Assembly (NCBI GenBank): GCA_949358305.1
Contig: OX442318.1
Location: forward strand, 1,784,501 to 1,848,500
DNA: 64,000 nucleotides
Reading direction: 5' to 3'
Origin: Strigamia acuminata
Lineage: Eukaryota > Arthropoda > Chilopoda > Geophilomorpha > Linotaeniidae
Shown here in pieces: positions 1 through 64,000 of this stretch (positions within the stretch are counted from its first letter, which is position 1; each line of letters starts with the position of its first letter). Below the pieces are notes generated by a model that saw only the letters and a program-made list of their open reading frames with translations, was not told the DNA's origin and did no database searches. A program made the position numbers and the translations under genes.

Positions 1-792
1 CCTACCACCTCCTCTCTGTACTCTCCATTAACCTCTCTAGAATCTTCCCATAATTTCAATGAATTGTTTACGTATCGAGATTTAGGGTGGAGTAAGTCAA
101 AAAGTTGAGAATTGGAGCAATCTGTACCAAGTTCTTCTGCTAACTTCTGCTTATAGAAATTTATATTACCATGATCGAAACAAGCGACAATAAGTGGAAA
201 CTGGATAATGTCATCTCTCACGAGACTAACAGTTTTGACGAGTCGAAAATCAAAATATGTAGCAATTTGATTGTAAACATTGTAAAACGACATGAGGATC
301 AGAATTAGGAAAAGTGAGTTTTTCAGTTTCTGCTGCACGGACGATTTTTTTCGCGTGGTGTTCTGATGTTTTTCAAGAATTGTTTGAATTTTGTGTTTCA
401 ACTTGGAATTTGCCTTTGTTATTTTTCTGAACTTCATAAAGGGCATTCTGCAGCCGTGAACAAATATTTGGATGATTGTTAAGCAAGACATTCCAAAATA
501 GAGTCCAACGTTTCCACCAAGGTCGCACAGTAAAGAGATGATGTCATAGGAAACATGTTCTTGCAAGGTTCGGACATGATTATTGACAACGATAACTTCC
601 AGAGCATACTCAGACTGATGAATATTCAATGTTTCATAGCGTATGCTTAGTTTTGTCACTTCGCATGAATCGGCACATTTGCAATGATTTCTAAGTTTTG
701 TTGTATGGATAAATTTTGTCCACATTTGATATTGCTGTCTTAGGTAAGTGGCGTTGCATTCCGGTAGGTCTGTCGTTTCGTAAAATGGAGAT
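1..792 (-). CDS. Fusion exon of DEG/ENaC copy 3, cut by window edge
   Basis: Same sequence as 13263-14054. The acceptor lies at 793-794. About 22 nt of the exon, including its donor, lie left of the window. It still contains TM2 of domain 1 and TM1 of domain 2. Confidence 0.75.
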
Positions 793-3700
793 CTAAAAAA
801 TAAGTTGAGTTACTTTGTGTTGGTTGTTGACAAATTGAAAATTGATACATACACGTGGGATTCATAGGGCAATACAAATAGCTGTATTTGAAAAGTGAGT
901 TTAAAATTTAAGTTGTTGCAGTTGCAGTTGTTTTACTGCGTAAATGGTGCGCGCATGCCCACATACTGAAAGCAGACTATCAGCCATCATTTAGATAGTC
1001 CGACACAACCTTCAGTCGAGCAATTTCAACGTTCACATGATTAAGGGACCACCAGAAAAGTATGGAGTAATTAATTGCCAAAAAAGGATGGCAAGTTACT
1101 TTATATCGGAGAACGAAGCAGACATTTTGTTTTGGGTTACTAAATGTCTATGATTCTTTTCTACCAGCAACGTTTTCTTAACTGCTCTTTAGTTGGTTAA
1201 AATTACACTAGGGGGTTTCATAAATGATGCGCTGAAGGCGCTGAAGCGATTATGACGATTATTCTGCTGAAGCGATTATCATGTGACTTGCGTGGGCCAA
1301 TCACATGAATAATCGCTTCAGCGTTTCCGCACTTATTTATAATCACTGAAAAAGGAGCTTTTCATGCTTAAAACATAACATAACATAACCGGAAGTCATG
1401 TGACAGTAGTATAATCAATTGAACCTAGCGTGGGTCTTCAATAATAGAGCGATTGTGATTATTGGAATAATCACTTCAGCGCTTTCAGTGCATCATTTAT
1501 GAAACCCCTTACTTACATGCCAGTTTAAATGTGCAGTTATTTTCTACACAGGCAACTTTTTTGTTATTTTGTTCGTTAATTCATTGTCTCACACTGGCAC
1601 TACAGTTACACAATTTTGCTATTCAGAGTGGAATTATTGGATTTTGCAGTTTACACTGAAAGGGTTTACGAATTCCAAAATAGAAGTTTTCTAACTAAAT
1701 ATTTTCATGAATAAATAAATAAATAAATAAAAATCCGGAAACTGGTCACAAAATTTACCACAGATTGTAAATCTTGCTCAGAGTAATTTTAGGGAATGAT
1801 GTGTTATTAAAACACGTGTACCTGCACTTAATTTTTTTCAAGAGACAAGGATGCAAGCAGCCAATTAAATTGTTGTCGCATGGATTTCGTTTTGTGTTGA
1901 CAAAGTTATACTGAAAGAAATTAATATTGTGAATGTTACTCAAATTAAAATATCTGAAGGAGAATTTACACATGATAAGATTAGTTGTATTTAATTTCAC
2001 GGCCTTTAGTGTTTATATCAGTGAACGTTAATTTTCGTTTTAGTTAAATTAGACAAGTTGCTTGAGAATGACTAGCGGTACCGGTAGTTGGACTTTGGAC
2101 CTTGTGAGCTTGAAGTCAGGGCATGCAAGCACACCGACCAAACTGATGTAGCTTCAAAACGAGCTTGCTCGAAATTCATCTCACTTCAATTTACGGGAGA
2201 CAGATCATTGGAAACAAGCTGGGATTTGTAATGCAGGGAAGCATTACACATTAGACTTCTAAACCCTGTCATTTTGTCCCTAAATAAAACACCGAAATAA
2301 TAGAAAATAAAGTAATTAAAAAAAAAAATTTTTTTTGCCAATATAAAGCAACAACAAACAAAATCCCACCAAAATTTGATATGATATGCTACAATCGGGA
2401 AATTAATCGCGCGGAAAACTAGAAAATATTTCTAGTTCGATTTTATTTTGCAGCCAATCACAGCTCATTTGCAGCAAACCCCGGATGCAACGTATCCGCG
2501 GCGTATCCGCAAGTGTGAACCGTCTTCCATGAAAATGACGGAAATGACTTTGTCATAATGACGTCATTTCTGTAATTTTCATGGAATACACCGCTAAAAG
2601 TGCACTAAAACCGGTTTATTAATTCAACCGGAGGTCGGAGAAATCTGAAAATACCTTAGGATACTAATATAGGTATGCTCGACTTAATGCCGTTGTCCGT
2701 TTCACTCTAGCTGCTATAGTTTTTGCGGAATCGTTGACGACGGACGGACGGACGGACAGACGGACATGACCGTTTCATGAGACTTTCTAAACATAGAGTT
2801 TAGAAGTCTAAAAGTCAACATAGAGTGAAGCACATAGTGTAAAAAAAGGAAGGATTTTCTTTTGGGTGTGTGGATTGGCAACCATTTTCAAATTTCTTTT
2901 TCATGTCAGTTTTACAATGTAAATTTGACGGCTAGTGCAGTTTGACATTATACAGGGTGAGCCAGAGAGACCTGATGATTTTGAAAATTTAATTACTTTG
3001 TAACTGATTAAAACTTCTATTGTTGAGCTATTGCTTCCTCCAACAATCTCTACTCTATACTCTTGTTCGATTCAAAAGGATGCTCTTCTCCCATTGGCCG
3101 AGCCGTATCACTGGTGTAGTGATCCAAAAATGTAGACCCAAACACCAGAAATGCATTACAATGTACAGACACTGTAATCGATTGCCTAGGCAACGGCCAA
3201 AAATTCAAACTTGTTTTTCCAGACATAATAACCGATAAACAGTTTTTCAGTTATATGTGCATAGAAATGTTATTTCCGAAAAGGAGATAACATTTCTTTA
3301 TAAAAATAATCAAAATTATATCAACTTAAATGGTAATAGCAATCACAAAACATAATAAAAATAAAAACTACTTCTCCTAGTGGTAGTAATACAGACTGGG
3401 GTTAGTAGTAATGCGGCTCGGCCAATGGGAGAAGGGCACCCTTTTGAGTCGAACAAGAGTATAGTCAAAATGGTGACTGATAAATAAGCACATAAATTCT
3501 TCAGATTTCTCTGGCCCGTTGAGTTTTGTTATTTTATTGTGTGTTCAATTGATAAATTATTCTTACCTTTTGCACATTCGACATAGCAATGGTACTTAGA
3601 TATACTAGTATACGGCTGCTATCTCGTCTATAAATTTTTATTCGAATCTTAACACCACCTTCATATGTAAGATGCGCTACTGGCGACGGATGAATTAATA

Positions 3701-3850
3701 GCTTTAAATTTAGAGAAGAAATAGAACACTTTTAATCGGATTTAAAAATTACAATTATTTACAGTTGCCATCACAACTTTCCATTGTAATAAATTGTTAT
3801 TGCAATACTTAAGTACCGTACTGCTTTATTAAAATTTTTTTTTGGGCTGA

Positions 3851-3883
<33 letters not shown>

Positions 3884-4951
3884 AAGTCGGTTTGGGGCGG
3901 CGCGCGGTGCAATAAACGCCGCCCGGCGTTTGTATTCGAGCCCGGCGTCTGAATGAAACGGGCGTTTAAATGAGGCAGTACGGTAATGACCATTTTGTCT
4001 CCTGAACTAAAATAAATTTAAATTTCTATAAAAATATAAGGTTTATAAAAGCAGTTCTGTTAATCTGCAAAATAGTTTGATTTTAATATCAATATACGAT
4101 GATATAAGCAAAAATATTTTATAATTTTGGCAAAAAAACACAACACTTACTTTAAAATCCCAACAACCTTCAGGAAATTTTAGTTTGATGACCATCTTGT
4201 AATTAACATTTCCAAATTGAAGTAATGCTAAATAAAAAGGAATTTTACAATAATAAACGTGGATTTGCATTTATCTAGTTTTCTAACTTACGGCTTGAAA
4301 TTTTACCAACTGGCCGTTCAAGATTAAGGAGGTTTTGAATTGTCAAGTTGCTGCGTGATTTTCTCTGCAAAGATATTTTCTTATTGCTTGTTAAAAAATA
4401 ATAAAGAAATGAAAATTTACCATTGAAAAATATGCATCAGATATGTAACTAGTTGTATGCAAATATTTTACCATCTCTTGAAGAGTGTATTTATATTTAC
4501 CAAATTCCAGTGCGTAAGATCCTTGACACAGGTTTAAAATGTATTTGTTCTGTTTGTTTTTGATATTTAGTTTTTGTTCGTTTTGGAAATGGAAATTTTG
4601 ATATTCTTGCGTTGATTCTGGGTAAATATAAACATTTGGAAAATCACCATGACTGGTTTCAATGAAGTACGCATCAACTGTTGTTGGTTCGCTCATGTAA
4701 TGCCAAATCCGTTCTCCCGTTTGAAAAACACACACTGTCAAATCTACAATGAGCAATGTAAATAATAGAATGGACATTTTCTTTTTCTTTTTTGAAATCT
4801 TCTTCATCGATTTGAAAAATGCTGGCATCTCCGATTGCTCTGCCATCACATTGGCAACGAGTTGTTGCATTTTTCTTTGTCGACGTTGTTGGATTCGTTC
4901 AAATGGTCGAATCAGTTTGTGTTCACCCATTTGGTATATTTTTATCGCCAT
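1..4951 (-). CDS. Two-domain DEG/ENaC channel gene, copy 3 (partial; 3' part beyond window)
   Basis: Exons (plus coordinates, transcribed right to left): 4421-4951, 4292-4364, 4151-4227, 3567-3701, 1822-1910, and a fusion exon ending at 792 and cut by the left edge. All lie inside the block repeated at 13263-23538, so they match those of the 10636-18213 gene. They encode domain 1: cytosolic basic N-tail, TM1, the FPNVYIYP stretch just after TM1, Cys-rich ectodomain and TM2 with the GMS filter motif. They continue into TM1 of domain 2. The second ectodomain and TM2 are off the window. The start is placed at the Met followed by Ala-Ile-Lys, after a possible TTTACAG acceptor; two upstream Met codons in the same open frame are alternatives. 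Introns carry MITEs, and a Tc1-type element lies just upstream of the start. Confidence 0.72.
1211..1509. mobile_element. MITE, 299 bp, TA target site
   Basis: Terminal inverted repeats of about 40 bp begin GGGGGTTTCATAAATGATGC and end in the near-complement, flanked by TA on both sides. It lies in an intron of DEG/ENaC copy 3. Copy 1 has the unoccupied site near 29850. Internal sequence repeats TGAAGCGATTAT motifs. No coding capacity. Confidence 0.7.
2251..2809. mobile_element. Probable non-autonomous DNA transposon, about 560 bp
   Basis: Ends are inverted repeats of about 15 bp (TTAGACTTCTAAAC at left, its complement at right). The interior includes a GACG/GACA simple tract (about 2737-2766). 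The equivalent interval in copy 1 (around 30745) lacks it. Exact ends and target duplication are unclear; a small hairpin lies just left of it. Confidence 0.45.
3058..3461. mobile_element. MITE, 404 bp, TA target site
   Basis: Inverted repeats of about 50 bp, starting TACTCTTGTTCGA and including CTCCCATTGGCCGAGCC, with TA at both borders (3056-3057, 3462-3463). Both tandem sub-copies of this interval in DEG/ENaC copy 1 have the empty site. A related end fragment seems to lie at 50297-50376. Confidence 0.7.
3816..3983. mobile_element. Small MITE (168 bp) holding a run of 29 C
   Basis: Ends CCGTACTGC / GCAGTACGG, with TA on both sides. GC-rich interior with the homopolymer at 3851-3879. Absent from copy 1, where the flanking sequences are joined near 31360. 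Confidence 0.6.
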
Positions 4952-5100
4952 ATTTTCATAAAAATAGACCTGTAAATTGAAATTCATAATAAATTGTTTT
5001 TTGTTGTCATTGCACAGTACACATGCAAGAGGAACACAGGGCAGGAAGTTATTTGAATCGTTAATCATAAATAACATTGTAATTTCAGTATAGGTTTATA

Positions 5101-6455
5101 AGGGTGAGGCACAAAAAATTATGAACACATGGGATTTGTTTGTTTTGAGGTCATCTCATTATTTTATTGTTTTCTAACATTTTCAAAACCATGACCATAA
5201 CCATGAAACCTTGTTTTTGAACATGGAAACTCTTAATTTTCGTCGTAATCAACTAAAATGAAAAAATACGTAGGTTCAAAAAATTATGAACAGTAGGTTT
5301 ACAATGATTTATGACAATGTAGGCAATGATTTAGTACCATTTAATACCCAACAAAGTTACCCTTAAGATGACTATGTACACCCTGTCTGAAATGGAATTA
5401 ATTAGTGATTTTAATGAGGAAAAGTAGCTGCAGCTTTGTGGACTGGGCCATTGTCTTGCTGAAAGGTGGCTTTTCTGCCTTTGAGTCAAGTTTTGTAGGG
5501 ACGTAAATGTTTCTGTAGTATGTCCTGATATGCATTTGCATACATCCTTCCAGAAATTAAGGCTAAAGATGTTTTTTCTTAAAATTGAAACCACTCCATA
5601 TCATCACAATTCCTCCACCTTTGAAAAATACTCCTCTTCTTCATGTAAATTAAGCCAATAGTGTTTTTTGCCATCTGGGCTATTAAGGTTGAACTTTTTT
5701 ATCACTGAAAATTATTTTTCTCTATTCTGCATCCCAGTTTGATATTTTTTGGCACACTTTAATCTGTCTTCTTTTTGCTTCTTTTTCAGGAATGGTTTTG
5801 CCTTCTTTTTCATCTACTTACAATTGTCATTCTTCTTCAAATCTCGAGTAACTGTAGTTTTTGATACATTTACACTCTATTCACTAGCAATTTTTCGATC
5901 AAACTGATTTTTATTTACAGCCAAATGGAAAATACGTCGCAGATCATATTGTTTCAGTTTACTTTTTCTCCCGCCACACTTCTTTCTCCCAGTCAAACTA
6001 CTTTTGCCATTGATCTATTGTGTTACGGTAGACCTTGCTCTGTTCAACCGACTTGCAATTACACTAAGAGAGACTTTTTCAGCTACTACTAGTAGGGTAT
6101 CAATTTGGCAGCATAGGATGAAATTCCCATTTCCACATTAAAATCATTAATTAATTCCATGTCAGACAGGGTGTACATAGTTATCTTAAAGTAGGGTAAC
6201 TTTATTGGATATTAAATGGTACTAAATCATTGCCTACATTGTCATACATCATTGGAAACCTATGGTTCATAATTTTTTGAATCTAGGTATTTTTTTTATT
6301 TTAGTTGATTACGACGAAAATTAAAGGTTTCCATGTTCAAAAACAAGGTTTCATGGTTATGGTCATGGTTTTGAAAATGTTAGAAAACAATAAAATAATG
6401 AGATGACCTCAAAACAAACAAATCCCATGTGTTCATAATTTTTTGTGCCTCACCT
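5101..6455 (-). mobile_element. Tc1/mariner-type transposon with very long (about 320 bp) inverted repeats
   Basis: Ends AGGGTGAGGCAC, flanked by TA. Left arm about 5101-5420, right arm about 6137-6455. Between them, on the minus strand, lies a decayed transposase. It inserted just upstream of the DEG/ENaC first coding exon. The unoccupied site is seen in copy 1 near 32480. Confidence 0.75.
5400..6075 (-). pseudogene. Broken Tc1-family transposase
   Basis: Several frames each hold pieces of a Tc1 transposase. A basic helix-turn-helix part with GRKKCGGRKSK lies near 5985. A GGGIVMIWSGF piece lies near 5600, and FQQDNGP followed by a His near 5450, which belong to the catalytic core. Stops and frameshifts separate them, so it is inactive. 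The longest surviving ORF (5331-5594) is partly in another frame and is not a real protein. Confidence 0.65.
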
Positions 6456-6620
6456 TAAAATATATTTCAGCAAATGCTTGTTCTATCTTTTGAACAACTT
6501 TGGTTATGAACATGATTCATCAAGTATGCGTTTAAGCATAACTGCATTTTTGAATTATTCTCCTTGATTAATTTTTCACAAATTTTTTTTGTGTCAAAGT
6601 AGTAATAGTGGAAATTAATA

Positions 6621-6915
6621 GCCCAAAGTTTAAATCTAGTTCTGGTAGTTGGTGCGAACGCATCTAGCCCAAAATTATCTAGTTTAAAAATTGTTAAACT
6701 AGGTAATTCTAATCCATTTGTGTGAACTAGATAATTGCCAAAGAACTAGATAACTGCCAAGGTCACTTCCCACAATTCCATGCGTAACCTGGTCAGTTGG
6801 TTGTCTATTGGCTGCATGCTAGCCTAGATACGTGGCTTTTTGCTTTTTGGTGCGAACGCTTTAGCCTGAACTTTTTAAGCTAATATCAGGCCAGAACTAG
6901 ATTTAAAGTTTGGGC
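6621..6915. mobile_element. MITE, 295 bp, TA target site
   Basis: 25-bp inverted repeats (GCCCAAAGTTTAAATCTAG at left, complement at right with one mismatch), TA at both borders. GGTGCGAACGC occurs twice inside or near the ends, and GGTGCGAAC once more just outside. Copy 1 lacks it near 32650. Confidence 0.65.
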
Positions 6916-7251
6916 TAGCCCAAACTTTCTGGTGCGAACAAGGTATAACCACTTGGCCACCCAAGGGTGACTTGCGTCACTGACACACACTGCTTACTGG
7001 ACCCACCACAGCCTCCATGAGCAGCTGCATGGACCGAGGTTATTACGGCAAAACAGTAAAGCGTACTGACCCCTTCACCCATGGGGATAACCTCCCTGTT
7101 GGTTGCTGTGTGGCGTGCCCAAGAGCCACAGCCAGCTTGTAGGTTAAACAAGGGAACTCCGACTCCTAGACAACAGATTACAGGTCACCAATTTTCTAAT
7201 TCTTGTGAACTCTTAAGATGTCAATTTTTTTGATTAGCTTTCTGTACTTAC

Positions 7252-7569
7252 AGTTTGAAGTTGCGATTAATGGAACTGCGGCACTTGATCTGTTCGTATT
7301 GCCACTGCAATGCAGTATATTGATGTTGTGTCTGTTGAAAGAGTAATTTAAAATTAATGACAACTTAAATAATTTATCACAAAGACTTGATTATAACTAA
7401 TCACCAGTTGAATGTCAGAAAACCAACCATTATAATGTTTTCAAAGTCATGAACATAGTTATTACTAATAACTATGATCATGTTTCGTCTGGACAGTAAA
7501 AATCAATAATATTTTGCAAAGAAATATGCTTACATCTTCCATGTACTTGACCCTAATGCCAGGAGCCAT
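7252..7569 (-). other. Two candidate upstream exons of DEG/ENaC copy 3 (7534-7569 and 7252-7331)
   Basis: A Met followed by eleven codons ends at a GAT/GTAAGC donor (7534-7569). An 80-nt segment between TTTCAACAG and a CT/GTAAGT donor (7252-7331) continues that frame and ends in phase 2. They lie upstream on the same strand as the channel gene and could give its N-terminus or 5' UTR. But phase 2 does not fit the first channel exon (phase 0), so a linking exon would be needed. I found none. Low confidence. Confidence 0.3.
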
Positions 7570-10500
7570 TGAGCAATATATAGTTTGCCAGAAAAATGTA
7601 TATACGAAATCTGTTCACGCTTACTGAGAAGATACAGGTTTTGTGTAAACATTTTTTTGTGTAAACATTTTTTTGTGTGTATATTGCTCTGGCGTACTCT
7701 GTATTTGTTAAAATGAGAATGAAAATTTTTAATACACTATAGATCTGTTTGTAGTACAATGAATTTTCAAAGGCAATCCCTGAATAGAAGAAACAGGCCT
7801 GTTCGCACAAATATTATTTTTAATTGTGGTACCGAACAACCAGGAACAACATTGATTCCTATATGGAGTATTAGATATCATGCACGGGAGAAATCAATGG
7901 TGAAAGACTGCACTTTTCATATTCTGCAACCAGAGCGTGCTGTCAAACATTAAAAATGGTAATTTCAAGGTTGATTACTATTTTTTTTTATTGGACAATA
8001 AGTTGAGGGAGAATTGATTAAAATTGGAAAATTTACACTGGAATAATTAATTAATTCAAATTGAAGAAGCAAATGGCAACATTCTGCGCTTCCAAGTTGC
8101 AGCGCCAATTAGTGGCGTAATACGAAACTAATATCAAGGTTTAAATGCGATCAATTTATTAAACCGATCTCATTAATTTAAATTATAAAAAAACAAAAAT
8201 ACTTATTAAAAATATGTGTTTATTATACGAGTTTTTAAACTCAAAATCAAACATGAAAATTCTAATTGCGGGAATGCTGCGGGATTGATCGCTACCAGTC
8301 AGCTTGTGGGAAATGGCGGTTGTTTGTTATGAGTATTTCTGCCAAATTGAGCATCAAACACGGATGGATTTCACCTATGACTGTGGGTAATCGTCTCGAA
8401 TAAAGCTACAAACCAATCTACAACCCGATTTCGTATAAAATCTTAACAAGTTCATTCATTTATTTATTTATTTATTTCTAGTCTGTTTTAATATTACGAC
8501 ACCGTGATGAAAGTCTCCGCCGAGCCACCTCGCGCAATTTGATCCCATCCTTGCAAGGTAAACAACATTTAATTTTGACATATAAATTTGGCACTCGTCT
8601 AGGTCTCGAGATTTTTATGGACCTAATTCAGTTAGTCAAAAATAAAAAAAAATCAAATCAAATCAGAATTTTGTTAATTTGATGTCCATTTTGTGTCATG
8701 GAAAATCTATTTTGCTGATGTTCGAAATATTAGACAATTTTAGCTATTTATTTTAAAAATCTTTGAAAATTTTAACTATTTTTTTAAAAAAAAGTTTGAA
8801 AATTTTAACTTTTTTTTAAAAAATTTTGTTTTAGATGTTTTCATGCTACGGATGTGATCAAACCAACTTTTATTATCACGTATAAGATGTGATACTTTGA
8901 GACAGTTGTTTTCCGTAGAAATGCTTTTGTTTTCCAAATAACCAATACAGACGATTTGATGTCTGTCTTATCAGACATTGAACAGGACGGTTTAGTTGCG
9001 ATCTTTGCCCGCATGAATCAGTTATTGATGCACTAACTTCTCGTGACGGATGATTTTTTATCTTTGTCAAGTGAGTTAATTATCTTAATTTTATCCAATA
9101 AAATAAATCGATTAACAAGCTTGCCCGTACCCTGTTGTGTCCATAATTAAGACAGATTTCAAATTCTCTGTTATTATTGATCGTCGAGGAGATTAGGTCC
9201 AGCCTGCCAAATTTCAACAATAAAACAAGGTAGTTGGTCTTTTTTTTTCTATCATTAGGTTTATTTCTACGATTTACACAATATTACAAATAGTGTATTT
9301 CAGGTGCACAACTAAAGGTATTCTCCTCTTCAAGTATTTGAGATGTGTTCTGTTGGAATCCGAGGCCATTCCTAGCAGAGACGATTCAGAAACAAAAAGA
9401 GAGAGAGAGTGTATTTTAAAGTTGTTAACAACCATTGAAACGGAGTTCAGTAGCTGCGACTACTGGTTAGCCAAAGTTAAATTTTAGATGAAAGATTTTA
9501 CATTTAAAAACATAGGACATTAAACATATTTACATTTAAATACATAACTTATAAGATTAAATACATTTAGATTTAAAAACATTTAGATTTAAAATATTTA
9601 GATTTTAAAACATTTAGATTTTAAAATATTAGATACTGAAGCAGTTTAGTAACTGGGACCATGAGTTAACCTAAAACTAAAACTTTGATATGAAACAACA
9701 AGAATTCATTTTACAATTTAGTTCACACGAGACGAAATACATTTAAAGTTTTTGAAATTTTGTTCGAGGCTGAGGTTAAAATTACTTTGTGAATAATGTG
9801 CTTTTAGTAAGCGACATGCATTGATGGAGCCGCCGTATGTGCTTTTGTAACTTAACTCTACTTTTGTGAATATTATTTGCAGTTTTTGCGATTAAATGAT
9901 TTTCAAATTTCAAATTAAATTATTTTAGTTGGTCGAAATTGGTGTTTTTTGCCACAATTAATAAAAATTATGCAATTATGTAGAGAATGCTTTCTGTCTT
10001 ACTTTTTGCTTACATTTTCAATACTTATACAATACCAGGCCATTCCCAGCAGAGGCGCTTCAGGAACGAAGAGAGAAAGTGCATTTGAAACGTTGATATC
10101 AGATACTAAAACAGTTGTAGTTAAAGTATATTGTTTTAGATGAAAGATTTTACATTTTACATTTATATACAAACAAGTTTAAATGTAATTATTTGATTAA
10201 ACAAGTGTTCGAATGCAACTGGTTTGTCAATGTGCTTTTAGAGGTTAAATGTTAAAGATAACTCAACTAGTGTATTTAGTGTATTTGAGAATGTGATCAA
10301 TATAGTGTGCACTGATGTGTCTGCTTGCAATGTTTCCTGTTTCTTAAATAGATTACACAAGTTGTTGCATTGAATAAGCTGCCATATTTGTTTTTGCATA
10401 AATCATAACGCAGTAAAGCTTTTTCGTTGTTTTGTTTTTAAAACTATTGAAGTTTCAACATTGGAAATGAGTCAATTATTTTCAAATTTCAAATGAAACT

Positions 10501-10635
10501 ATGGATGTTAGTTGGTCTAAATTGGTGTTTTTTTCAAAACTTTTATAAAATACCTGAAAAATGTGCGTGGAAAGTGAAATTATGGAATTATATAAGCGAT
10601 TGAAAAGTTACAGGGTGGTTTTGTTCACTTTTGAA
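7570..10635. other. Flank between DEG/ENaC copies 3 and 2; no gene supported
   Basis: AT-rich. Short stretches with splice-like borders on the plus strand occur near 8330-8400, 8487-8555, 8833-8880 and 9190-9230. Two of these (8300-8570) have a diverged counterpart at 39590-39850, and 9190-9230 resembles 63580-63635. I could not join them into a phase-consistent frame. ATTTAGATTTAAAA-type simple sequence lies at 9500-9620. These may be remains of a plus-strand gene carried with each array unit. Confidence 0.35.
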
Positions 10636-10966
10636 TCAAATGAAATATTCAATGAGAGAAAATATCGAGAGACCGGTCAAAATACCAAAAATTGATCCGA
10701 TTTGGCAGAGTAATTTGACAATGGAAATTACTTTCTGTTCTTCTATTACTTCTCGGATGTTGCTGTCCATAGTGAATATTATAAAACGGCGGTCCTCACG
10801 TTTAATTATTGAAGGAATGAATATGGTTTCTTCACAACGTGGTGCGCAGGAACAGTCTTTCTGGGGATTTGTTTTGAATTGACTCTCCAAATATTGTCTG
10901 GTAGTTTTCTTAGCTGTTATGTGATCTTCACAATAAGGCAACGAACTGTTTTCCATAAATGGTAAT
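10636..10966 (-). CDS. Last exon of DEG/ENaC copy 2 (end of ectodomain 2, TM2, stop)
   Basis: The exon begins with phase 2 after ACTATTAG and ends in a stop after 110 codons. It carries LPYC, CSCAPRCEE, the pre-TM2 segment and GSIFGILTGLS, the family's second membrane segment with a GLS filter triplet. Unlike domain 1 there is practically no cytosolic C-tail after IEYFI. It corresponds to 24592-24922 in copy 1, with scattered amino-acid differences. Confidence 0.75.
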
Positions 10967-13900
10967 CTAATAGTATATCATGATTAGTGTGACTGCATTT
11001 CTATTATTTAAAAATGAATTAAACTTAGCAGTTTGTAAGTTAAAATCATAGTCTTTGATGCTTTGGTCGTACAAAGTAATGCTAGCAATCTCGCTCATTC
11101 TATCAGATAAACAGTTTAAGACAAAAATTTGTCACAAAATCCTATTTTTGGTCAGATTTTAATAACAGTTATGCGCGCAATCTAGCGCACTTGGGTCCAT
11201 GTTGGTGGAAAAATGTAAATTTTTGGCTTAATATGTCGATTTTTGGCTAAACTCGTCGATTTGTAGATAGTTACTTGTGCTAAAACTATGCAAAACGAAT
11301 GCTAAACATAGGACAAACGTGTGCTACAGCAGGGGTTCCCAAACTTTTTAGCATTGCGCCCCATTTTTAAGCAAGGCAATCTTCCGCGCCCCACTTCATC
11401 TACCGGTGCATTAAATTTTTCAAAAATGAACTACTAAAAAGAAAAAAGAAATTTTTATATAATATTGCATACAATTTTATACAATTTTACATATACTAGT
11501 AATTTTATGAGCATGAAGGCTTATTTATTAGCCATTTATCCATAATAGAATTGAGCACCCTAACTGAAATGGATTTGAATTTGGCAGTTGTGTATTGTCT
11601 AGATAGAATAGACTCTTCTAGACGACAAGACAAGTGCACTATTCTAGGAGGAGGGCATTATGTCTATAAATTAGTTTGATTGTTAAAATTTTTCAAAAAT
11701 AATTTTTGTGAGCGATGCGTCGCGCCCCATCAAAAATCAGCTCGCGCCTCACCGTTTGGGAAACGCTGCGCTACAGGATTAAGTAAATGGAAAAAAAAAC
11801 TTTCATTTTTTTCTTTTTATATTTAAAAATTAGTTATTGTGGGTCACAAGTGATTCTTAGTTTTTATTTTCGGTTTAAATTTTTGAATATTTTATTATGC
11901 AATAGTAAAAGTAGTAAATATTTCTAAAAACTTGTGCAAACGGTTACTAACAGTATTGTGAAGTATTATTTTTAATATTAATACTAATGTTTTTAATGCA
12001 CTTAATCCGAAAAGTAGCCAGCCCTGATCTCTGTGCTAAGAATTGTCGGATGTACTTTTTGGATTTGAAATCTGTTTATCACTATTTTCGGAGGAGAGAG
12101 AGGTCGGACAAACAGACAGACAGACAGATTCCTGATGATTAATGTATAGATGTTGAATTAATAGAAACTCACTTGCATTGGACTGACTGCTGGTCAAGCT
12201 TCATTCTAAAACATTTCTGTTCACATTCGGTAGCACGTTCATTCGTTTGACAGGGACTTTTGGGAGTGTTTATGCGAATAAGCTGAAAATAACTAATTTA
12301 GCAAATGGCACTGATATATTTTAGCGTGTGCAAAACTTCTACCGTTAGACGCGACAGATCGATTTTAATGCCGAAGGAGGTTGCACGTAAAAAAAAAATG
12401 TGTTTGGAGTGGAAAAGTTGATTTTTCGGCAGAAAGAAGACCTGCAATGAGTACAAAGAAATAATAATAAACATCTGAATGAAATGTTAATTCACAAGAC
12501 ATCTCACTGGGTCATATTCTTTGCATTTTCGAAGAAACCTTGTAGAGTAAATAATGAAAGTGTTATTCTTTGGAAAAAATGACTCTTCAACTGTAAAAAT
12601 TTATCAGTGAAAGAACTTATTTGATTTTTGGTAATGATTTATACCTTTCTTAATCACGGTGCACATTCCAAATGGTGTTGTCAAATATGATATGTTCACA
12701 ATTTTGGGATCTGCATTTTCATACTGGAAAAGAAATCATTTGTAAAAGTAATTTCCAAGCCCAGATTACCAAATTGTGTTTTGCATTCACAACTTTTTTA
12801 TGATCCTGATCAAGCACTTTTGTTTCCACTTAGGTTTTAAAGATGCTGATTTCTGGCACCTTGGAAATGAACAGTGTACCAAGCACTTGTTGCAGTTATA
12901 CCGGGTGGCCAACATAAAAGCGGCCTCATAATATTACATACACACATTTTCAGGCCGCTTTTATGTGGGCCACCCGGTAGCACTTAAGCAGTTAATGCTA
13001 AGAAATCGTTAAAGGTAAAATTTCGATTACAGCCAATCAAATGAAATGACTGCATTCTACAATGCAATAATTTCATGAAATTAATTTTCTGTGATTTGCA
13101 TAGTGCTCTCCACTCTCCTTCCAAACACAAGTTAAGAAACAGGGTTGAATGGGGATATTAAGGAATGGGATGATGTCATAGATCACGTAATAAGATTATT
13201 TATATTAGTTGTGTGCGATTTTAAAATTTCAATTGCTTACTTGGGTAGTCTTGTCAAATCCGCCTACCACCTCCTCTCTGTACTCTCCATTAACCTCTCT
13301 AGAATCTTCCCATAATTTCAATGAATTGTTTACGTATCGAGATTTAGGGTGGAGTAAGTCAAAAAGTTGAGAATTGGAGCAATCTGTACCAAGTTCTTCT
13401 GCTAACTTCTGCTTATAGAAATTTATATTACCATGATCGAAACAAGCGACAATAAGTGGAAACTGGATAATGTCATCTCTCACGAGACTAACAGTTTTGA
13501 CGAGTCGAAAATCAAAATATGTAGCAATTTGATTGTAAACATTGTAAAACGACATGAGGATCAGAATTAGGAAAAGTGAGTTTTTCAGTTTCTGCTGCAC
13601 GGACGATTTTTTTCGCGTGGTGTTCTGATGTTTTTCAAGAATTGTTTGAATTTTGTGTTTCAACTTGGAATTTGCCTTTGTTATTTTTCTGAACTTCATA
13701 AAGGGCATTCTGCAGCCGTGAACAAATATTTGGATGATTGTTAAGCAAGACATTCCAAAATAGAGTCCAACGTTTCCACCAAGGTCGCACAGTAAAGAGA
13801 TGATGTCATAGGAAACATGTTCTTGCAAGGTTCGGACATGATTATTGACAACGATAACTTCCAGAGCATACTCAGACTGATGAATATTCAATGTTTCATA

Positions 13901-16900
13901 GCGTATGCTTAGTTTTGTCACTTCGCATGAATCGGCACATTTGCAATGATTTCTAAGTTTTGTTGTATGGATAAATTTTGTCCACATTTGATATTGCTGT
14001 CTTAGGTAAGTGGCGTTGCATTCCGGTAGGTCTGTCGTTTCGTAAAATGGAGATCTAAAAAATAAGTTGAGTTACTTTGTGTTGGTTGTTGACAAATTGA
14101 AAATTGATACATACACGTGGGATTCATAGGGCAATACAAATAGCTGTATTTGAAAAGTGAGTTTAAAATTTAAGTTGTTGCAGTTGCAGTTGTTTTACTG
14201 CGTAAATGGTGCGCGCATGCCCACATACTGAAAGCAGACTATCAGCCATCATTTAGATAGTCCGACACAACCTTCAGTCGAGCAATTTCAACGTTCACAT
14301 GATTAAGGGACCACCAGAAAAGTATGGAGTAATTAATTGCCAAAAAAGGATGGCAAGTTACTTTATATCGGAGAACGAAGCAGACATTTTGTTTTGGGTT
14401 ACTAAATGTCTATGATTCTTTTCTACCAGCAACGTTTTCTTAACTGCTCTTTAGTTGGTTAAAATTACACTAGGGGGTTTCATAAATGATGCGCTGAAGG
14501 CGCTGAAGCGATTATGACGATTATTCTGCTGAAGCGATTATCATGTGACTTGCGTGGGCCAATCACATGAATAATCGCTTCAGCGTTTCCGCACTTATTT
14601 ATAATCACTGAAAAAGGAGCTTTTCATGCTTAAAACATAACATAACATAACCGGAAGTCATGTGACAGTAGTATAATCAATTGAACCTAGCGTGGGTCTT
14701 CAATAATAGAGCGATTGTGATTATTGGAATAATCACTTCAGCGCTTTCAGTGCATCATTTATGAAACCCCTTACTTACATGCCAGTTTAAATGTGCAGTT
14801 ATTTTCTACACAGGCAACTTTTTTGTTATTTTGTTCGTTAATTCATTGTCTCACACTGGCACTACAGTTACACAATTTTGCTATTCAGAGTGGAATTATT
14901 GGATTTTGCAGTTTACACTGAAAGGGTTTACGAATTCCAAAATAGAAGTTTTCTAACTAAATATTTTCATGAATAAATAAATAAATAAATAAAAATCCGG
15001 AAACTGGTCACAAAATTTACCACAGATTGTAAATCTTGCTCAGAGTAATTTTAGGGAATGATGTGTTATTAAAACACGTGTACCTGCACTTAATTTTTTT
15101 CAAGAGACAAGGATGCAAGCAGCCAATTAAATTGTTGTCGCATGGATTTCGTTTTGTGTTGACAAAGTTATACTGAAAGAAATTAATATTGTGAATGTTA
15201 CTCAAATTAAAATATCTGAAGGAGAATTTACACATGATAAGATTAGTTGTATTTAATTTCACGGCCTTTAGTGTTTATATCAGTGAACGTTAATTTTCGT
15301 TTTAGTTAAATTAGACAAGTTGCTTGAGAATGACTAGCGGTACCGGTAGTTGGACTTTGGACCTTGTGAGCTTGAAGTCAGGGCATGCAAGCACACCGAC
15401 CAAACTGATGTAGCTTCAAAACGAGCTTGCTCGAAATTCATCTCACTTCAATTTACGGGAGACAGATCATTGGAAACAAGCTGGGATTTGTAATGCAGGG
15501 AAGCATTACACATTAGACTTCTAAACCCTGTCATTTTGTCCCTAAATAAAACACCGAAATAATAGAAAATAAAGTAATTAAAAAAAAAAATTTTTTTTGC
15601 CAATATAAAGCAACAACAAACAAAATCCCACCAAAATTTGATATGATATGCTACAATCGGGAAATTAATCGCGCGGAAAACTAGAAAATATTTCTAGTTC
15701 GATTTTATTTTGCAGCCAATCACAGCTCATTTGCAGCAAACCCCGGATGCAACGTATCCGCGGCGTATCCGCAAGTGTGAACCGTCTTCCATGAAAATGA
15801 CGGAAATGACTTTGTCATAATGACGTCATTTCTGTAATTTTCATGGAATACACCGCTAAAAGTGCACTAAAACCGGTTTATTAATTCAACCGGAGGTCGG
15901 AGAAATCTGAAAATACCTTAGGATACTAATATAGGTATGCTCGACTTAATGCCGTTGTCCGTTTCACTCTAGCTGCTATAGTTTTTGCGGAATCGTTGAC
16001 GACGGACGGACGGACGGACAGACGGACATGACCGTTTCATGAGACTTTCTAAACATAGAGTTTAGAAGTCTAAAAGTCAACATAGAGTGAAGCACATAGT
16101 GTAAAAAAAGGAAGGATTTTCTTTTGGGTGTGTGGATTGGCAACCATTTTCAAATTTCTTTTTCATGTCAGTTTTACAATGTAAATTTGACGGCTAGTGC
16201 AGTTTGACATTATACAGGGTGAGCCAGAGAGACCTGATGATTTTGAAAATTTAATTACTTTGTAACTGATTAAAACTTCTATTGTTGAGCTATTGCTTCC
16301 TCCAACAATCTCTACTCTATACTCTTGTTCGATTCAAAAGGATGCTCTTCTCCCATTGGCCGAGCCGTATCACTGGTGTAGTGATCCAAAAATGTAGACC
16401 CAAACACCAGAAATGCATTACAATGTACAGACACTGTAATCGATTGCCTAGGCAACGGCCAAAAATTCAAACTTGTTTTTCCAGACATAATAACCGATAA
16501 ACAGTTTTTCAGTTATATGTGCATAGAAATGTTATTTCCGAAAAGGAGATAACATTTCTTTATAAAAATAATCAAAATTATATCAACTTAAATGGTAATA
16601 GCAATCACAAAACATAATAAAAATAAAAACTACTTCTCCTAGTGGTAGTAATACAGACTGGGGTTAGTAGTAATGCGGCTCGGCCAATGGGAGAAGGGCA
16701 CCCTTTTGAGTCGAACAAGAGTATAGTCAAAATGGTGACTGATAAATAAGCACATAAATTCTTCAGATTTCTCTGGCCCGTTGAGTTTTGTTATTTTATT
16801 GTGTGTTCAATTGATAAATTATTCTTACCTTTTGCACATTCGACATAGCAATGGTACTTAGATATACTAGTATACGGCTGCTATCTCGTCTATAAATTTT

Positions 16901-17112
16901 TATTCGAATCTTAACACCACCTTCATATGTAAGATGCGCTACTGGCGACGGATGAATTAATAGCTTTAAATTTAGAGAAGAAATAGAACACTTTTAATCG
17001 GATTTAAAAATTACAATTATTTACAGTTGCCATCACAACTTTCCATTGTAATAAATTGTTATTGCAATACTTAAGTACCGTACTGCTTTATTAAAATTTT
17101 TTTTTGGGCTGA

Positions 17113-17145
<33 letters not shown>

Positions 17146-18213
17146 AAGTCGGTTTGGGGCGGCGCGCGGTGCAATAAACGCCGCCCGGCGTTTGTATTCG
17201 AGCCCGGCGTCTGAATGAAACGGGCGTTTAAATGAGGCAGTACGGTAATGACCATTTTGTCTCCTGAACTAAAATAAATTTAAATTTCTATAAAAATATA
17301 AGGTTTATAAAAGCAGTTCTGTTAATCTGCAAAATAGTTTGATTTTAATATCAATATACGATGATATAAGCAAAAATATTTTATAATTTTGGCAAAAAAA
17401 CACAACACTTACTTTAAAATCCCAACAACCTTCAGGAAATTTTAGTTTGATGACCATCTTGTAATTAACATTTCCAAATTGAAGTAATGCTAAATAAAAA
17501 GGAATTTTACAATAATAAACGTGGATTTGCATTTATCTAGTTTTCTAACTTACGGCTTGAAATTTTACCAACTGGCCGTTCAAGATTAAGGAGGTTTTGA
17601 ATTGTCAAGTTGCTGCGTGATTTTCTCTGCAAAGATATTTTCTTATTGCTTGTTAAAAAATAATAAAGAAATGAAAATTTACCATTGAAAAATATGCATC
17701 AGATATGTAACTAGTTGTATGCAAATATTTTACCATCTCTTGAAGAGTGTATTTATATTTACCAAATTCCAGTGCGTAAGATCCTTGACACAGGTTTAAA
17801 ATGTATTTGTTCTGTTTGTTTTTGATATTTAGTTTTTGTTCGTTTTGGAAATGGAAATTTTGATATTCTTGCGTTGATTCTGGGTAAATATAAACATTTG
17901 GAAAATCACCATGACTGGTTTCAATGAAGTACGCATCAACTGTTGTTGGTTCGCTCATGTAATGCCAAATCCGTTCTCCCGTTTGAAAAACACACACTGT
18001 CAAATCTACAATGAGCAATGTAAATAATAGAATGGACATTTTCTTTTTCTTTTTTGAAATCTTCTTCATCGATTTGAAAAATGCTGGCATCTCCGATTGC
18101 TCTGCCATCACATTGGCAACGAGTTGTTGCATTTTTCTTTGTCGACGTTGTTGGATTCGTTCAAATGGTCGAATCAGTTTGTGTTCACCCATTTGGTATA
18201 TTTTTATCGCCAT
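10636..18213 (-). CDS. Two-domain (concatenated) DEG/ENaC sodium-channel-like gene, copy 2, complete
   Basis: Eleven exons with matching phases: 17683-18213, 17554-17626, 17413-17489, 16829-16963, 15084-15172, 13241-14054, 12645-12723, 12508-12590, 12343-12441, 12173-12282, 10636-10966. Total 2421 nt, about 806 residues, no internal stop. Domain 1: poly-Lys before TM1 (residues about 58-80), FPNVYIYP after TM1, spaced Cys pattern, CKCADSCE before TM2, then GLYFGMS (GxS filter). A basic linker leads to a second TM1, FPLIV after it, FGMC, a second Cys cluster, CSCAPRCEE, and a last TM2 with GILTGLS ending in IEYFI then stop. Each domain is about 400 residues, short against usual family members. 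DEG/ENaC proteins form trimeric sodium-permeable channels in the plasma membrane; the gating stimulus cannot be read from sequence. The exact start codon is uncertain. Confidence 0.8.
11330..11768. mobile_element. Non-autonomous hAT element, 439 bp
   Basis: Begins CAGGGGTTCCCAAACT and ends GTTTGGGAAACGCTG, typical hAT ends. It is flanked by the 8-bp direct repeat TGCTACAG / CGCTACAG (one mismatch). Intron of DEG/ENaC copy 2; the empty site CGCTACAG occurs once in copy 1 near 25520. No transposase. Confidence 0.8.
12901..12977. mobile_element. Tiny 77-bp hairpin MITE, TA target
   Basis: Arms CCGGGTGGCC..CATAAAAGCGGCCT and complement, with only a short loop, flanked by TA. Present in the copy 2 intron, absent at the matching place in copy 1. 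Confidence 0.6.
13241..14054 (-). CDS. Fusion exon joining DEG/ENaC domain 1 C-terminus to domain 2 N-terminus (copy 2)
   Basis: One 814-nt exon bounded by TTTTTAG before it and CCAA/GTAAGC after it. It is open for 271 codons in the frame set by the upstream exon (phase 2) and hands on phase 0. In order it encodes the end of ectodomain 1 (Leu-Pro-Glu-Cys, then CKCADSCE), TM2 with GGNVGLYFGMS, about 45 residues of cytosolic linker rich in Lys/Arg, then a new hydrophobic TM1, FPLIV, and the first part of ectodomain 2. No intron, stop or start-codon context lies between the two domains. So the join is not two neighbouring genes run together by an ORF caller. Confidence 0.82.
14473..14771. mobile_element. 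MITE, second copy of 1211-1509
   Basis: Identical position and sequence in the right duplicated block, so it inserted before that duplication. Confidence 0.7.
15513..16071. mobile_element. Second copy of the 2251-2809 element
   Basis: Same sequence in the right duplicated block. Confidence 0.45.
16320..16723. mobile_element. MITE, second copy of 3058-3461
   Basis: Same insertion in the right duplicated block. Confidence 0.7.
17078..17245. mobile_element. Second copy of the 168-bp MITE with 29-C run
   Basis: Homopolymer at 17113-17141, the same length of 29 as in the left copy. Confidence 0.6.
17683..18213 (-). CDS. First recognisable coding exon of DEG/ENaC copy 2 (N-tail, TM1, start of ectodomain 1)
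   Basis: 177 codons from the chosen Met. Contents: about 58 residues rich in Lys/Arg/Gln including a run of five Lys, a hydrophobic TM1, then FPNVYIYP and the first ectodomain part. It ends at Phe-Ser-Met/GTAAAT, phase 0. Two earlier in-frame Met codons lie within the same open stretch, up to 18339. A TTTACAG just before the Val-Tyr-Phe-Tyr codons could be a splice acceptor, so an upstream exon may supply the true start. Confidence 0.65.
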
Positions 18214-18362
18214 ATTTTCATAAAAATAGACCTGTAAATTGAAATTCATAATAAATTGTTTTTTGTTGTCATTGCACAGTACACATGCAAGAGGAACACA
18301 GGGCAGGAAGTTATTTGAATCGTTAATCATAAATAACATTGTAATTTCAGTATAGGTTTATA

Positions 18363-19717
18363 AGGGTGAGGCACAAAAAATTATGAACACATGGGATTTG
18401 TTTGTTTTGAGGTCATCTCATTATTTTATTGTTTTCTAACATTTTCAAAACCATGACCATAACCATGAAACCTTGTTTTTGAACATGGAAACTCTTAATT
18501 TTCGTCGTAATCAACTAAAATGAAAAAATACGTAGGTTCAAAAAATTATGAACAGTAGGTTTACAATGATTTATGACAATGTAGGCAATGATTTAGTACC
18601 ATTTAATACCCAACAAAGTTACCCTTAAGATGACTATGTACACCCTGTCTGAAATGGAATTAATTAGTGATTTTAATGAGGAAAAGTAGCTGCAGCTTTG
18701 TGGACTGGGCCATTGTCTTGCTGAAAGGTGGCTTTTCTGCCTTTGAGTCAAGTTTTGTAGGGACGTAAATGTTTCTGTAGTATGTCCTGATATGCATTTG
18801 CATACATCCTTCCAGAAATTAAGGCTAAAGATGTTTTTTCTTAAAATTGAAACCACTCCATATCATCACAATTCCTCCACCTTTGAAAAATACTCCTCTT
18901 CTTCATGTAAATTAAGCCAATAGTGTTTTTTGCCATCTGGGCTATTAAGGTTGAACTTTTTTATCACTGAAAATTATTTTTCTCTATTCTGCATCCCAGT
19001 TTGATATTTTTTGGCACACTTTAATCTGTCTTCTTTTTGCTTCTTTTTCAGGAATGGTTTTGCCTTCTTTTTCATCTACTTACAATTGTCATTCTTCTTC
19101 AAATCTCGAGTAACTGTAGTTTTTGATACATTTACACTCTATTCACTAGCAATTTTTCGATCAAACTGATTTTTATTTACAGCCAAATGGAAAATACGTC
19201 GCAGATCATATTGTTTCAGTTTACTTTTTCTCCCGCCACACTTCTTTCTCCCAGTCAAACTACTTTTGCCATTGATCTATTGTGTTACGGTAGACCTTGC
19301 TCTGTTCAACCGACTTGCAATTACACTAAGAGAGACTTTTTCAGCTACTACTAGTAGGGTATCAATTTGGCAGCATAGGATGAAATTCCCATTTCCACAT
19401 TAAAATCATTAATTAATTCCATGTCAGACAGGGTGTACATAGTTATCTTAAAGTAGGGTAACTTTATTGGATATTAAATGGTACTAAATCATTGCCTACA
19501 TTGTCATACATCATTGGAAACCTATGGTTCATAATTTTTTGAATCTAGGTATTTTTTTTATTTTAGTTGATTACGACGAAAATTAAAGGTTTCCATGTTC
19601 AAAAACAAGGTTTCATGGTTATGGTCATGGTTTTGAAAATGTTAGAAAACAATAAAATAATGAGATGACCTCAAAACAAACAAATCCCATGTGTTCATAA
19701 TTTTTTGTGCCTCACCT
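18363..19717 (-). mobile_element. Second copy of the long-TIR Tc1-type element (with broken transposase)
   Basis: Same as 5101-6455 including the decay, so it inserted and died before the block duplicated. Confidence 0.75.
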
Positions 19718-19882
19718 TAAAATATATTTCAGCAAATGCTTGTTCTATCTTTTGAACAACTTTGGTTATGAACATGATTCATCAAGTATGCGTTTAAGCA
19801 TAACTGCATTTTTGAATTATTCTCCTTGATTAATTTTTCACAAATTTTTTTTGTGTCAAAGTAGTAATAGTGGAAATTAATA

Positions 19883-20177
19883 GCCCAAAGTTTAAATCTA
19901 GTTCTGGTAGTTGGTGCGAACGCATCTAGCCCAAAATTATCTAGTTTAAAAATTGTTAAACTAGGTAATTCTAATCCATTTGTGTGAACTAGATAATTGC
20001 CAAAGAACTAGATAACTGCCAAGGTCACTTCCCACAATTCCATGCGTAACCTGGTCAGTTGGTTGTCTATTGGCTGCATGCTAGCCTAGATACGTGGCTT
20101 TTTGCTTTTTGGTGCGAACGCTTTAGCCTGAACTTTTTAAGCTAATATCAGGCCAGAACTAGATTTAAAGTTTGGGC
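19883..20177. mobile_element. MITE, second copy of 6621-6915
   Basis: Same insertion in the right duplicated block. Confidence 0.65.
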
Positions 20178-20513
20178 TAGCCCAAACTTTCTGGTGCGAA
20201 CAAGGTATAACCACTTGGCCACCCAAGGGTGACTTGCGTCACTGACACACACTGCTTACTGGACCCACCACAGCCTCCATGAGCAGCTGCATGGACCGAG
20301 GTTATTACGGCAAAACAGTAAAGCGTACTGACCCCTTCACCCATGGGGATAACCTCCCTGTTGGTTGCTGTGTGGCGTGCCCAAGAGCCACAGCCAGCTT
20401 GTAGGTTAAACAAGGGAACTCCGACTCCTAGACAACAGATTACAGGTCACCAATTTTCTAATTCTTGTGAACTCTTAAGATGTCAATTTTTTTGATTAGC
20501 TTTCTGTACTTAC

Positions 20514-20831
20514 AGTTTGAAGTTGCGATTAATGGAACTGCGGCACTTGATCTGTTCGTATTGCCACTGCAATGCAGTATATTGATGTTGTGTCTGTTGA
20601 AAGAGTAATTTAAAATTAATGACAACTTAAATAATTTATCACAAAGACTTGATTATAACTAATCACCAGTTGAATGTCAGAAAACCAACCATTATAATGT
20701 TTTCAAAGTCATGAACATAGTTATTACTAATAACTATGATCATGTTTCGTCTGGACAGTAAAAATCAATAATATTTTGCAAAGAAATATGCTTACATCTT
20801 CCATGTACTTGACCCTAATGCCAGGAGCCAT
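20514..20831 (-). other. Candidate upstream exons of DEG/ENaC copy 2 (20796-20831 and 20514-20593)
   Basis: Same sequences as 7252-7569. The 3' exon resembles 34666-34760 upstream of copy 1 only at its last few codons (Leu-Lys-Leu) and donor. Confidence 0.3.
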
Positions 20832-23800
20832 TGAGCAATATATAGTTTGCCAGAAAAATGTATATACGAAATCTGTTCACGCTTACTGAGAAGATACAGG
20901 TTTTGTGTAAACATTTTTTTGTGTAAACATTTTTTTGTGTGTATATTGCTCTGGCGTACTCTGTATTTGTTAAAATGAGAATGAAAATTTTTAATACACT
21001 ATAGATCTGTTTGTAGTACAATGAATTTTCAAAGGCAATCCCTGAATAGAAGAAACAGGCCTGTTCGCACAAATATTATTTTTAATTGTGGTACCGAACA
21101 ACCAGGAACAACATTGATTCCTATATGGAGTATTAGATATCATGCACGGGAGAAATCAATGGTGAAAGACTGCACTTTTCATATTCTGCAACCAGAGCGT
21201 GCTGTCAAACATTAAAAATGGTAATTTCAAGGTTGATTACTATTTTTTTTTATTGGACAATAAGTTGAGGGAGAATTGATTAAAATTGGAAAATTTACAC
21301 TGGAATAATTAATTAATTCAAATTGAAGAAGCAAATGGCAACATTCTGCGCTTCCAAGTTGCAGCGCCAATTAGTGGCGTAATACGAAACTAATATCAAG
21401 GTTTAAATGCGATCAATTTATTAAACCGATCTCATTAATTTAAATTATAAAAAAACAAAAATACTTATTAAAAATATGTGTTTATTATACGAGTTTTTAA
21501 ACTCAAAATCAAACATGAAAATTCTAATTGCGGGAATGCTGCGGGATTGATCGCTACCAGTCAGCTTGTGGGAAATGGCGGTTGTTTGTTATGAGTATTT
21601 CTGCCAAATTGAGCATCAAACACGGATGGATTTCACCTATGACTGTGGGTAATCGTCTCGAATAAAGCTACAAACCAATCTACAACCCGATTTCGTATAA
21701 AATCTTAACAAGTTCATTCATTTATTTATTTATTTATTTCTAGTCTGTTTTAATATTACGACACCGTGATGAAAGTCTCCGCCGAGCCACCTCGCGCAAT
21801 TTGATCCCATCCTTGCAAGGTAAACAACATTTAATTTTGACATATAAATTTGGCACTCGTCTAGGTCTCGAGATTTTTATGGACCTAATTCAGTTAGTCA
21901 AAAATAAAAAAAAATCAAATCAAATCAGAATTTTGTTAATTTGATGTCCATTTTGTGTCATGGAAAATCTATTTTGCTGATGTTCGAAATATTAGACAAT
22001 TTTAGCTATTTATTTTAAAAATCTTTGAAAATTTTAACTATTTTTTTAAAAAAAAGTTTGAAAATTTTAACTTTTTTTTAAAAAATTTTGTTTTAGATGT
22101 TTTCATGCTACGGATGTGATCAAACCAACTTTTATTATCACGTATAAGATGTGATACTTTGAGACAGTTGTTTTCCGTAGAAATGCTTTTGTTTTCCAAA
22201 TAACCAATACAGACGATTTGATGTCTGTCTTATCAGACATTGAACAGGACGGTTTAGTTGCGATCTTTGCCCGCATGAATCAGTTATTGATGCACTAACT
22301 TCTCGTGACGGATGATTTTTTATCTTTGTCAAGTGAGTTAATTATCTTAATTTTATCCAATAAAATAAATCGATTAACAAGCTTGCCCGTACCCTGTTGT
22401 GTCCATAATTAAGACAGATTTCAAATTCTCTGTTATTATTGATCGTCGAGGAGATTAGGTCCAGCCTGCCAAATTTCAACAATAAAACAAGGTAGTTGGT
22501 CTTTTTTTTTCTATCATTAGGTTTATTTCTACGATTTACACAATATTACAAATAGTGTATTTCAGGTGCACAACTAAAGGTATTCTCCTCTTCAAGTATT
22601 TGAGATGTGTTCTGTTGGAATCCGAGGCCATTCCTAGCAGAGACGATTCAGAAACAAAAAGAGAGAGAGAGTGTATTTTAAAGTTGTTAACAACCATTGA
22701 AACGGAGTTCAGTAGCTGCGACTACTGGTTAGCCAAAGTTAAATTTTAGATGAAAGATTTTACATTTAAAAACATAGGACATTAAACATATTTACATTTA
22801 AATACATAACTTATAAGATTAAATACATTTAGATTTAAAAACATTTAGATTTAAAATATTTAGATTTTAAAACATTTAGATTTTAAAATATTAGATACTG
22901 AAGCAGTTTAGTAACTGGGACCATGAGTTAACCTAAAACTAAAACTTTGATATGAAACAACAAGAATTCATTTTACAATTTAGTTCACACGAGACGAAAT
23001 ACATTTAAAGTTTTTGAAATTTTGTTCGAGGCTGAGGTTAAAATTACTTTGTGAATAATGTGCTTTTAGTAAGCGACATGCATTGATGGAGCCGCCGTAT
23101 GTGCTTTTGTAACTTAACTCTACTTTTGTGAATATTATTTGCAGTTTTTGCGATTAAATGATTTTCAAATTTCAAATTAAATTATTTTAGTTGGTCGAAA
23201 TTGGTGTTTTTTGCCACAATTAATAAAAATTATGCAATTATGTAGAGAATGCTTTCTGTCTTACTTTTTGCTTACATTTTCAATACTTATACAATACCAG
23301 GCCATTCCCAGCAGAGGCGCTTCAGGAACGAAGAGAGAAAGTGCATTTGAAACGTTGATATCAGATACTAAAACAGTTGTAGTTAAAGTATATTGTTTTA
23401 GATGAAAGATTTTACATTTTACATTTATATACAAACAAGTTTAAATGTAATTATTTGATTAAACAAGTGTTCGAATGCAACTGGTTTGTCAATGTGCTTT
23501 TAGAGGTTAAATGTTAAAGATAACTCAACTAGTGTATCCCGTGTATTTGAGAATGTTATCAATATAGTCTGCATTGATGTGTCTGCTTGCTATGTTTCCT
23601 GTTTCTTACATAGATTACACAAGTTGTTGCATTGATTGAGCTGCCATATCTGTTTTTGCATAAATCATAACGCAGTAAAGCTTTTTCGTGGTTTTGTTTT
23701 TAAAACTATTGAAGTTTCAACATTGGGTCAAAATGGGTCAATTACCATGTTTACATGATCACAGTTTTCCAGATAAGTGAATATTCGGATTTTATTTATC

Positions 23801-24591
23801 TAGATAACCGTTTGCGTTTACATGACGTTAGTTTTCTGGTAAACATGACGTCATACGAGAATTACCCATACTGCCCTTTGATTATCTGGAACAACAAAAT
23901 GGCTGTTTATCCATTTCAGCCAAACAAATGAAATGGTGGTTAGGAAAGAGGTTTTGATCGAAACTTTGCAATGGTGCCTAATATGCAAATTCTGATCCCA
24001 AAAATGGTGGTTTTACCTGATGTCACATGGATTTCGGTACTAAATGTCGTTGGTACGTAGGCCTAACGTATTTTTACTACAACGATCCGACCATGTCTCG
24101 ATCCAAGTTTTTGAATTTTCGCATCCACGGGTGTTTACATGCAGTTTTCAATGCGCAAAACGCTCAAAATCTAGCTCGTACAACTGGAATTTAGTTTTCC
24201 AGATAAGTCTGTCTTTTCTAGAAAACTGATTTGTTTACATGATCAGTTTTCCAGAAAAGTAAAATTCGCATTTTCACTTATCCAGATTACTGGGTACATG
24301 TAAACACGGTAAATGTTGTGTTAATTATTCGCAACTGCACTTAACTCTACTCTTGTGATTATTTTTTGCAGTTGTTGCGAATAAATGATTTTCAAATTTC
24401 AAATTAAGCTATAGATCTTAGTTGGTCTAAATTGGTGTTTTTTGCTGCAATTAACAAAAATCATGCAATGTTACTTTTTACTTACATTTTCAAAACTTTT
24501 ATAAAATACCAGAAAAATGTGTGTGGAAAGTGAAATTATAGAATTATATAAGCGATTGAAAGGTTACAGGGTGGTTTTGTTTACTTTTGAA
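20832..24591. other. Flank between DEG/ENaC copies 2 and 1; no gene supported
   Basis: Identical to 7570-10276 up to 23538, then a diverged version of 10277-10635 that has gained the insertion at 23745-24309. Same splice-like fragments as in the left flank, with nothing joinable. Confidence 0.35.
23745..24309. mobile_element. MITE, about 565 bp, TA target
   Basis: Ends CCATGTTTACATGATCA and ..ACATGTAAACACGG, with TA either side. Sub-terminal repeats of TTTTCCAGATAAGT. Only in the flank of copy 1, not in the paralogous place near 10477. Confidence 0.6.
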
Positions 24592-24922
24592 TCAAATGAA
24601 ATATTCAATGAGAGAAAATATTGAAAGACCGGTTAAAATACCAAAAATTGACCCGATTTGACAGAGTAATTTGACAATGGAAATTACTTTCTGTTCTTCT
24701 ATTACTTCTCGGATATTGCTGTCCATAGTGAATCTCAGAAGCCTGCCTTCTTCGTCTTTAATTATTGAAGGAATGAATATAGTTTCTTCACAACGTGCTG
24801 TGCAGGAACACTCCTTTTGGGGATTTGTTTTGAATTGACTCTCAAAATATTGTCTGGTAGTTTTCTTAGCTGTTGTGTGATCTTGGCAATAAGGCAACGA
24901 ACTGTTTTCCATAAATGGCAAT
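24592..24922 (-). CDS. Last exon of DEG/ENaC copy 1
   Basis: 331 nt, same length and phase as 10636-10966. Cys motifs LPYC and CSCTARCEE and filter GILTGLS are present, with the stop directly after IEYFI. A short 60-nt intron with donor GTAGAAG separates two upstream exons (25883-25992 and 26053-26151). Confidence 0.75.
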
Positions 24923-27900
24923 CTGATAGTATATCATGATTATGGTGAGTGCATTTCTATTATTGAAAAACTTAGCAGTTTATAATATTTAAATGCGTTG
25001 AAATCATAGTCTTTGATGCTTTGGTCGTATAAAGTAATTCCAGCAATCTCGCTCATTCTATCAAATAGACCAAAAATTTTCACAAAATCCTATTTTTGGT
25101 CAGATTTCAATTTGTGCGCTTGGGTCCAGGTGTGTGGGAAAAGGTCGATTTGTTGGCTTAAAATGTCAATTTTTGGCTTAAAATGTCAATTTTTGGCTTA
25201 AAATGTCAATTTTTGGCTTAAAATGTCAATTTTTGGCTTAAAATGTCAATTTTTGGCTTAAAATGTCAATTTTTGGCTTAAAATGTCAATTTTTGGCTTA
25301 AAATGTCAATTTTTGGCTTAAAATGTCAATTTTTGGCTTAAAATGTCAATTTTTGGCTTAAAATGTCAATTTTTGGCTTAAAATCGTCGATTTTTGGCTA
25401 CAATCGTCGATTTTTGGCTACAATTGTCGATTTTTGGCTACAATCGTCGATTTGTAGATAGTTACTTGTGCTAAAAGTATGCTAAACGAATGCTAAACAT
25501 AGGACAAAGACAAACGTGCGCTACAGGATTAAGTAAATGGAAAAAAAAACTTTCATTTTTTTCTTTTTATATTTAAAAATTAGTTATTGTGGGTCCAGTG
25601 ATTCTTAGTTGTTTTTTTTTGTTTAAATTTCTGAAAATTTTATTACGCAATAGTAATAATAGTAAATATTTCTACAAACTTGTGCAAACGGTTACTAACA
25701 GTATTGTGAAGTATTAATTTTAATATTAATACTAATGTAAATGCACTTAATCCGAAAAGTAGCCAGCCGGATGTACTTTTTGGATTTGAAATCTGTTCAC
25801 TACTTTCGGAGGAGAGAGAAGTCGGACAGACAGACAGATTCCTGATGATTAATATATAGATATTGAATTAATAGAAACTCACTTGCATCGGAATGACTGC
25901 TGGTCAAGCTTCATTTTAAAACATTTCTGTTCACATTCGGTTGCACGTTCATTTGTTTGACAGGGACTTTTGGGAGTGTTTATGCGAATAAGCTGAAAAT
26001 AACTAATTTAGCAAATGGCACTGATATATTTTATCGTGTGCAAAACTTCTACCGTTAGACGCGACAGATCGATTTTAAAGCCTTTCTTCTGTGCATATAA
26101 AAGTAAAATGTGTTTGGGGTGAAAAAGTTGATTTTGCGGCAAAAAGAAGACCTGCAATAAGTACAAAGAAATAATTATAAACATCTGAATGAAATGTGAA
26201 TTCACAAGACATCTCACTGGGTCATATTCTTTGCATTTTTGAGGAAGCCTTAGAGAGTATCTAATAAAACGGTTCTTCTTTGGAAAAAATGACTCTTCAA
26301 CTGTAAAAATTTATCATTGAAAGAATGTATTTGATTTTTGGTAATTATTTCTACCTTTCTTAATCACGGTGCACATTCCAAATGGTGTTGACAAGTATGA
26401 TATGTTTACAATTTTGGGATCTGCATTTTCATACTGGAAAAGAAATCATTTGTAAAAGTAATTTCCAAGCCCAGATTACCAAATTGTGTTTTGCATTCAC
26501 GTCTTTTTTATGATTTTGATCAAGCAATTTTGTTTGCCTTTAGGTTGATCACACATGCTGATTACAGGCACCTTGGAAATGAACAGTGTACCATGCACGA
26601 GTACAGTATGCAATTATTGCTAAGAAATCGTTCAGTGTAAAATTTCGATTGCAGCCAATCAGATGAAATGACTGACTGCATTCTGCCATGCAAAAATTTA
26701 GTGACATTAATTTTCAGTGATTCGCATAGTGCTCTCCACTCTCCTTCCAAACACATGGTCACAGATTAGTGGAATACACAGATGCGACACGTCCTCGGTT
26801 AGCGTCATTTTAGCTACGCTCATTTAAGCAAAAAAGTCCCATTTTAGCAAACATGTCATTTTAGCGACACAAAAACCAAGGTTTTAGCGACGCTACACGA
26901 TAAAAAAGTGGTTTTCATCAAAAAACCAGTAAGGTTAGGTTCGTTAACCCTTCTTAGGAATTAAACCTAGGTTTTTGTGTCGCTAAAATGACATGTTTGC
27001 TAAAATGGGACTTTTTCGCTAAAATGAGCCTCGCTAAAATGATGGAGATCCCACGTCCTTTGTTCTCCGCGTGATCGGCGAAAAACAGCGTGCCAAGCGG
27101 GCATTTATTTCCCTACAGGAAGACGTTCACTGCGCGTGTATATCGGCGGACGGAGGTAGCTTTGTTGTGGCAAACAGATCCAAACTCCGTTCAAATGTTA
27201 AAATGTTAAAAATGTTAATTTCCATAATTGAAAATGGTTTATACTTTTAGTTCTGCAATTATAACTATTGTTTCGATAAAAAAAAAAGTTTTCTATATTT
27301 GCAAAGAGTTTTTTTTTTTTAAAAATTCGTGATTCTTCATTGGCCGTGATAATTATGGTTTTCGGCGGCATCTAAACACGTACTGTCGGCCAATCAAGAA
27401 TCATAATTTTTTTTAAAAAAAACTCTTTGCAAATAAAAAAAACATTTTTTTTTTATCGAAACAATAGTTATAATTGCAGAACTAAAAGTATAAACCATTT
27501 TCAATTATGGAAATTAACATTTTTAACAGTTTTAACATTTGGACGGAGTTTGGATCTGTTGGCCGCAACAAAGCTACCTCCGTCCGCCGATATACACGCG
27601 CAGTGAACGTCTTCCTGTAGGGAAATAAATGCCCGCTTGGCCCGCTGTTTTTTGCCGATCACGCGGAGAACAAAGGATTTTGCAGAAGTGTCGCATCTGT
27701 GTATTCCTCTAATCTGTGCACATGGTAAGATACAGGGTTGAATGGGGATATTAAGGATTTTAAAATTTCAATTGCTTACTTTGGTCGGATTCTTTAAGAA
27801 TCCGCCTACCATATCCTCTATGTACTGTCCATTAAACTCTCTAGAGTCCTTCCATAATTTCAGTGAATCGTTTACGCATGGAGATTTAGGGTGGAGTAAG

Positions 27901-30900
27901 TCAAAGAGTTGATACTTAGAGCAATCTGTACCAAGTTTTTTTGCTAACTCCGCTTTATAGAAATTTATTTGACGAGTATCTAAACAATAGACAATAAGTG
28001 GAAACTGGATATTGTCATCTCTGACGAGACTAACAGTTTTGACAAGTCGAAAATCCAAATATGTAGCAATTTGATTGTAAACATTGTAAAACGACATGAT
28101 GATCAGTATTAGGAAAACTGAGTTTTTCAGTTTCTGATGCACGGACGATTTATTTCGCATTTTCAGCTTTTTTTCAAGAATTCTTTGAATTTTGTGTTTC
28201 CATGTGGAATGCACTTTTGTCATTTTTCTGAACTTCATGAAGGGCATTTTGCATCCGTGAGCAAATATTTGGACGAGTGTCAAGCAAGACATTCCGAAAT
28301 AGAGTCCAACGTTTCCACCAATGTCGCACAGTAAAGAGATGATGTCATAGGAAACATGTTCTTGCAAGGTTCGGACATGATTATTGAGAACGATAACTTC
28401 CAGAGAAAACTGAGACTGAGGAATTTCCAATGTTTCATAGCTTATGCTTAGTTTTGTCACTTCGCATAAATCGGCACATTTGCAATGGTTTCGAAGTTTT
28501 GTTGTACGGATAAAATTTGACCACATTTTGTATTGCTGTTTTAGGTAAGTCGCATTGCATTCCGGTAGGTCTGTCGTTTCGTAAAATGGAGATCTAAAAA
28601 ATAAGTTGAGTTACTTTGTGTTGGTTGTGGACAAATTGAAAATTGACACATACACGAGGGTTCATAGGACAGTAGCTGTATTTGAAAAGAAAGTTTAAAA
28701 TTTAAGTTGGTAAGGTAGGTTCACACTTGTGTTCACACTAGGGGCGACGCAACGCAAGGAAAAAGTAATCAAACGCAACGCAGAGTCTGTTCACACTGTA
28801 CGGCACGTGTAAACAGAGCTGCAACAATTGACGCTGCGTCTGGCCAATCGGATGGTTTCAATTAAACCTGGAATTGGATCTAGTTCTAGAACTAGTTCCA
28901 GAATTTGAAAATGGCGGCCTGTTTGCATGTAGCAAAGTCTCACCAACCAAAAGTGAATCGACGAGAGTTGAAGTCGATCGTGATTGGTTGGACGCAAGAC
29001 CTTTCCTTGCGTTGCGTCGCTTACTTCAACTCGGAGTTGAAGCAGGAATTGGCGTCAACGTCAAGAATTTTTGGACGCAAGCAGCTTGCGTTGCGTCAGT
29101 TTTCTTGCATTGCGTCTATTGTGAACACAAGTGTGAACCTACCTTTACAGTTGCAGTTGTTTTACTGCGTAAATGGTGTGCGCATTTCCACATACCGAAA
29201 GCAGACTATCAGCCATCATTTTTAAGGTAGACCGAAACAACCTTCAGTCGAGCATCATGACCGGTACAGCAGTTTAAAACAGCTGTAGCCATAAACCCAA
29301 TGTGTTTACAATGCTGTTATTTTATGACTGGCGGATTTATGATGCTTTATAATCGGCAAATGTGGCATTTTTCTTAAAAAATAATCCAGATCGGCCGAAA
29401 CTGGTCAAAATGACCTGTCAAAATAACGTTAACATTACGTGCACTAAACGTGCACCAACCGTACACCAAACGTGCACCAACCGTACACCAAACGTGCACC
29501 AAACGTGCACCAAACGTGCACAAAACCGGTTCTATACGTGCACAAAACATGCACCATTTTGACCGGTTATTTTGACCTGTTTCGGCCTTTCTAGGTAGAT
29601 CGAAATTCCGGTCGTTCTAGTGTTAAAAATACTGACCACCAGCAGTCTGAAAGACTTTTCGAATGCAGCTATTGAAACCTGTGTTGTCAACTTCAATTTC
29701 AATGTTCACATAGATTAAGGGACCACCCGAAAAATGCTACCTCGACCACTTATTAATTGCCAAAAGAGGAGAGCTTGCCATCTTATTTTTGGGTTCTAAA
29801 CGTCTATGATTCTTTTCTACCAGGAACGTTTTCTGAACTGCTCTTTAGTTGGTGCCAGTTGCCAGTTGAAATGTGTAGTTATTTTCTACACAGGCAACTT
29901 TTTTGTTATTTTCTTCATTCATTCATTGTGTCATACTACAATTTCACACTTTTGCTATTTGGGAACGGAATTATTTACTCTTGCAGTTCACGCTGAACGG
30001 GTTCCCAAATTTCAAAATATAAGTTTTCTAACTAAATATTTTCATTTTTCACTTAAGGGATAATAAAAATCCGGGAACTGGTCATAAAATGTACCACAAA
30101 TTGTAAATCTTGCTCAGAGTAATTTTATGGAATGACGTGTACAGTACCTGCATTTAATTCTTTTCAGAAGACAAGGATGCAAGCAGCCAATGTAATTGTC
30201 GTCGCATGGATTTCGTTTTGTGTTGATGAAGTTATACTGAAACAAATTTAGATTGTGAATGTTACTCAAATTAAAATATCTGAAGGAGAATCTACACATG
30301 ATAAGATTAGTTGTATTTAATTTTACGGCCATTAGTGTTTATATAACATAGTGTGGATTAACAACCATTTTCAAATTTCTTTTTCATGTCAGTTTTACAA
30401 TGTAAATTTGACGGCTAGTGCAGTTTGACATTATACAGGTTGAGCCAGAGAGACCTGATGATTTTGAAAATGTAATTACTCTGTAACTGATTAAAACTTT
30501 TATTGTTGAGCTGTTGCTTCCTCCAAAAATCACTAATCTAGTCAAAATGGTGACTGATAAATAATCACATAAATTCGTCAGATTTCTCTGGCCCGTTGAG
30601 TTTTGTTATTATACCGGTAGTTGGACATTGGACATAGTGAGCTGAAGTCAGGGCATGCAGGCAGACCGACCAAACTGATGTGGCTTCAAAACAAGTTTTC
30701 TCTAAAATTCATCTCACTTCAATTTATGGGAGACAGATGATTGGAAAAAGTCAACAAGAGTGAAGCACATAGTGTAAAAAAGGAAGGATTTTCTTTTGGG
30801 TATGTGGATTGGCAACCATTTTCAATTTTTGGTTTCATGTCATTTGTACGATGCAAATTTGACGGCTAGTGCAGTTTCACATTATACAGGGTGAGCCAGA

Positions 30901-32331
30901 GAGATCTGATAATTTTGAAAATGTAATTACTCTGTAACTGATTAAAATTTTTAATGTTGAGGTATTGCTTCCCCCAACAATCACTTCACTACTCTAGTCA
31001 AAATGGTAACTGAAAAATAAGCATATAAAATTCTTCAGATTTCTCTGGCCCATTGGGTTTTGTTATTTCATTGAAGGTATATTATTGTGTATTCAATTGA
31101 TAGATTATTCTTACCTTTTGCACATTCGCCATAGCAATGGTATTTAGATATTGGTTTGAACGGCTGTCACGTGGCCTATAAATTTTTATTTGAGCATCAA
31201 CATCACCTTCATACGTAAGATGCGCTACTGGCGACGGATGTATTAATAGCTTTAAATTTAGAGAAGAAATAGAACCCTTTTAATCGGATTTAAAAATTAC
31301 AATTATTTACAGTTGCCATCACAACTTTCCCATGTAAGAAATTGTTATTACAATACTAAACTAATGAATAATGACCATTTTCTCTCGTGAAGTAAAATAA
31401 ATTTAAATTTGTATAAAACTATAAAGTTTATAAAAGCAATTCTGTTAATCTGCAAAATAGTTTGATGTTATTATCAATATATGAAGTGATAAGCAAAAAT
31501 ATTTTTATAATTTTGTCAAAAAAAAACAACACTTACTTTAGTACGAAAACAATATTCAGGAAATTTTAGTTTGATGACCATCTTATAATTAACATTTCCA
31601 AATTGAAGTTGCAATGCTAAACAAAAAGGAATTTTACAATAATAAACATGGATGTGCATTTTTCTAGTTTTCTAACTTACGGCTTGAAACTTGACCAACT
31701 GGCCGTTCAAGATTAAGGAGGTTTTGAATTGTCAAGTTGCTGCGTGATTTTCTCTGCAAAGATATTTTCTTATTGCTTGTTAAAAAATAATAAAGAAATG
31801 AAAATTTACCATTGAAAAATATGCATCAGTTATGTAACTAGTTGTATGCAAATATTTTACCATCTCTTGAAGAGTGTACCAGTATTTATAGTCACGAACT
31901 TCCAGTAAGAGATCAGATCCAGCACACTCCTTTAAAATGTTTTTCTTAAGTTTGTTTTCGTTTTGGAAATGGAAATTTTGATATTCTTGTGTTGTTGGTG
32001 GGTAAATATAAACATTTGGAAAATCACCATGACTGGTTTCAATGAAGTACGCATCAACTGTTGTTGGTTCACTCATGTAATGCCAAATCCGTTCTCCCGT
32101 TTGAAAAACACACACTGTCAAATCCACAATGAGCAATGTAAATAATAGAATGGACATTTTCTTTTTCTTTTTTGAAATCTTCTTCATCGATTTGAAAAAT
32201 GCTGGCATCTCCGATTGCTCTGCCATCACATTGGCAACGAGTTGTTGCATTTTTCTTTGTCGACGTTGTTGGATTCGTTCAAATGGTCGAATCAGTTTGT
32301 GTTCACCCATTTGGTATATTTTTATCGCCAT
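24592..32331 (-). CDS. Two-domain (concatenated) DEG/ENaC sodium-channel-like gene, copy 1, complete, diverged
   Basis: Exons: 31810-32331, 31681-31753, 31537-31616, 31115-31249, 30148-30236, 27780-28593, 26355-26433, 26218-26300, 26053-26151, 25883-25992, 24592-24922. These sum to 2415 nt, about 804 residues. The intron plan equals copy 2, and all but two exons have identical length. The first is 9 nt shorter and the third 3 nt longer, both in-frame changes, which argues for selection on the reading frame. The protein differs at many positions in the ectodomain (for example the region after VYIYP and the exon at 31115-31249), while both TM2/GxS regions are well kept. Upstream the frame stays open from a Met at 32541, a longer possible N-terminus that copies 2 and 3 cannot have because a Tc1 element interrupts it. 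Introns hold several private insertions. Confidence 0.8.
25151..25454. repeat. 20-bp minisatellite in DEG/ENaC copy 1 intron
   Basis: About 11-12 head-to-tail units of TTTTGGCTTAAAATGTCAAT, then four variant units with CAATCGTCGATTTTTGGCTA. The matching place in copy 2 (11217-11262) has only two to three units. Confidence 0.9.
26760..27718. mobile_element. Fold-back DNA transposon, 959 bp, with 8-bp target duplication
   Basis: Near-perfect palindrome: arms of several hundred bp starting CACAGATTAG(T/A)GGAATACAC and meeting near 27360. Flanked by the direct repeat CACATGGT (26752-26759, 27719-27726). The left arm is interrupted by a second small element (26796-27051). In copy 2 the site is unoccupied near 13125. 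The 8-bp duplication suggests hAT- or P-like mobilisation. No ORF. Confidence 0.75.
26796..27051. mobile_element. Nested 256-bp palindromic element
   Basis: Sits inside the left arm of the 26760-27718 element, flanked by the 8-bp repeat CACGTCCT. Internally palindromic with many copies of ATTTTAGCGA / TCGCTAAAAT. Confidence 0.6.
27780..28593 (-). CDS. Fusion exon of DEG/ENaC copy 1
   Basis: Again exactly 814 nt with the same flanking splice signals as 13241-14054. Substitutions are spread through it, yet the frame is uninterrupted and the TM2 core (GGNVGLYFGMS), the linker (HGCKMPFMKFRK) and the second TM1 are kept. The linker is slightly altered in composition but stays strongly basic. The conserved length between diverged paralogues is the best internal evidence that the two-domain arrangement is functional. 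Confidence 0.8.
28713..29145. mobile_element. MITE, 433 bp, TA target
   Basis: Ends AGGTAGGTTCACACTTGTG and complement, with TA both sides. The interior repeats ACGCAACGCA in both orientations. Intron of copy 1 only; copy 2 has the joined flanks near 14175. Open frames inside it are not genes. Confidence 0.65.
29386..29595. repeat. Palindromic element with CGTGCACCAAA tandem repeats
   Basis: Inverted arms (GGCCGAAACTGGTCAAAATG at left) enclose 9-11 bp tandem units of the type CGTGCACCAAA, about 29440-29560. Copy 1 intron only. Probably a small MITE whose loop has become a minisatellite. Confidence 0.5.
30352..31070. repeat. Local duplication of an intron segment in DEG/ENaC copy 1
   Basis: A stretch of about 250 bp (30352-30605) recurs in diverged form at 30808-31070, with CAGTTT(G/C)ACATTATACAGG in both. 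Copies 2 and 3 have it once (about 2870-3055 plus 3464-3530). Confidence 0.65.
31810..32331 (-). CDS. First recognisable coding exon of DEG/ENaC copy 1
   Basis: 174 codons from the equivalent Met. The N-tail and TM1 match copy 2 almost exactly, while the last third, after VYIYP, differs by substitutions and a small in-frame deletion. The open frame continues upstream to a Met at 32541, which would add about 70 residues. Confidence 0.65.
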
Positions 32332-32345
32332 ATTTTCATAAAAAT

Positions 32346-33077
32346 AGACCTGTAAATTGAAATTCATAATAAATTGTTTTTTGTTGTCATTGCACAGTAC
32401 ACATGCAAGAGGAACACAGGGCAGGAAGTTATTTGAATCGTTCATCATAAATAACATTGTAATTTCAGTATATGTATATAGCTTATAATATATTCCAGCA
32501 AATGCTTGTTTTATCTTTTGAACAACTTTGGTTATGAACATGATTCATCAAGTATGCGTTTAAAAATAACTGCATTTTTGAATTATTCTCCTTGATTAAT
32601 TTTTCACAAATTTTTTGTTTGTGTCAAAGTAGTAATAGTGGAAATTAATCGACAGACGTTTACCATTTTAAAAACTGAATTGGTGTAAAGAAACGGATAT
32701 TCGGTAATTTGTGAAAACTGGCAATTCCGTTTCTTTAACAGAACAAACGGAAAATATTCAGTAAATTTACAGAACCAAAATACAGATTTTTACCGCTAAT
32801 TTTTAAGATAATTCACCTGCAAATTAAGTAAGTTACACCTTACCTTCAACCGTCGCTAAACTAATTATGGATCCACTGACTCTTGTATGTTCAATGGCCA
32901 GAATTGAATCCAAAGCATAATACGGATGTTAAATCGACGCTACCACATTTAATTGCGATTAGATTAAATTTGTGTTTTGGTTCTTACCAATGTCACAACA
33001 GCTAGACCAAGTGGTCGAACGAGCAGTAGAAATTACATTTACATTTACATTTACATTTACTTTACATTTACTTGTTG
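32346..33077. other. Upstream flank of DEG/ENaC copy 1; no gene supported
   Basis: Holds the upstream continuation of the open frame to 32541, then AT-rich sequence and a CATTTA simple repeat (33029-33070). Confidence 0.4.
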
Positions 33078-33990
33078 ATGAATCTGCCCAAACGGAGATG
33101 CTACATAGCAACCATTGCACACAAGGCCAACAGACCTCACATGTCCCTTGTACGGTACGGTCGGTTACTCTATCTGTTCTCATCATGCTTACTTGAACAC
33201 TCTTGTAGGTTGCAACTCGGTCTGAACCAGGTTACTGGGCATCACAGTGGTGAACAGGGAAAAGGTCCCTGGCGGTCTGTAACTCTACTACTAGAATTAT
33301 CCCTCACCAGGGCCATCTTTACCATTGGGCTAACAGGGCTGCAGCCCAGGGTCGCCGGACAGAGATGGGCGCTGGGCAGAGAGGAATGCCAGGCGGAGAA
33401 GGGCACCGAGCAGAGAATGGCGCTGGGCAGAGAATGGCGCTGGGCAGAAAGGGCTACAAGGCAGAGAGGAACGCCAGATGAAGAGGGGTGCCGGGCAGAG
33501 AAGTATGCCAGGTGCCTCCTACTAAGAGTCTTCATGAGTGTTCAAATATAAGCTGAACTTGTAGGCCCGTTCCTACACATTGTTGATAGTGTGTAAAACA
33601 CACCGGTGTCACAGGTCAGGGGGCGCCACCCCAATAGATGCATTTTTATGTTCGAAAATGCATTTGTAGGTCCAAAAATGCTTTTTTTTTATTCAAATTT
33701 ATTTTTGACAAAAATGCTTACCGGTACTTCTTTTGAAGGGGGGTGGGAGTGGGGCAGCAGCATGCCCAAAAAACACAAGTGCACTACAAGCATACCCTAG
33801 GAACGGGCCTGTAAAATTGTAAATGTATAAATGATTTTTTTTTAAATTACGACAAGGGACAAGGGGCACATGATTTTTTTAAGTCCAGGGCGCTGAAAAG
33901 TGTTAAGACGGCCCTGTCCCTTACTACATAATTCCGACCTCTTTCTCCCGTTTTAGGTTTGTCTATTCCGTCCGTAGGGTTAGGGTAGGA
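33078..33990. repeat. Dispersed segment, left copy (interrupted by a hAT-like element)
   Basis: 33078-33297 plus 33925-33990 match 35517-35760, sharing for example ACACAAGGCCAACAGACCTC and CCCTGGCGGTCT. The right copy is uninterrupted, so it shows the empty site for the hAT-like insertion. Another matching piece follows at 34720-34775 / 35760-35820. Confidence 0.65.
33308..33916. mobile_element. Non-autonomous hAT-like element, 609 bp, with GC-rich tandem repeats
   Basis: Ends CAGGGCCATCTTTAC and GTTAAGACGGCCCTG. Flanks TCCCTCAC / TCCCTTAC form an 8-bp duplication with one mismatch. Inside is an imperfect tandem array around ATGGCGCTGGGCAGAGA (about 33360-33510), whose open frames are artefacts of the repeat. 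Inverted GGCCCGTTCCTA ends near 33560 and 33810 may mark a nested element. Confidence 0.65.
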
Positions 33991-34011
33991 CTGTCTGCCA
34001 CGCTTGCTTAA

Positions 34012-34619
34012 CCCTCAGATGGGCAACAATGTACCAATTTTGGGACAACACTCTTCTTGAATAGAAAAACTTTTTTTTGGTTTAATATAATTTTCTGAAA
34101 ATTTCTGACTTTGTTCACACAACAATAGAGTTTGTCTAAAAAAAAATTTGGAGTGTTCTGTATGTTATTAATTTATTTATTCACTTTTTAAAATTCTGCC
34201 CCTTAGAAATCCCAGCTTAAATTTAAGTTGGCTTCTCCCAATCAAATAAAAGCGCTTCTACTAAGTGCTTCCAATTTTTACCAGCTGACGCCGTATGGCG
34301 CTAGTAGTCCAACACATGTGATTACGGTATGATTACGGTTCCATTTCTGGCTAAAATATACATTTAAAATTAAATTTTTTAGGACAAATTAAACTTTTTC
34401 ACTTAAAATTAAATTTTTTAGGATAAATTAAACATTTTCACTTAAAATTAATTTTCTTGGCTTAAAATTAATTTCAACAACAGTAGCGCCAAGTGCGACA
34501 ATTTTTCGCACTACCCTAACAGCGCTTCAGCTAACGGCTTTCCGGATTTAATTATTTTGTCCCAAATTTGGTGCATTATGGCACCAAAGTGTCGTCTTTG
34601 GAGATTGCCCATCTGAGGG
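34012..34619. mobile_element. piggyBac-like MITE, 608 bp
   Basis: Perfect inverted repeats CCCTCAGATGGGCAA, flanked on both sides by TTAA (34008-34011, 34620-34623), the piggyBac target. No transposase. Confidence 0.75.
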
Positions 34620-34665
34620 TTAAATGTTTAACTGATAATTTTTATCTTTTTCTTTCTGCACTTAC

Positions 34666-34760
34666 AGTTTCAAATTTGCTTGGTCTGTCACCGGTGCTAA
34701 TTGAATAAATGAACGAGTTTTGCTGACTTTTCTAGGAGCACGGTTGACATGTGAAAACAA
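34666..34760 (-). other. Candidate upstream exon of DEG/ENaC copy 1
   Basis: A 95-nt open segment between a GTGTTTTAG acceptor and an ACT/GTAAGT donor ends in phase 2, like 20514-20593. A damaged copy lies at 35763-35812 with its acceptor AG changed to AC. It could be 5' UTR. No protein family recognised. Confidence 0.3.
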
Positions 34761-35516
34761 CTAAAACACATTTTAATGAATGGTAGCGCTTGCCGAAGTA
34801 TTATTATACTATTATTTTTATAAGCAAACTTACCTAGTACAAGGTGTATGTGTTACCTGCTTCCACGAGCGGAGTTGAGTTGACGTCTGATGCAGTTTAT
34901 GTTTGAAATTTACATTTAGAACGATTCATTTATTATTCATTCTGTGATGTACGCCCACCAAAGATCAAATATTATTTTCAGTGTTTTGAAGTTTGCTCAC
35001 CAGGTGCATACAAAACCATTGAGATTGCATGATATTATCAACATTTGGGTGTTTGTTTCATGATACAGGGGGTCAAGCCTGTGGGTTTGTGGACCTCATG
35101 ATACAGGGGGTCAAGCCTGTGAGTTTGTGGACCTTACAATTAAGAGACCAAACCAATGACAAGGTGTTTAAATTGTGTGTCTGTGGATACTCCAAATCAA
35201 TATTTAGAATATAAGAATAAAATCTTTTGCATTTAGAATGTTTGCGACGATCGTTTATTCATGAATTTCATTGCTGGTGCATTTCATATTCAATTTTCTG
35301 ACTGATCTTGGCACATGAACAAGCGTCAACCATTTCTTTAAAAGGCAGATTTACTCAATTATCAAAATTTGATGTGACTGTCTGGTTGTATCAATCCGTG
35401 ATGTAACAATGTGTCACAGACCTGGAACCTCTTACTTGCGGACCCCCAAAGATCCACGGACCGTACTTTGGGGATGGGGAGCACTGATCTACTCGAGGGG
35501 TTTGCTTATAGCTCAT

Positions 35517-35820
35517 CTATGTGCTGACTTAGCAACCGGCCCATTGCACACAAGGCCAACAGACCTCAAATGTCTTAAGTACGGTGCGGTCGGTTACTCC
35601 ATTTCTTCTCATCACACTTACTTGAACACTCATGTAGGCTGCAACTCGGTCTGAACCAGGGAGAAGGTCCCTGGCGGTCTATAACTTAACTATACCACTC
35701 AGACCTCTTTTTCTCCTCTTTTAGATTCGTCTATTCCGTCTGTAGGGTTAGGGTAGGAGTATGAACGAGTTTTGCTCACTTTTCTCGGAGCACGGTTGAT
35801 ATGGGAAAACAAGTAAAACA
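35517..35820. repeat. Dispersed segment, right copy (uninterrupted)
   Basis: Matches 33078-33297, 33925-33990 and 34720-34775. Upstream at 35058-35135 a 38-bp unit around GGGGGTCAAGCCTGTG is repeated twice. Confidence 0.6.
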
Positions 35821-36990
35821 CATTTTAATCAATTAAAATATAAAATATTACTTGACTTTTCACTTTCTTTTAAGCTGATGAGTTTTTGATTGAGTTTCTT
35901 CTGTGAGAAAATTAAATTTATGAGTTTGCTCACCAATGATTCTGTCAGGAGAGAACAAGTTGAGCTGTCTGGCGCCACTGAAACTCAATAGATTTACATT
36001 GTCACGCCTCTGGTGAGAAAACCTATAACTACTGAAATGAAGGCAATTTTTTTTTTCGTGCTTGGGAGTACCAAATCAATATATTTTTTTATCAAAATGT
36101 GTACGGTTGACGTAAAAACAGACATTACTGAATAAAATTTTTAAAAAATTGCTGAATTATTCATTTTGCGATATTGGCTCGACATAGTTGTCACAAAAGC
36201 AGTAATAAACCAACATCAAAAACAAAATCAATATTTGATTTTGTACTTAACTGTTTATGGGGTTTTATGATTGAAACTGTTTTCCCTTTATTTAAGAAAG
36301 GCGGAACCACGCAAATCATACACTCATAAATTATATGCTTTGGTGATTGCTTTTGCTGGCAGACCTTTGTGACAATCACGCTGTTTTATATCCGATATAA
36401 CGACAATTGCGCCAATAAATGGCGCTGACGACCGAAAGCGGCAAATTCGAATAGGATTTGTCCTTTACTGTAAAACCACATAAAACACAACTTTTATGTG
36501 ATTTCAAGACAGAAAGCAAGTTTTATCATTGTTTATGGAAATAAACGTTGATGTTAAACAGTTTTGTGATAACTCTTGTGAAGTTATCATAAAACTAGGC
36601 TAAGGGATTAAGTCACCCCTTCGCACCTGCTTCAAGCTCGGACCCCCTTGGATTAAGTGAAAGGACTTAATCCAAAAGTGTTCCTTGCTATCCAGTTCCT
36701 GTCCCAACCTAGCAGAGAGGTATGGCCTGAGTATCCAGTTCCTGTTGACCACCTGGACTGCCTATAATTGAGGACTGTGCTCTTGTAATTATTTTTCCAA
36801 TTTTACTAGAATTTCAGTTCATTTTTGAAATTGTGACCAATTTTGGTATCAATTCTCAAAATGTCGGTCAATTTTTGCCAGTGAAACATGTCAGGCATGG
36901 TGAAGGTGTTGATGAACTTAATTCACGAACTATTGAACACTGGTGACAAACGATGCAAATTGTATTTTGAAAGAAACTGACACTGCAAAT
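35821..36990. other. Intergenic stretch, nothing recognised
   Basis: AT-rich, with small hairpins (around 36560-36595 and 36600-36675). No supported gene on either strand. Confidence 0.5.
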
Positions 36991-37394
36991 ATTGAAATTG
37001 CTGACGAATAGTTTGTTGCTCAATTGTTATTAATTTGGAAATATGAAAATAAGACTTGTTTGTCATTAAGTTTATTTCCATATTACAAATGGTTTATTTC
37101 ATATTTTCTCGTTTGGGTTCGTGAGATGCTTGATGAAACAGCAAGAGTTCATTTTATAATTTGGTACATTAGAGGTGAAATAAATTACAGTTTTTGACAT
37201 TGAAATAAACACTAAGCTTAAAATTACATTACGAATGCAGCTGGTGTTAAAATGTGCCTTCACAAAGTCATTAGTTACTAATACTCAGCTACACATGTAA
37301 CATGCATTAAATGGGGCCGGCGTATACTTTTATGTTTATTCTATACTTTTATTAGATACAAACAAAATTTTTGTGAAATGTGAAATAAAATTAC

Positions 37395-37460
37395 AGAAAA
37401 AGATTGAATAGTTGAAGAGTGATTTTGTTGACTTTGGAATCAAATGAAATATTCAACGAG
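37395..37460 (-). pseudogene. Relic of a DEG/ENaC last exon
   Basis: Plus-strand bases here match the 3' end of the last exon and its downstream side at 10600-10660 (shared GAATCAAATGAAATATTCAA, which covers the final codons and stop). Sequence to its left, about 37040-37390, matches the flank at 9690-9800. The exon is cut off after about 20 bp by the AT-rich palindrome at 37461. Confidence 0.55.
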
Positions 37461-37932
37461 TGAAAAATCGATAAAAATTGATAAAAATGGAGAAAAAACG
37501 ATAAAAAGTGGTAAAAATCGATAAAAATTGGTAAAAAACGATAAAAATCGATAAAAATTGATAAAAATGGAGAACAAACGATAAAAATCGGTAAAAAATA
37601 GATAAAAATCGGTAAAAACTATAAAATTCGGTAAAAATCGATAAAAATAGAAAAAAACGCTAAAAATCGGTAAAAATCGATAATCAATTTTCCCGATTTT
37701 TCCCGATTTTTATTGATTTTTTCCGATTTTTATCGATTTTTATCGATTCTAATCGATTTTTACCGATTTTTACCGATTTTTATCGATTTATACCGATTTT
37801 TATCGATTTTTACCGATTTTTATTGATTTTTACCGATTTTTATTGATTTTTACCGATTTTTATTGTTTTTTTCTCCATTTTTATCGATTTTTACCGATTT
37901 TTACCGTTTTTTCTTCATTTTTATCAATTTTT
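37461..37932. repeat. Palindromic low-complexity block of GATAAAAATCG(G)TAAAAA units
   Basis: About 220 bp of A-rich units is followed by about 245 bp of their complement (TTTTTACCGATTTTTATCG), so each strand can fold into one long hairpin. It interrupts the relic exon. No target duplication found. Confidence 0.75.
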
Positions 37933-38139
37933 TATATCTGCAATGATTTTAAAGATTTATTGTTGAATAAAATAATCAATTTTTGAGTCAAATGATTTAT
38001 TTTTGAGTCAAATAATCGATTTGTGAGTCAAAAAATTGATTTTTGTGATTTTGTGATGTTTGACACCACAGGCCGGTCTCCAATAGAGTGCTGTGGGTGC
38101 ACAATGAGAGGAAATATCAATACCGAATGTGTAAATAAA

Positions 38140-38300
38140 AATTATTTGAGAAAAAACATTGTTTCGAAAAAAACAAATTATTTCGGGAAAAAACAAATTA
38201 TTTCGAGAAAAAACAAATTATTTCGAGAAAAAACAAATTATTTCGGAAAAAACAAATTATTTTGGGAAAAAACAAATAATTTCAGAAGGAAAAAATTAGT
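38140..38300. repeat. Tandem repeat of GAAAAAACAAATTATTTCG
   Basis: About seven imperfect units of 19-22 bp. The 103-codon ORF over it is repeat-derived. Just right, at 38680-38722, GGGGTGTACCC recurs. Confidence 0.75.
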
Positions 38301-38893
38301 TTGGTGTAAATACAAAGTTTTTAGGTGTCAATAAATTTTATTGGTGGGAAATTCATGCTTTTTCGTGTAAAAATAACTTTTCTTGTCCTACAATTCCATG
38401 CATCAGATTAAACAGTCCAAAAATCGAGTTTGGCGCCATACTATTGCCCAAGATGCATGGAGCGATGTGATTGGCCATGGGGACAATTATTATTGATCAC
38501 TTGTGTCTGGGTTTCAAGCTATATGAAGGGTAGTTGGAAAATGTGAAACTGACAGTAACACAAATAAAATTTTTGTTTTTTTTAATGAAAACATTTGAAA
38601 TTTTTATTTTTTTTTAGAGAACAAGAAAATTTTTACGTAATAATTATTACATTTATGACTATTTGTTTATTTTTTGGACTTTGGGGTGTACCCCATGGGG
38701 TACCCCAATCGGGGTGTACCCTGTGTTTTGTAGTGACCCATAATTTAGAGCCGGTTCCAACTTTACTGTAGCCAGTTAGCGAGCAAAGTATAAAACGTAA
38801 CAATTTTGGAAAAACAATTTTTGGATTAGTAGAACTAGGCAATGATAAAAAAGACATCCCTTAAAAATTTAGAGCAAAATTCAACACACTTAC

Positions 38894-39010
38894 CTGTTCA
38901 AAGACGCAGACCACTGTGAAAGCAATATTGATGAAAATTCGTAGTTCTTTGGCAAATGTTTGTTGTTAAATTAGCGGATCGAGATCACTAACACAACACT
39001 AACTGAAAAT
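38894..39010 (-). pseudogene. Unidentified exon-like segment, damaged copy
   Basis: An open stretch ends at a clean CAG/GTAAGTGTG donor and matches 45126-45240 in sequence and frame, but has an in-frame TAA. The encoded end is hydrophobic. It somewhat recalls the start of a membrane segment, but I cannot assign a family. The upstream side has a 38-bp unit (GAGTAATTGGAGTTTGTCG) three times at 39050-39140. Confidence 0.35.
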
Positions 39011-39589
39011 TATCGTTATCTCTTCATATATGGTTGCACTTGTGATGTGCTGAGTAATTGGAGTTTGTCGTGTGTGTTATGCTGAGTAATTGGAGTTTGT
39101 CGTGTGTGATATGCAGAATAATTGGAGTTTGTCGTGTGTAATTTTGAACAGAATATACTGATTAATAGTTTACGACACGTTTAAATGACTCACTAAACTT
39201 AACTTCTGAAACACTTCTCTCAATTACACCGTTTCAATTACCAGGCTGAAGTTGGCACCACATTCACATTTGCCCAAACTACAGATAGAACAAATCCCAT
39301 TTTTTTTTTTACCAAAGATTTCAAGGGTTTTTACATGTAAAGATAGAGGACTTTCTCTTAAACAAACCGTGAACAGCACAAGTCTCTACTACTCTTAGTT
39401 TTCGAGCAGCAAGTATTTGAATATGGCACAAAAAGACTTGTACTAAATTTCCAAATCTGGTGCCACAACTTCAAACCCCAATATCTCAACAACCTGACCA
39501 CTGATTTTTTTCTTTTAAAAACCAAACAATATAGAGGAACTTCTCCTCTAAAAACCCTAAAAAGCAGAACACACTATCCCTCTTGGTCA

Positions 39590-39850
39590 GATCCGCAGCT
39601 TGTCGGAAATGGCTGTCGTTTGTAACGTGTAGTTTTCCCAAATTGAACATTAAACACGAATGGATTTCACATAGGACTGTGGATAATCATCTCGAGTAAA
39701 CTTCTAGACCTACCTAACACTCAATTCCGTATAAAATCCATACAAGTTCAGTCATATTTTACTTATTTCTAGTATCGTTTAATACCACGACACCAGTATG
39801 AATTTCCCAACGAGTCACTTCCTCAGTTTGATCACATATTTGCAAAGCAA
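39590..39850. repeat. Diverged copy of array flank (8300-8570)
   Basis: Shares GGATTTCAC, CTGTGG.TAATC and the TTATTTCTAG border with 8300-8570 and 21560-21830. The donor after CTGTG has lost its GT. Confidence 0.6.
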
Positions 39851-40079
39851 ACTAGATTCATGCGGTAAATATTTCTAGAAAAAAAGATGCATTCAAATGA
39901 TACTTTTTTTTCCTCTTTTATCCTCAACTCCAGAAAAAATAGTTCTGGATCAGTGATCCAGAACTACTTTCCTGTAGTTGTTGCACAGCAACCAGTTGTT
40001 TATCACATCCCTACATAGAGCCTTTTCACTCAAAATGTCTACTAGGGCCCAAAAAGAGTACAGATTTGGGGCAATTACC

Positions 40080-40277
40080 TGTTAGTTCAATCAGATTTCG
40101 AATGTCCAAACTTGAAGAAGAAAACACAATTTCAACGGGAACAAAATATAACGTGTCTTTACTTAACGGTGTAAGATTTTACAACAATTGAATCGTGTGA
40201 TACGCACGTGAAAAGCAGAAGATAAACATTGTGATAACATAACAAACTCATGATGATTTACAACAATTAACCCAACA
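40080..40277 (-). repeat. 3' LTR of copia element (198 bp)
   Basis: Matches 44546-44743 base for base in my reading. Preceded on the minus strand by the purine tract AAAAGAAGGG (about 40280-40290). Confidence 0.93.
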
Positions 40278-40362
40278 AACCCTTCTTTTAAATCATCATT
40301 AGTTTTAACAAAATAAAACTTAAATCTATAAACAATAAATTGAAAAATGAAAACAATGAAAA

Positions 40363-43300
40363 TTATTTTTCTTCATTCTTCTCTTCGTTCTTCAAATTCA
40401 CGCCTTCTTGACCTTCCAGAAATTTTTCTTTGGATACTGCTTTGGTCAAAAAGTCTGCAATCATATTCTTCGTTGGTAAATGTATCAGCTCGATATTTCC
40501 AAGTTTCAACTCGTCTTTGATAAACATTAAATGTCTGTTCATGTGTTTTGTGCGGCCAAATTGGTTAGATCCACACAAAATTTGAATTGCTGGCGAGCTA
40601 TCCGTGTAAATTGTCACACTTCTTCGAACACACTCTCCTTCTCCGATTTCATTTAAAAAGTCTCTTGCCCATTTGATGGTTTTCAGTAGGTCGCATATCG
40701 CCAAAATTTCACTTTCTGTTGAAGACATCGCCACTAAACGTTGCTTCTTGGTTTTCCAACAAACTGTAGTAAGTCCAACTTTTACAATGAATCCCGTATA
40801 GGATTTTGCATCTCTCGTCGAACACCAACTCGCGTCTGCAAATCCCTGCAAAAATCCGCCCTCAGATGGAAAAAACAATTTTGTGTTTTTTGTTTTCTTT
40901 AAAAATTGAAGGACACGCTTTGCTGCCTTGAAATGAATCTGTCTCGGATCTTTGGAATATGTTGATAAAACGCTTATTGCGTATGACAAATCTGGTCGAG
41001 TAACCACCATCACGTGCATTAGTGATCCAATTATTTGTTGGTACAAATTCACGTCCACCTTCTTTGAATCATTGAAAACGCCCAAATCCTGGCCTGTAGC
41101 CATTGGTGTGCTTGCAATAGTCCCATTTATCATGTCAAATTTGATCAGCATCTCGTTAATAAATTTTTGTTGACCCACAAAAATTCCTTTTTCCGTTATT
41201 GATATTTCCATTCCAAGCAAAAAGCTCACTTCTCCTAAGTCGATCACTTCAAATATTTTCTTCAATCGTTTCATTATTTTGTCCAAAATTTTCTGACTTG
41301 TAAATGCCGCCAAAATGTCATCGACATATACACCCAAAATAATGTAATCTCCCTTTCTCCGATACACATACACGCACCTGTCATTTATCAACGGTCGCAA
41401 TCCGATTTTTCTCAGCTCTTCGTCAAGTCGATCATTCCAGCATTTTCCCGATTGACGTAAGCCGTAAAGGCTTCTTTCCAGCTTGCACACGAGGTCCTGC
41501 TGTCCATATCCTTCTGGCTGTTCCATGAAGATGGTTTCGCTGATCAGTCCATAAAGATAAGCTGTCTTTATATCGAATTGTCTTGTCTTCAACTTGTATT
41601 TTGCAACCATTGACAGAATGATGCGGAGTGATTCCAATCTAACTACTGGTGAAAATGTTTCGGTAAAATCAATCCCAGCTCGCTGTGAATATCCCACTGC
41701 TACGAGCCTTGCTTTATATTTATTCACACTTCTGTCGGCATTCAATTTTATACGGTAAATCCATTTGCTTTTGATTGTTGTCATTTGCTTCTCCTTTTTC
41801 ACGAGTGTCCACACATTGTTTATGTGTAATGAATCGATCTCACTATCCATCGCTTCTTTCCACTTCTCTTTATCGGCACAATTCATCGCTTGACTGTACG
41901 TTTCGGGAGTAAATAATTCGTCAACTCCTTCCATCGCCGCGTTTGCTGCTTCCACTGCTGCATCAACCGCTTCTCGCTGTGCAGCGATACGTTCGGAGCG
42001 CCTAACCCCTTCCTGTTGCAATCGTTGTTCACGTTGCTCTAGTTGATCCGCGTGGCGTTGTTCAATCACAGCCGCTGTTGATCCTCTTGGCCTCCCAACA
42101 TGCGCTGGAATTGGTCGTCGTTCATTCTCAACTTCATCCACTGGTTGTTGATCATTGTTGTCAACAACAGTTTCATCAACGAATATCTCGTCTTCAACTT
42201 CTTGACAAAAACGTTGTTTTTTGGTTTTTTCAACCAATTCGAAAATGTCCGCTCCACGTACTTGTTCATTAAACCCGACTGTTCGTCCCTCCTGAACTTT
42301 TCCTTCGGCTGGAATGTAAACTCTATATGCCTTCCTTTCCCTCGAATATCCGACAAAAATTCCATGTTTAGCTTTCTGGTCGAGTTTGCGTCGTTTCTCG
42401 GTTGGCACATGCAGGAAAGCTTCACACCCAAAATCACGTAAATATGCAATCGTTTGCTTACGTTTTGTCCACAGCTCCTCCGGAATTGAGTCCTTGTTTG
42501 GTTTGGTCAGTGAACGATTTTTAACGTGCACTGCTGTTGCAAATGCCTCCGCCCAAAATTTCAACGGTAATCCAGATTTTAATAATAAAGTTCGTGTCGC
42601 CTCCACAAGCGTCCGGTTTGCCCGTTCCGCCACCCCGTTGCTAGATGCGTTAAATGGTACCGTCAATTCATGTATTATTCCTTCCTCTTCACAAAAACGT
42701 TTAAATTCTCCATTCACAAATTCGCCTCCGTTGTCACTTCTGAATTTTTTCAACTTGCTACCAGTTTGCTTCTCTGCCAACGCCTTGTATATTTTGAAGA
42801 ATTCAAAAGTTTGTGATTTTTCTTTCAAAAAATAAGCGAATTTCTTGCGTGTGAAATCCTCCGTGAATACCAATGCATATTTGCTTCCTCCAATTGATGG
42901 GGTTTGAAATGGTCCAACTAAATCACCGTGCGTCAATTGTAAAATTTCGTCTGATTGTTTCCCTTTAATCTTCTTGTAGGGACTTCTCGTCATCTTTCCG
43001 AGAATACATGACGTACATCTTTCTAACTGCATATTGTTGTATTCCAAACCATGCACAAGTTTCTTTTTGCACATTTCGTCCATCGTTCGTTCATTCACGT
43101 GGCACAGTCGATTATGCCAGAGTTCTTTCGAATCCAGTTTCGTTTTCGTAGCTACCACGTTTGCCTGTTCGTTTGCGCATAAATTCAAAAAGTACATTGC
43201 CCCGTTTCGCGTACCTCTTGCAATTGTTTGTCCTTTCGGGTCATTGATGTCTGCTCCGTTTTCCTTGAACAATACTACGTAATTCTTTGCCGTCAGTCGT

Positions 43301-44418
43301 CGCACTGAGAGTAGATTTCCTTTTAAATCCGGCACGTACAAAACGTCGATCAACAATATCTTCATTGTTTCAGTTCCCGACAATTTGCAATTCAAAATTA
43401 TGTTGCCTTTTCCTTTTGCTAGAAGCTTCTCTCCCTTCTTTGCAGTCGTAACAATGGTTTCCATTTCTTCAAATGTTCGAAATTGCTCGCGCTTGCTTGA
43501 CATGTGCGCAGAAGCACCAGAATCGATTACCCATTCTTCAATGTAGTCGTTTCCCTCGAGATCAACAATGAAAGCATGTTGTGGCAAATCCTCAGTCGTC
43601 TGCGCAATTTTTGCCGTTTCTTTGGGTCGTGGCGCAGTTTGTGCAGGTCGTTTTTCGGGATAACGTTGCCAACAGTTTTTGGCAATATGGCCGCTTTTGC
43701 CACATTCGAAACAAACGATTTTCGTCCCACCTTTTGCTTTCTTGCCGCCAGAACTCTTGCCAACTTGCGCTCTGAATGCCGTGGTGACATTTTCTGTCCC
43801 CGGTGCCTTCGAATGGAACGTTGACCATTGGTCTTCGAGTTTTAATTCGCGTCGCAGTTCCTCGATCGTTGCTTTTGCATTTCCTCGAAAGTTTCTTGCG
43901 ATATGTGCAAATTTCGGCACGAGACCGCGTGTGACGTACATCATCATTTCACGATCCTTGATGTCACGTCCGACCGCCTTGGCTTTCGATTGAATAGATT
44001 TTGCTCTGTTCAAATAATTGTCCACTGTCTCGTCGTGCTTCATTCGCAATTCGCACAATTCCGCCGCCGCGTCGATTTGACGTTCCTCCGTCGTTCCGGC
44101 GTACAGTGCCTTTAATGCATCCCAAACTTCTTTTGCACTGGCCATTCCCATGCAATTTGTCGCTTCCTCGTTCGAAACGGTCAAAACAATGATGCCGAGT
44201 GCCTCGTTGTTGTTTTTCACCCAAGTGTTATATTTTACGAGGTCATCTGCATAATCTGCAGCGCCCACCATCGGTTCTGCCACTGGTGGATCCGTTATTG
44301 CACTTTTCAAACTTTTAGCAGCTAATAGAGTTCCAACCTTGAATTGCCAGATGAAGTAGTTCTCCGGTGTGAGAAGATCAATCCGATTCAACGAACCGCC
44401 CGAAATCGAGTCCGCCAT
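40363..44418 (-). CDS. Copia gag-pol polyprotein (1351 aa)
   Basis: A single open frame in the copia order. Gag occupies the first 230 residues. Zinc knuckle CFECGKSGHIAKNC is at about 236-249 and the protease active site IDSGASAH at about 297. GAG-pre-integrase with WHNRLCH and C..C is at about 437-475. The integrase core has DNGGEF near 561 and the downstream Glu in GVAERANR. Reverse transcriptase has YVDD near 1031, and RNase H has ADASW near 1194. No stop or frameshift, and length is normal for the family. It makes virus-like particle protein and the enzymes for cDNA synthesis and insertion. No separate frameshift site for Gag excess is obvious, so regulation by splicing or processing is possible. 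Confidence 0.95.
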   Translation of the reverse strand: MADSISGGSLNRIDLLTPENYFIWQFKVGTLLAAKSLKSAITDPPVAEPMVGAADYADDLVKYNTWVKNNNEALGIIVLTVSNEEATNCMGMASAKEVWDALKALYAGTTEERQIDAAAELCELRMKHDETVDNYLNRAKSIQSKAKAVGRDIKDREMMMYVTRGLVPKFAHIARNFRGNAKATIEELRRELKLEDQWSTFHSKAPGTENVTTAFRAQVGKSSGGKKAKGGTKIVCFECGKSGHIAKNCWQRYPEKRPAQTAPRPKETAKIAQTTEDLPQHAFIVDLEGNDYIEEWVIDSGASAHMSSKREQFRTFEEMETIVTTAKKGEKLLAKGKGNIILNCKLSGTETMKILLIDVLYVPDLKGNLLSVRRLTAKNYVVLFKENGADINDPKGQTIARGTRNGAMYFLNLCANEQANVVATKTKLDSKELWHNRLCHVNERTMDEMCKKKLVHGLEYNNMQLERCTSCILGKMTRSPYKKIKGKQSDEILQLTHGDLVGPFQTPSIGGSKYALVFTEDFTRKKFAYFLKEKSQTFEFFKIYKALAEKQTGSKLKKFRSDNGGEFVNGEFKRFCEEEGIIHELTVPFNASSNGVAERANRTLVEATRTLLLKSGLPLKFWAEAFATAVHVKNRSLTKPNKDSIPEELWTKRKQTIAYLRDFGCEAFLHVPTEKRRKLDQKAKHGIFVGYSRERKAYRVYIPAEGKVQEGRTVGFNEQVRGADIFELVEKTKKQRFCQEVEDEIFVDETVVDNNDQQPVDEVENERRPIPAHVGRPRGSTAAVIEQRHADQLEQREQRLQQEGVRRSERIAAQREAVDAAVEAANAAMEGVDELFTPETYSQAMNCADKEKWKEAMDSEIDSLHINNVWTLVKKEKQMTTIKSKWIYRIKLNADRSVNKYKARLVAVGYSQRAGIDFTETFSPVVRLESLRIILSMVAKYKLKTRQFDIKTAYLYGLISETIFMEQPEGYGQQDLVCKLERSLYGLRQSGKCWNDRLDEELRKIGLRPLINDRCVYVYRRKGDYIILGVYVDDILAAFTSQKILDKIMKRLKKIFEVIDLGEVSFLLGMEISITEKGIFVGQQKFINEMLIKFDMINGTIASTPMATGQDLGVFNDSKKVDVNLYQQIIGSLMHVMVVTRPDLSYAISVLSTYSKDPRQIHFKAAKRVLQFLKKTKNTKLFFPSEGGFLQGFADASWCSTRDAKSYTGFIVKVGLTTVCWKTKKQRLVAMSSTESEILAICDLLKTIKWARDFLNEIGEGECVRRSVTIYTDSSPAIQILCGSNQFGRTKHMNRHLMFIKDELKLGNIELIHLPTKNMIADFLTKAVSKEKFLEGQEGVNLKNEEKNEEK

Positions 44419-44533
44419 TTTTCACGACGTTCGATTTTCGAATTCCGTCACGTTCGTGCTTCGTTCTCGCTGGAACACTCGAAAAATGTCGTCTGAGTGC
44501 CGTGGAAACTTCTTTTCGAAGAATAACCAGCAA

Positions 44534-44543
44534 TCTGCTACCA
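44534..44543 (-). promoter_or_regulatory. Copia primer-binding site, initiator tRNA-Met type
   Basis: Two bases inside the 5' LTR the minus strand reads TGGTAGCAGA, complementary to the 3' end of eukaryotic initiator tRNA-Met (..TCTGCTACCA). This is a usual copia primer. Confidence 0.7.
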
Positions 44544-44545
44544 CT

Positions 44546-44743
44546 TGTTAGTTCAATCAGATTTCGAATGTCCAAACTTGAAGAAGAAAACACAATTTCA
44601 ACGGGAACAAAATATAACGTGTCTTTACTTAACGGTGTAAGATTTTACAACAATTGAATCGTGTGATACGCACGTGAAAAGCAGAAGATAAACATTGTGA
44701 TAACATAACAAACTCATGATGATTTACAACAATTAACCCAACA
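44546..44743 (-). repeat. 5' LTR of copia element (198 bp)
   Basis: Same 198 bp as the 3' LTR. Presumed to carry the promoter and polyadenylation signal; no clear TATA box identified. Confidence 0.93.
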
Positions 44744-44748
44744 TTACC

Positions 44749-45633
44749 ATGGTTAATCAGCTGACCACGGAGGCTGTAATGTTAGACAATTATTAAGCTC
44801 ACTTTAGACATCATTTGGCCAAAATATGGCCATAATCTAAAATGACTTATTCATGTGGTTCCCTTGTAAGTGCAGTAAGAATTTGCTCGTTCAGATTAGA
44901 TCAACTGGCGTGTTTTCGTGCTTCTGTGGTGACGCGATGTTTGCTCTCCGAACAGAGCCCATTGAATGAACCATCCGTTCCATTCATTATTTTTTCTAGC
45001 CCATTGATCTGGAGGGGTTGGCATAAAGTTTTAAAACACTGGATGTAACTTGAACTAATTCCTAATCTTTAAGTGTGACATGACTACATCCTTTGAAAAT
45101 TGAGAATAAAATTCAACACACTTACCTGTGCAAAGGTGCAGAGCGCTGCAAAAGCAGTATTGATGAAATTTCTTAGTTCTTTGGTCAATGTTTGTTGTAT
45201 AATTAGCGGACCGAGATCACTAAGGCAACACTAATTGAAAATTAGCGAATAGATGTTTGCATTCTAGAGAAAATTGCGATCAATTTGCAGCAAAATGTTT
45301 ACTTTACTGTTAAGTAAACGATGTGACCATGTGCTTTTTCTTCATTTAATTAATTAATTATTTATTTATTCCATCGCTGTGGTTATATTTGCTTGACTTC
45401 TATTTTTACGATTTACACTACATTACAAATGATGCATTTCATGTGCATGGTCCGTGTCAAAAAGATAGGTGCAAACCATTTTTTACTTCATTTCTCAGCA
45501 ATGTGCGCATGCAGTGTTGAAAATTTAAATGCTGTGATGCAAAAAAAAATTTAATCTTGATGCATTGAGAAGTGATTGGCATCCCAAACCACGACATGCA
45601 TGTTACACAAAAAGTCCCAAAATCATCATATTT
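44749..45633. other. Array flank and unidentified exon
   Basis: Contains the intact form of the unknown exon at 45126-45240. A segment at 45400-45440 resembles 9270-9310 (ATTTACAC..ATTACAAAT), another sign of an old array unit. No other gene seen. Confidence 0.45.
45126..45240 (-). other. Unidentified exon-like segment, open copy
   Basis: Open through about 33 codons to a GCACAG/GTAAGTGTG donor, with an aliphatic C-terminal stretch. Its damaged counterpart is 38894-39010. No family recognised. Could be a first or second exon of another membrane protein. Confidence 0.3.
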
Positions 45634-47776
45634 GGGACAGGATAAAAGGTTGAACGGTTGAACGGGTTGAACGGGATGAACGCCAGGGTAGGTCTAAAAC
45701 TCGGTTCAACCCGGTTCAACCCAGTTCAACCCGCTTCAATCCATCAACGGTTGAACGAGTTGAACGGGTCTAAAAGCCGGTTCAACTGGATTGAACTGGG
45801 TTGAATCAGTATATTTATACGTAGATAAAAAAAATAATAAAAATTCCAAAAAAAAATCTAAAAAAATTCCAAAATATCCAAAAAATTCCAAAATATCCAA
45901 AAAATTCCATAAAAAATCCAAAAAATTCCATAAAAAATCCAAAAAATTCCAATTGCAACGCCTACTGCCTCATGTCGAACATTACAAAATCAAACAAAAA
46001 TAAATAGTGAAAAATACCAAAAAAATCCAAAAAATTCCAAAAAATTCCAAAAAATTCAAAAATCACAAAAATAATCAAAAGATTCAAAAATAATTCAAAA
46101 AATTCAAAAAAATTCAAAAAAATTCAAAAATAATTCAAAAAAATTCAAAATAATTCAAAATAATTAAAAGAAATTCAAAAAAATTCAAAAATAATTCAAA
46201 AAAATTCAAAAGAAATCAAAAAATCAAAAAATAGTTTAAAAAATCAATAAATAGTTCAAAGAATCCAAAAAAAATTCAAAAAAATCTTAAAAATTCTCAA
46301 AATTTTTTTTAAAAATCTCAAAAAACCCAAAAAATATCAAAAAATTTGCCTTTTTAAGACAAAATTACAAAAAGAAACTGGGATTAATTAATTTTGAGAC
46401 TTAACCATGTTCTTCCATTTTATCCTAATTTGCCTTAATGGAATGTCTAATTGGTGCAAATAAAATTTCTGCAAAACTTTATCCAGAGATAGGGGTTACC
46501 AGGATAGGGGCTTCCAGGATAGGGGCAATTTAACGGTTTTTTGCAGCAAAAAATAAGCTTTCTATTAGGTTGGGTCCTTACTGAGTCCTGGGTATCCATT
46601 TCCTGTTGCTCAGGATTGGAAGGATTCTTGGATGCTTGGATTTCATTGGAAATTCATATATTCTTGAATTTCATTGGAGATTCAAAATCCTATGTCTTAC
46701 TAACAGAAGTTTGAATATGAGCGTTATAAGTTGGTCGTTGCAATTAGAGGATTTGATAACCTATTTAGGCAATAACCCAATGCCTATAGGTAAGAGTGAA
46801 TACAGACATGTAATCACCACATTGCATTCCGATTTCGACGTGGATAAAAATTGGACAATTTGCGAAGCAAATTCGTGTGCCCAAGATTCGAAACACAACG
46901 AAAAACAAGTGTTATGTGTAATATGTCGGAAATGGTACCACAAATGCTGCGCCAATGTAACCGAAGCCTTTTTTAAATCAAGGGATTACTTTAAATGTGA
47001 AAATTGTAAAAACTTTCCAGAATAAGACTGTCAATTAATAAATAAATAATAAATCAATCAATCAATCAATATTAATTATAATACAGAGGAACATCAATTA
47101 TTAAAAAGTCTAAATCATGAGATAATGCACATAAGCATTCAACTTTAACTATAGAATTAAATAGAAATGAAATCAAATTTATTAAAAATAAATCAATAAA
47201 ATTCAATAAATCAATAAAAATCAATAAATTAATAAAAATCAATAAATCAATAAAAATCAATAAATTAATAAAAATCAATAAATCAATAATAAAAAAAATT
47301 TGAGAATTTTTGAGAATTTTTTGAATTTTTTTGGATTTTTTGAACTATTTTTTTGATTTTTTAAACTATTTTTTGATTTTTTGATTTCTTTTGAATTTTT
47401 TTATTTCTTTTGAATTCTTGAATTATTTTTGAATTTTCTGAATTATTTTTGAATTTTTTGATTATTTTAGTAATTTTTGGATTATTTTGGAATTTTTTGA
47501 TTTCTTTTTTAATTTTTTGGAGTTTTTGGAGTTTTTTGGATTTTTTGGAAATTTTTTAGATTTTTTGGAATATTTTGGATTTTTTGGAATTTTTGGGATT
47601 TTTTTTGGAAGTGGTTCAATCCAGTTGAACCGGGTTTTAGACCCGTTCAACTCGTTCAACCGTTGATGGATTGAAGCGGGTTGAACTGGGTTGAACCGGG
47701 TTGAACCGGGTTTTAGACCTACCCTGGCGTTCATCCCGTTCAACCCGTTCAACCGTTCAACCTTTTATCCTGTCCC
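45634..47776 (+). mobile_element. Fold-back transposable element, 2143 bp, encoding a PHD-finger protein
   Basis: Termini GGGACAGGATAAAAGG, flanked by a perfect 8-bp duplication TCATATTT (45626-45633, 47777-47784). The outer about 165 bp of each arm are near-identical inverted repeats built from GTTGAACGG-like units. Further in, both arms continue as A-rich (AAAAATTCC, AATTCAAAA) versus T-rich simple sequence to about 46370 and 47290. The unique centre holds one ORF. The design resembles Drosophila Foldback elements, while the 8-bp target suggests hAT, P or Zisupton relatives. No transposase. Confidence 0.85.
46606..47025 (+). CDS. PHD-finger protein inside the fold-back element
   Basis: 139 codons from the first Met; the Met at 46717 (102 codons) is an equally likely start. 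The C-terminal half has the Cys4-His-Cys3 spacing of a PHD/treble-clef zinc finger. A Cys pair (C-x4-C, slightly wide) begins near residue 84. Then come CVICRKWYHKCC, giving C-x2-C-x4-H-x2-C with the usual Trp two before the His, and a last C-x2-C (CENC) near the end. Such fingers bind histone H3 tails or act in non-LTR and other transposon proteins. A role in targeting the element to chromatin is only inference. It is undamaged, and its base composition differs from the AT-rich arms. Confidence 0.6.
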   Translation: MLRIGRILGCLDFIGNSYILEFHWRFKILCLTNRSLNMSVISWSLQLEDLITYLGNNPMPIGKSEYRHVITTLHSDFDVDKNWTICEANSCAQDSKHNEKQVLCVICRKWYHKCCANVTEAFFKSRDYFKCENCKNFPE

Positions 47777-47784
47777 TCATATTT

Positions 47785-48211
47785 CCAGCATGAAATAAAC
47801 CACTTCTCATTTGCACTAAAAACAAGAACACACTGAATTTTTAATTAGCAGGAAGTACATCCTGTCATAGGTCTAAAAATAGATTACTAATTTGCACACT
47901 TTGGGGTCAGAACTAAACACTATCAAAACATAAATACGACTTAACATTAATAACAATGCACTTTGAACATTCTGTTTTCTTGCTAAAGGGCAATTTTTAT
48001 GATTCTCTGCAGAAGGTGTGCTGATTCCTGTAAAATTTTAAGCCATAAAAACTAGTACAAGATGAGCAGAAAAAAAATATTCTATTTGAAATTAAGCCTG
48101 CTGCTAGTCTAGCAGAAGTTACAAAGGCATAAATTTGTGTACTGGCTCCAGTCAATGTGTAGCTTTTCCGTTCAGGTAAGTTGAAATGTTTTTAGAAGTT
48201 TAGATACATAC
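47785..48211. other. Stretch between fold-back and Tc1 elements
   Basis: AT-rich, nothing recognised. By position it should be decayed DEG/ENaC gene body. Confidence 0.4.
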
Positions 48212-48213
48212 TA

Positions 48214-49826
48214 GTGGAAAGCATAAGTTTGGAAACATCAATAATTCCAAAAAATATTTTTTCTTTCACCTTTGTTGTGTGGAAATAAATGATTGACAAA
48301 TATGACGAGTTACTACGCATTGTTGCCCTTTTATTCAGCTTCAAAACAAAGTGTTTGAACTAAAAAAAAAATAAAAAATGACAGAGAAATGATGATTTTT
48401 CTTCATCTGTTCCAAAGCAAAAATATGGAAATATGTGTTCCCTGTTGCAAAAGTTTAGAAACTTGGCCATTACACATGATGTAGAAGCATTTACACAGTC
48501 AAATCAGATAACTAGTCACGTGACTGTAACATAAAATCACTTAAGATCAAACATGGTGTTAAGTGCAGATGAAAAACAAATTTTAGTGAACATGCGAGTT
48601 AAGAAGAAAACTCATGACTGAAATTGCTAACTTTTTGAAGATGTCCCCATCATGCATTAACTAATGCTTGTAAATGTGTAAAAGAAGATGGTGGAAAGGT
48701 CAAATCGGCTAGAAAACGTTCTGGAAGACCCCTAAAATCTACAGAATGCAAGATTCAGATCCTCAAAACACTTGTTAGGAATCAACCAAAGCTCTCTGCC
48801 AATGAATAACACATTAAATGGCAACTTGAACCAGGTATAACAGTCCCAAAAGACATTGTTCTATGGAAACTTAAATGTATGGGCTACAGATCTGGAGTTC
48901 CAGGATGCAAATCATACATGAACAACAAACAAATTCGTAAGTGGCATGCACGAGCCACGGAAATGTGGAATTCGGTTATTTTCTTCGATAATTCTAAGTT
49001 CTACTTGTCATTTGGGGATCAGGGAGTCCATGTTTAACGATGAAAAGGCAAAGAAAATAATCCAAAATGTCTGAACACCGCTGTGAAGAACCCCCTCAGC
49101 CTAATGATCTGGGTTTGCATATCCTCCAAAGGCCCAGGACAGTTAACATTCATAGAAGGAACAGTGAATGCTGGGAAATATCAACAGATTCTCAAGGAAA
49201 GTCTATTGCCGTCAAAGAGAGTTTTATTTGGGCCAAAAAGTAACCTTCATGCAAGATGGAGCACCCTTCCATATGGCCAAGACCATAATGAAATGGTTTT
49301 AAACAAAAAAAATCACTTTTTTCTGGGTCAGGTAACTCACCAGATATGAATCCGATGGAAAATATTTAGCTGCTGATGAAGAAACGATTAAGAGCTCACA
49401 AACCCAGAAATGAAAGCTGCAATAACACAAGTGTGGGAATCAATCACCACAGAGGATGACAAAAACTGACATCATCAATGGCGAGAAGGATTGCTGCAGT
49501 GATCAGGAGAAAGTGCCATCCTACCAAATACCGAGGTAAAAGTCATTTATAATGGTGGTTTTAATTTTTTTACTTCAAGTTTCTAAACTTTTGCAACAGG
49601 GAACAAATATTTCCATACTTTTGCTTCGGAACAGATGAAGAAAAATCATCATTTCTCTCTCATTTTTTATTTTTTTTTAAGTTCAAACACTTTGTTTTGA
49701 AGCTGAATAAAAGGGCAACAATGTGTATTAACTCGTCACATTTGTCAATCATTTATTTCCACACAACAAAGGTGGAAAAAAAATATTTTTTGGAATCATT
49801 CATGTTTCCAAACTTATGCTTTCCAC
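48214..49826 (+). mobile_element. Tc1-type transposon, 1613 bp
   Basis: Inverted repeats of about 90 bp begin GTGGAAAGCATAAGTTTGGA, with TA at 48212-48213 and 49827-49828. It contains a broken transposase on the plus strand. A different family from the 5101 element. It inserted in an intron of the DEG/ENaC pseudogene. Confidence 0.85.
48554..49545 (+). pseudogene. Broken Tc1 transposase
   Basis: Starts at a Met (48554) with a normal N-terminus, then an early stop. Later pieces in shifted frames show a GRPLKST hook next to the DNA-binding region, IFFDNSKF, LMIWVCISS, and MQDGAPFH, which belong to the DDE-type catalytic core. The end piece is RRIAAVIRRKCHPTKYRG. Multiple stops and frameshifts make it non-functional. 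Confidence 0.8.
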
Positions 49827-49845
49827 TAGTAAGCTAAAAACTTAC

Positions 49846-50295
49846 GTCAACAAAAGAACAATATTCGGGAAATTTTAGTTCGATGACCATCTTGTTATTC
49901 ACATCTCAAAATGGACGTTGCAATGCTCAACAGAAAAACAAGTTTCGAATAATAAACGCGGAGGAATTTTTTCAGTTTTTTAACTATTACGATTTGAAAC
50001 TTGAGCAACTGGTTGTAGGAGAGTAAGGTGGTTTTTAATTGTAAGATTAATCCGTGATTTTCCCTGCAAATATATTTGCTTATTTATTAGTAAAAATAAA
50101 ACGGAAATGGAGATTTATCATTGCAAAGTGTGCATCAGTTATGTAACTTGGTATACTCAAATATTTTAGAATTTTTTCTACATTATTTATGTAATTAGAC
50201 TTCGGGTAGTTAATTCCATCACAATATTTTTTTATTTCTTTGTTGGTTGAGTTTTCAGATTTAAAGTTTTCATATTCTTGCATTTACTCTGGTCA
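49846..50295 (-). pseudogene. DEG/ENaC pseudogene fragment (three exons)
   Basis: Exon remnants 49846-49925, 49991-50063 and about 50101-50295 match the first three domain 1 exons, keeping the 80- and 73-nt lengths seen in copy 1. Damage: an in-frame TGA in the 80-nt exon, an in-frame TAA just before the QEYENF stretch, and the first exon's donor GT changed to AT. The rest of the first exon is lost next to MITE-like sequence and the gypsy insertion. A fourth, dead member of the array. Confidence 0.75.
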
Positions 50296-50296
50296 A

Positions 50297-50376
50297 GTAT
50301 AAGAGTGCGCTATTTCCTATTGGCCCAGCCTGATTACTCCGAACTATGGACTGTGTACTTCCACTAGGAAAAATAG
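50297..50376. repeat. Probable MITE end fragment
   Basis: Resembles the terminal repeat of 3058-3461 (CC.ATTGGCC.AGCC). The gypsy element inserted at its edge. Confidence 0.35.
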
Positions 50377-50380
50377 TCTT

Positions 50381-51052
50381 TGTTACGAATCAACTTAGAT
50401 GTTTAATTGATTTGATCTGAATTTACGCGCAAAGTGATGTTAGCGCAAATCAGCGGGCAAAGTTCGTAGATTTACTCTGTTTGTGCCATCGTCATATGCG
50501 GATATCGGACGGTGAATAAACCTAACTCGCTGTAACACACATTATTTATATTCGACGGGCTCAATCTCACGTTGTGGGTCTTTACGTTTAAAAAGAATGA
50601 GTATGCGCAGTGATATTCGTATGCGGGTGGGCGTAGGATGTCACAGGCATGCGAAGGGATAAAAGGTGGGCAAAAAGAGGCGCTATTAAGTGTTAAATTA
50701 GAAGGGGCGCGTGTTAAAGCGCAAAATAAAGATTGACAAACTCAATTCAATCTAAGAGGTGTTAACTCGTTGAGAGAAGTATGAGAAGTGTGGATTATGG
50801 ATAAAAGTAGTGACCAGGTAAACATGAGTCATGTGACCAGGTCGATTGGAGTGGGTGAGGGGGTGGAAGGTATAAAATAAGGTTAATTGTTGGAAATAAT
50901 AAGATGCGCGCAATGAAGCTGCGCATATATTTAGAGATGAATCATCGATGTTAGATGAAAAGAAAGATTGGGAAAAAATAAGAAAACTTAAATTTGGGTC
51001 AGTCTAAGTTAGAAATGAATAAAAAAGAAGGGTGGGTAACCTGCCCGTGACA
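50381..51052 (-). repeat. 3' LTR of gypsy element (672 bp)
   Basis: Preceded on the minus strand by the purine tract AAGGGGGGAGGGA (51053-51065). Confidence 0.93.
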
Positions 51053-51065
51053 TCCCTCCCCCCTT

Positions 51066-52624
51066 AGGCTTTTATTATTCGAGATTTATCGAAGAGAATA
51101 AAAGGATAAGAGACAAGGAAAGTCATACAATAATAATGCGCTATGCGCAAAAAACTATACAAATTCTCAAAAAATAAATTAAGTAAATTAAACAAAAAAT
51201 GATGCGCGTCTGCGCAAAGACTTAACAACTCTGTCTAAATGATAAATAAAAGTTAAACAATACTAGATTAAATATCAAAAATCAATTAAATTATTAAAGA
51301 TAAAGAATTAATAAATCACCATGGCTTTTGAAAAATAAATTTGAATCAATTTTCTTTTGTAAAGTCACAATGGTAAAGTTTAAATCATTTTACTCGAAGT
51401 CACAAGACGAACAGGGACAACACAAGGAGGGCGAACACTAAACCTAAAGGGGCCGACGATACCTAGGACGGACGAGAATCTATACACTTTACCCAAACAA
51501 TTTATGAAATAAAAATTTTAAACACTTTTACTTTTTTTTTTTTTTTGTATAAACAAACTTCTGCTTCTCGTATAAAAATCATCGAATAAACAATTTTAAA
51601 TTAAACAAAAATAAGGAGCCGACACATGAGAATTATCAGGAATCGTGATGGGATTTATTAAATCAGATTGGGTATTTATGTTATGATAGGATGCGCGTAA
51701 TTGCGCAAAACAAACACAAAATAAAGGTAAGGTACAAAATTATGCAACCTGCATAAGGTAAGTATGATTTCAGATTAATTAGGAACTTTTAAATGGATGC
51801 GCGAAACTTTGCGCAAGGATAATTTAGGTTATTAATTCTATGAATGAAATGGAAAACAAAAATGTAATATTAGAAACATAACAAATACCCGCGCGCACAA
51901 TACTACTCGTATTGCCACGGAATTAAATATGTTGATCAGAAAATATCACAAAATTAAATGAAGGGTCAAAAAAGTATCACAATAATCTTGATTAAATGCT
52001 AAATAATTAAAGAAAAATACTCATTAAATAAATTTAAACATTGAATACTAACTTGGATCATTCCAGAATGATTGCGCTAAAATAAAGATTAACTGAAATC
52101 AAATGAAATTAAATTCAAAATTAAATAGAATTAAATTCCTAATCTTTAGGACAATTATCATAATTAAATGAAGGTAATTCTGGAATGATTATGGCACAAA
52201 AAGATATTAAAATAAAATAAATATATCAATAATATACTAGAAAAATTATCAAAATTAGAATTGCAAAAAACATAATTGTGGCACTAAAAATCCAATTGTC
52301 CGATTTTTTGAAGCACTAAAAACGTAAAAATAATTAAATAAAAATATAAATTATCAGTGAGAATTATCACAATTGAAAAGTTGCGCAAAAATAATAACAT
52401 TTATGATGAAACACTAATAATAATTATTTGTTCTTCAAATCAACACACTACCGCTGCCCAAGCTCGTTCCATCAAGTCCTCCAACTCGAGAGATGTTTTA
52501 CGGAGCGCCTCATTAATGGAATCGCATGGCGGAACGGAAAAATGATGAAGATTTAAAGATGATGATGAATGTTGGTTGTGGATACCGCGAGAATATTTAA
52601 ATGCAGACCAGCCCAAACTCAACA
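51066..52624. other. Non-coding part of gypsy tail
   Basis: AT-rich with scattered TGCGCA/GATGCGCG motifs. No ORF that I trust; a 105-codon frame at 52440-52757 overlaps the repeat arm. Confidence 0.5.
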
Positions 52625-52787
52625 CACAACTGCGGAGATGTTTTATTAGGGCATTTACCAGAGATCCACAATCTGGCGGCGCATTTTGGACACAATTCGG
52701 GTTAAATGATGATGAAAACACAAAATAATGATGAATAGTAGGTTGAAGTGCGCACAAAGTCTTCGCAAATCACCAGGATCCTCGTAT
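52625..52787. repeat. Inverted repeat arm (163 bp), left, in gypsy tail
   Basis: Perfect complement of 53342-53504 in my reading. Adjacent ATCAAGTCCT(C/T)CAACTC..TTTTACG(G/A)AGCGCC also recurs directly at about 52470-52520 and 52785-52840, so the tail has been rearranged more than once. Confidence 0.85.
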
Positions 52788-52902
52788 CAAGTCCTTCAAC
52801 TCAACGCCGAAGCGGAGGAATTTTACGAAGCGCCCATTAATACGATCTCCTGACTTCAATTTGCAAACAAATTGCGCACAAAGTCACGTTTAGGATTGTT
52901 GT

Positions 52903-53313
52903 TCACTCGAATTCCAAGGTTTGACGATGTTGAGGATCTCGGAAATAGATTAGCATATTAAATGCCACTTCTACCACAACACGTCGCGCATCTTGGAATG
53001 TACGTGCGCCCTGCCGATTTATTTCGAAAAGACAGTGAGCCAAAAAATATTCTCCATACCTCCGGTAAAGAAGATGCAACAACGGATCAGCCTCCGAACG
53101 AAACATATGCAAGTCCGCAATGGCTAAAGATCGGAAAAGCTGTCGCTGAGCTCGAATCGACATATCAAATTGGAGACATCCTTGTTCTCCCTCAGCAAAG
53201 TTACAACGAATCGTGGTGGGAGGCATCAAGCTTGGAAGAAGTTCCAGAGTTATAAACGGTTGGGTTGCATCCCACTCACCTTGTCTTGTGCGTGGGGCAG
53301 GAGGCAAGAACAC
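52903..53313 (-). CDS. Small ORF downstream of gypsy pol (136 aa, unknown)
   Basis: Same strand as the element, in the place where env would be in an errantivirus. But it has no signal peptide or membrane segment. Predicted mainly soluble and helical, with an Arg/Leu-rich middle (LLHLLYRRYGEYFLAHC). It sits exactly between inverted repeats 52625-52787 and 53342-53504. No family recognised. It would need splicing or re-initiation to be translated. Confidence 0.4.
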   Translation of the reverse strand: MFLPPAPRTRQGEWDATQPFITLELLPSLMPPTTIRCNFAEGEQGCLQFDMSIRAQRQLFRSLAIADLHMFRSEADPLLHLLYRRYGEYFLAHCLFEINRQGARTFQDARRVVVEVAFNMLIYFRDPQHRQTLEFE

Positions 53314-53341
53314 ATAATATTAATTTAAATAATTTAAATTA

Positions 53342-53504
53342 ATACGAGGATCCTGGTGATTTGCGAAGACTTTGTGCGCACTTCAACCTACTATTCATCA
53401 TTATTTTGTGTTTTCATCATCATTTAACCCGAATTGTGTCCAAAATGCGCCGCCAGATTGTGGATCTCTGGTAAATGCCCTAATAAAACATCTCCGCAGT
53501 TGTG
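53342..53504. repeat. Inverted repeat arm (163 bp), right, in gypsy tail
   Basis: Starts ATACGAGGATCCTGGTGATT. Pairs with 52625-52787 across a 554-bp loop containing the 136-codon ORF. Confidence 0.85.
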
Positions 53505-53869
53505 CGTTAAAGTACACATAAATTATATTGATTGAATAATTTAAATGAATTGTGGAAATAGCCACGTGCTATTGTTAGAGATTAATTGGCATCGCGCACT
53601 CTGGTGACACAAATAGTCCCTGATTGAAATGGACTTAGTTATTTTCGAGTGACCGAGTATAAACATAAAATACATAACATAAAACATTAAATATAAAATA
53701 TAAAGAAAACATAAAATAACATAAAACATAAAAATTAGGATGAATAAATTTAAAATGAAAGAAAAAATAGTTTTTAAACAAAATAGGTAGTAAAGATAGA
53801 TTTACACCGGATTACACTTGGTTTTTTTTTTTTTTGTTTTTTTTTTTTTGTTTAGAAAATCAAAGAAAA

Positions 53870-56800
53870 TTACTTAAATGAAAGAAAATAGGCAGAAAAA
53901 ATATCTAAAGTGTTGACAGTAAAAATTTCAACATGTTTATCAATAATTTCAACGTCTTTTAAAGTTAAAAAGTTGGCCTCGGCAAAAAACCAATGTCGCA
54001 ATTCCACGACATTATAAGGTTGGGTTTTTTGGCCGTTTTCATCCATTAGGATTACTGTATTGGGGCCCACCAATCTATGTATAATATATACACCTTCAGT
54101 CCGCTGGCGTAAACCTGCTGCGAATTGCTTATCGGCAGATGAAGGTTGCCGATTGCGCAAAGTTACCCAGTCGCCAGGACGGAAGTCATGGGGGCGCCGT
54201 TTTAAATCGAACCATTTTTTGTGTCGAATTTGGGACTCGCGCAAGTTGTTAATCGCGCTTTCTCGCATTCTACGCATATGTTCGTGCAAGTTCTCAGCTT
54301 CCACGGGCGGCAACGGTTCTCCGTCATCCGTGTCGCTATCTAGGTCGCCCGGAAATCGAGCTTCCTGGCCTGTTACCATTTTAAAGGGTGAATACTTTAA
54401 AGAAATTTGATACGCTGAATTAATCGCGAGCACGAAATAGCCAATGTTGACGTCCCATCTAGTATGGTCATCATCAATATATGCTAATATACAGTTCTTT
54501 AATGATTGGTTAAGCCTTTCCGCAATATTACCTTGCGGGTGATATGCGGCGGTATATCTATTTATTGCGCCAAGTTGCTGGATTTGGCTACGAAATTCTG
54601 GTGAGCGGAAAGCAGGCGCATTATCGCTGATAATTATCTTGGGAAAACCCCATCTTTTGCAGAATTTCTGAATTTGTTTCACCGTAGTGGCTATATTTGA
54701 GTTTTCGGTTAGACGCACGTCTAACCATCGGCTAGCAGAGTCGACCATCACAAAGGCATAGCAATGTCCCTCTGTGGATCGAGGTTTCTTGCCGTAATAG
54801 TCGATGTAGATAGCAGAGAAAAGATGGCGCGATCTGGACATTATCATTTTTCCATATGGGAGCCTGTTAAGGGGTTTAGCTCTTTGACACGCTTCGCAAA
54901 CCTGTATCCATGTTCGAATGTCCTCGCGCATTTTTGGCCAAAATACGCGCGATTTAATGCGATGGAGTGTTCGTTCTTGCCCCATATGCCCAACCACGGG
55001 AGGATAGTGCATTGCGCGGAAATATCTTTCTCTAAGTTCAAATGGGAGATATATTTGGCGCCTCTTTCTAATTTCATTAATATGGACAGGAGGGAAGCGA
55101 CATAACATCTCTTTATACATGCCGAAATCTTGCGCATCAGTCACAATTTTAGCAGCTTCATCTGGATCAAGTGGTAACATTTGGGCAGTTAAATAAAATA
55201 TCAACTCACGCGACCAGGGATCCTGTCTTTGCGCAGCAATGATTTCAGCAGCAGTAGGCAACAGCTCGAACGGAGGATGTTCGATTGGTGGATCGTGCTC
55301 CAATTCGGCTTGCTTCTCTGCTTCAGTCCTCGAATCTTCAATTACTGTCCTTTCCCGTCGCGGACGCAATCTCGACGGAGTTCTTCGCGCTGATGTTGGA
55401 GGCGCATAATAATTCCTTGTTGGTGGCGACATGTCACGAATGGGTCCAAAACTGTCCTCAGATGATGTAGAGTCAGAATCCGGGTCCGAAGTATATCCCT
55501 CTGGCCTCTGCTGTCCTGATGGTCCCGCCGCATTGTCATACGTCACTGGTTCAGAATGTTGACGCGGAGAAATAACAGGAAAATCAGTGATAGGAATTGA
55601 AGGAGTCGGGGAAGGAGTTGGTAAATCTGGAATTTCAGGAGAAGGTCTTGGAATGGGCCTTCGATGGCTATCGGATTGAATTATTGGTGCAGGAACTCCA
55701 GTTATGCGACGGAAATTACGTCGTATTTTATCCACCAAAGTTCCAGGTGTCGGCAATTGTGGCGGCGCCGAAGTAGTCTTTTGTCTAAAACTAGATGGAT
55801 TTACCGGCGCAGGAATCTTAGTTGGAATAATTGCTGAAGGTGGAACGGAACTAGGAATAGGAATGGATATTGGAGTTGCAGGAGGGGTAGGAATAGGCAA
55901 AGGTGGTGGAATTAAAACTGATTTAGGTTTGGGTTTCACCACATGGGAAGGAATAGCGGATTTACGTCGCACTGCCTTCAACCTTCCTACTTGCTGTGAT
56001 TTCAATAACTTTGGAAATGTCCACTGTTTAATAGTTCCCGCATACCTGGGTGGTAGCCATGGTGGTGTTTTAGGAATTAAAGATGGATCCTTTAATCTAG
56101 CCCGAGTTCGTGTGGCTATTGCTCGTTTAGCACGAGGAGATAAAATTGGTACAATATTAATTTTACGTGGTCTTCCTCGTTTCTTTATCAGAATTGGGAT
56201 TAAAGAGCGCTGTCGGCGAGTTCGTAAAGGCACTGAAACACGAACTGGTGATGAATTAGGAGTTTTTACTTGTGAAGTAGGTTGCGCAACTGGAACTGAT
56301 GCATTTGGTGTTGCAGTTGGTTGCACAACTGGGGCTGGTGTAACCGGAGGGATTATAACCGGCGGTGCCCTCGTTGGAGGAGTAGCTACGCCAGTAGAAG
56401 ATGGAATTTGCGCACCTGAAGTCGGCGCATTTCCAGTCACTTTCCCTTTACCAGTTGGTCGAGGAATAAGAGATTTTTTCTTATTTTTCTTCTTAGTCGG
56501 TGAAGATGCTGCAATGAGAGGCACTTTTTTAAATTTAAATTTAAACAACTTTCGAAACTGCAAATTAATGTCTTTTGGCAATTCCTTAATGATATTAAGT
56601 GCCGGCCACTCGTTGCAATCATCAAAATAGGCAAGGTAGCACGCCTCGTCGACCTCCGGGCTATCATCCTCATCGTCGACTTCGGGTGGGTCGACAGGAG
56701 CTCGACTCAGTGCATCCGCTACCTTATTTTTGCATCCTGAGCAGTGCAAAAACGTGAATTTATAATCACTTAACGATAATACCCAACGGGCTAAACGTCC

Positions 56801-59515
56801 AGTTGGTTCCCTTTGCTGAAATAACCACTTAAGAGATTGATGGTCGCTCTCGAGGTAGAATGGCATCATCTCGAGGTATGCGCGAAAGCGTTTGACACCC
56901 CAAACCGCGGCCAAACATTCAATTTCAGTTACCTTATAGTTTTTTTCAGCGCTGTTTAATGCGCGAGAGGCAAATGCGATTGGAATTCTCACACCTTCAT
57001 CATTAAGTTGCATTAAAGCAGCACCTAATCCAGAATAACTAGCATCGGTCTGCAGTATAAATGGTTTTTTCCAACTGGGAAAACGTCTTTTCAGTGTCGG
57101 TATCGCAATCTGGTCTTTCAGATATTCGAACGCTAATTGCTGCGCATCTGTCCAAATCCAAGTTGCGTCCTTTTTAAGCAATGGTCGGAAAACTTCGCTA
57201 ATTTTGGAAAAATTTGCAATGAATGATTGGTAATAACCTACCATGCCTTTAAATCGTTGTAATTCGCGCAAACTGGTTGGCGCGGGATAATTTTGAATAG
57301 CAACCACTTTCTTTGGATTTGGTGTAATCTGGCCAGATTCCACTATGTGTCCCAAAACCTCGAGTCTTTTTTGACAAAGCTCAGTCTTGTTGGCGTTCAT
57401 GGTGAATCCAGCGTTGAACAATTCCTCTAAAACGAGGCGCAAATGTTGCACGTGTTCCTCGAAAGTTCGGCTAAAAATAATCATGTCATCAATATACACA
57501 AATACAAATTTGTAAAGATACTTTGCAAGAGTCTTATTCATCGCTCGTTGGAGGGTAGCGGGTCCGTTGATAGGTCCGAAAGGCATGCGCACATATTCGA
57601 ATAAACCTCGATGTGTTATGAAAGCTAAATACCGTTCGTCACCTTTGCGCACGCCGATCTGATGGAAAGCTTTGCGTCCGTCGATTATTGAAAACCAATG
57701 CGCACCTCCCAAATAGGCAAAGATGTTATCAATGTCCGGAAGTGGGTAAACGTCCGGAATTGTTTGCGCATTAATGGGGCGAAAATCCATAGCAGTTCTC
57801 CATTCGCCTGTCTTCTTGGGTACGACGACTGGAGCAACGGCGCAATCACTTTGGGATCGCCGAATAATACCTTGCTGCAGCTTTTTGTCGATATATTTAT
57901 CAATTATCGCCTTTTTCGCAGGGTTTACCGGGCGCACAGGAACATGAATTGGACGAAAATCCGGTTTCAGGTTCACCTCGTACTCGGTGTTATTACATAA
58001 ACCAATTTCTTCACGAAAGATTTGCGAAATGGGCTGCAATGTTTTAATTAATAGTTTTATCTGTGGCACTGTTAATTGGTTCCATAACTGGTGGTAAATC
58101 CAATCTAAATCGGTCGGATCTCCACCAGGTTGGTACTGCAAAAAATTAATGTCATTAATGTTCATTTTAGAGTTATTCCCACCATTGTCAGGTTGCGCAA
58201 TCGAAAAGATGTTGATTTTCGACTCCTTCTTGGCATTGATGTCTTTAGCACGTTGCGCAACGAGTTGTTTGGCAATTGGCCGAATAACATTGATTTTTCG
58301 TCGTAAACGTCGTAATCGTCGGAACTGACTCAAAGTTAATTTACGTGAAATTGTCTTTTTTAAATTGGAGAGAATTTTAGAAGTTTCTTTCCTCTTTGGG
58401 GACCAAATATTCGACCATTTGCGTTGCGCACGATGTCGAACTTGTTTAACTCGATACTGCGCATCGTCATGTGGATACTCGAATATTTCTTGTTGCAAGG
58501 GTCTATGCGCCAGGAGGAGGCAGTTAATTTCACTCACCGGATCCGGTTTCCTTAGTATTTTCGTCGGAACGATCTCACCAATGGCCGCCGGCGGGTTGGA
58601 TGGATCCTGCGTTTCTTCTGGCGCAAATGGCAAAATCAGAATTGACTCTGACTTTTTTGCTTCTTCATAAGTCATGAATTTGCGAATCTCATTTGAGCCC
58701 ACCATGCTCCATTGCTGTCTCGCATGGTCGATGTCGATTCCGGCCGCTGTGCAGAAATCACGTCCAAGGAGCATATCCATTTTGGCATCGGGTAAAACCA
58801 TGCAAATGAATTTTATTATGCCTATTGGGGCGCGCAAAGCGAGCTGCATCGACTTGGTGGAATCTACTATGTCACCAGACGCGACCTGCACCCGCTCATG
58901 GAGATTCACGAAGTCTAAACCCATTTTTTCGTGTAGTTGTTGAAACACGTCCTCACTCATTACACACGTTTGTGCGCCTGAGTCCAGAAGCGCAGTACAA
59001 GCTACATTAGCCCAGGAAATCTTTACGCAAGGTGCTTTCTTGCACAAACGATCCCCGCGCGTTATCTCAATGATGGGTTCTTGAGTTTCTTTAAGCTCCT
59101 CTGGCGTTAACATTACGAAAGATACCTTCATAGGAGAGATCACTTCCTTTGGAGCCTCAGTCGTTGTTGCACTGGAAGTAGACTTAATTATTGGTAAAGT
59201 TTTAGTAATTTTACTCACTATTGTCACTTTCGGGTTTTTCTTCGAAATTACAGGTTGCAAATCTGTTAATTTCGGCAATTCGTCCTTTACAGCTTCAGGA
59301 ACGGCAGTCTGCAGATCTGACGCCTTTGTAGCTGATGTGATGATGGAAGATGATGAAGAAATAACACTACTTACAGGTTTATACTCTGAAAGAGTAATAA
59401 CAGTAGGAGATGTTGTTGAATTAACCTGTGAAGGATTGTCCTCTTTCAAGTTAATTAAAGGTGAAGCGCGTCGTTTGGATTTCAGACGTTTTGCGCGAAG
59501 GGCCGGTCGACTCAT
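53870..59515 (-). CDS. Gypsy pol (1881 aa)
   Basis: Protease LLDSGAQTC at about 177. Reverse transcriptase about 520-720 with YIDD near 675. RNase H with TDASYSG near 823. Integrase with the H..H..C..C finger (about 1505-1545), Asp in IYIDYYG near 1568, SDNAPAF near 1628 and Glu in AERLNQ near 1667. Between RNase H and integrase (about 975-1415) is a Pro-, Ser- and Lys/Arg-rich insertion of about 440 residues, with no domain I recognise. The frame is unbroken and about 500 residues longer than typical gypsy pol. Start is ATG within the gag stop (ATGA), implying re-initiation rather than classical frameshifting. No chromodomain seen. Confidence 0.92.
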   Translation of the reverse strand: MSRPALRAKRLKSKRRASPLINLKEDNPSQVNSTTSPTVITLSEYKPVSSVISSSSSIITSATKASDLQTAVPEAVKDELPKLTDLQPVISKKNPKVTIVSKITKTLPIIKSTSSATTTEAPKEVISPMKVSFVMLTPEELKETQEPIIEITRGDRLCKKAPCVKISWANVACTALLDSGAQTCVMSEDVFQQLHEKMGLDFVNLHERVQVASGDIVDSTKSMQLALRAPIGIIKFICMVLPDAKMDMLLGRDFCTAAGIDIDHARQQWSMVGSNEIRKFMTYEEAKKSESILILPFAPEETQDPSNPPAAIGEIVPTKILRKPDPVSEINCLLLAHRPLQQEIFEYPHDDAQYRVKQVRHRAQRKWSNIWSPKRKETSKILSNLKKTISRKLTLSQFRRLRRLRRKINVIRPIAKQLVAQRAKDINAKKESKINIFSIAQPDNGGNNSKMNINDINFLQYQPGGDPTDLDWIYHQLWNQLTVPQIKLLIKTLQPISQIFREEIGLCNNTEYEVNLKPDFRPIHVPVRPVNPAKKAIIDKYIDKKLQQGIIRRSQSDCAVAPVVVPKKTGEWRTAMDFRPINAQTIPDVYPLPDIDNIFAYLGGAHWFSIIDGRKAFHQIGVRKGDERYLAFITHRGLFEYVRMPFGPINGPATLQRAMNKTLAKYLYKFVFVYIDDMIIFSRTFEEHVQHLRLVLEELFNAGFTMNANKTELCQKRLEVLGHIVESGQITPNPKKVVAIQNYPAPTSLRELQRFKGMVGYYQSFIANFSKISEVFRPLLKKDATWIWTDAQQLAFEYLKDQIAIPTLKRRFPSWKKPFILQTDASYSGLGAALMQLNDEGVRIPIAFASRALNSAEKNYKVTEIECLAAVWGVKRFRAYLEMMPFYLESDHQSLKWLFQQREPTGRLARWVLSLSDYKFTFLHCSGCKNKVADALSRAPVDPPEVDDEDDSPEVDEACYLAYFDDCNEWPALNIIKELPKDINLQFRKLFKFKFKKVPLIAASSPTKKKNKKKSLIPRPTGKGKVTGNAPTSGAQIPSSTGVATPPTRAPPVIIPPVTPAPVVQPTATPNASVPVAQPTSQVKTPNSSPVRVSVPLRTRRQRSLIPILIKKRGRPRKINIVPILSPRAKRAIATRTRARLKDPSLIPKTPPWLPPRYAGTIKQWTFPKLLKSQQVGRLKAVRRKSAIPSHVVKPKPKSVLIPPPLPIPTPPATPISIPIPSSVPPSAIIPTKIPAPVNPSSFRQKTTSAPPQLPTPGTLVDKIRRNFRRITGVPAPIIQSDSHRRPIPRPSPEIPDLPTPSPTPSIPITDFPVISPRQHSEPVTYDNAAGPSGQQRPEGYTSDPDSDSTSSEDSFGPIRDMSPPTRNYYAPPTSARRTPSRLRPRRERTVIEDSRTEAEKQAELEHDPPIEHPPFELLPTAAEIIAAQRQDPWSRELIFYLTAQMLPLDPDEAAKIVTDAQDFGMYKEMLCRFPPVHINEIRKRRQIYLPFELRERYFRAMHYPPVVGHMGQERTLHRIKSRVFWPKMREDIRTWIQVCEACQRAKPLNRLPYGKMIMSRSRHLFSAIYIDYYGKKPRSTEGHCYAFVMVDSASRWLDVRLTENSNIATTVKQIQKFCKRWGFPKIIISDNAPAFRSPEFRSQIQQLGAINRYTAAYHPQGNIAERLNQSLKNCILAYIDDDHTRWDVNIGYFVLAINSAYQISLKYSPFKMVTGQEARFPGDLDSDTDDGEPLPPVEAENLHEHMRRMRESAINNLRESQIRHKKWFDLKRRPHDFRPGDWVTLRNRQPSSADKQFAAGLRQRTEGVYIIHRLVGPNTVILMDENGQKTQPYNVVELRHWFFAEANFLTLKDVEIIDKHVEIFTVNTLDIFSAYFLSFK

Positions 59516-61482
59516 TTGCGGCCTGGTTCCACCGGCTTCCCGAACTTCAGGCCTTCGGAGTTTTCCGGTCTCCTAAATGGCTGGTAACATATAGGGCACA
59601 ACGGATGCCAAGTTGCTGAATCGACCAAATACCACCAATCCTTCGGTGTTTTCCTCCAGGCTGTACCTTTCTCAGGACATTTGACAGTTAATGGTGGTTT
59701 CGGCGCTGGTGGAAACGTGACAATTGACGTAGAGCACACATGGTCCTTTGGGACGTCCGCTGGAGGCGTCAGAGTAGCTAAATTTATTTTAATTGTTGCC
59801 TTCTGAGCCGCCTCGGCGACTGTGCTCTTCTTAATTTCAGGTTCAGCATCCGTGTCGCTGCTACTACTACTCGTATCGAGTTCCTGCGCAGGTAGAGATT
59901 GTTCTGGTCTCGCCTGCACTGCAGCTAACTCGATTAAGAATTGTTTTCGATACCTCGCAAAACGTTTGACGTCCTGGGACACGAGAGATTTGACATCATC
60001 GTCTCCTTTGGACTTCTCCGCAGCCTTGAGCACTGTGGGGCGTTGCGCATCACGCAGAGAGGGCATTCGTTGATCAGCCATACCCAGATCTTTGTATTCG
60101 TCTGCTCGAATGGTGTCCAGCTGTAGACGATTGTCGATGTCGTTTCCTCTTTGGATCGCCTCGTCCAGCGAGTTTACGTTCCATGCGCGCAAGAGATGAA
60201 CAACCTCGGTTTGCATCATGTTCTGAGCTTTCTCCCATTGGAGCTCTGGGTCGGTATATCCTGCAACTTGAAGATAATATACAATCTCACTTAAAAATGA
60301 CATCGTAGACTCTCCATTTCGCTGCTTTCGCTTGGATAGCTTCACATTGGCCGCTGCCGAATTCATGGCGAAAGCTCGTCGAAATAAAATCTCAAAGTCC
60401 TCCCATGTTTTTGGTTTTGGTTTTAGTGATAGCCACCATCGCTGCGCTCTTCCACGCGTTGCTTGAATGACAAATACTTTTAAATATTCATCCACCGGGG
60501 CCTGCATAGAATACATGTGCGCGTACAAATGCGCAAGAAAAAGATTAATGTAATCAAGATCAGCTTTATCTGGATCAAATAAAGGTGGTTTTCCAGGCTT
60601 GAAACAATTTTTATCTTTACTTGTATGTTGCGCTCTTACTGACGGCAGTGACAACTTTGCCTTGGTGTCGGATCTGTCCCGAGGATATCCCATCTTGGAG
60701 TATAGCATCGAGCTCATTAAATCTCGATTTGCTCGTGTTGTTGAATCCAATTGAGCAGGTTCCTGTGATGGAGCCTGGGTATAGATTGTTGCCATCGCCG
60801 GCATTGGCGGCGTGGTTGTTGTGTAAACAATTTGCGCAGCCTGCGCGGACGTTCTCGTCTGCTGGCCTCGATGTTCAACTTCCCGATGCTGGTGCGGACA
60901 TGCCGTGGGAAGTCCTAAATCATATGGTGCCGAGGTGCCTTTAACTCTTATGGAGCCATGCGAGGATCCACCGTCTAGAGACCGTGCGGTCCCTGTTCGT
61001 AGAGAGCGAGGGCCTTGTTGGAATATTTCGCGAATCTCATTTACTAGACCTCGTGTTTGAGCATAGTATTGGTTGCGCAAGTCGGACATCAGCAAACCTT
61101 CCGTATTTAATGTGACGGGGTCTACTAAAGCTCTAGGCTGAGTCGAATCGAAAAAAGATGGCGCCGCCAAAAAGTCAGCGGGTGTTGACGTGGCAAAATT
61201 TACTTGAGGTTGCGCTCGTGAATTTGCAACAGCCATTGTCATGATATGATTTGATGGGGCTGGCTGTTGTTGCGCAATACTCACAAGCGTTTCCTGTTGT
61301 TCGATACGATTTCTTCGTAATTGGTCGTGTTGCTGCCACTCTCGAAATTCCCTTTCTTCTTCCCGGCGAACACCACTCCTCCGTTCGGACTGTTGCCATT
61401 CCTGCTCCATTTCTAGCTCACTGAAATCAAATGGATCGCGCGTGACGGGACGAATTCCGTCACCTCCCAACTGTCTCGACAT
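59512..61482 (-). CDS. Gypsy gag (656 aa)
   Basis: The region at about 300-440 has retrotransposon Gag features: FLAHLYAHM, then RAQRWWLSL and a helical segment to LLRAWNV. The N-terminus is Gln/Arg/Glu-rich and low complexity. No classic CCHC knuckle; instead HPLCPICYQPF near residue 635 may be a different metal-binding end. Forms the particle shell. The stop codon overlaps the pol start as ATGA. Confidence 0.88.
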   Translation of the reverse strand: MSRQLGGDGIRPVTRDPFDFSELEMEQEWQQSERRSGVRREEEREFREWQQHDQLRRNRIEQQETLVSIAQQQPAPSNHIMTMAVANSRAQPQVNFATSTPADFLAAPSFFDSTQPRALVDPVTLNTEGLLMSDLRNQYYAQTRGLVNEIREIFQQGPRSLRTGTARSLDGGSSHGSIRVKGTSAPYDLGLPTACPHQHREVEHRGQQTRTSAQAAQIVYTTTTPPMPAMATIYTQAPSQEPAQLDSTTRANRDLMSSMLYSKMGYPRDRSDTKAKLSLPSVRAQHTSKDKNCFKPGKPPLFDPDKADLDYINLFLAHLYAHMYSMQAPVDEYLKVFVIQATRGRAQRWWLSLKPKPKTWEDFEILFRRAFAMNSAAANVKLSKRKQRNGESTMSFLSEIVYYLQVAGYTDPELQWEKAQNMMQTEVVHLLRAWNVNSLDEAIQRGNDIDNRLQLDTIRADEYKDLGMADQRMPSLRDAQRPTVLKAAEKSKGDDDVKSLVSQDVKRFARYRKQFLIELAAVQARPEQSLPAQELDTSSSSSDTDAEPEIKKSTVAEAAQKATIKINLATLTPPADVPKDHVCSTSIVTFPPAPKPPLTVKCPEKGTAWRKTPKDWWYLVDSATWHPLCPICYQPFRRPENSEGLKFGKPVEPGRK

Positions 61483-61562
61483 GATGAAGAAAATGTGAAA
61501 TGATTAAATAAATAACTCAAAAAACTAACCTTTTCGCGCGTTTAAGCCTTATAGGTGAGAGC

Positions 61563-61584
61563 GAATCCTGTCAGGCTCGCCATG
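61563..61584 (-). promoter_or_regulatory. Gypsy primer-binding site
   Basis: Just inside the 5' LTR the minus strand reads TGGCGAGCCTGACAGGATTC. It starts with the TGG expected opposite a tRNA CCA end, and its complement contains a T-arm-like GAATCC. I could not name the tRNA. Confidence 0.6.
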
Positions 61585-61586
61585 TT

Positions 61587-62258
61587 TGTTACGAATCAAC
61601 TTAGATGTTTAATTGATTTGATCTGAATTTACGCGCAAAGTGATGTTAGCGCAAATCAGCGGGCAAAGTTCGTAGATTTACTCTGTTTGTGCCATCGTCA
61701 TATGCGGATATCGGACGGTGAATAAACCTAACTCGCTGTAACACACATTATTTATATTCGACGGGCTCAATCTCACGTTGTGGGTCTTTACGTTTAAAAA
61801 GAATGAGTATGCGCAGTGATATTCGTATGCGGGTGGGCGTAGGATGTCACAGGCATGCGAAGGGATAAAAGGTGGGCAAAAAGAGGCGCTATTAAGTGTT
61901 AAATTAGAAGGGGCGCGTGTTAAAGCGCAAAATAAAGATTGACAAACTCAATTCAATCTAAGAGGTGTTAACTCGTTGAGAGAAGTATGAGAAGTGTGGA
62001 TTATGGATAAAAGTAGTGACCAGGTAAACATGAGTCATGTGACCAGGTCGATTGGAGTGGGTGAGGGGGTGGAAGGTATAAAATAAGGTTAATTGTTGGA
62101 AATAATAAGATGCGCGCAATGAAGCTGCGCATATATTTAGAGATGAATCATCGATGTTAGATGAAAAGAAAGATTGGGAAAAAATAAGAAAACTTAAATT
62201 TGGGTCAGTCTAAGTTAGAAATGAATAAAAAAGAAGGGTGGGTAACCTGCCCGTGACA
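61587..62258 (-). repeat. 5' LTR of gypsy element (672 bp)
   Basis: Same 672 bp as the 3' LTR. Contains several ATGCGC/TGCGCA motifs shared with the body. Confidence 0.93.
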
Positions 62259-62262
62259 TCTT

Positions 62263-64000
62263 GTTCTATTTTTAATTTGTTTGATTATTTTAATGATTGA
62301 AATGATGTAAGTTTATTTCTTTTCTATAAAAAAATGTTTTTTAAAATCATAAAATATTGTTTTATGCTGGTTTTATTTCTAAATACATGTTTGTTCAGAT
62401 TGTTGAGTTTATTTGTTTATTTGTTATTTGTTTGTTTTTAAGATTGTGGATTATAGATGATATGCACAAGTTGTTTTTCGTTTATTTCCTAGAATTGATC
62501 AAATCATGAGTGATTATGGCATTCTAGCTCGTTTTCTTTTTGAATCAATTTCCAGTTGAGTGTTTTTCTTTTCTGTTTTTGTCTACAGGTGGCGGCACTA
62601 CGCCTTCAAAGCTGAGCTGGAATTGGTATTTTCTAGCACAGTTTTTAGAAAATGGCGACAGACCGGATCATTCGTTTCCTTCCACTTCGCCAGTGTGATG
62701 AATGGACGTGATTCGATAAATCGAATAACGATGACACGTTGAAGATGCGCCGACCCTCAGAAGCCAACCAATTTGTGAACATCTGTGTTAACAAATTGGC
62801 CATTTTAAGTTCAAATTTGGCATTCACCTTAGCACCATCAGCAATTTTGAGATTTGTGTAGAAAATGTCTGACATAAACGGCCATTTTCGAGTCTACATC
62901 ATTTCGGATTAAATCGGGCCAGTTTGAACAGTGCCGGATGAGTGAGTGAGTGATCTTAATTATATCGAATCAATTAATTAACTAGAATTTAATCTAAACT
63001 TTTCAGAGAAACTTGTTCGTGCTCCGCTGCTCGTTCAGTGACGAGGTCTCGACGTAGACAGATCGAGGTTCGTTGAAATGAAGGAAGATTTTTTTTTGGA
63101 TTTCTAACGACGAATGTGGAAATGATGAGAATTTGATTAAATGGTGCAAATAAGGTCTTAAGCAAATGACCATCAATGTTTTGATCGGATGGTATGGAGT
63201 TTTTTTTATGAACAAAAGAAAATTTAAATCTGAAAATTAAATTTAGCACCGCAATTTGAACTGCATGTGCTGCAAGTTTTGGCCGCCCAAATCAACTCGA
63301 TAAAACGAGGCAGTTTTTTAATGGTTTATCTTTGAGCTTTCGCTTCGGGACGTTTGAGGAGATTATTCGGTGTTTGTAGTTTTGTATCGAAGCGTTTAGT
63401 GATTTGTGTGAAAATCTTGTCTCGTGGCGACAAAGACTTTTGCTTGCAAACTAATCTTTGTTTTCTCTATTTGTAGTTGATGGTGTGAATTATCGAGCAT
63501 AATTCGGCGAAAAAAACCATTAGGAAATATTTGTGACGAGACACGAGATGGACACAATGAAATTTTATATTTTTGGTTGAGGAGTTGACGCTCAGGCTGG
63601 CAAATTTCAGCAATTCAGACGAGGTAAATTTTTTTAATTTTTTACTTTTTTACATTATCTGTTTTCTGTTATGATACAGTGGAAACAGAATTGGTGAAAA
63701 CCAGTTTTATTACGGAATTTATCTGTGCATTGTGTGAATGGAACACATTGAGGTGGTCATTCAAAACTGCCATTTTTGTCAGCAATTACAATTTTGGTTT
63801 TTCGTTTGTTACATTTGTTTAATGTACACAAAGCAAAGAAGATGATCTGAGTTGGGTATGCACCAGTTTTAGATTGATTTAAGTTGCTTGATATTAGCTG
63901 AACCACCTATAATTTTAATTAATTGGTGAAAATCGGTAAATATTTTGAAAAATTATTTTCAATCACCAAAAACGCGATGAATATGACTCAAAATCAAAGA
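62263..64000. other. Right flank of gypsy element; no gene supported
   Basis: T-rich start. A segment after TTTTTGTCTACAG (62589) is open for about 50 codons to a TGA, and 63580-63635 ends in a GAG/GTAAAT donor and resembles 9190-9230. So plus-strand exons of an array-associated gene are possible but unproved. Confidence 0.35.

What the first reader, a model, noticed from the sequence alone, without database searches (positions are those of the whole stretch)
10636..32331. Natural two-subunit concatemer of DEG/ENaC channels
Seen: one exon joins TM2 of a first DEG/ENaC domain (GGNVGLYFGMS) to TM1 of a second, in frame, with a basic linker of about 45 residues. Exon phases agree from the first to the last exon (about 805 codons), in two diverged paralogues with equal exon lengths. 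Known: DEG/ENaC channels are trimers of single two-TM subunits. Inference: a four-TM protein that fixes subunit pairing, possibly with one extra partner or as a hexameric or dimer-of-dimers arrangement. I know of no described natural example.
Basis: partly seen in the sequence, partly recalled or inferred. Interest (0 to 1): 0.87.

Follow-up and report, generated by a model that had tools for sequence, protein, structure and literature searches.

The report
Natural two-in-one DEG/ENaC channel family
A centipede genome carries hundreds of gene copies in which two ion-channel subunits, normally separate proteins that assemble in threes, are fused end to end into one protein, an arrangement for which I found no published description.

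Summary
Two complete minus-strand genes in the window each join two DEG/ENaC (ASC) domains in one reading frame of 804 and 806 codons. The 814-nt exon 6 encodes TM2 of domain 1, a basic linker of about 43 residues and TM1 of domain 2. Both domains show the same intron-phase series (0,1,0,0,2), so the gene looks like a tandem pair fused last exon to first exon. Four capped whole-genome searches gave 436 distinct places with TM2-linker-TM1 in one match, 394 without a stop. Exons run in the order e1-e6-e11-e1 in 270 of 291 neighbour steps. The linker is conserved in length and sequence and under purifying selection. Domain 2 stops 0-1 residue after its TM2 in 18 of 18 loci. Overlapping predicted Strigamia maritima proteins cover the same fusion. 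The genome fits Strigamia acuminata. The nearest solved relatives, the Scolopendra channels BRTNaC1 and PDPNaC1, have one domain per chain and three chains per entry. No cDNA or protein data were available, so a single four-TM polypeptide is strongly inferred, not shown. How a two-subunit chain fits a threefold channel is open. New variant of a known kind.

The parts
31810..32331 (-). gene B exon 1: N terminus and TM1 of domain 1 (522 nt, ends phase 0)
   Evidence: S. maritima P0007 covers e1-e5
31681..31753 (-). gene B exon 2 (73 nt, phase 0 to 1)
   Evidence: inside the P0007 match
31537..31616 (-). gene B exon 3 (80 nt, phase 1 to 0)
31115..31249 (-). gene B exon 4 (135 nt, phase 0 to 0)
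30148..30236 (-). gene B exon 5 (89 nt, phase 0 to 2)
27780..28593 (-). gene B exon 6 (814 nt): TM2 of domain 1, basic linker, TM1 of domain 2
26355..26433 (-). gene B exon 7 (79 nt, phase 0 to 1)
26218..26300 (-). gene B exon 8 (83 nt, phase 1 to 0)
26053..26151 (-). gene B exon 9 (99 nt, phase 0 to 0)
25883..25992 (-). gene B exon 10 (110 nt, phase 0 to 2)
24592..24922 (-). gene B exon 11: TM2 of domain 2, stop codon right after it (331 nt)
17683..18213 (-). gene A exon 1: N terminus and TM1 of domain 1 (531 nt)
17554..17626 (-). gene A exon 2 (73 nt)
17413..17489 (-). gene A exon 3 (77 nt)
16829..16963 (-). gene A exon 4 (135 nt)
15084..15172 (-). gene A exon 5 (89 nt)
13241..14054 (-). gene A exon 6 (814 nt): TM2a, linker, TM1b
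   Evidence: end set too far there; corrected
12645..12723 (-). gene A exon 7 (79 nt)
12508..12590 (-). gene A exon 8 (83 nt)
12343..12441 (-). gene A exon 9 (99 nt)
12173..12282 (-). gene A exon 10 (110 nt)
10636..10966 (-). gene A exon 11: TM2b and stop (331 nt)
1..4951 (-). gene A0: near-identical further copy (e1 to e6), cut by the window start
   Evidence: whole-genome hit C6:1784479-1785291

Best explanation
Genes A and B encode a natural tandem dimer of DEG/ENaC subunits: one chain of about 800 residues with four transmembrane helices (TM1a, ECD, TM2a, cytosolic basic linker, TM1b, ECD, TM2b). Shown from sequence: the continuous frame, the splice signals, the conserved linker, a repeated intron-phase series, a GxS triplet in both TM2 segments, and a stop only after the second TM2. 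Inferred: the gene arose when the last exon of one copy and the first exon of the next in a tandem array were joined, removing stop, spacer and start; the fusion is older than the split of S. acuminata and S. maritima and has since spread to hundreds of places. Inferred by kinship: the product is a sensory cation channel, like the centipede channels PDPNaC1 and BRTNaC1. My guess on assembly: D1 and D2 sit side by side in one threefold channel, and the third place is taken by a domain of another chain (a one-domain subunit, of which the genome seems to have several, or a second concatemer). Fusion would guarantee equal supply and co-expression of two diverged halves in each cell. I put this assembly at about 0.45, two linked trimers made by three concatemers at about 0.35, and anything else, a four-domain ring of two concatemers included, at about 0.2.
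For: Gene models and phases. A and B differ in exon length only by whole codons. 436 distinct fused places, 394 without stop (union). Phase-2 acceptor AG at the same place in 42 of 42 loci, the window's own among them. Linker 39-46 aa, net charge (K+R-D-E) +5 to +15, dN/dS 0.40 over 169 pairs; no stop between TM2a and TM1b in 41 of 41 rows. Exon order e1-e6-e11-e1 in 270 of 291 steps, 87 complete triplets. Stop 0-1 residue after TM2b in the 18 of 47 searched loci where exon 11 passed the filter, and directly after it in A and B. D1 rows of this subfamily form one clade (100/99) and D2 rows one clade (100/99), S. maritima rows in both. S. maritima models P0007 (e1-e5), P0004 (e3-e8), P0002 (e6-e10) and P0005 (e6-e11) together cover all exons. 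GxS in 40 of 41 D1 and 17 of 18 D2. Both halves match centipede channels of solved structure.
Against: No transcript or protein was seen. Two of seven S. maritima gene models (P0005, P0006) leave out most of the linker with part of a neighbouring TM segment; prediction error or real splicing cannot be told apart. 38 of 41 linkers hold a Met, so an internal start is not excluded. The N-terminal half of D1 passes no Pfam cut-off by itself: exon 1 scores 13.9 bits, E 0.028, and P0007 has no ASC match; TM1a rests on hydropathy, place and resemblance to the other TM1 segments. A/B dN/dS is only 0.69 overall and above 1 in e1, e4, e8 and e9. TM2a and TM1b are the weaker hydropathy peaks, 1.34-1.52. 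Structure models are too poor to use. No HG within the linker near TM1b in 41 rows and none before TM1a of A and B (read); that motif is recalled as common in ENaC and ASIC.
Confidence: 0.8

Rival explanations
1. Two overlapping genes: D1 and D2 are made from separate transcripts (internal promoter or early poly(A)) or by internal initiation in the linker.
For: 38 of 41 linkers hold a Met; 6 of 38 linker DNAs hold AATAAA or ATTAAA, B among them, and 4 of 38 a donor-like motif.
Against: No stop between TM2a and TM1b in 41 of 41 rows, whereas D2 stops at once after TM2b in 18 of 18. The linker is of nearly fixed length and under purifying selection. 3 of 41 linkers have no Met, and the poly(A)-like hexamer is not conserved. 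S. maritima model P0004 runs from e3 to e8 across it.
Confidence: 0.07
2. One precursor is made and then cut in the basic linker, giving two separate subunits in 1:1 ratio.
For: The linker is basic, median net charge +10.
Against: By DEG/ENaC topology the linker is cytosolic, out of reach of the proteases of the secretory path (established knowledge). A conserved middle (K, I and L columns at 88-98%) suggests a structural role.
Confidence: 0.08
3. Same four-TM chain as in the best explanation, other assembly: three identical chains form a six-domain complex, a D1 trimer and a D2 trimer side by side, two pores, needing no partner. (Its odds are a share within the best explanation.)
For: It is the smallest closed assembly that respects threefold symmetry with one gene product; both TM2 keep GxS; D1 and D2 are separate clades.
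Against: A four-domain ring of two chains would also close; one paper argues for tetrameric ASIC1a at the cell surface (PMC4529235, title and start of abstract in the listing).
Confidence: 0.35
4. Assembly artefact or decaying pseudogene array without function.
For: 42 of 436 places hold a stop; some copies are near-identical; some small contigs repeat placed loci; three of four inspected copies outside the e6 list are damaged in e6.
Against: 394 of 436 open frames, conserved splice sites, dN/dS 0.40-0.52 in exon 6 between paralogues, and the same fusion in a second species.
Confidence: 0.03

Closest known systems
PDPNaC1 (PDB 9jf7), Scolopendra subspinipes mutilans
   Same: Centipede DEG/ENaC; best match of D1 in the PDB (residues 263-410, E 1.3e-12); found in antennal sensory neurons according to its paper (abstract, section 13 and passages of PMC12714832).
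   Different: 421 aa, one domain, two TM helices, homotrimer. Nothing on fused proteins in the parts that I saw.
BRTNaC1, Broad-range thermal receptor 1 (PDB 8ymr, 8ymw, 8ymx), same species
   Same: Best match of D2 over the whole domain (residues 38-374 of the D2 query, E 3.9e-16).
   Different: 431 aa, one domain per chain, three chains per entry.
Acid-sensing ion channels (ASIC1 structures)
   Same: Same family; TM2 region matches D1 (E about 0.0005) and the A3 profile (E 2.8e-10).
   Different: One domain per chain; HG motif before TM1 (recalled) not found here.
Laboratory-made concatemers of ASIC or P2X subunits
   Same: Subunits joined C terminus to N terminus (recalled; papers PMC10329638, PMC12617345, PMC5449180 and PMC4739762 seen only in the listings).
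   Different: Engineered, not natural; the linker here is conserved and under selection.
Two-domain and four-domain channels (two-pore channels, Nav/Cav, K2P)
   Same: Natural fusion of repeated channel units (recalled).
   Different: They belong to fourfold or pseudo-fourfold families, where two domains per chain divide evenly; threefold DEG/ENaC does not.

Membership tests
DEG/ENaC superfamily (Pfam PF00858, ASC) | significant match to the ASC profile | tested here: met
   joined B protein 63.1 bits, 2 stretches; D1 alone 45.2 bits (residues 288-410 only), D2 alone 27.3 bits (30-374), cut-off 23.6; exon 1 alone 13.9 bits, below it
DEG/ENaC superfamily (Pfam PF00858, ASC) | GxS triplet in the pore helix TM2 | tested here: met
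   40 of 41 D1 and 17 of 18 D2
DEG/ENaC superfamily (Pfam PF00858, ASC) | TM1 and TM2 around a cysteine-rich extracellular domain, for each domain | tested here: met
   four highest hydropathy peaks at the expected places in A and B; cysteines read by eye in the models
DEG/ENaC superfamily (Pfam PF00858, ASC) | assembles as a threefold channel | not testable with these tools
   no multimer prediction; single-chain models pLDDT 41 and 39
Canonical one-domain DEG/ENaC subunit | one ASC domain and two TM helices per chain | tested here: not met
   two domains in one frame
ASIC/ENaC-type subunit with N-terminal HG motif (motif recalled) | HG shortly before TM1 | tested here: not met
   0 of 41 linkers, counted from just behind the TM2a end, where A and B themselves have an HG about 45 residues before TM1b; none before TM1a of A and B (read)
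Centipede PDPNaC1/BRTNaC1 kin | closest solved structures by sequence | tested here: met
Centipede PDPNaC1/BRTNaC1 kin | gated by protons or heat | not tested
   needs recording

The most novel reading that the evidence does not exclude
A threefold ion-channel family has evolved a natural two-subunit concatemer, which became one of the larger receptor-like gene families of a centipede genome. Either each chain pairs with a third subunit that acts as a common co-receptor, or three chains close into a six-domain, two-pore complex, or two chains close into a four-domain ring; each would be a new channel architecture.
Probability: 0.6. Interest if true: 0.92.

Novelty: new variant of a known kind. 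Interest (0 to 1): 0.86.

Why it matters
The solved centipede relatives have one domain per chain and three chains per channel. A chain that carries two subunits cannot fill a trimer evenly, so the family poses a clean question: how does a concatenated subunit solve odd symmetry? Evolution has kept and copied such a concatemer hundreds of times, with a conserved linker that can be read as a design rule. The scale suggests a chemosensory or other environmental repertoire in a soil centipede, testable by antennal single-cell data.

Tried and rejected
Two separate genes with overlapping exons, pseudogenes, and assembly artefact were considered and rated low for the reasons given under rivals. A third fused domain was looked for: all 18 domain-2 last exons found among 47 loci end in a stop within one residue after TM2b, so no sign of triples in the loci held. 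Of ten 'e1 directly to e11' steps I fetched four; all four hold e6-like sequence (L051-L054). One is intact, two seem to change frame inside e6, one lacks the TM2a part. Full-length search of the large protein database with the B model found nothing at E <= 1e-3. The profile search found 8 at E <= 1, of which 7 are S. maritima and one is a distant one-domain DEG/ENaC protein (P0008, E 7e-5). Both AlphaFold jobs gave low confidence; I made no fold search with them. The linker helix is not significantly amphipathic by shuffling (shares 0.09-0.24 for three sequences). Paper searches that brought no two-domain DEG/ENaC protein: (open-licence PubMed Central only; listings seen). The term 'DEG ENaC' used shows no occurrence in any listed paper, even in papers about DEG/ENaC, probably because of the slash, so those calls rested on their other terms; searches used ENaC, degenerin or ASC phrases. 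The absence is therefore weakly tested. The S. maritima genome paper PMC4244043 has 0 hits for ENaC, sodium channel, amiloride or degenerin in its main text (passages only).

Rows dropped: from the exon-6 alignment, 4 loci that are the window's own or an identical copy and 2 duplicates; from dN/dS, 4 rows (2 with stops, 2 partial or odd) and all pairs outside dS 0.1-0.8; from the exon-order list, 1 of 150 e11 rows, a second fragment next to a listed one; from the domain-2 count, matches under 40% identity or not reaching the end of the query; from the tree, 12 of 38 D1 rows, the D1 rows of L057, P0002 and P0003, and the one-domain rows L005 and L060. In the union count the match ranges were entered as full, after reading in its table that the 142 rows cover both TM segments. 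7 of 143 rows and 47 of 136 were left out of the union, because they did not reach both TM segments.

Full report
What is there. The minus strand of the window holds two complete DEG/ENaC genes, A (18213-10636) and B (32331-24592), and the start of a third, A0, cut at the window edge. I rebuilt eleven exons for each complete gene by choosing AG acceptors and GT donors with agreeing phases by eye and checking them by script (exon 6 of A corrected). Both give one open frame, 806 and 804 codons. Nine of eleven exons have equal length; e1 and e3 differ by 9 and 3 nt. Exon 6 is 814 nt in both. It begins with the last extracellular part and TM2 of domain 1, goes on in frame through a basic linker, and ends after TM1 and the start of the second extracellular domain. 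The start codon chosen for exon 1 and the acceptor of exon 4 are the least certain points.

Repeated gene plan. The five introns of domain 1 have phases 0,1,0,0,2. The five introns of domain 2 have the same series. D1 and D2 align at 27% over 146 residues, E 1e-12, from the cysteine-rich exon 5/10 to TM2. One-domain subunits elsewhere in this genome seem to begin their last exon at the same place (read by eye; splice sites not tested). So exon 6 looks like the last exon of one gene copy joined to the first exon of the next.

A whole family. The genome that holds the window can be searched (237,517,015 bases, 157 contigs). Its size, longest contig (66,985,994 bases) and contig count fit the published assembly of Strigamia acuminata, 237.5 Mb, 158 scaffolds, longest 67.0 Mb (abstract and passages of PMC10556566); this identification rests on these figures and on the S. 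maritima hits. The exon-6 protein of gene A found 142 places, 4 of them with a stop. Three very different fused exons picked out of the Pfam hits (L056, L057, L058), 24-27% identical to the B protein, gave 143, 136 and 144 rows. Counting only matches that reach both TM2 and TM1, and merging places closer than 600 bases, there are 436 distinct places, 394 without a stop. In each search only the best candidates were scored, so this is a lower bound on places. It also includes near-identical copies, small contigs that may repeat placed loci, and broken copies, so the number of working genes is not known. 339 of the 436 lie in clusters of three or more.

Order of exons. With separate searches for e11 (150 rows) and e1 (150 rows), neighbouring features on one strand within 15 kb follow the cycle e1, e6, e11, e1 in 270 of 291 steps; 87 e6 have e1 next upstream and e11 next downstream. 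No e6 follows e6 directly. The 21 other steps are expected in part because all three lists are capped. In twelve 10-kb stretches around exon 6 at 40-46% identity (L039-L050), e1 was found upstream in 8, e11 downstream in 8, both in 5 (counted); the rest may lie beyond the stretch or be too diverged.

Linker. Over 38 paralogues (A and B included) and three S. maritima proteins the linker has 39-46 residues, 43 in 29 of 41, and a net charge (K+R-D-E) of +5 to +15, median +10. Its middle is conserved: alignment columns K159, I160 and L164 hold their residue in 88%, 98% and 88% of rows. For pairs with dS 0.1-0.8, dN/dS by ratio of means is 0.40 in the linker (169 pairs), 0.47 in the part before it and 0.52 in the part after it (170 pairs each); pairs share rows and are not independent. 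The phase-2 acceptor of exon 6 is in the same place in 42 of 42 loci, of which three are the window's own exons. No row has a stop between TM2a and TM1b (41 of 41), but the rows were chosen by protein match, which favours open ones. 3 of 41 linkers have no Met, and 6 of 38 hold a poly(A)-like hexamer. The 38 linkers with a Met leave internal initiation possible.

Where the chain ends. Domain 2 stops 0-1 residue after TM2b in all 18 loci where its last exon passed the filter, of 47 searched, and in A and B. So the unit is two domains, not an open series.

Second species. The first database search found three S. maritima proteins over exon 6 at 48-55% identity. A profile search found four more of that species. 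They cover e1-e5 (P0007), e3-e8 (P0004), e6 (P0001, P0003), e6-e10 (P0002), e6-e11 (P0005) and e5-e11 (P0006). They are short predicted models; none spans e1 to e11. P0005 lacks most of the linker and the first part of TM1b, and P0006 lacks TM2a and most of the linker. These two could be prediction errors or alternative splicing, and count against the uniform use of exon 6 until cDNA is seen. No other taxon with the fusion was found; how many other myriapod proteomes the database holds is unknown to me.

Descent. On 111 columns of the TM2 region, the D1 rows of the window's subfamily form one clade (100/99) and the D2 rows another (100/99), with an S. maritima row inside each. So within this subfamily the fusion is older than the two species and than the split of these genes. 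The D1 rows of L056 and L058 fall outside that clade, among long branches, and forks are weak with so few columns. Whether all fused families go back to one fusion is therefore open.

What kind of channel. Pfam places both halves in PF00858, D1 by its C-terminal half only. The nearest solved structures are centipede channels: D2 matches BRTNaC1 over the whole domain, E 3.9e-16; D1 matches PDPNaC1 over its C-terminal half, E 1.3e-12. PDPNaC1 is a 421-residue homotrimer from antennal sensory neurons that responds to changes of pH (abstract, section 13 and passages of PMC12714832). GxS is present in 40 of 41 D1 and 17 of 18 D2; PDPNaC1's authors hold another glycine to be decisive there. No HG was found in the linker near TM1b. 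Between A and B, dN/dS is 0.69 for the whole protein, 0.12-0.25 in e5, e7 and e11, and above 1 in e1, e4, e8 and e9; numbers per exon are small. This pattern could suit receptors whose outer domains change fast, but it is weak evidence.

How it may work. A chain with two subunits cannot fill a trimer evenly. The linker is cytosolic by family topology and long enough to join neighbours. The genome also has what look like one-domain subunits, whose open frame ends within about 20 residues after TM2 (8 of 8, L001-L008; a splice before that stop was not excluded), so a partner may be available. I favour D1 and D2 side by side with the third place filled from another chain; three concatemers closing into two linked trimers is the main alternative. 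A four-domain ring of two chains is a third; one paper argues for tetrameric ASIC1a (PMC4529235, listing only). None was tested.

Structure prediction. Exon 6 with eight rows gave pLDDT 41; it draws TM2a as a helix (94-115) and one long helix (129-181) through the linker into TM1b, which at this confidence is a hint only. P0005 with eleven rows gave pLDDT 39.

Verdict. A single four-TM polypeptide is strongly inferred (0.8). Its stoichiometry is open. I found no earlier description in the searches listed under Tried and rejected, whose limits are told there.

Noticed in passing
1-10478 and 13263-23744: 99.84% identical tandem copies with a period of 13.26 kb; either a very recent duplication or an unresolved haplotype duplicate in the assembly. 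A further exon 6 identical in protein lies outside the window at C6:1766088.
   Followed up: partly
49858-50301 and 37335-37471: Remnants of a further copy: e1 to e3 sequence with stops, and a stretch 76-77% like the 3' end and flank of exon 11.
   Followed up: no
L056, L057, L058 (contigs C8 and C1 of the genome): Fused TM2-linker-TM1 exons only 24-27% identical to gene B, each with many relatives in the genome.
   Followed up: partly
L001-L008, L060 (contigs C1, C3, C4, C5, C6, C9): What look like one-domain DEG/ENaC last exons, some close together on C4 and C3; candidates for partner subunits.
   Followed up: partly
33245-33550: Repetitive stretch open in several frames on both strands, perhaps a minisatellite (seen).
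   Followed up: no
30352-31067: Element of about 190-265 bp repeated in the intron of gene B between e4 and e5, a copy of it also in A and A0.
   Followed up: no
S. maritima genome paper PMC4244043 (passage): Its phylome section names sodium transport in a list of functions next to the large GR and IR expansions; these fused channels might contribute.
   Followed up: no
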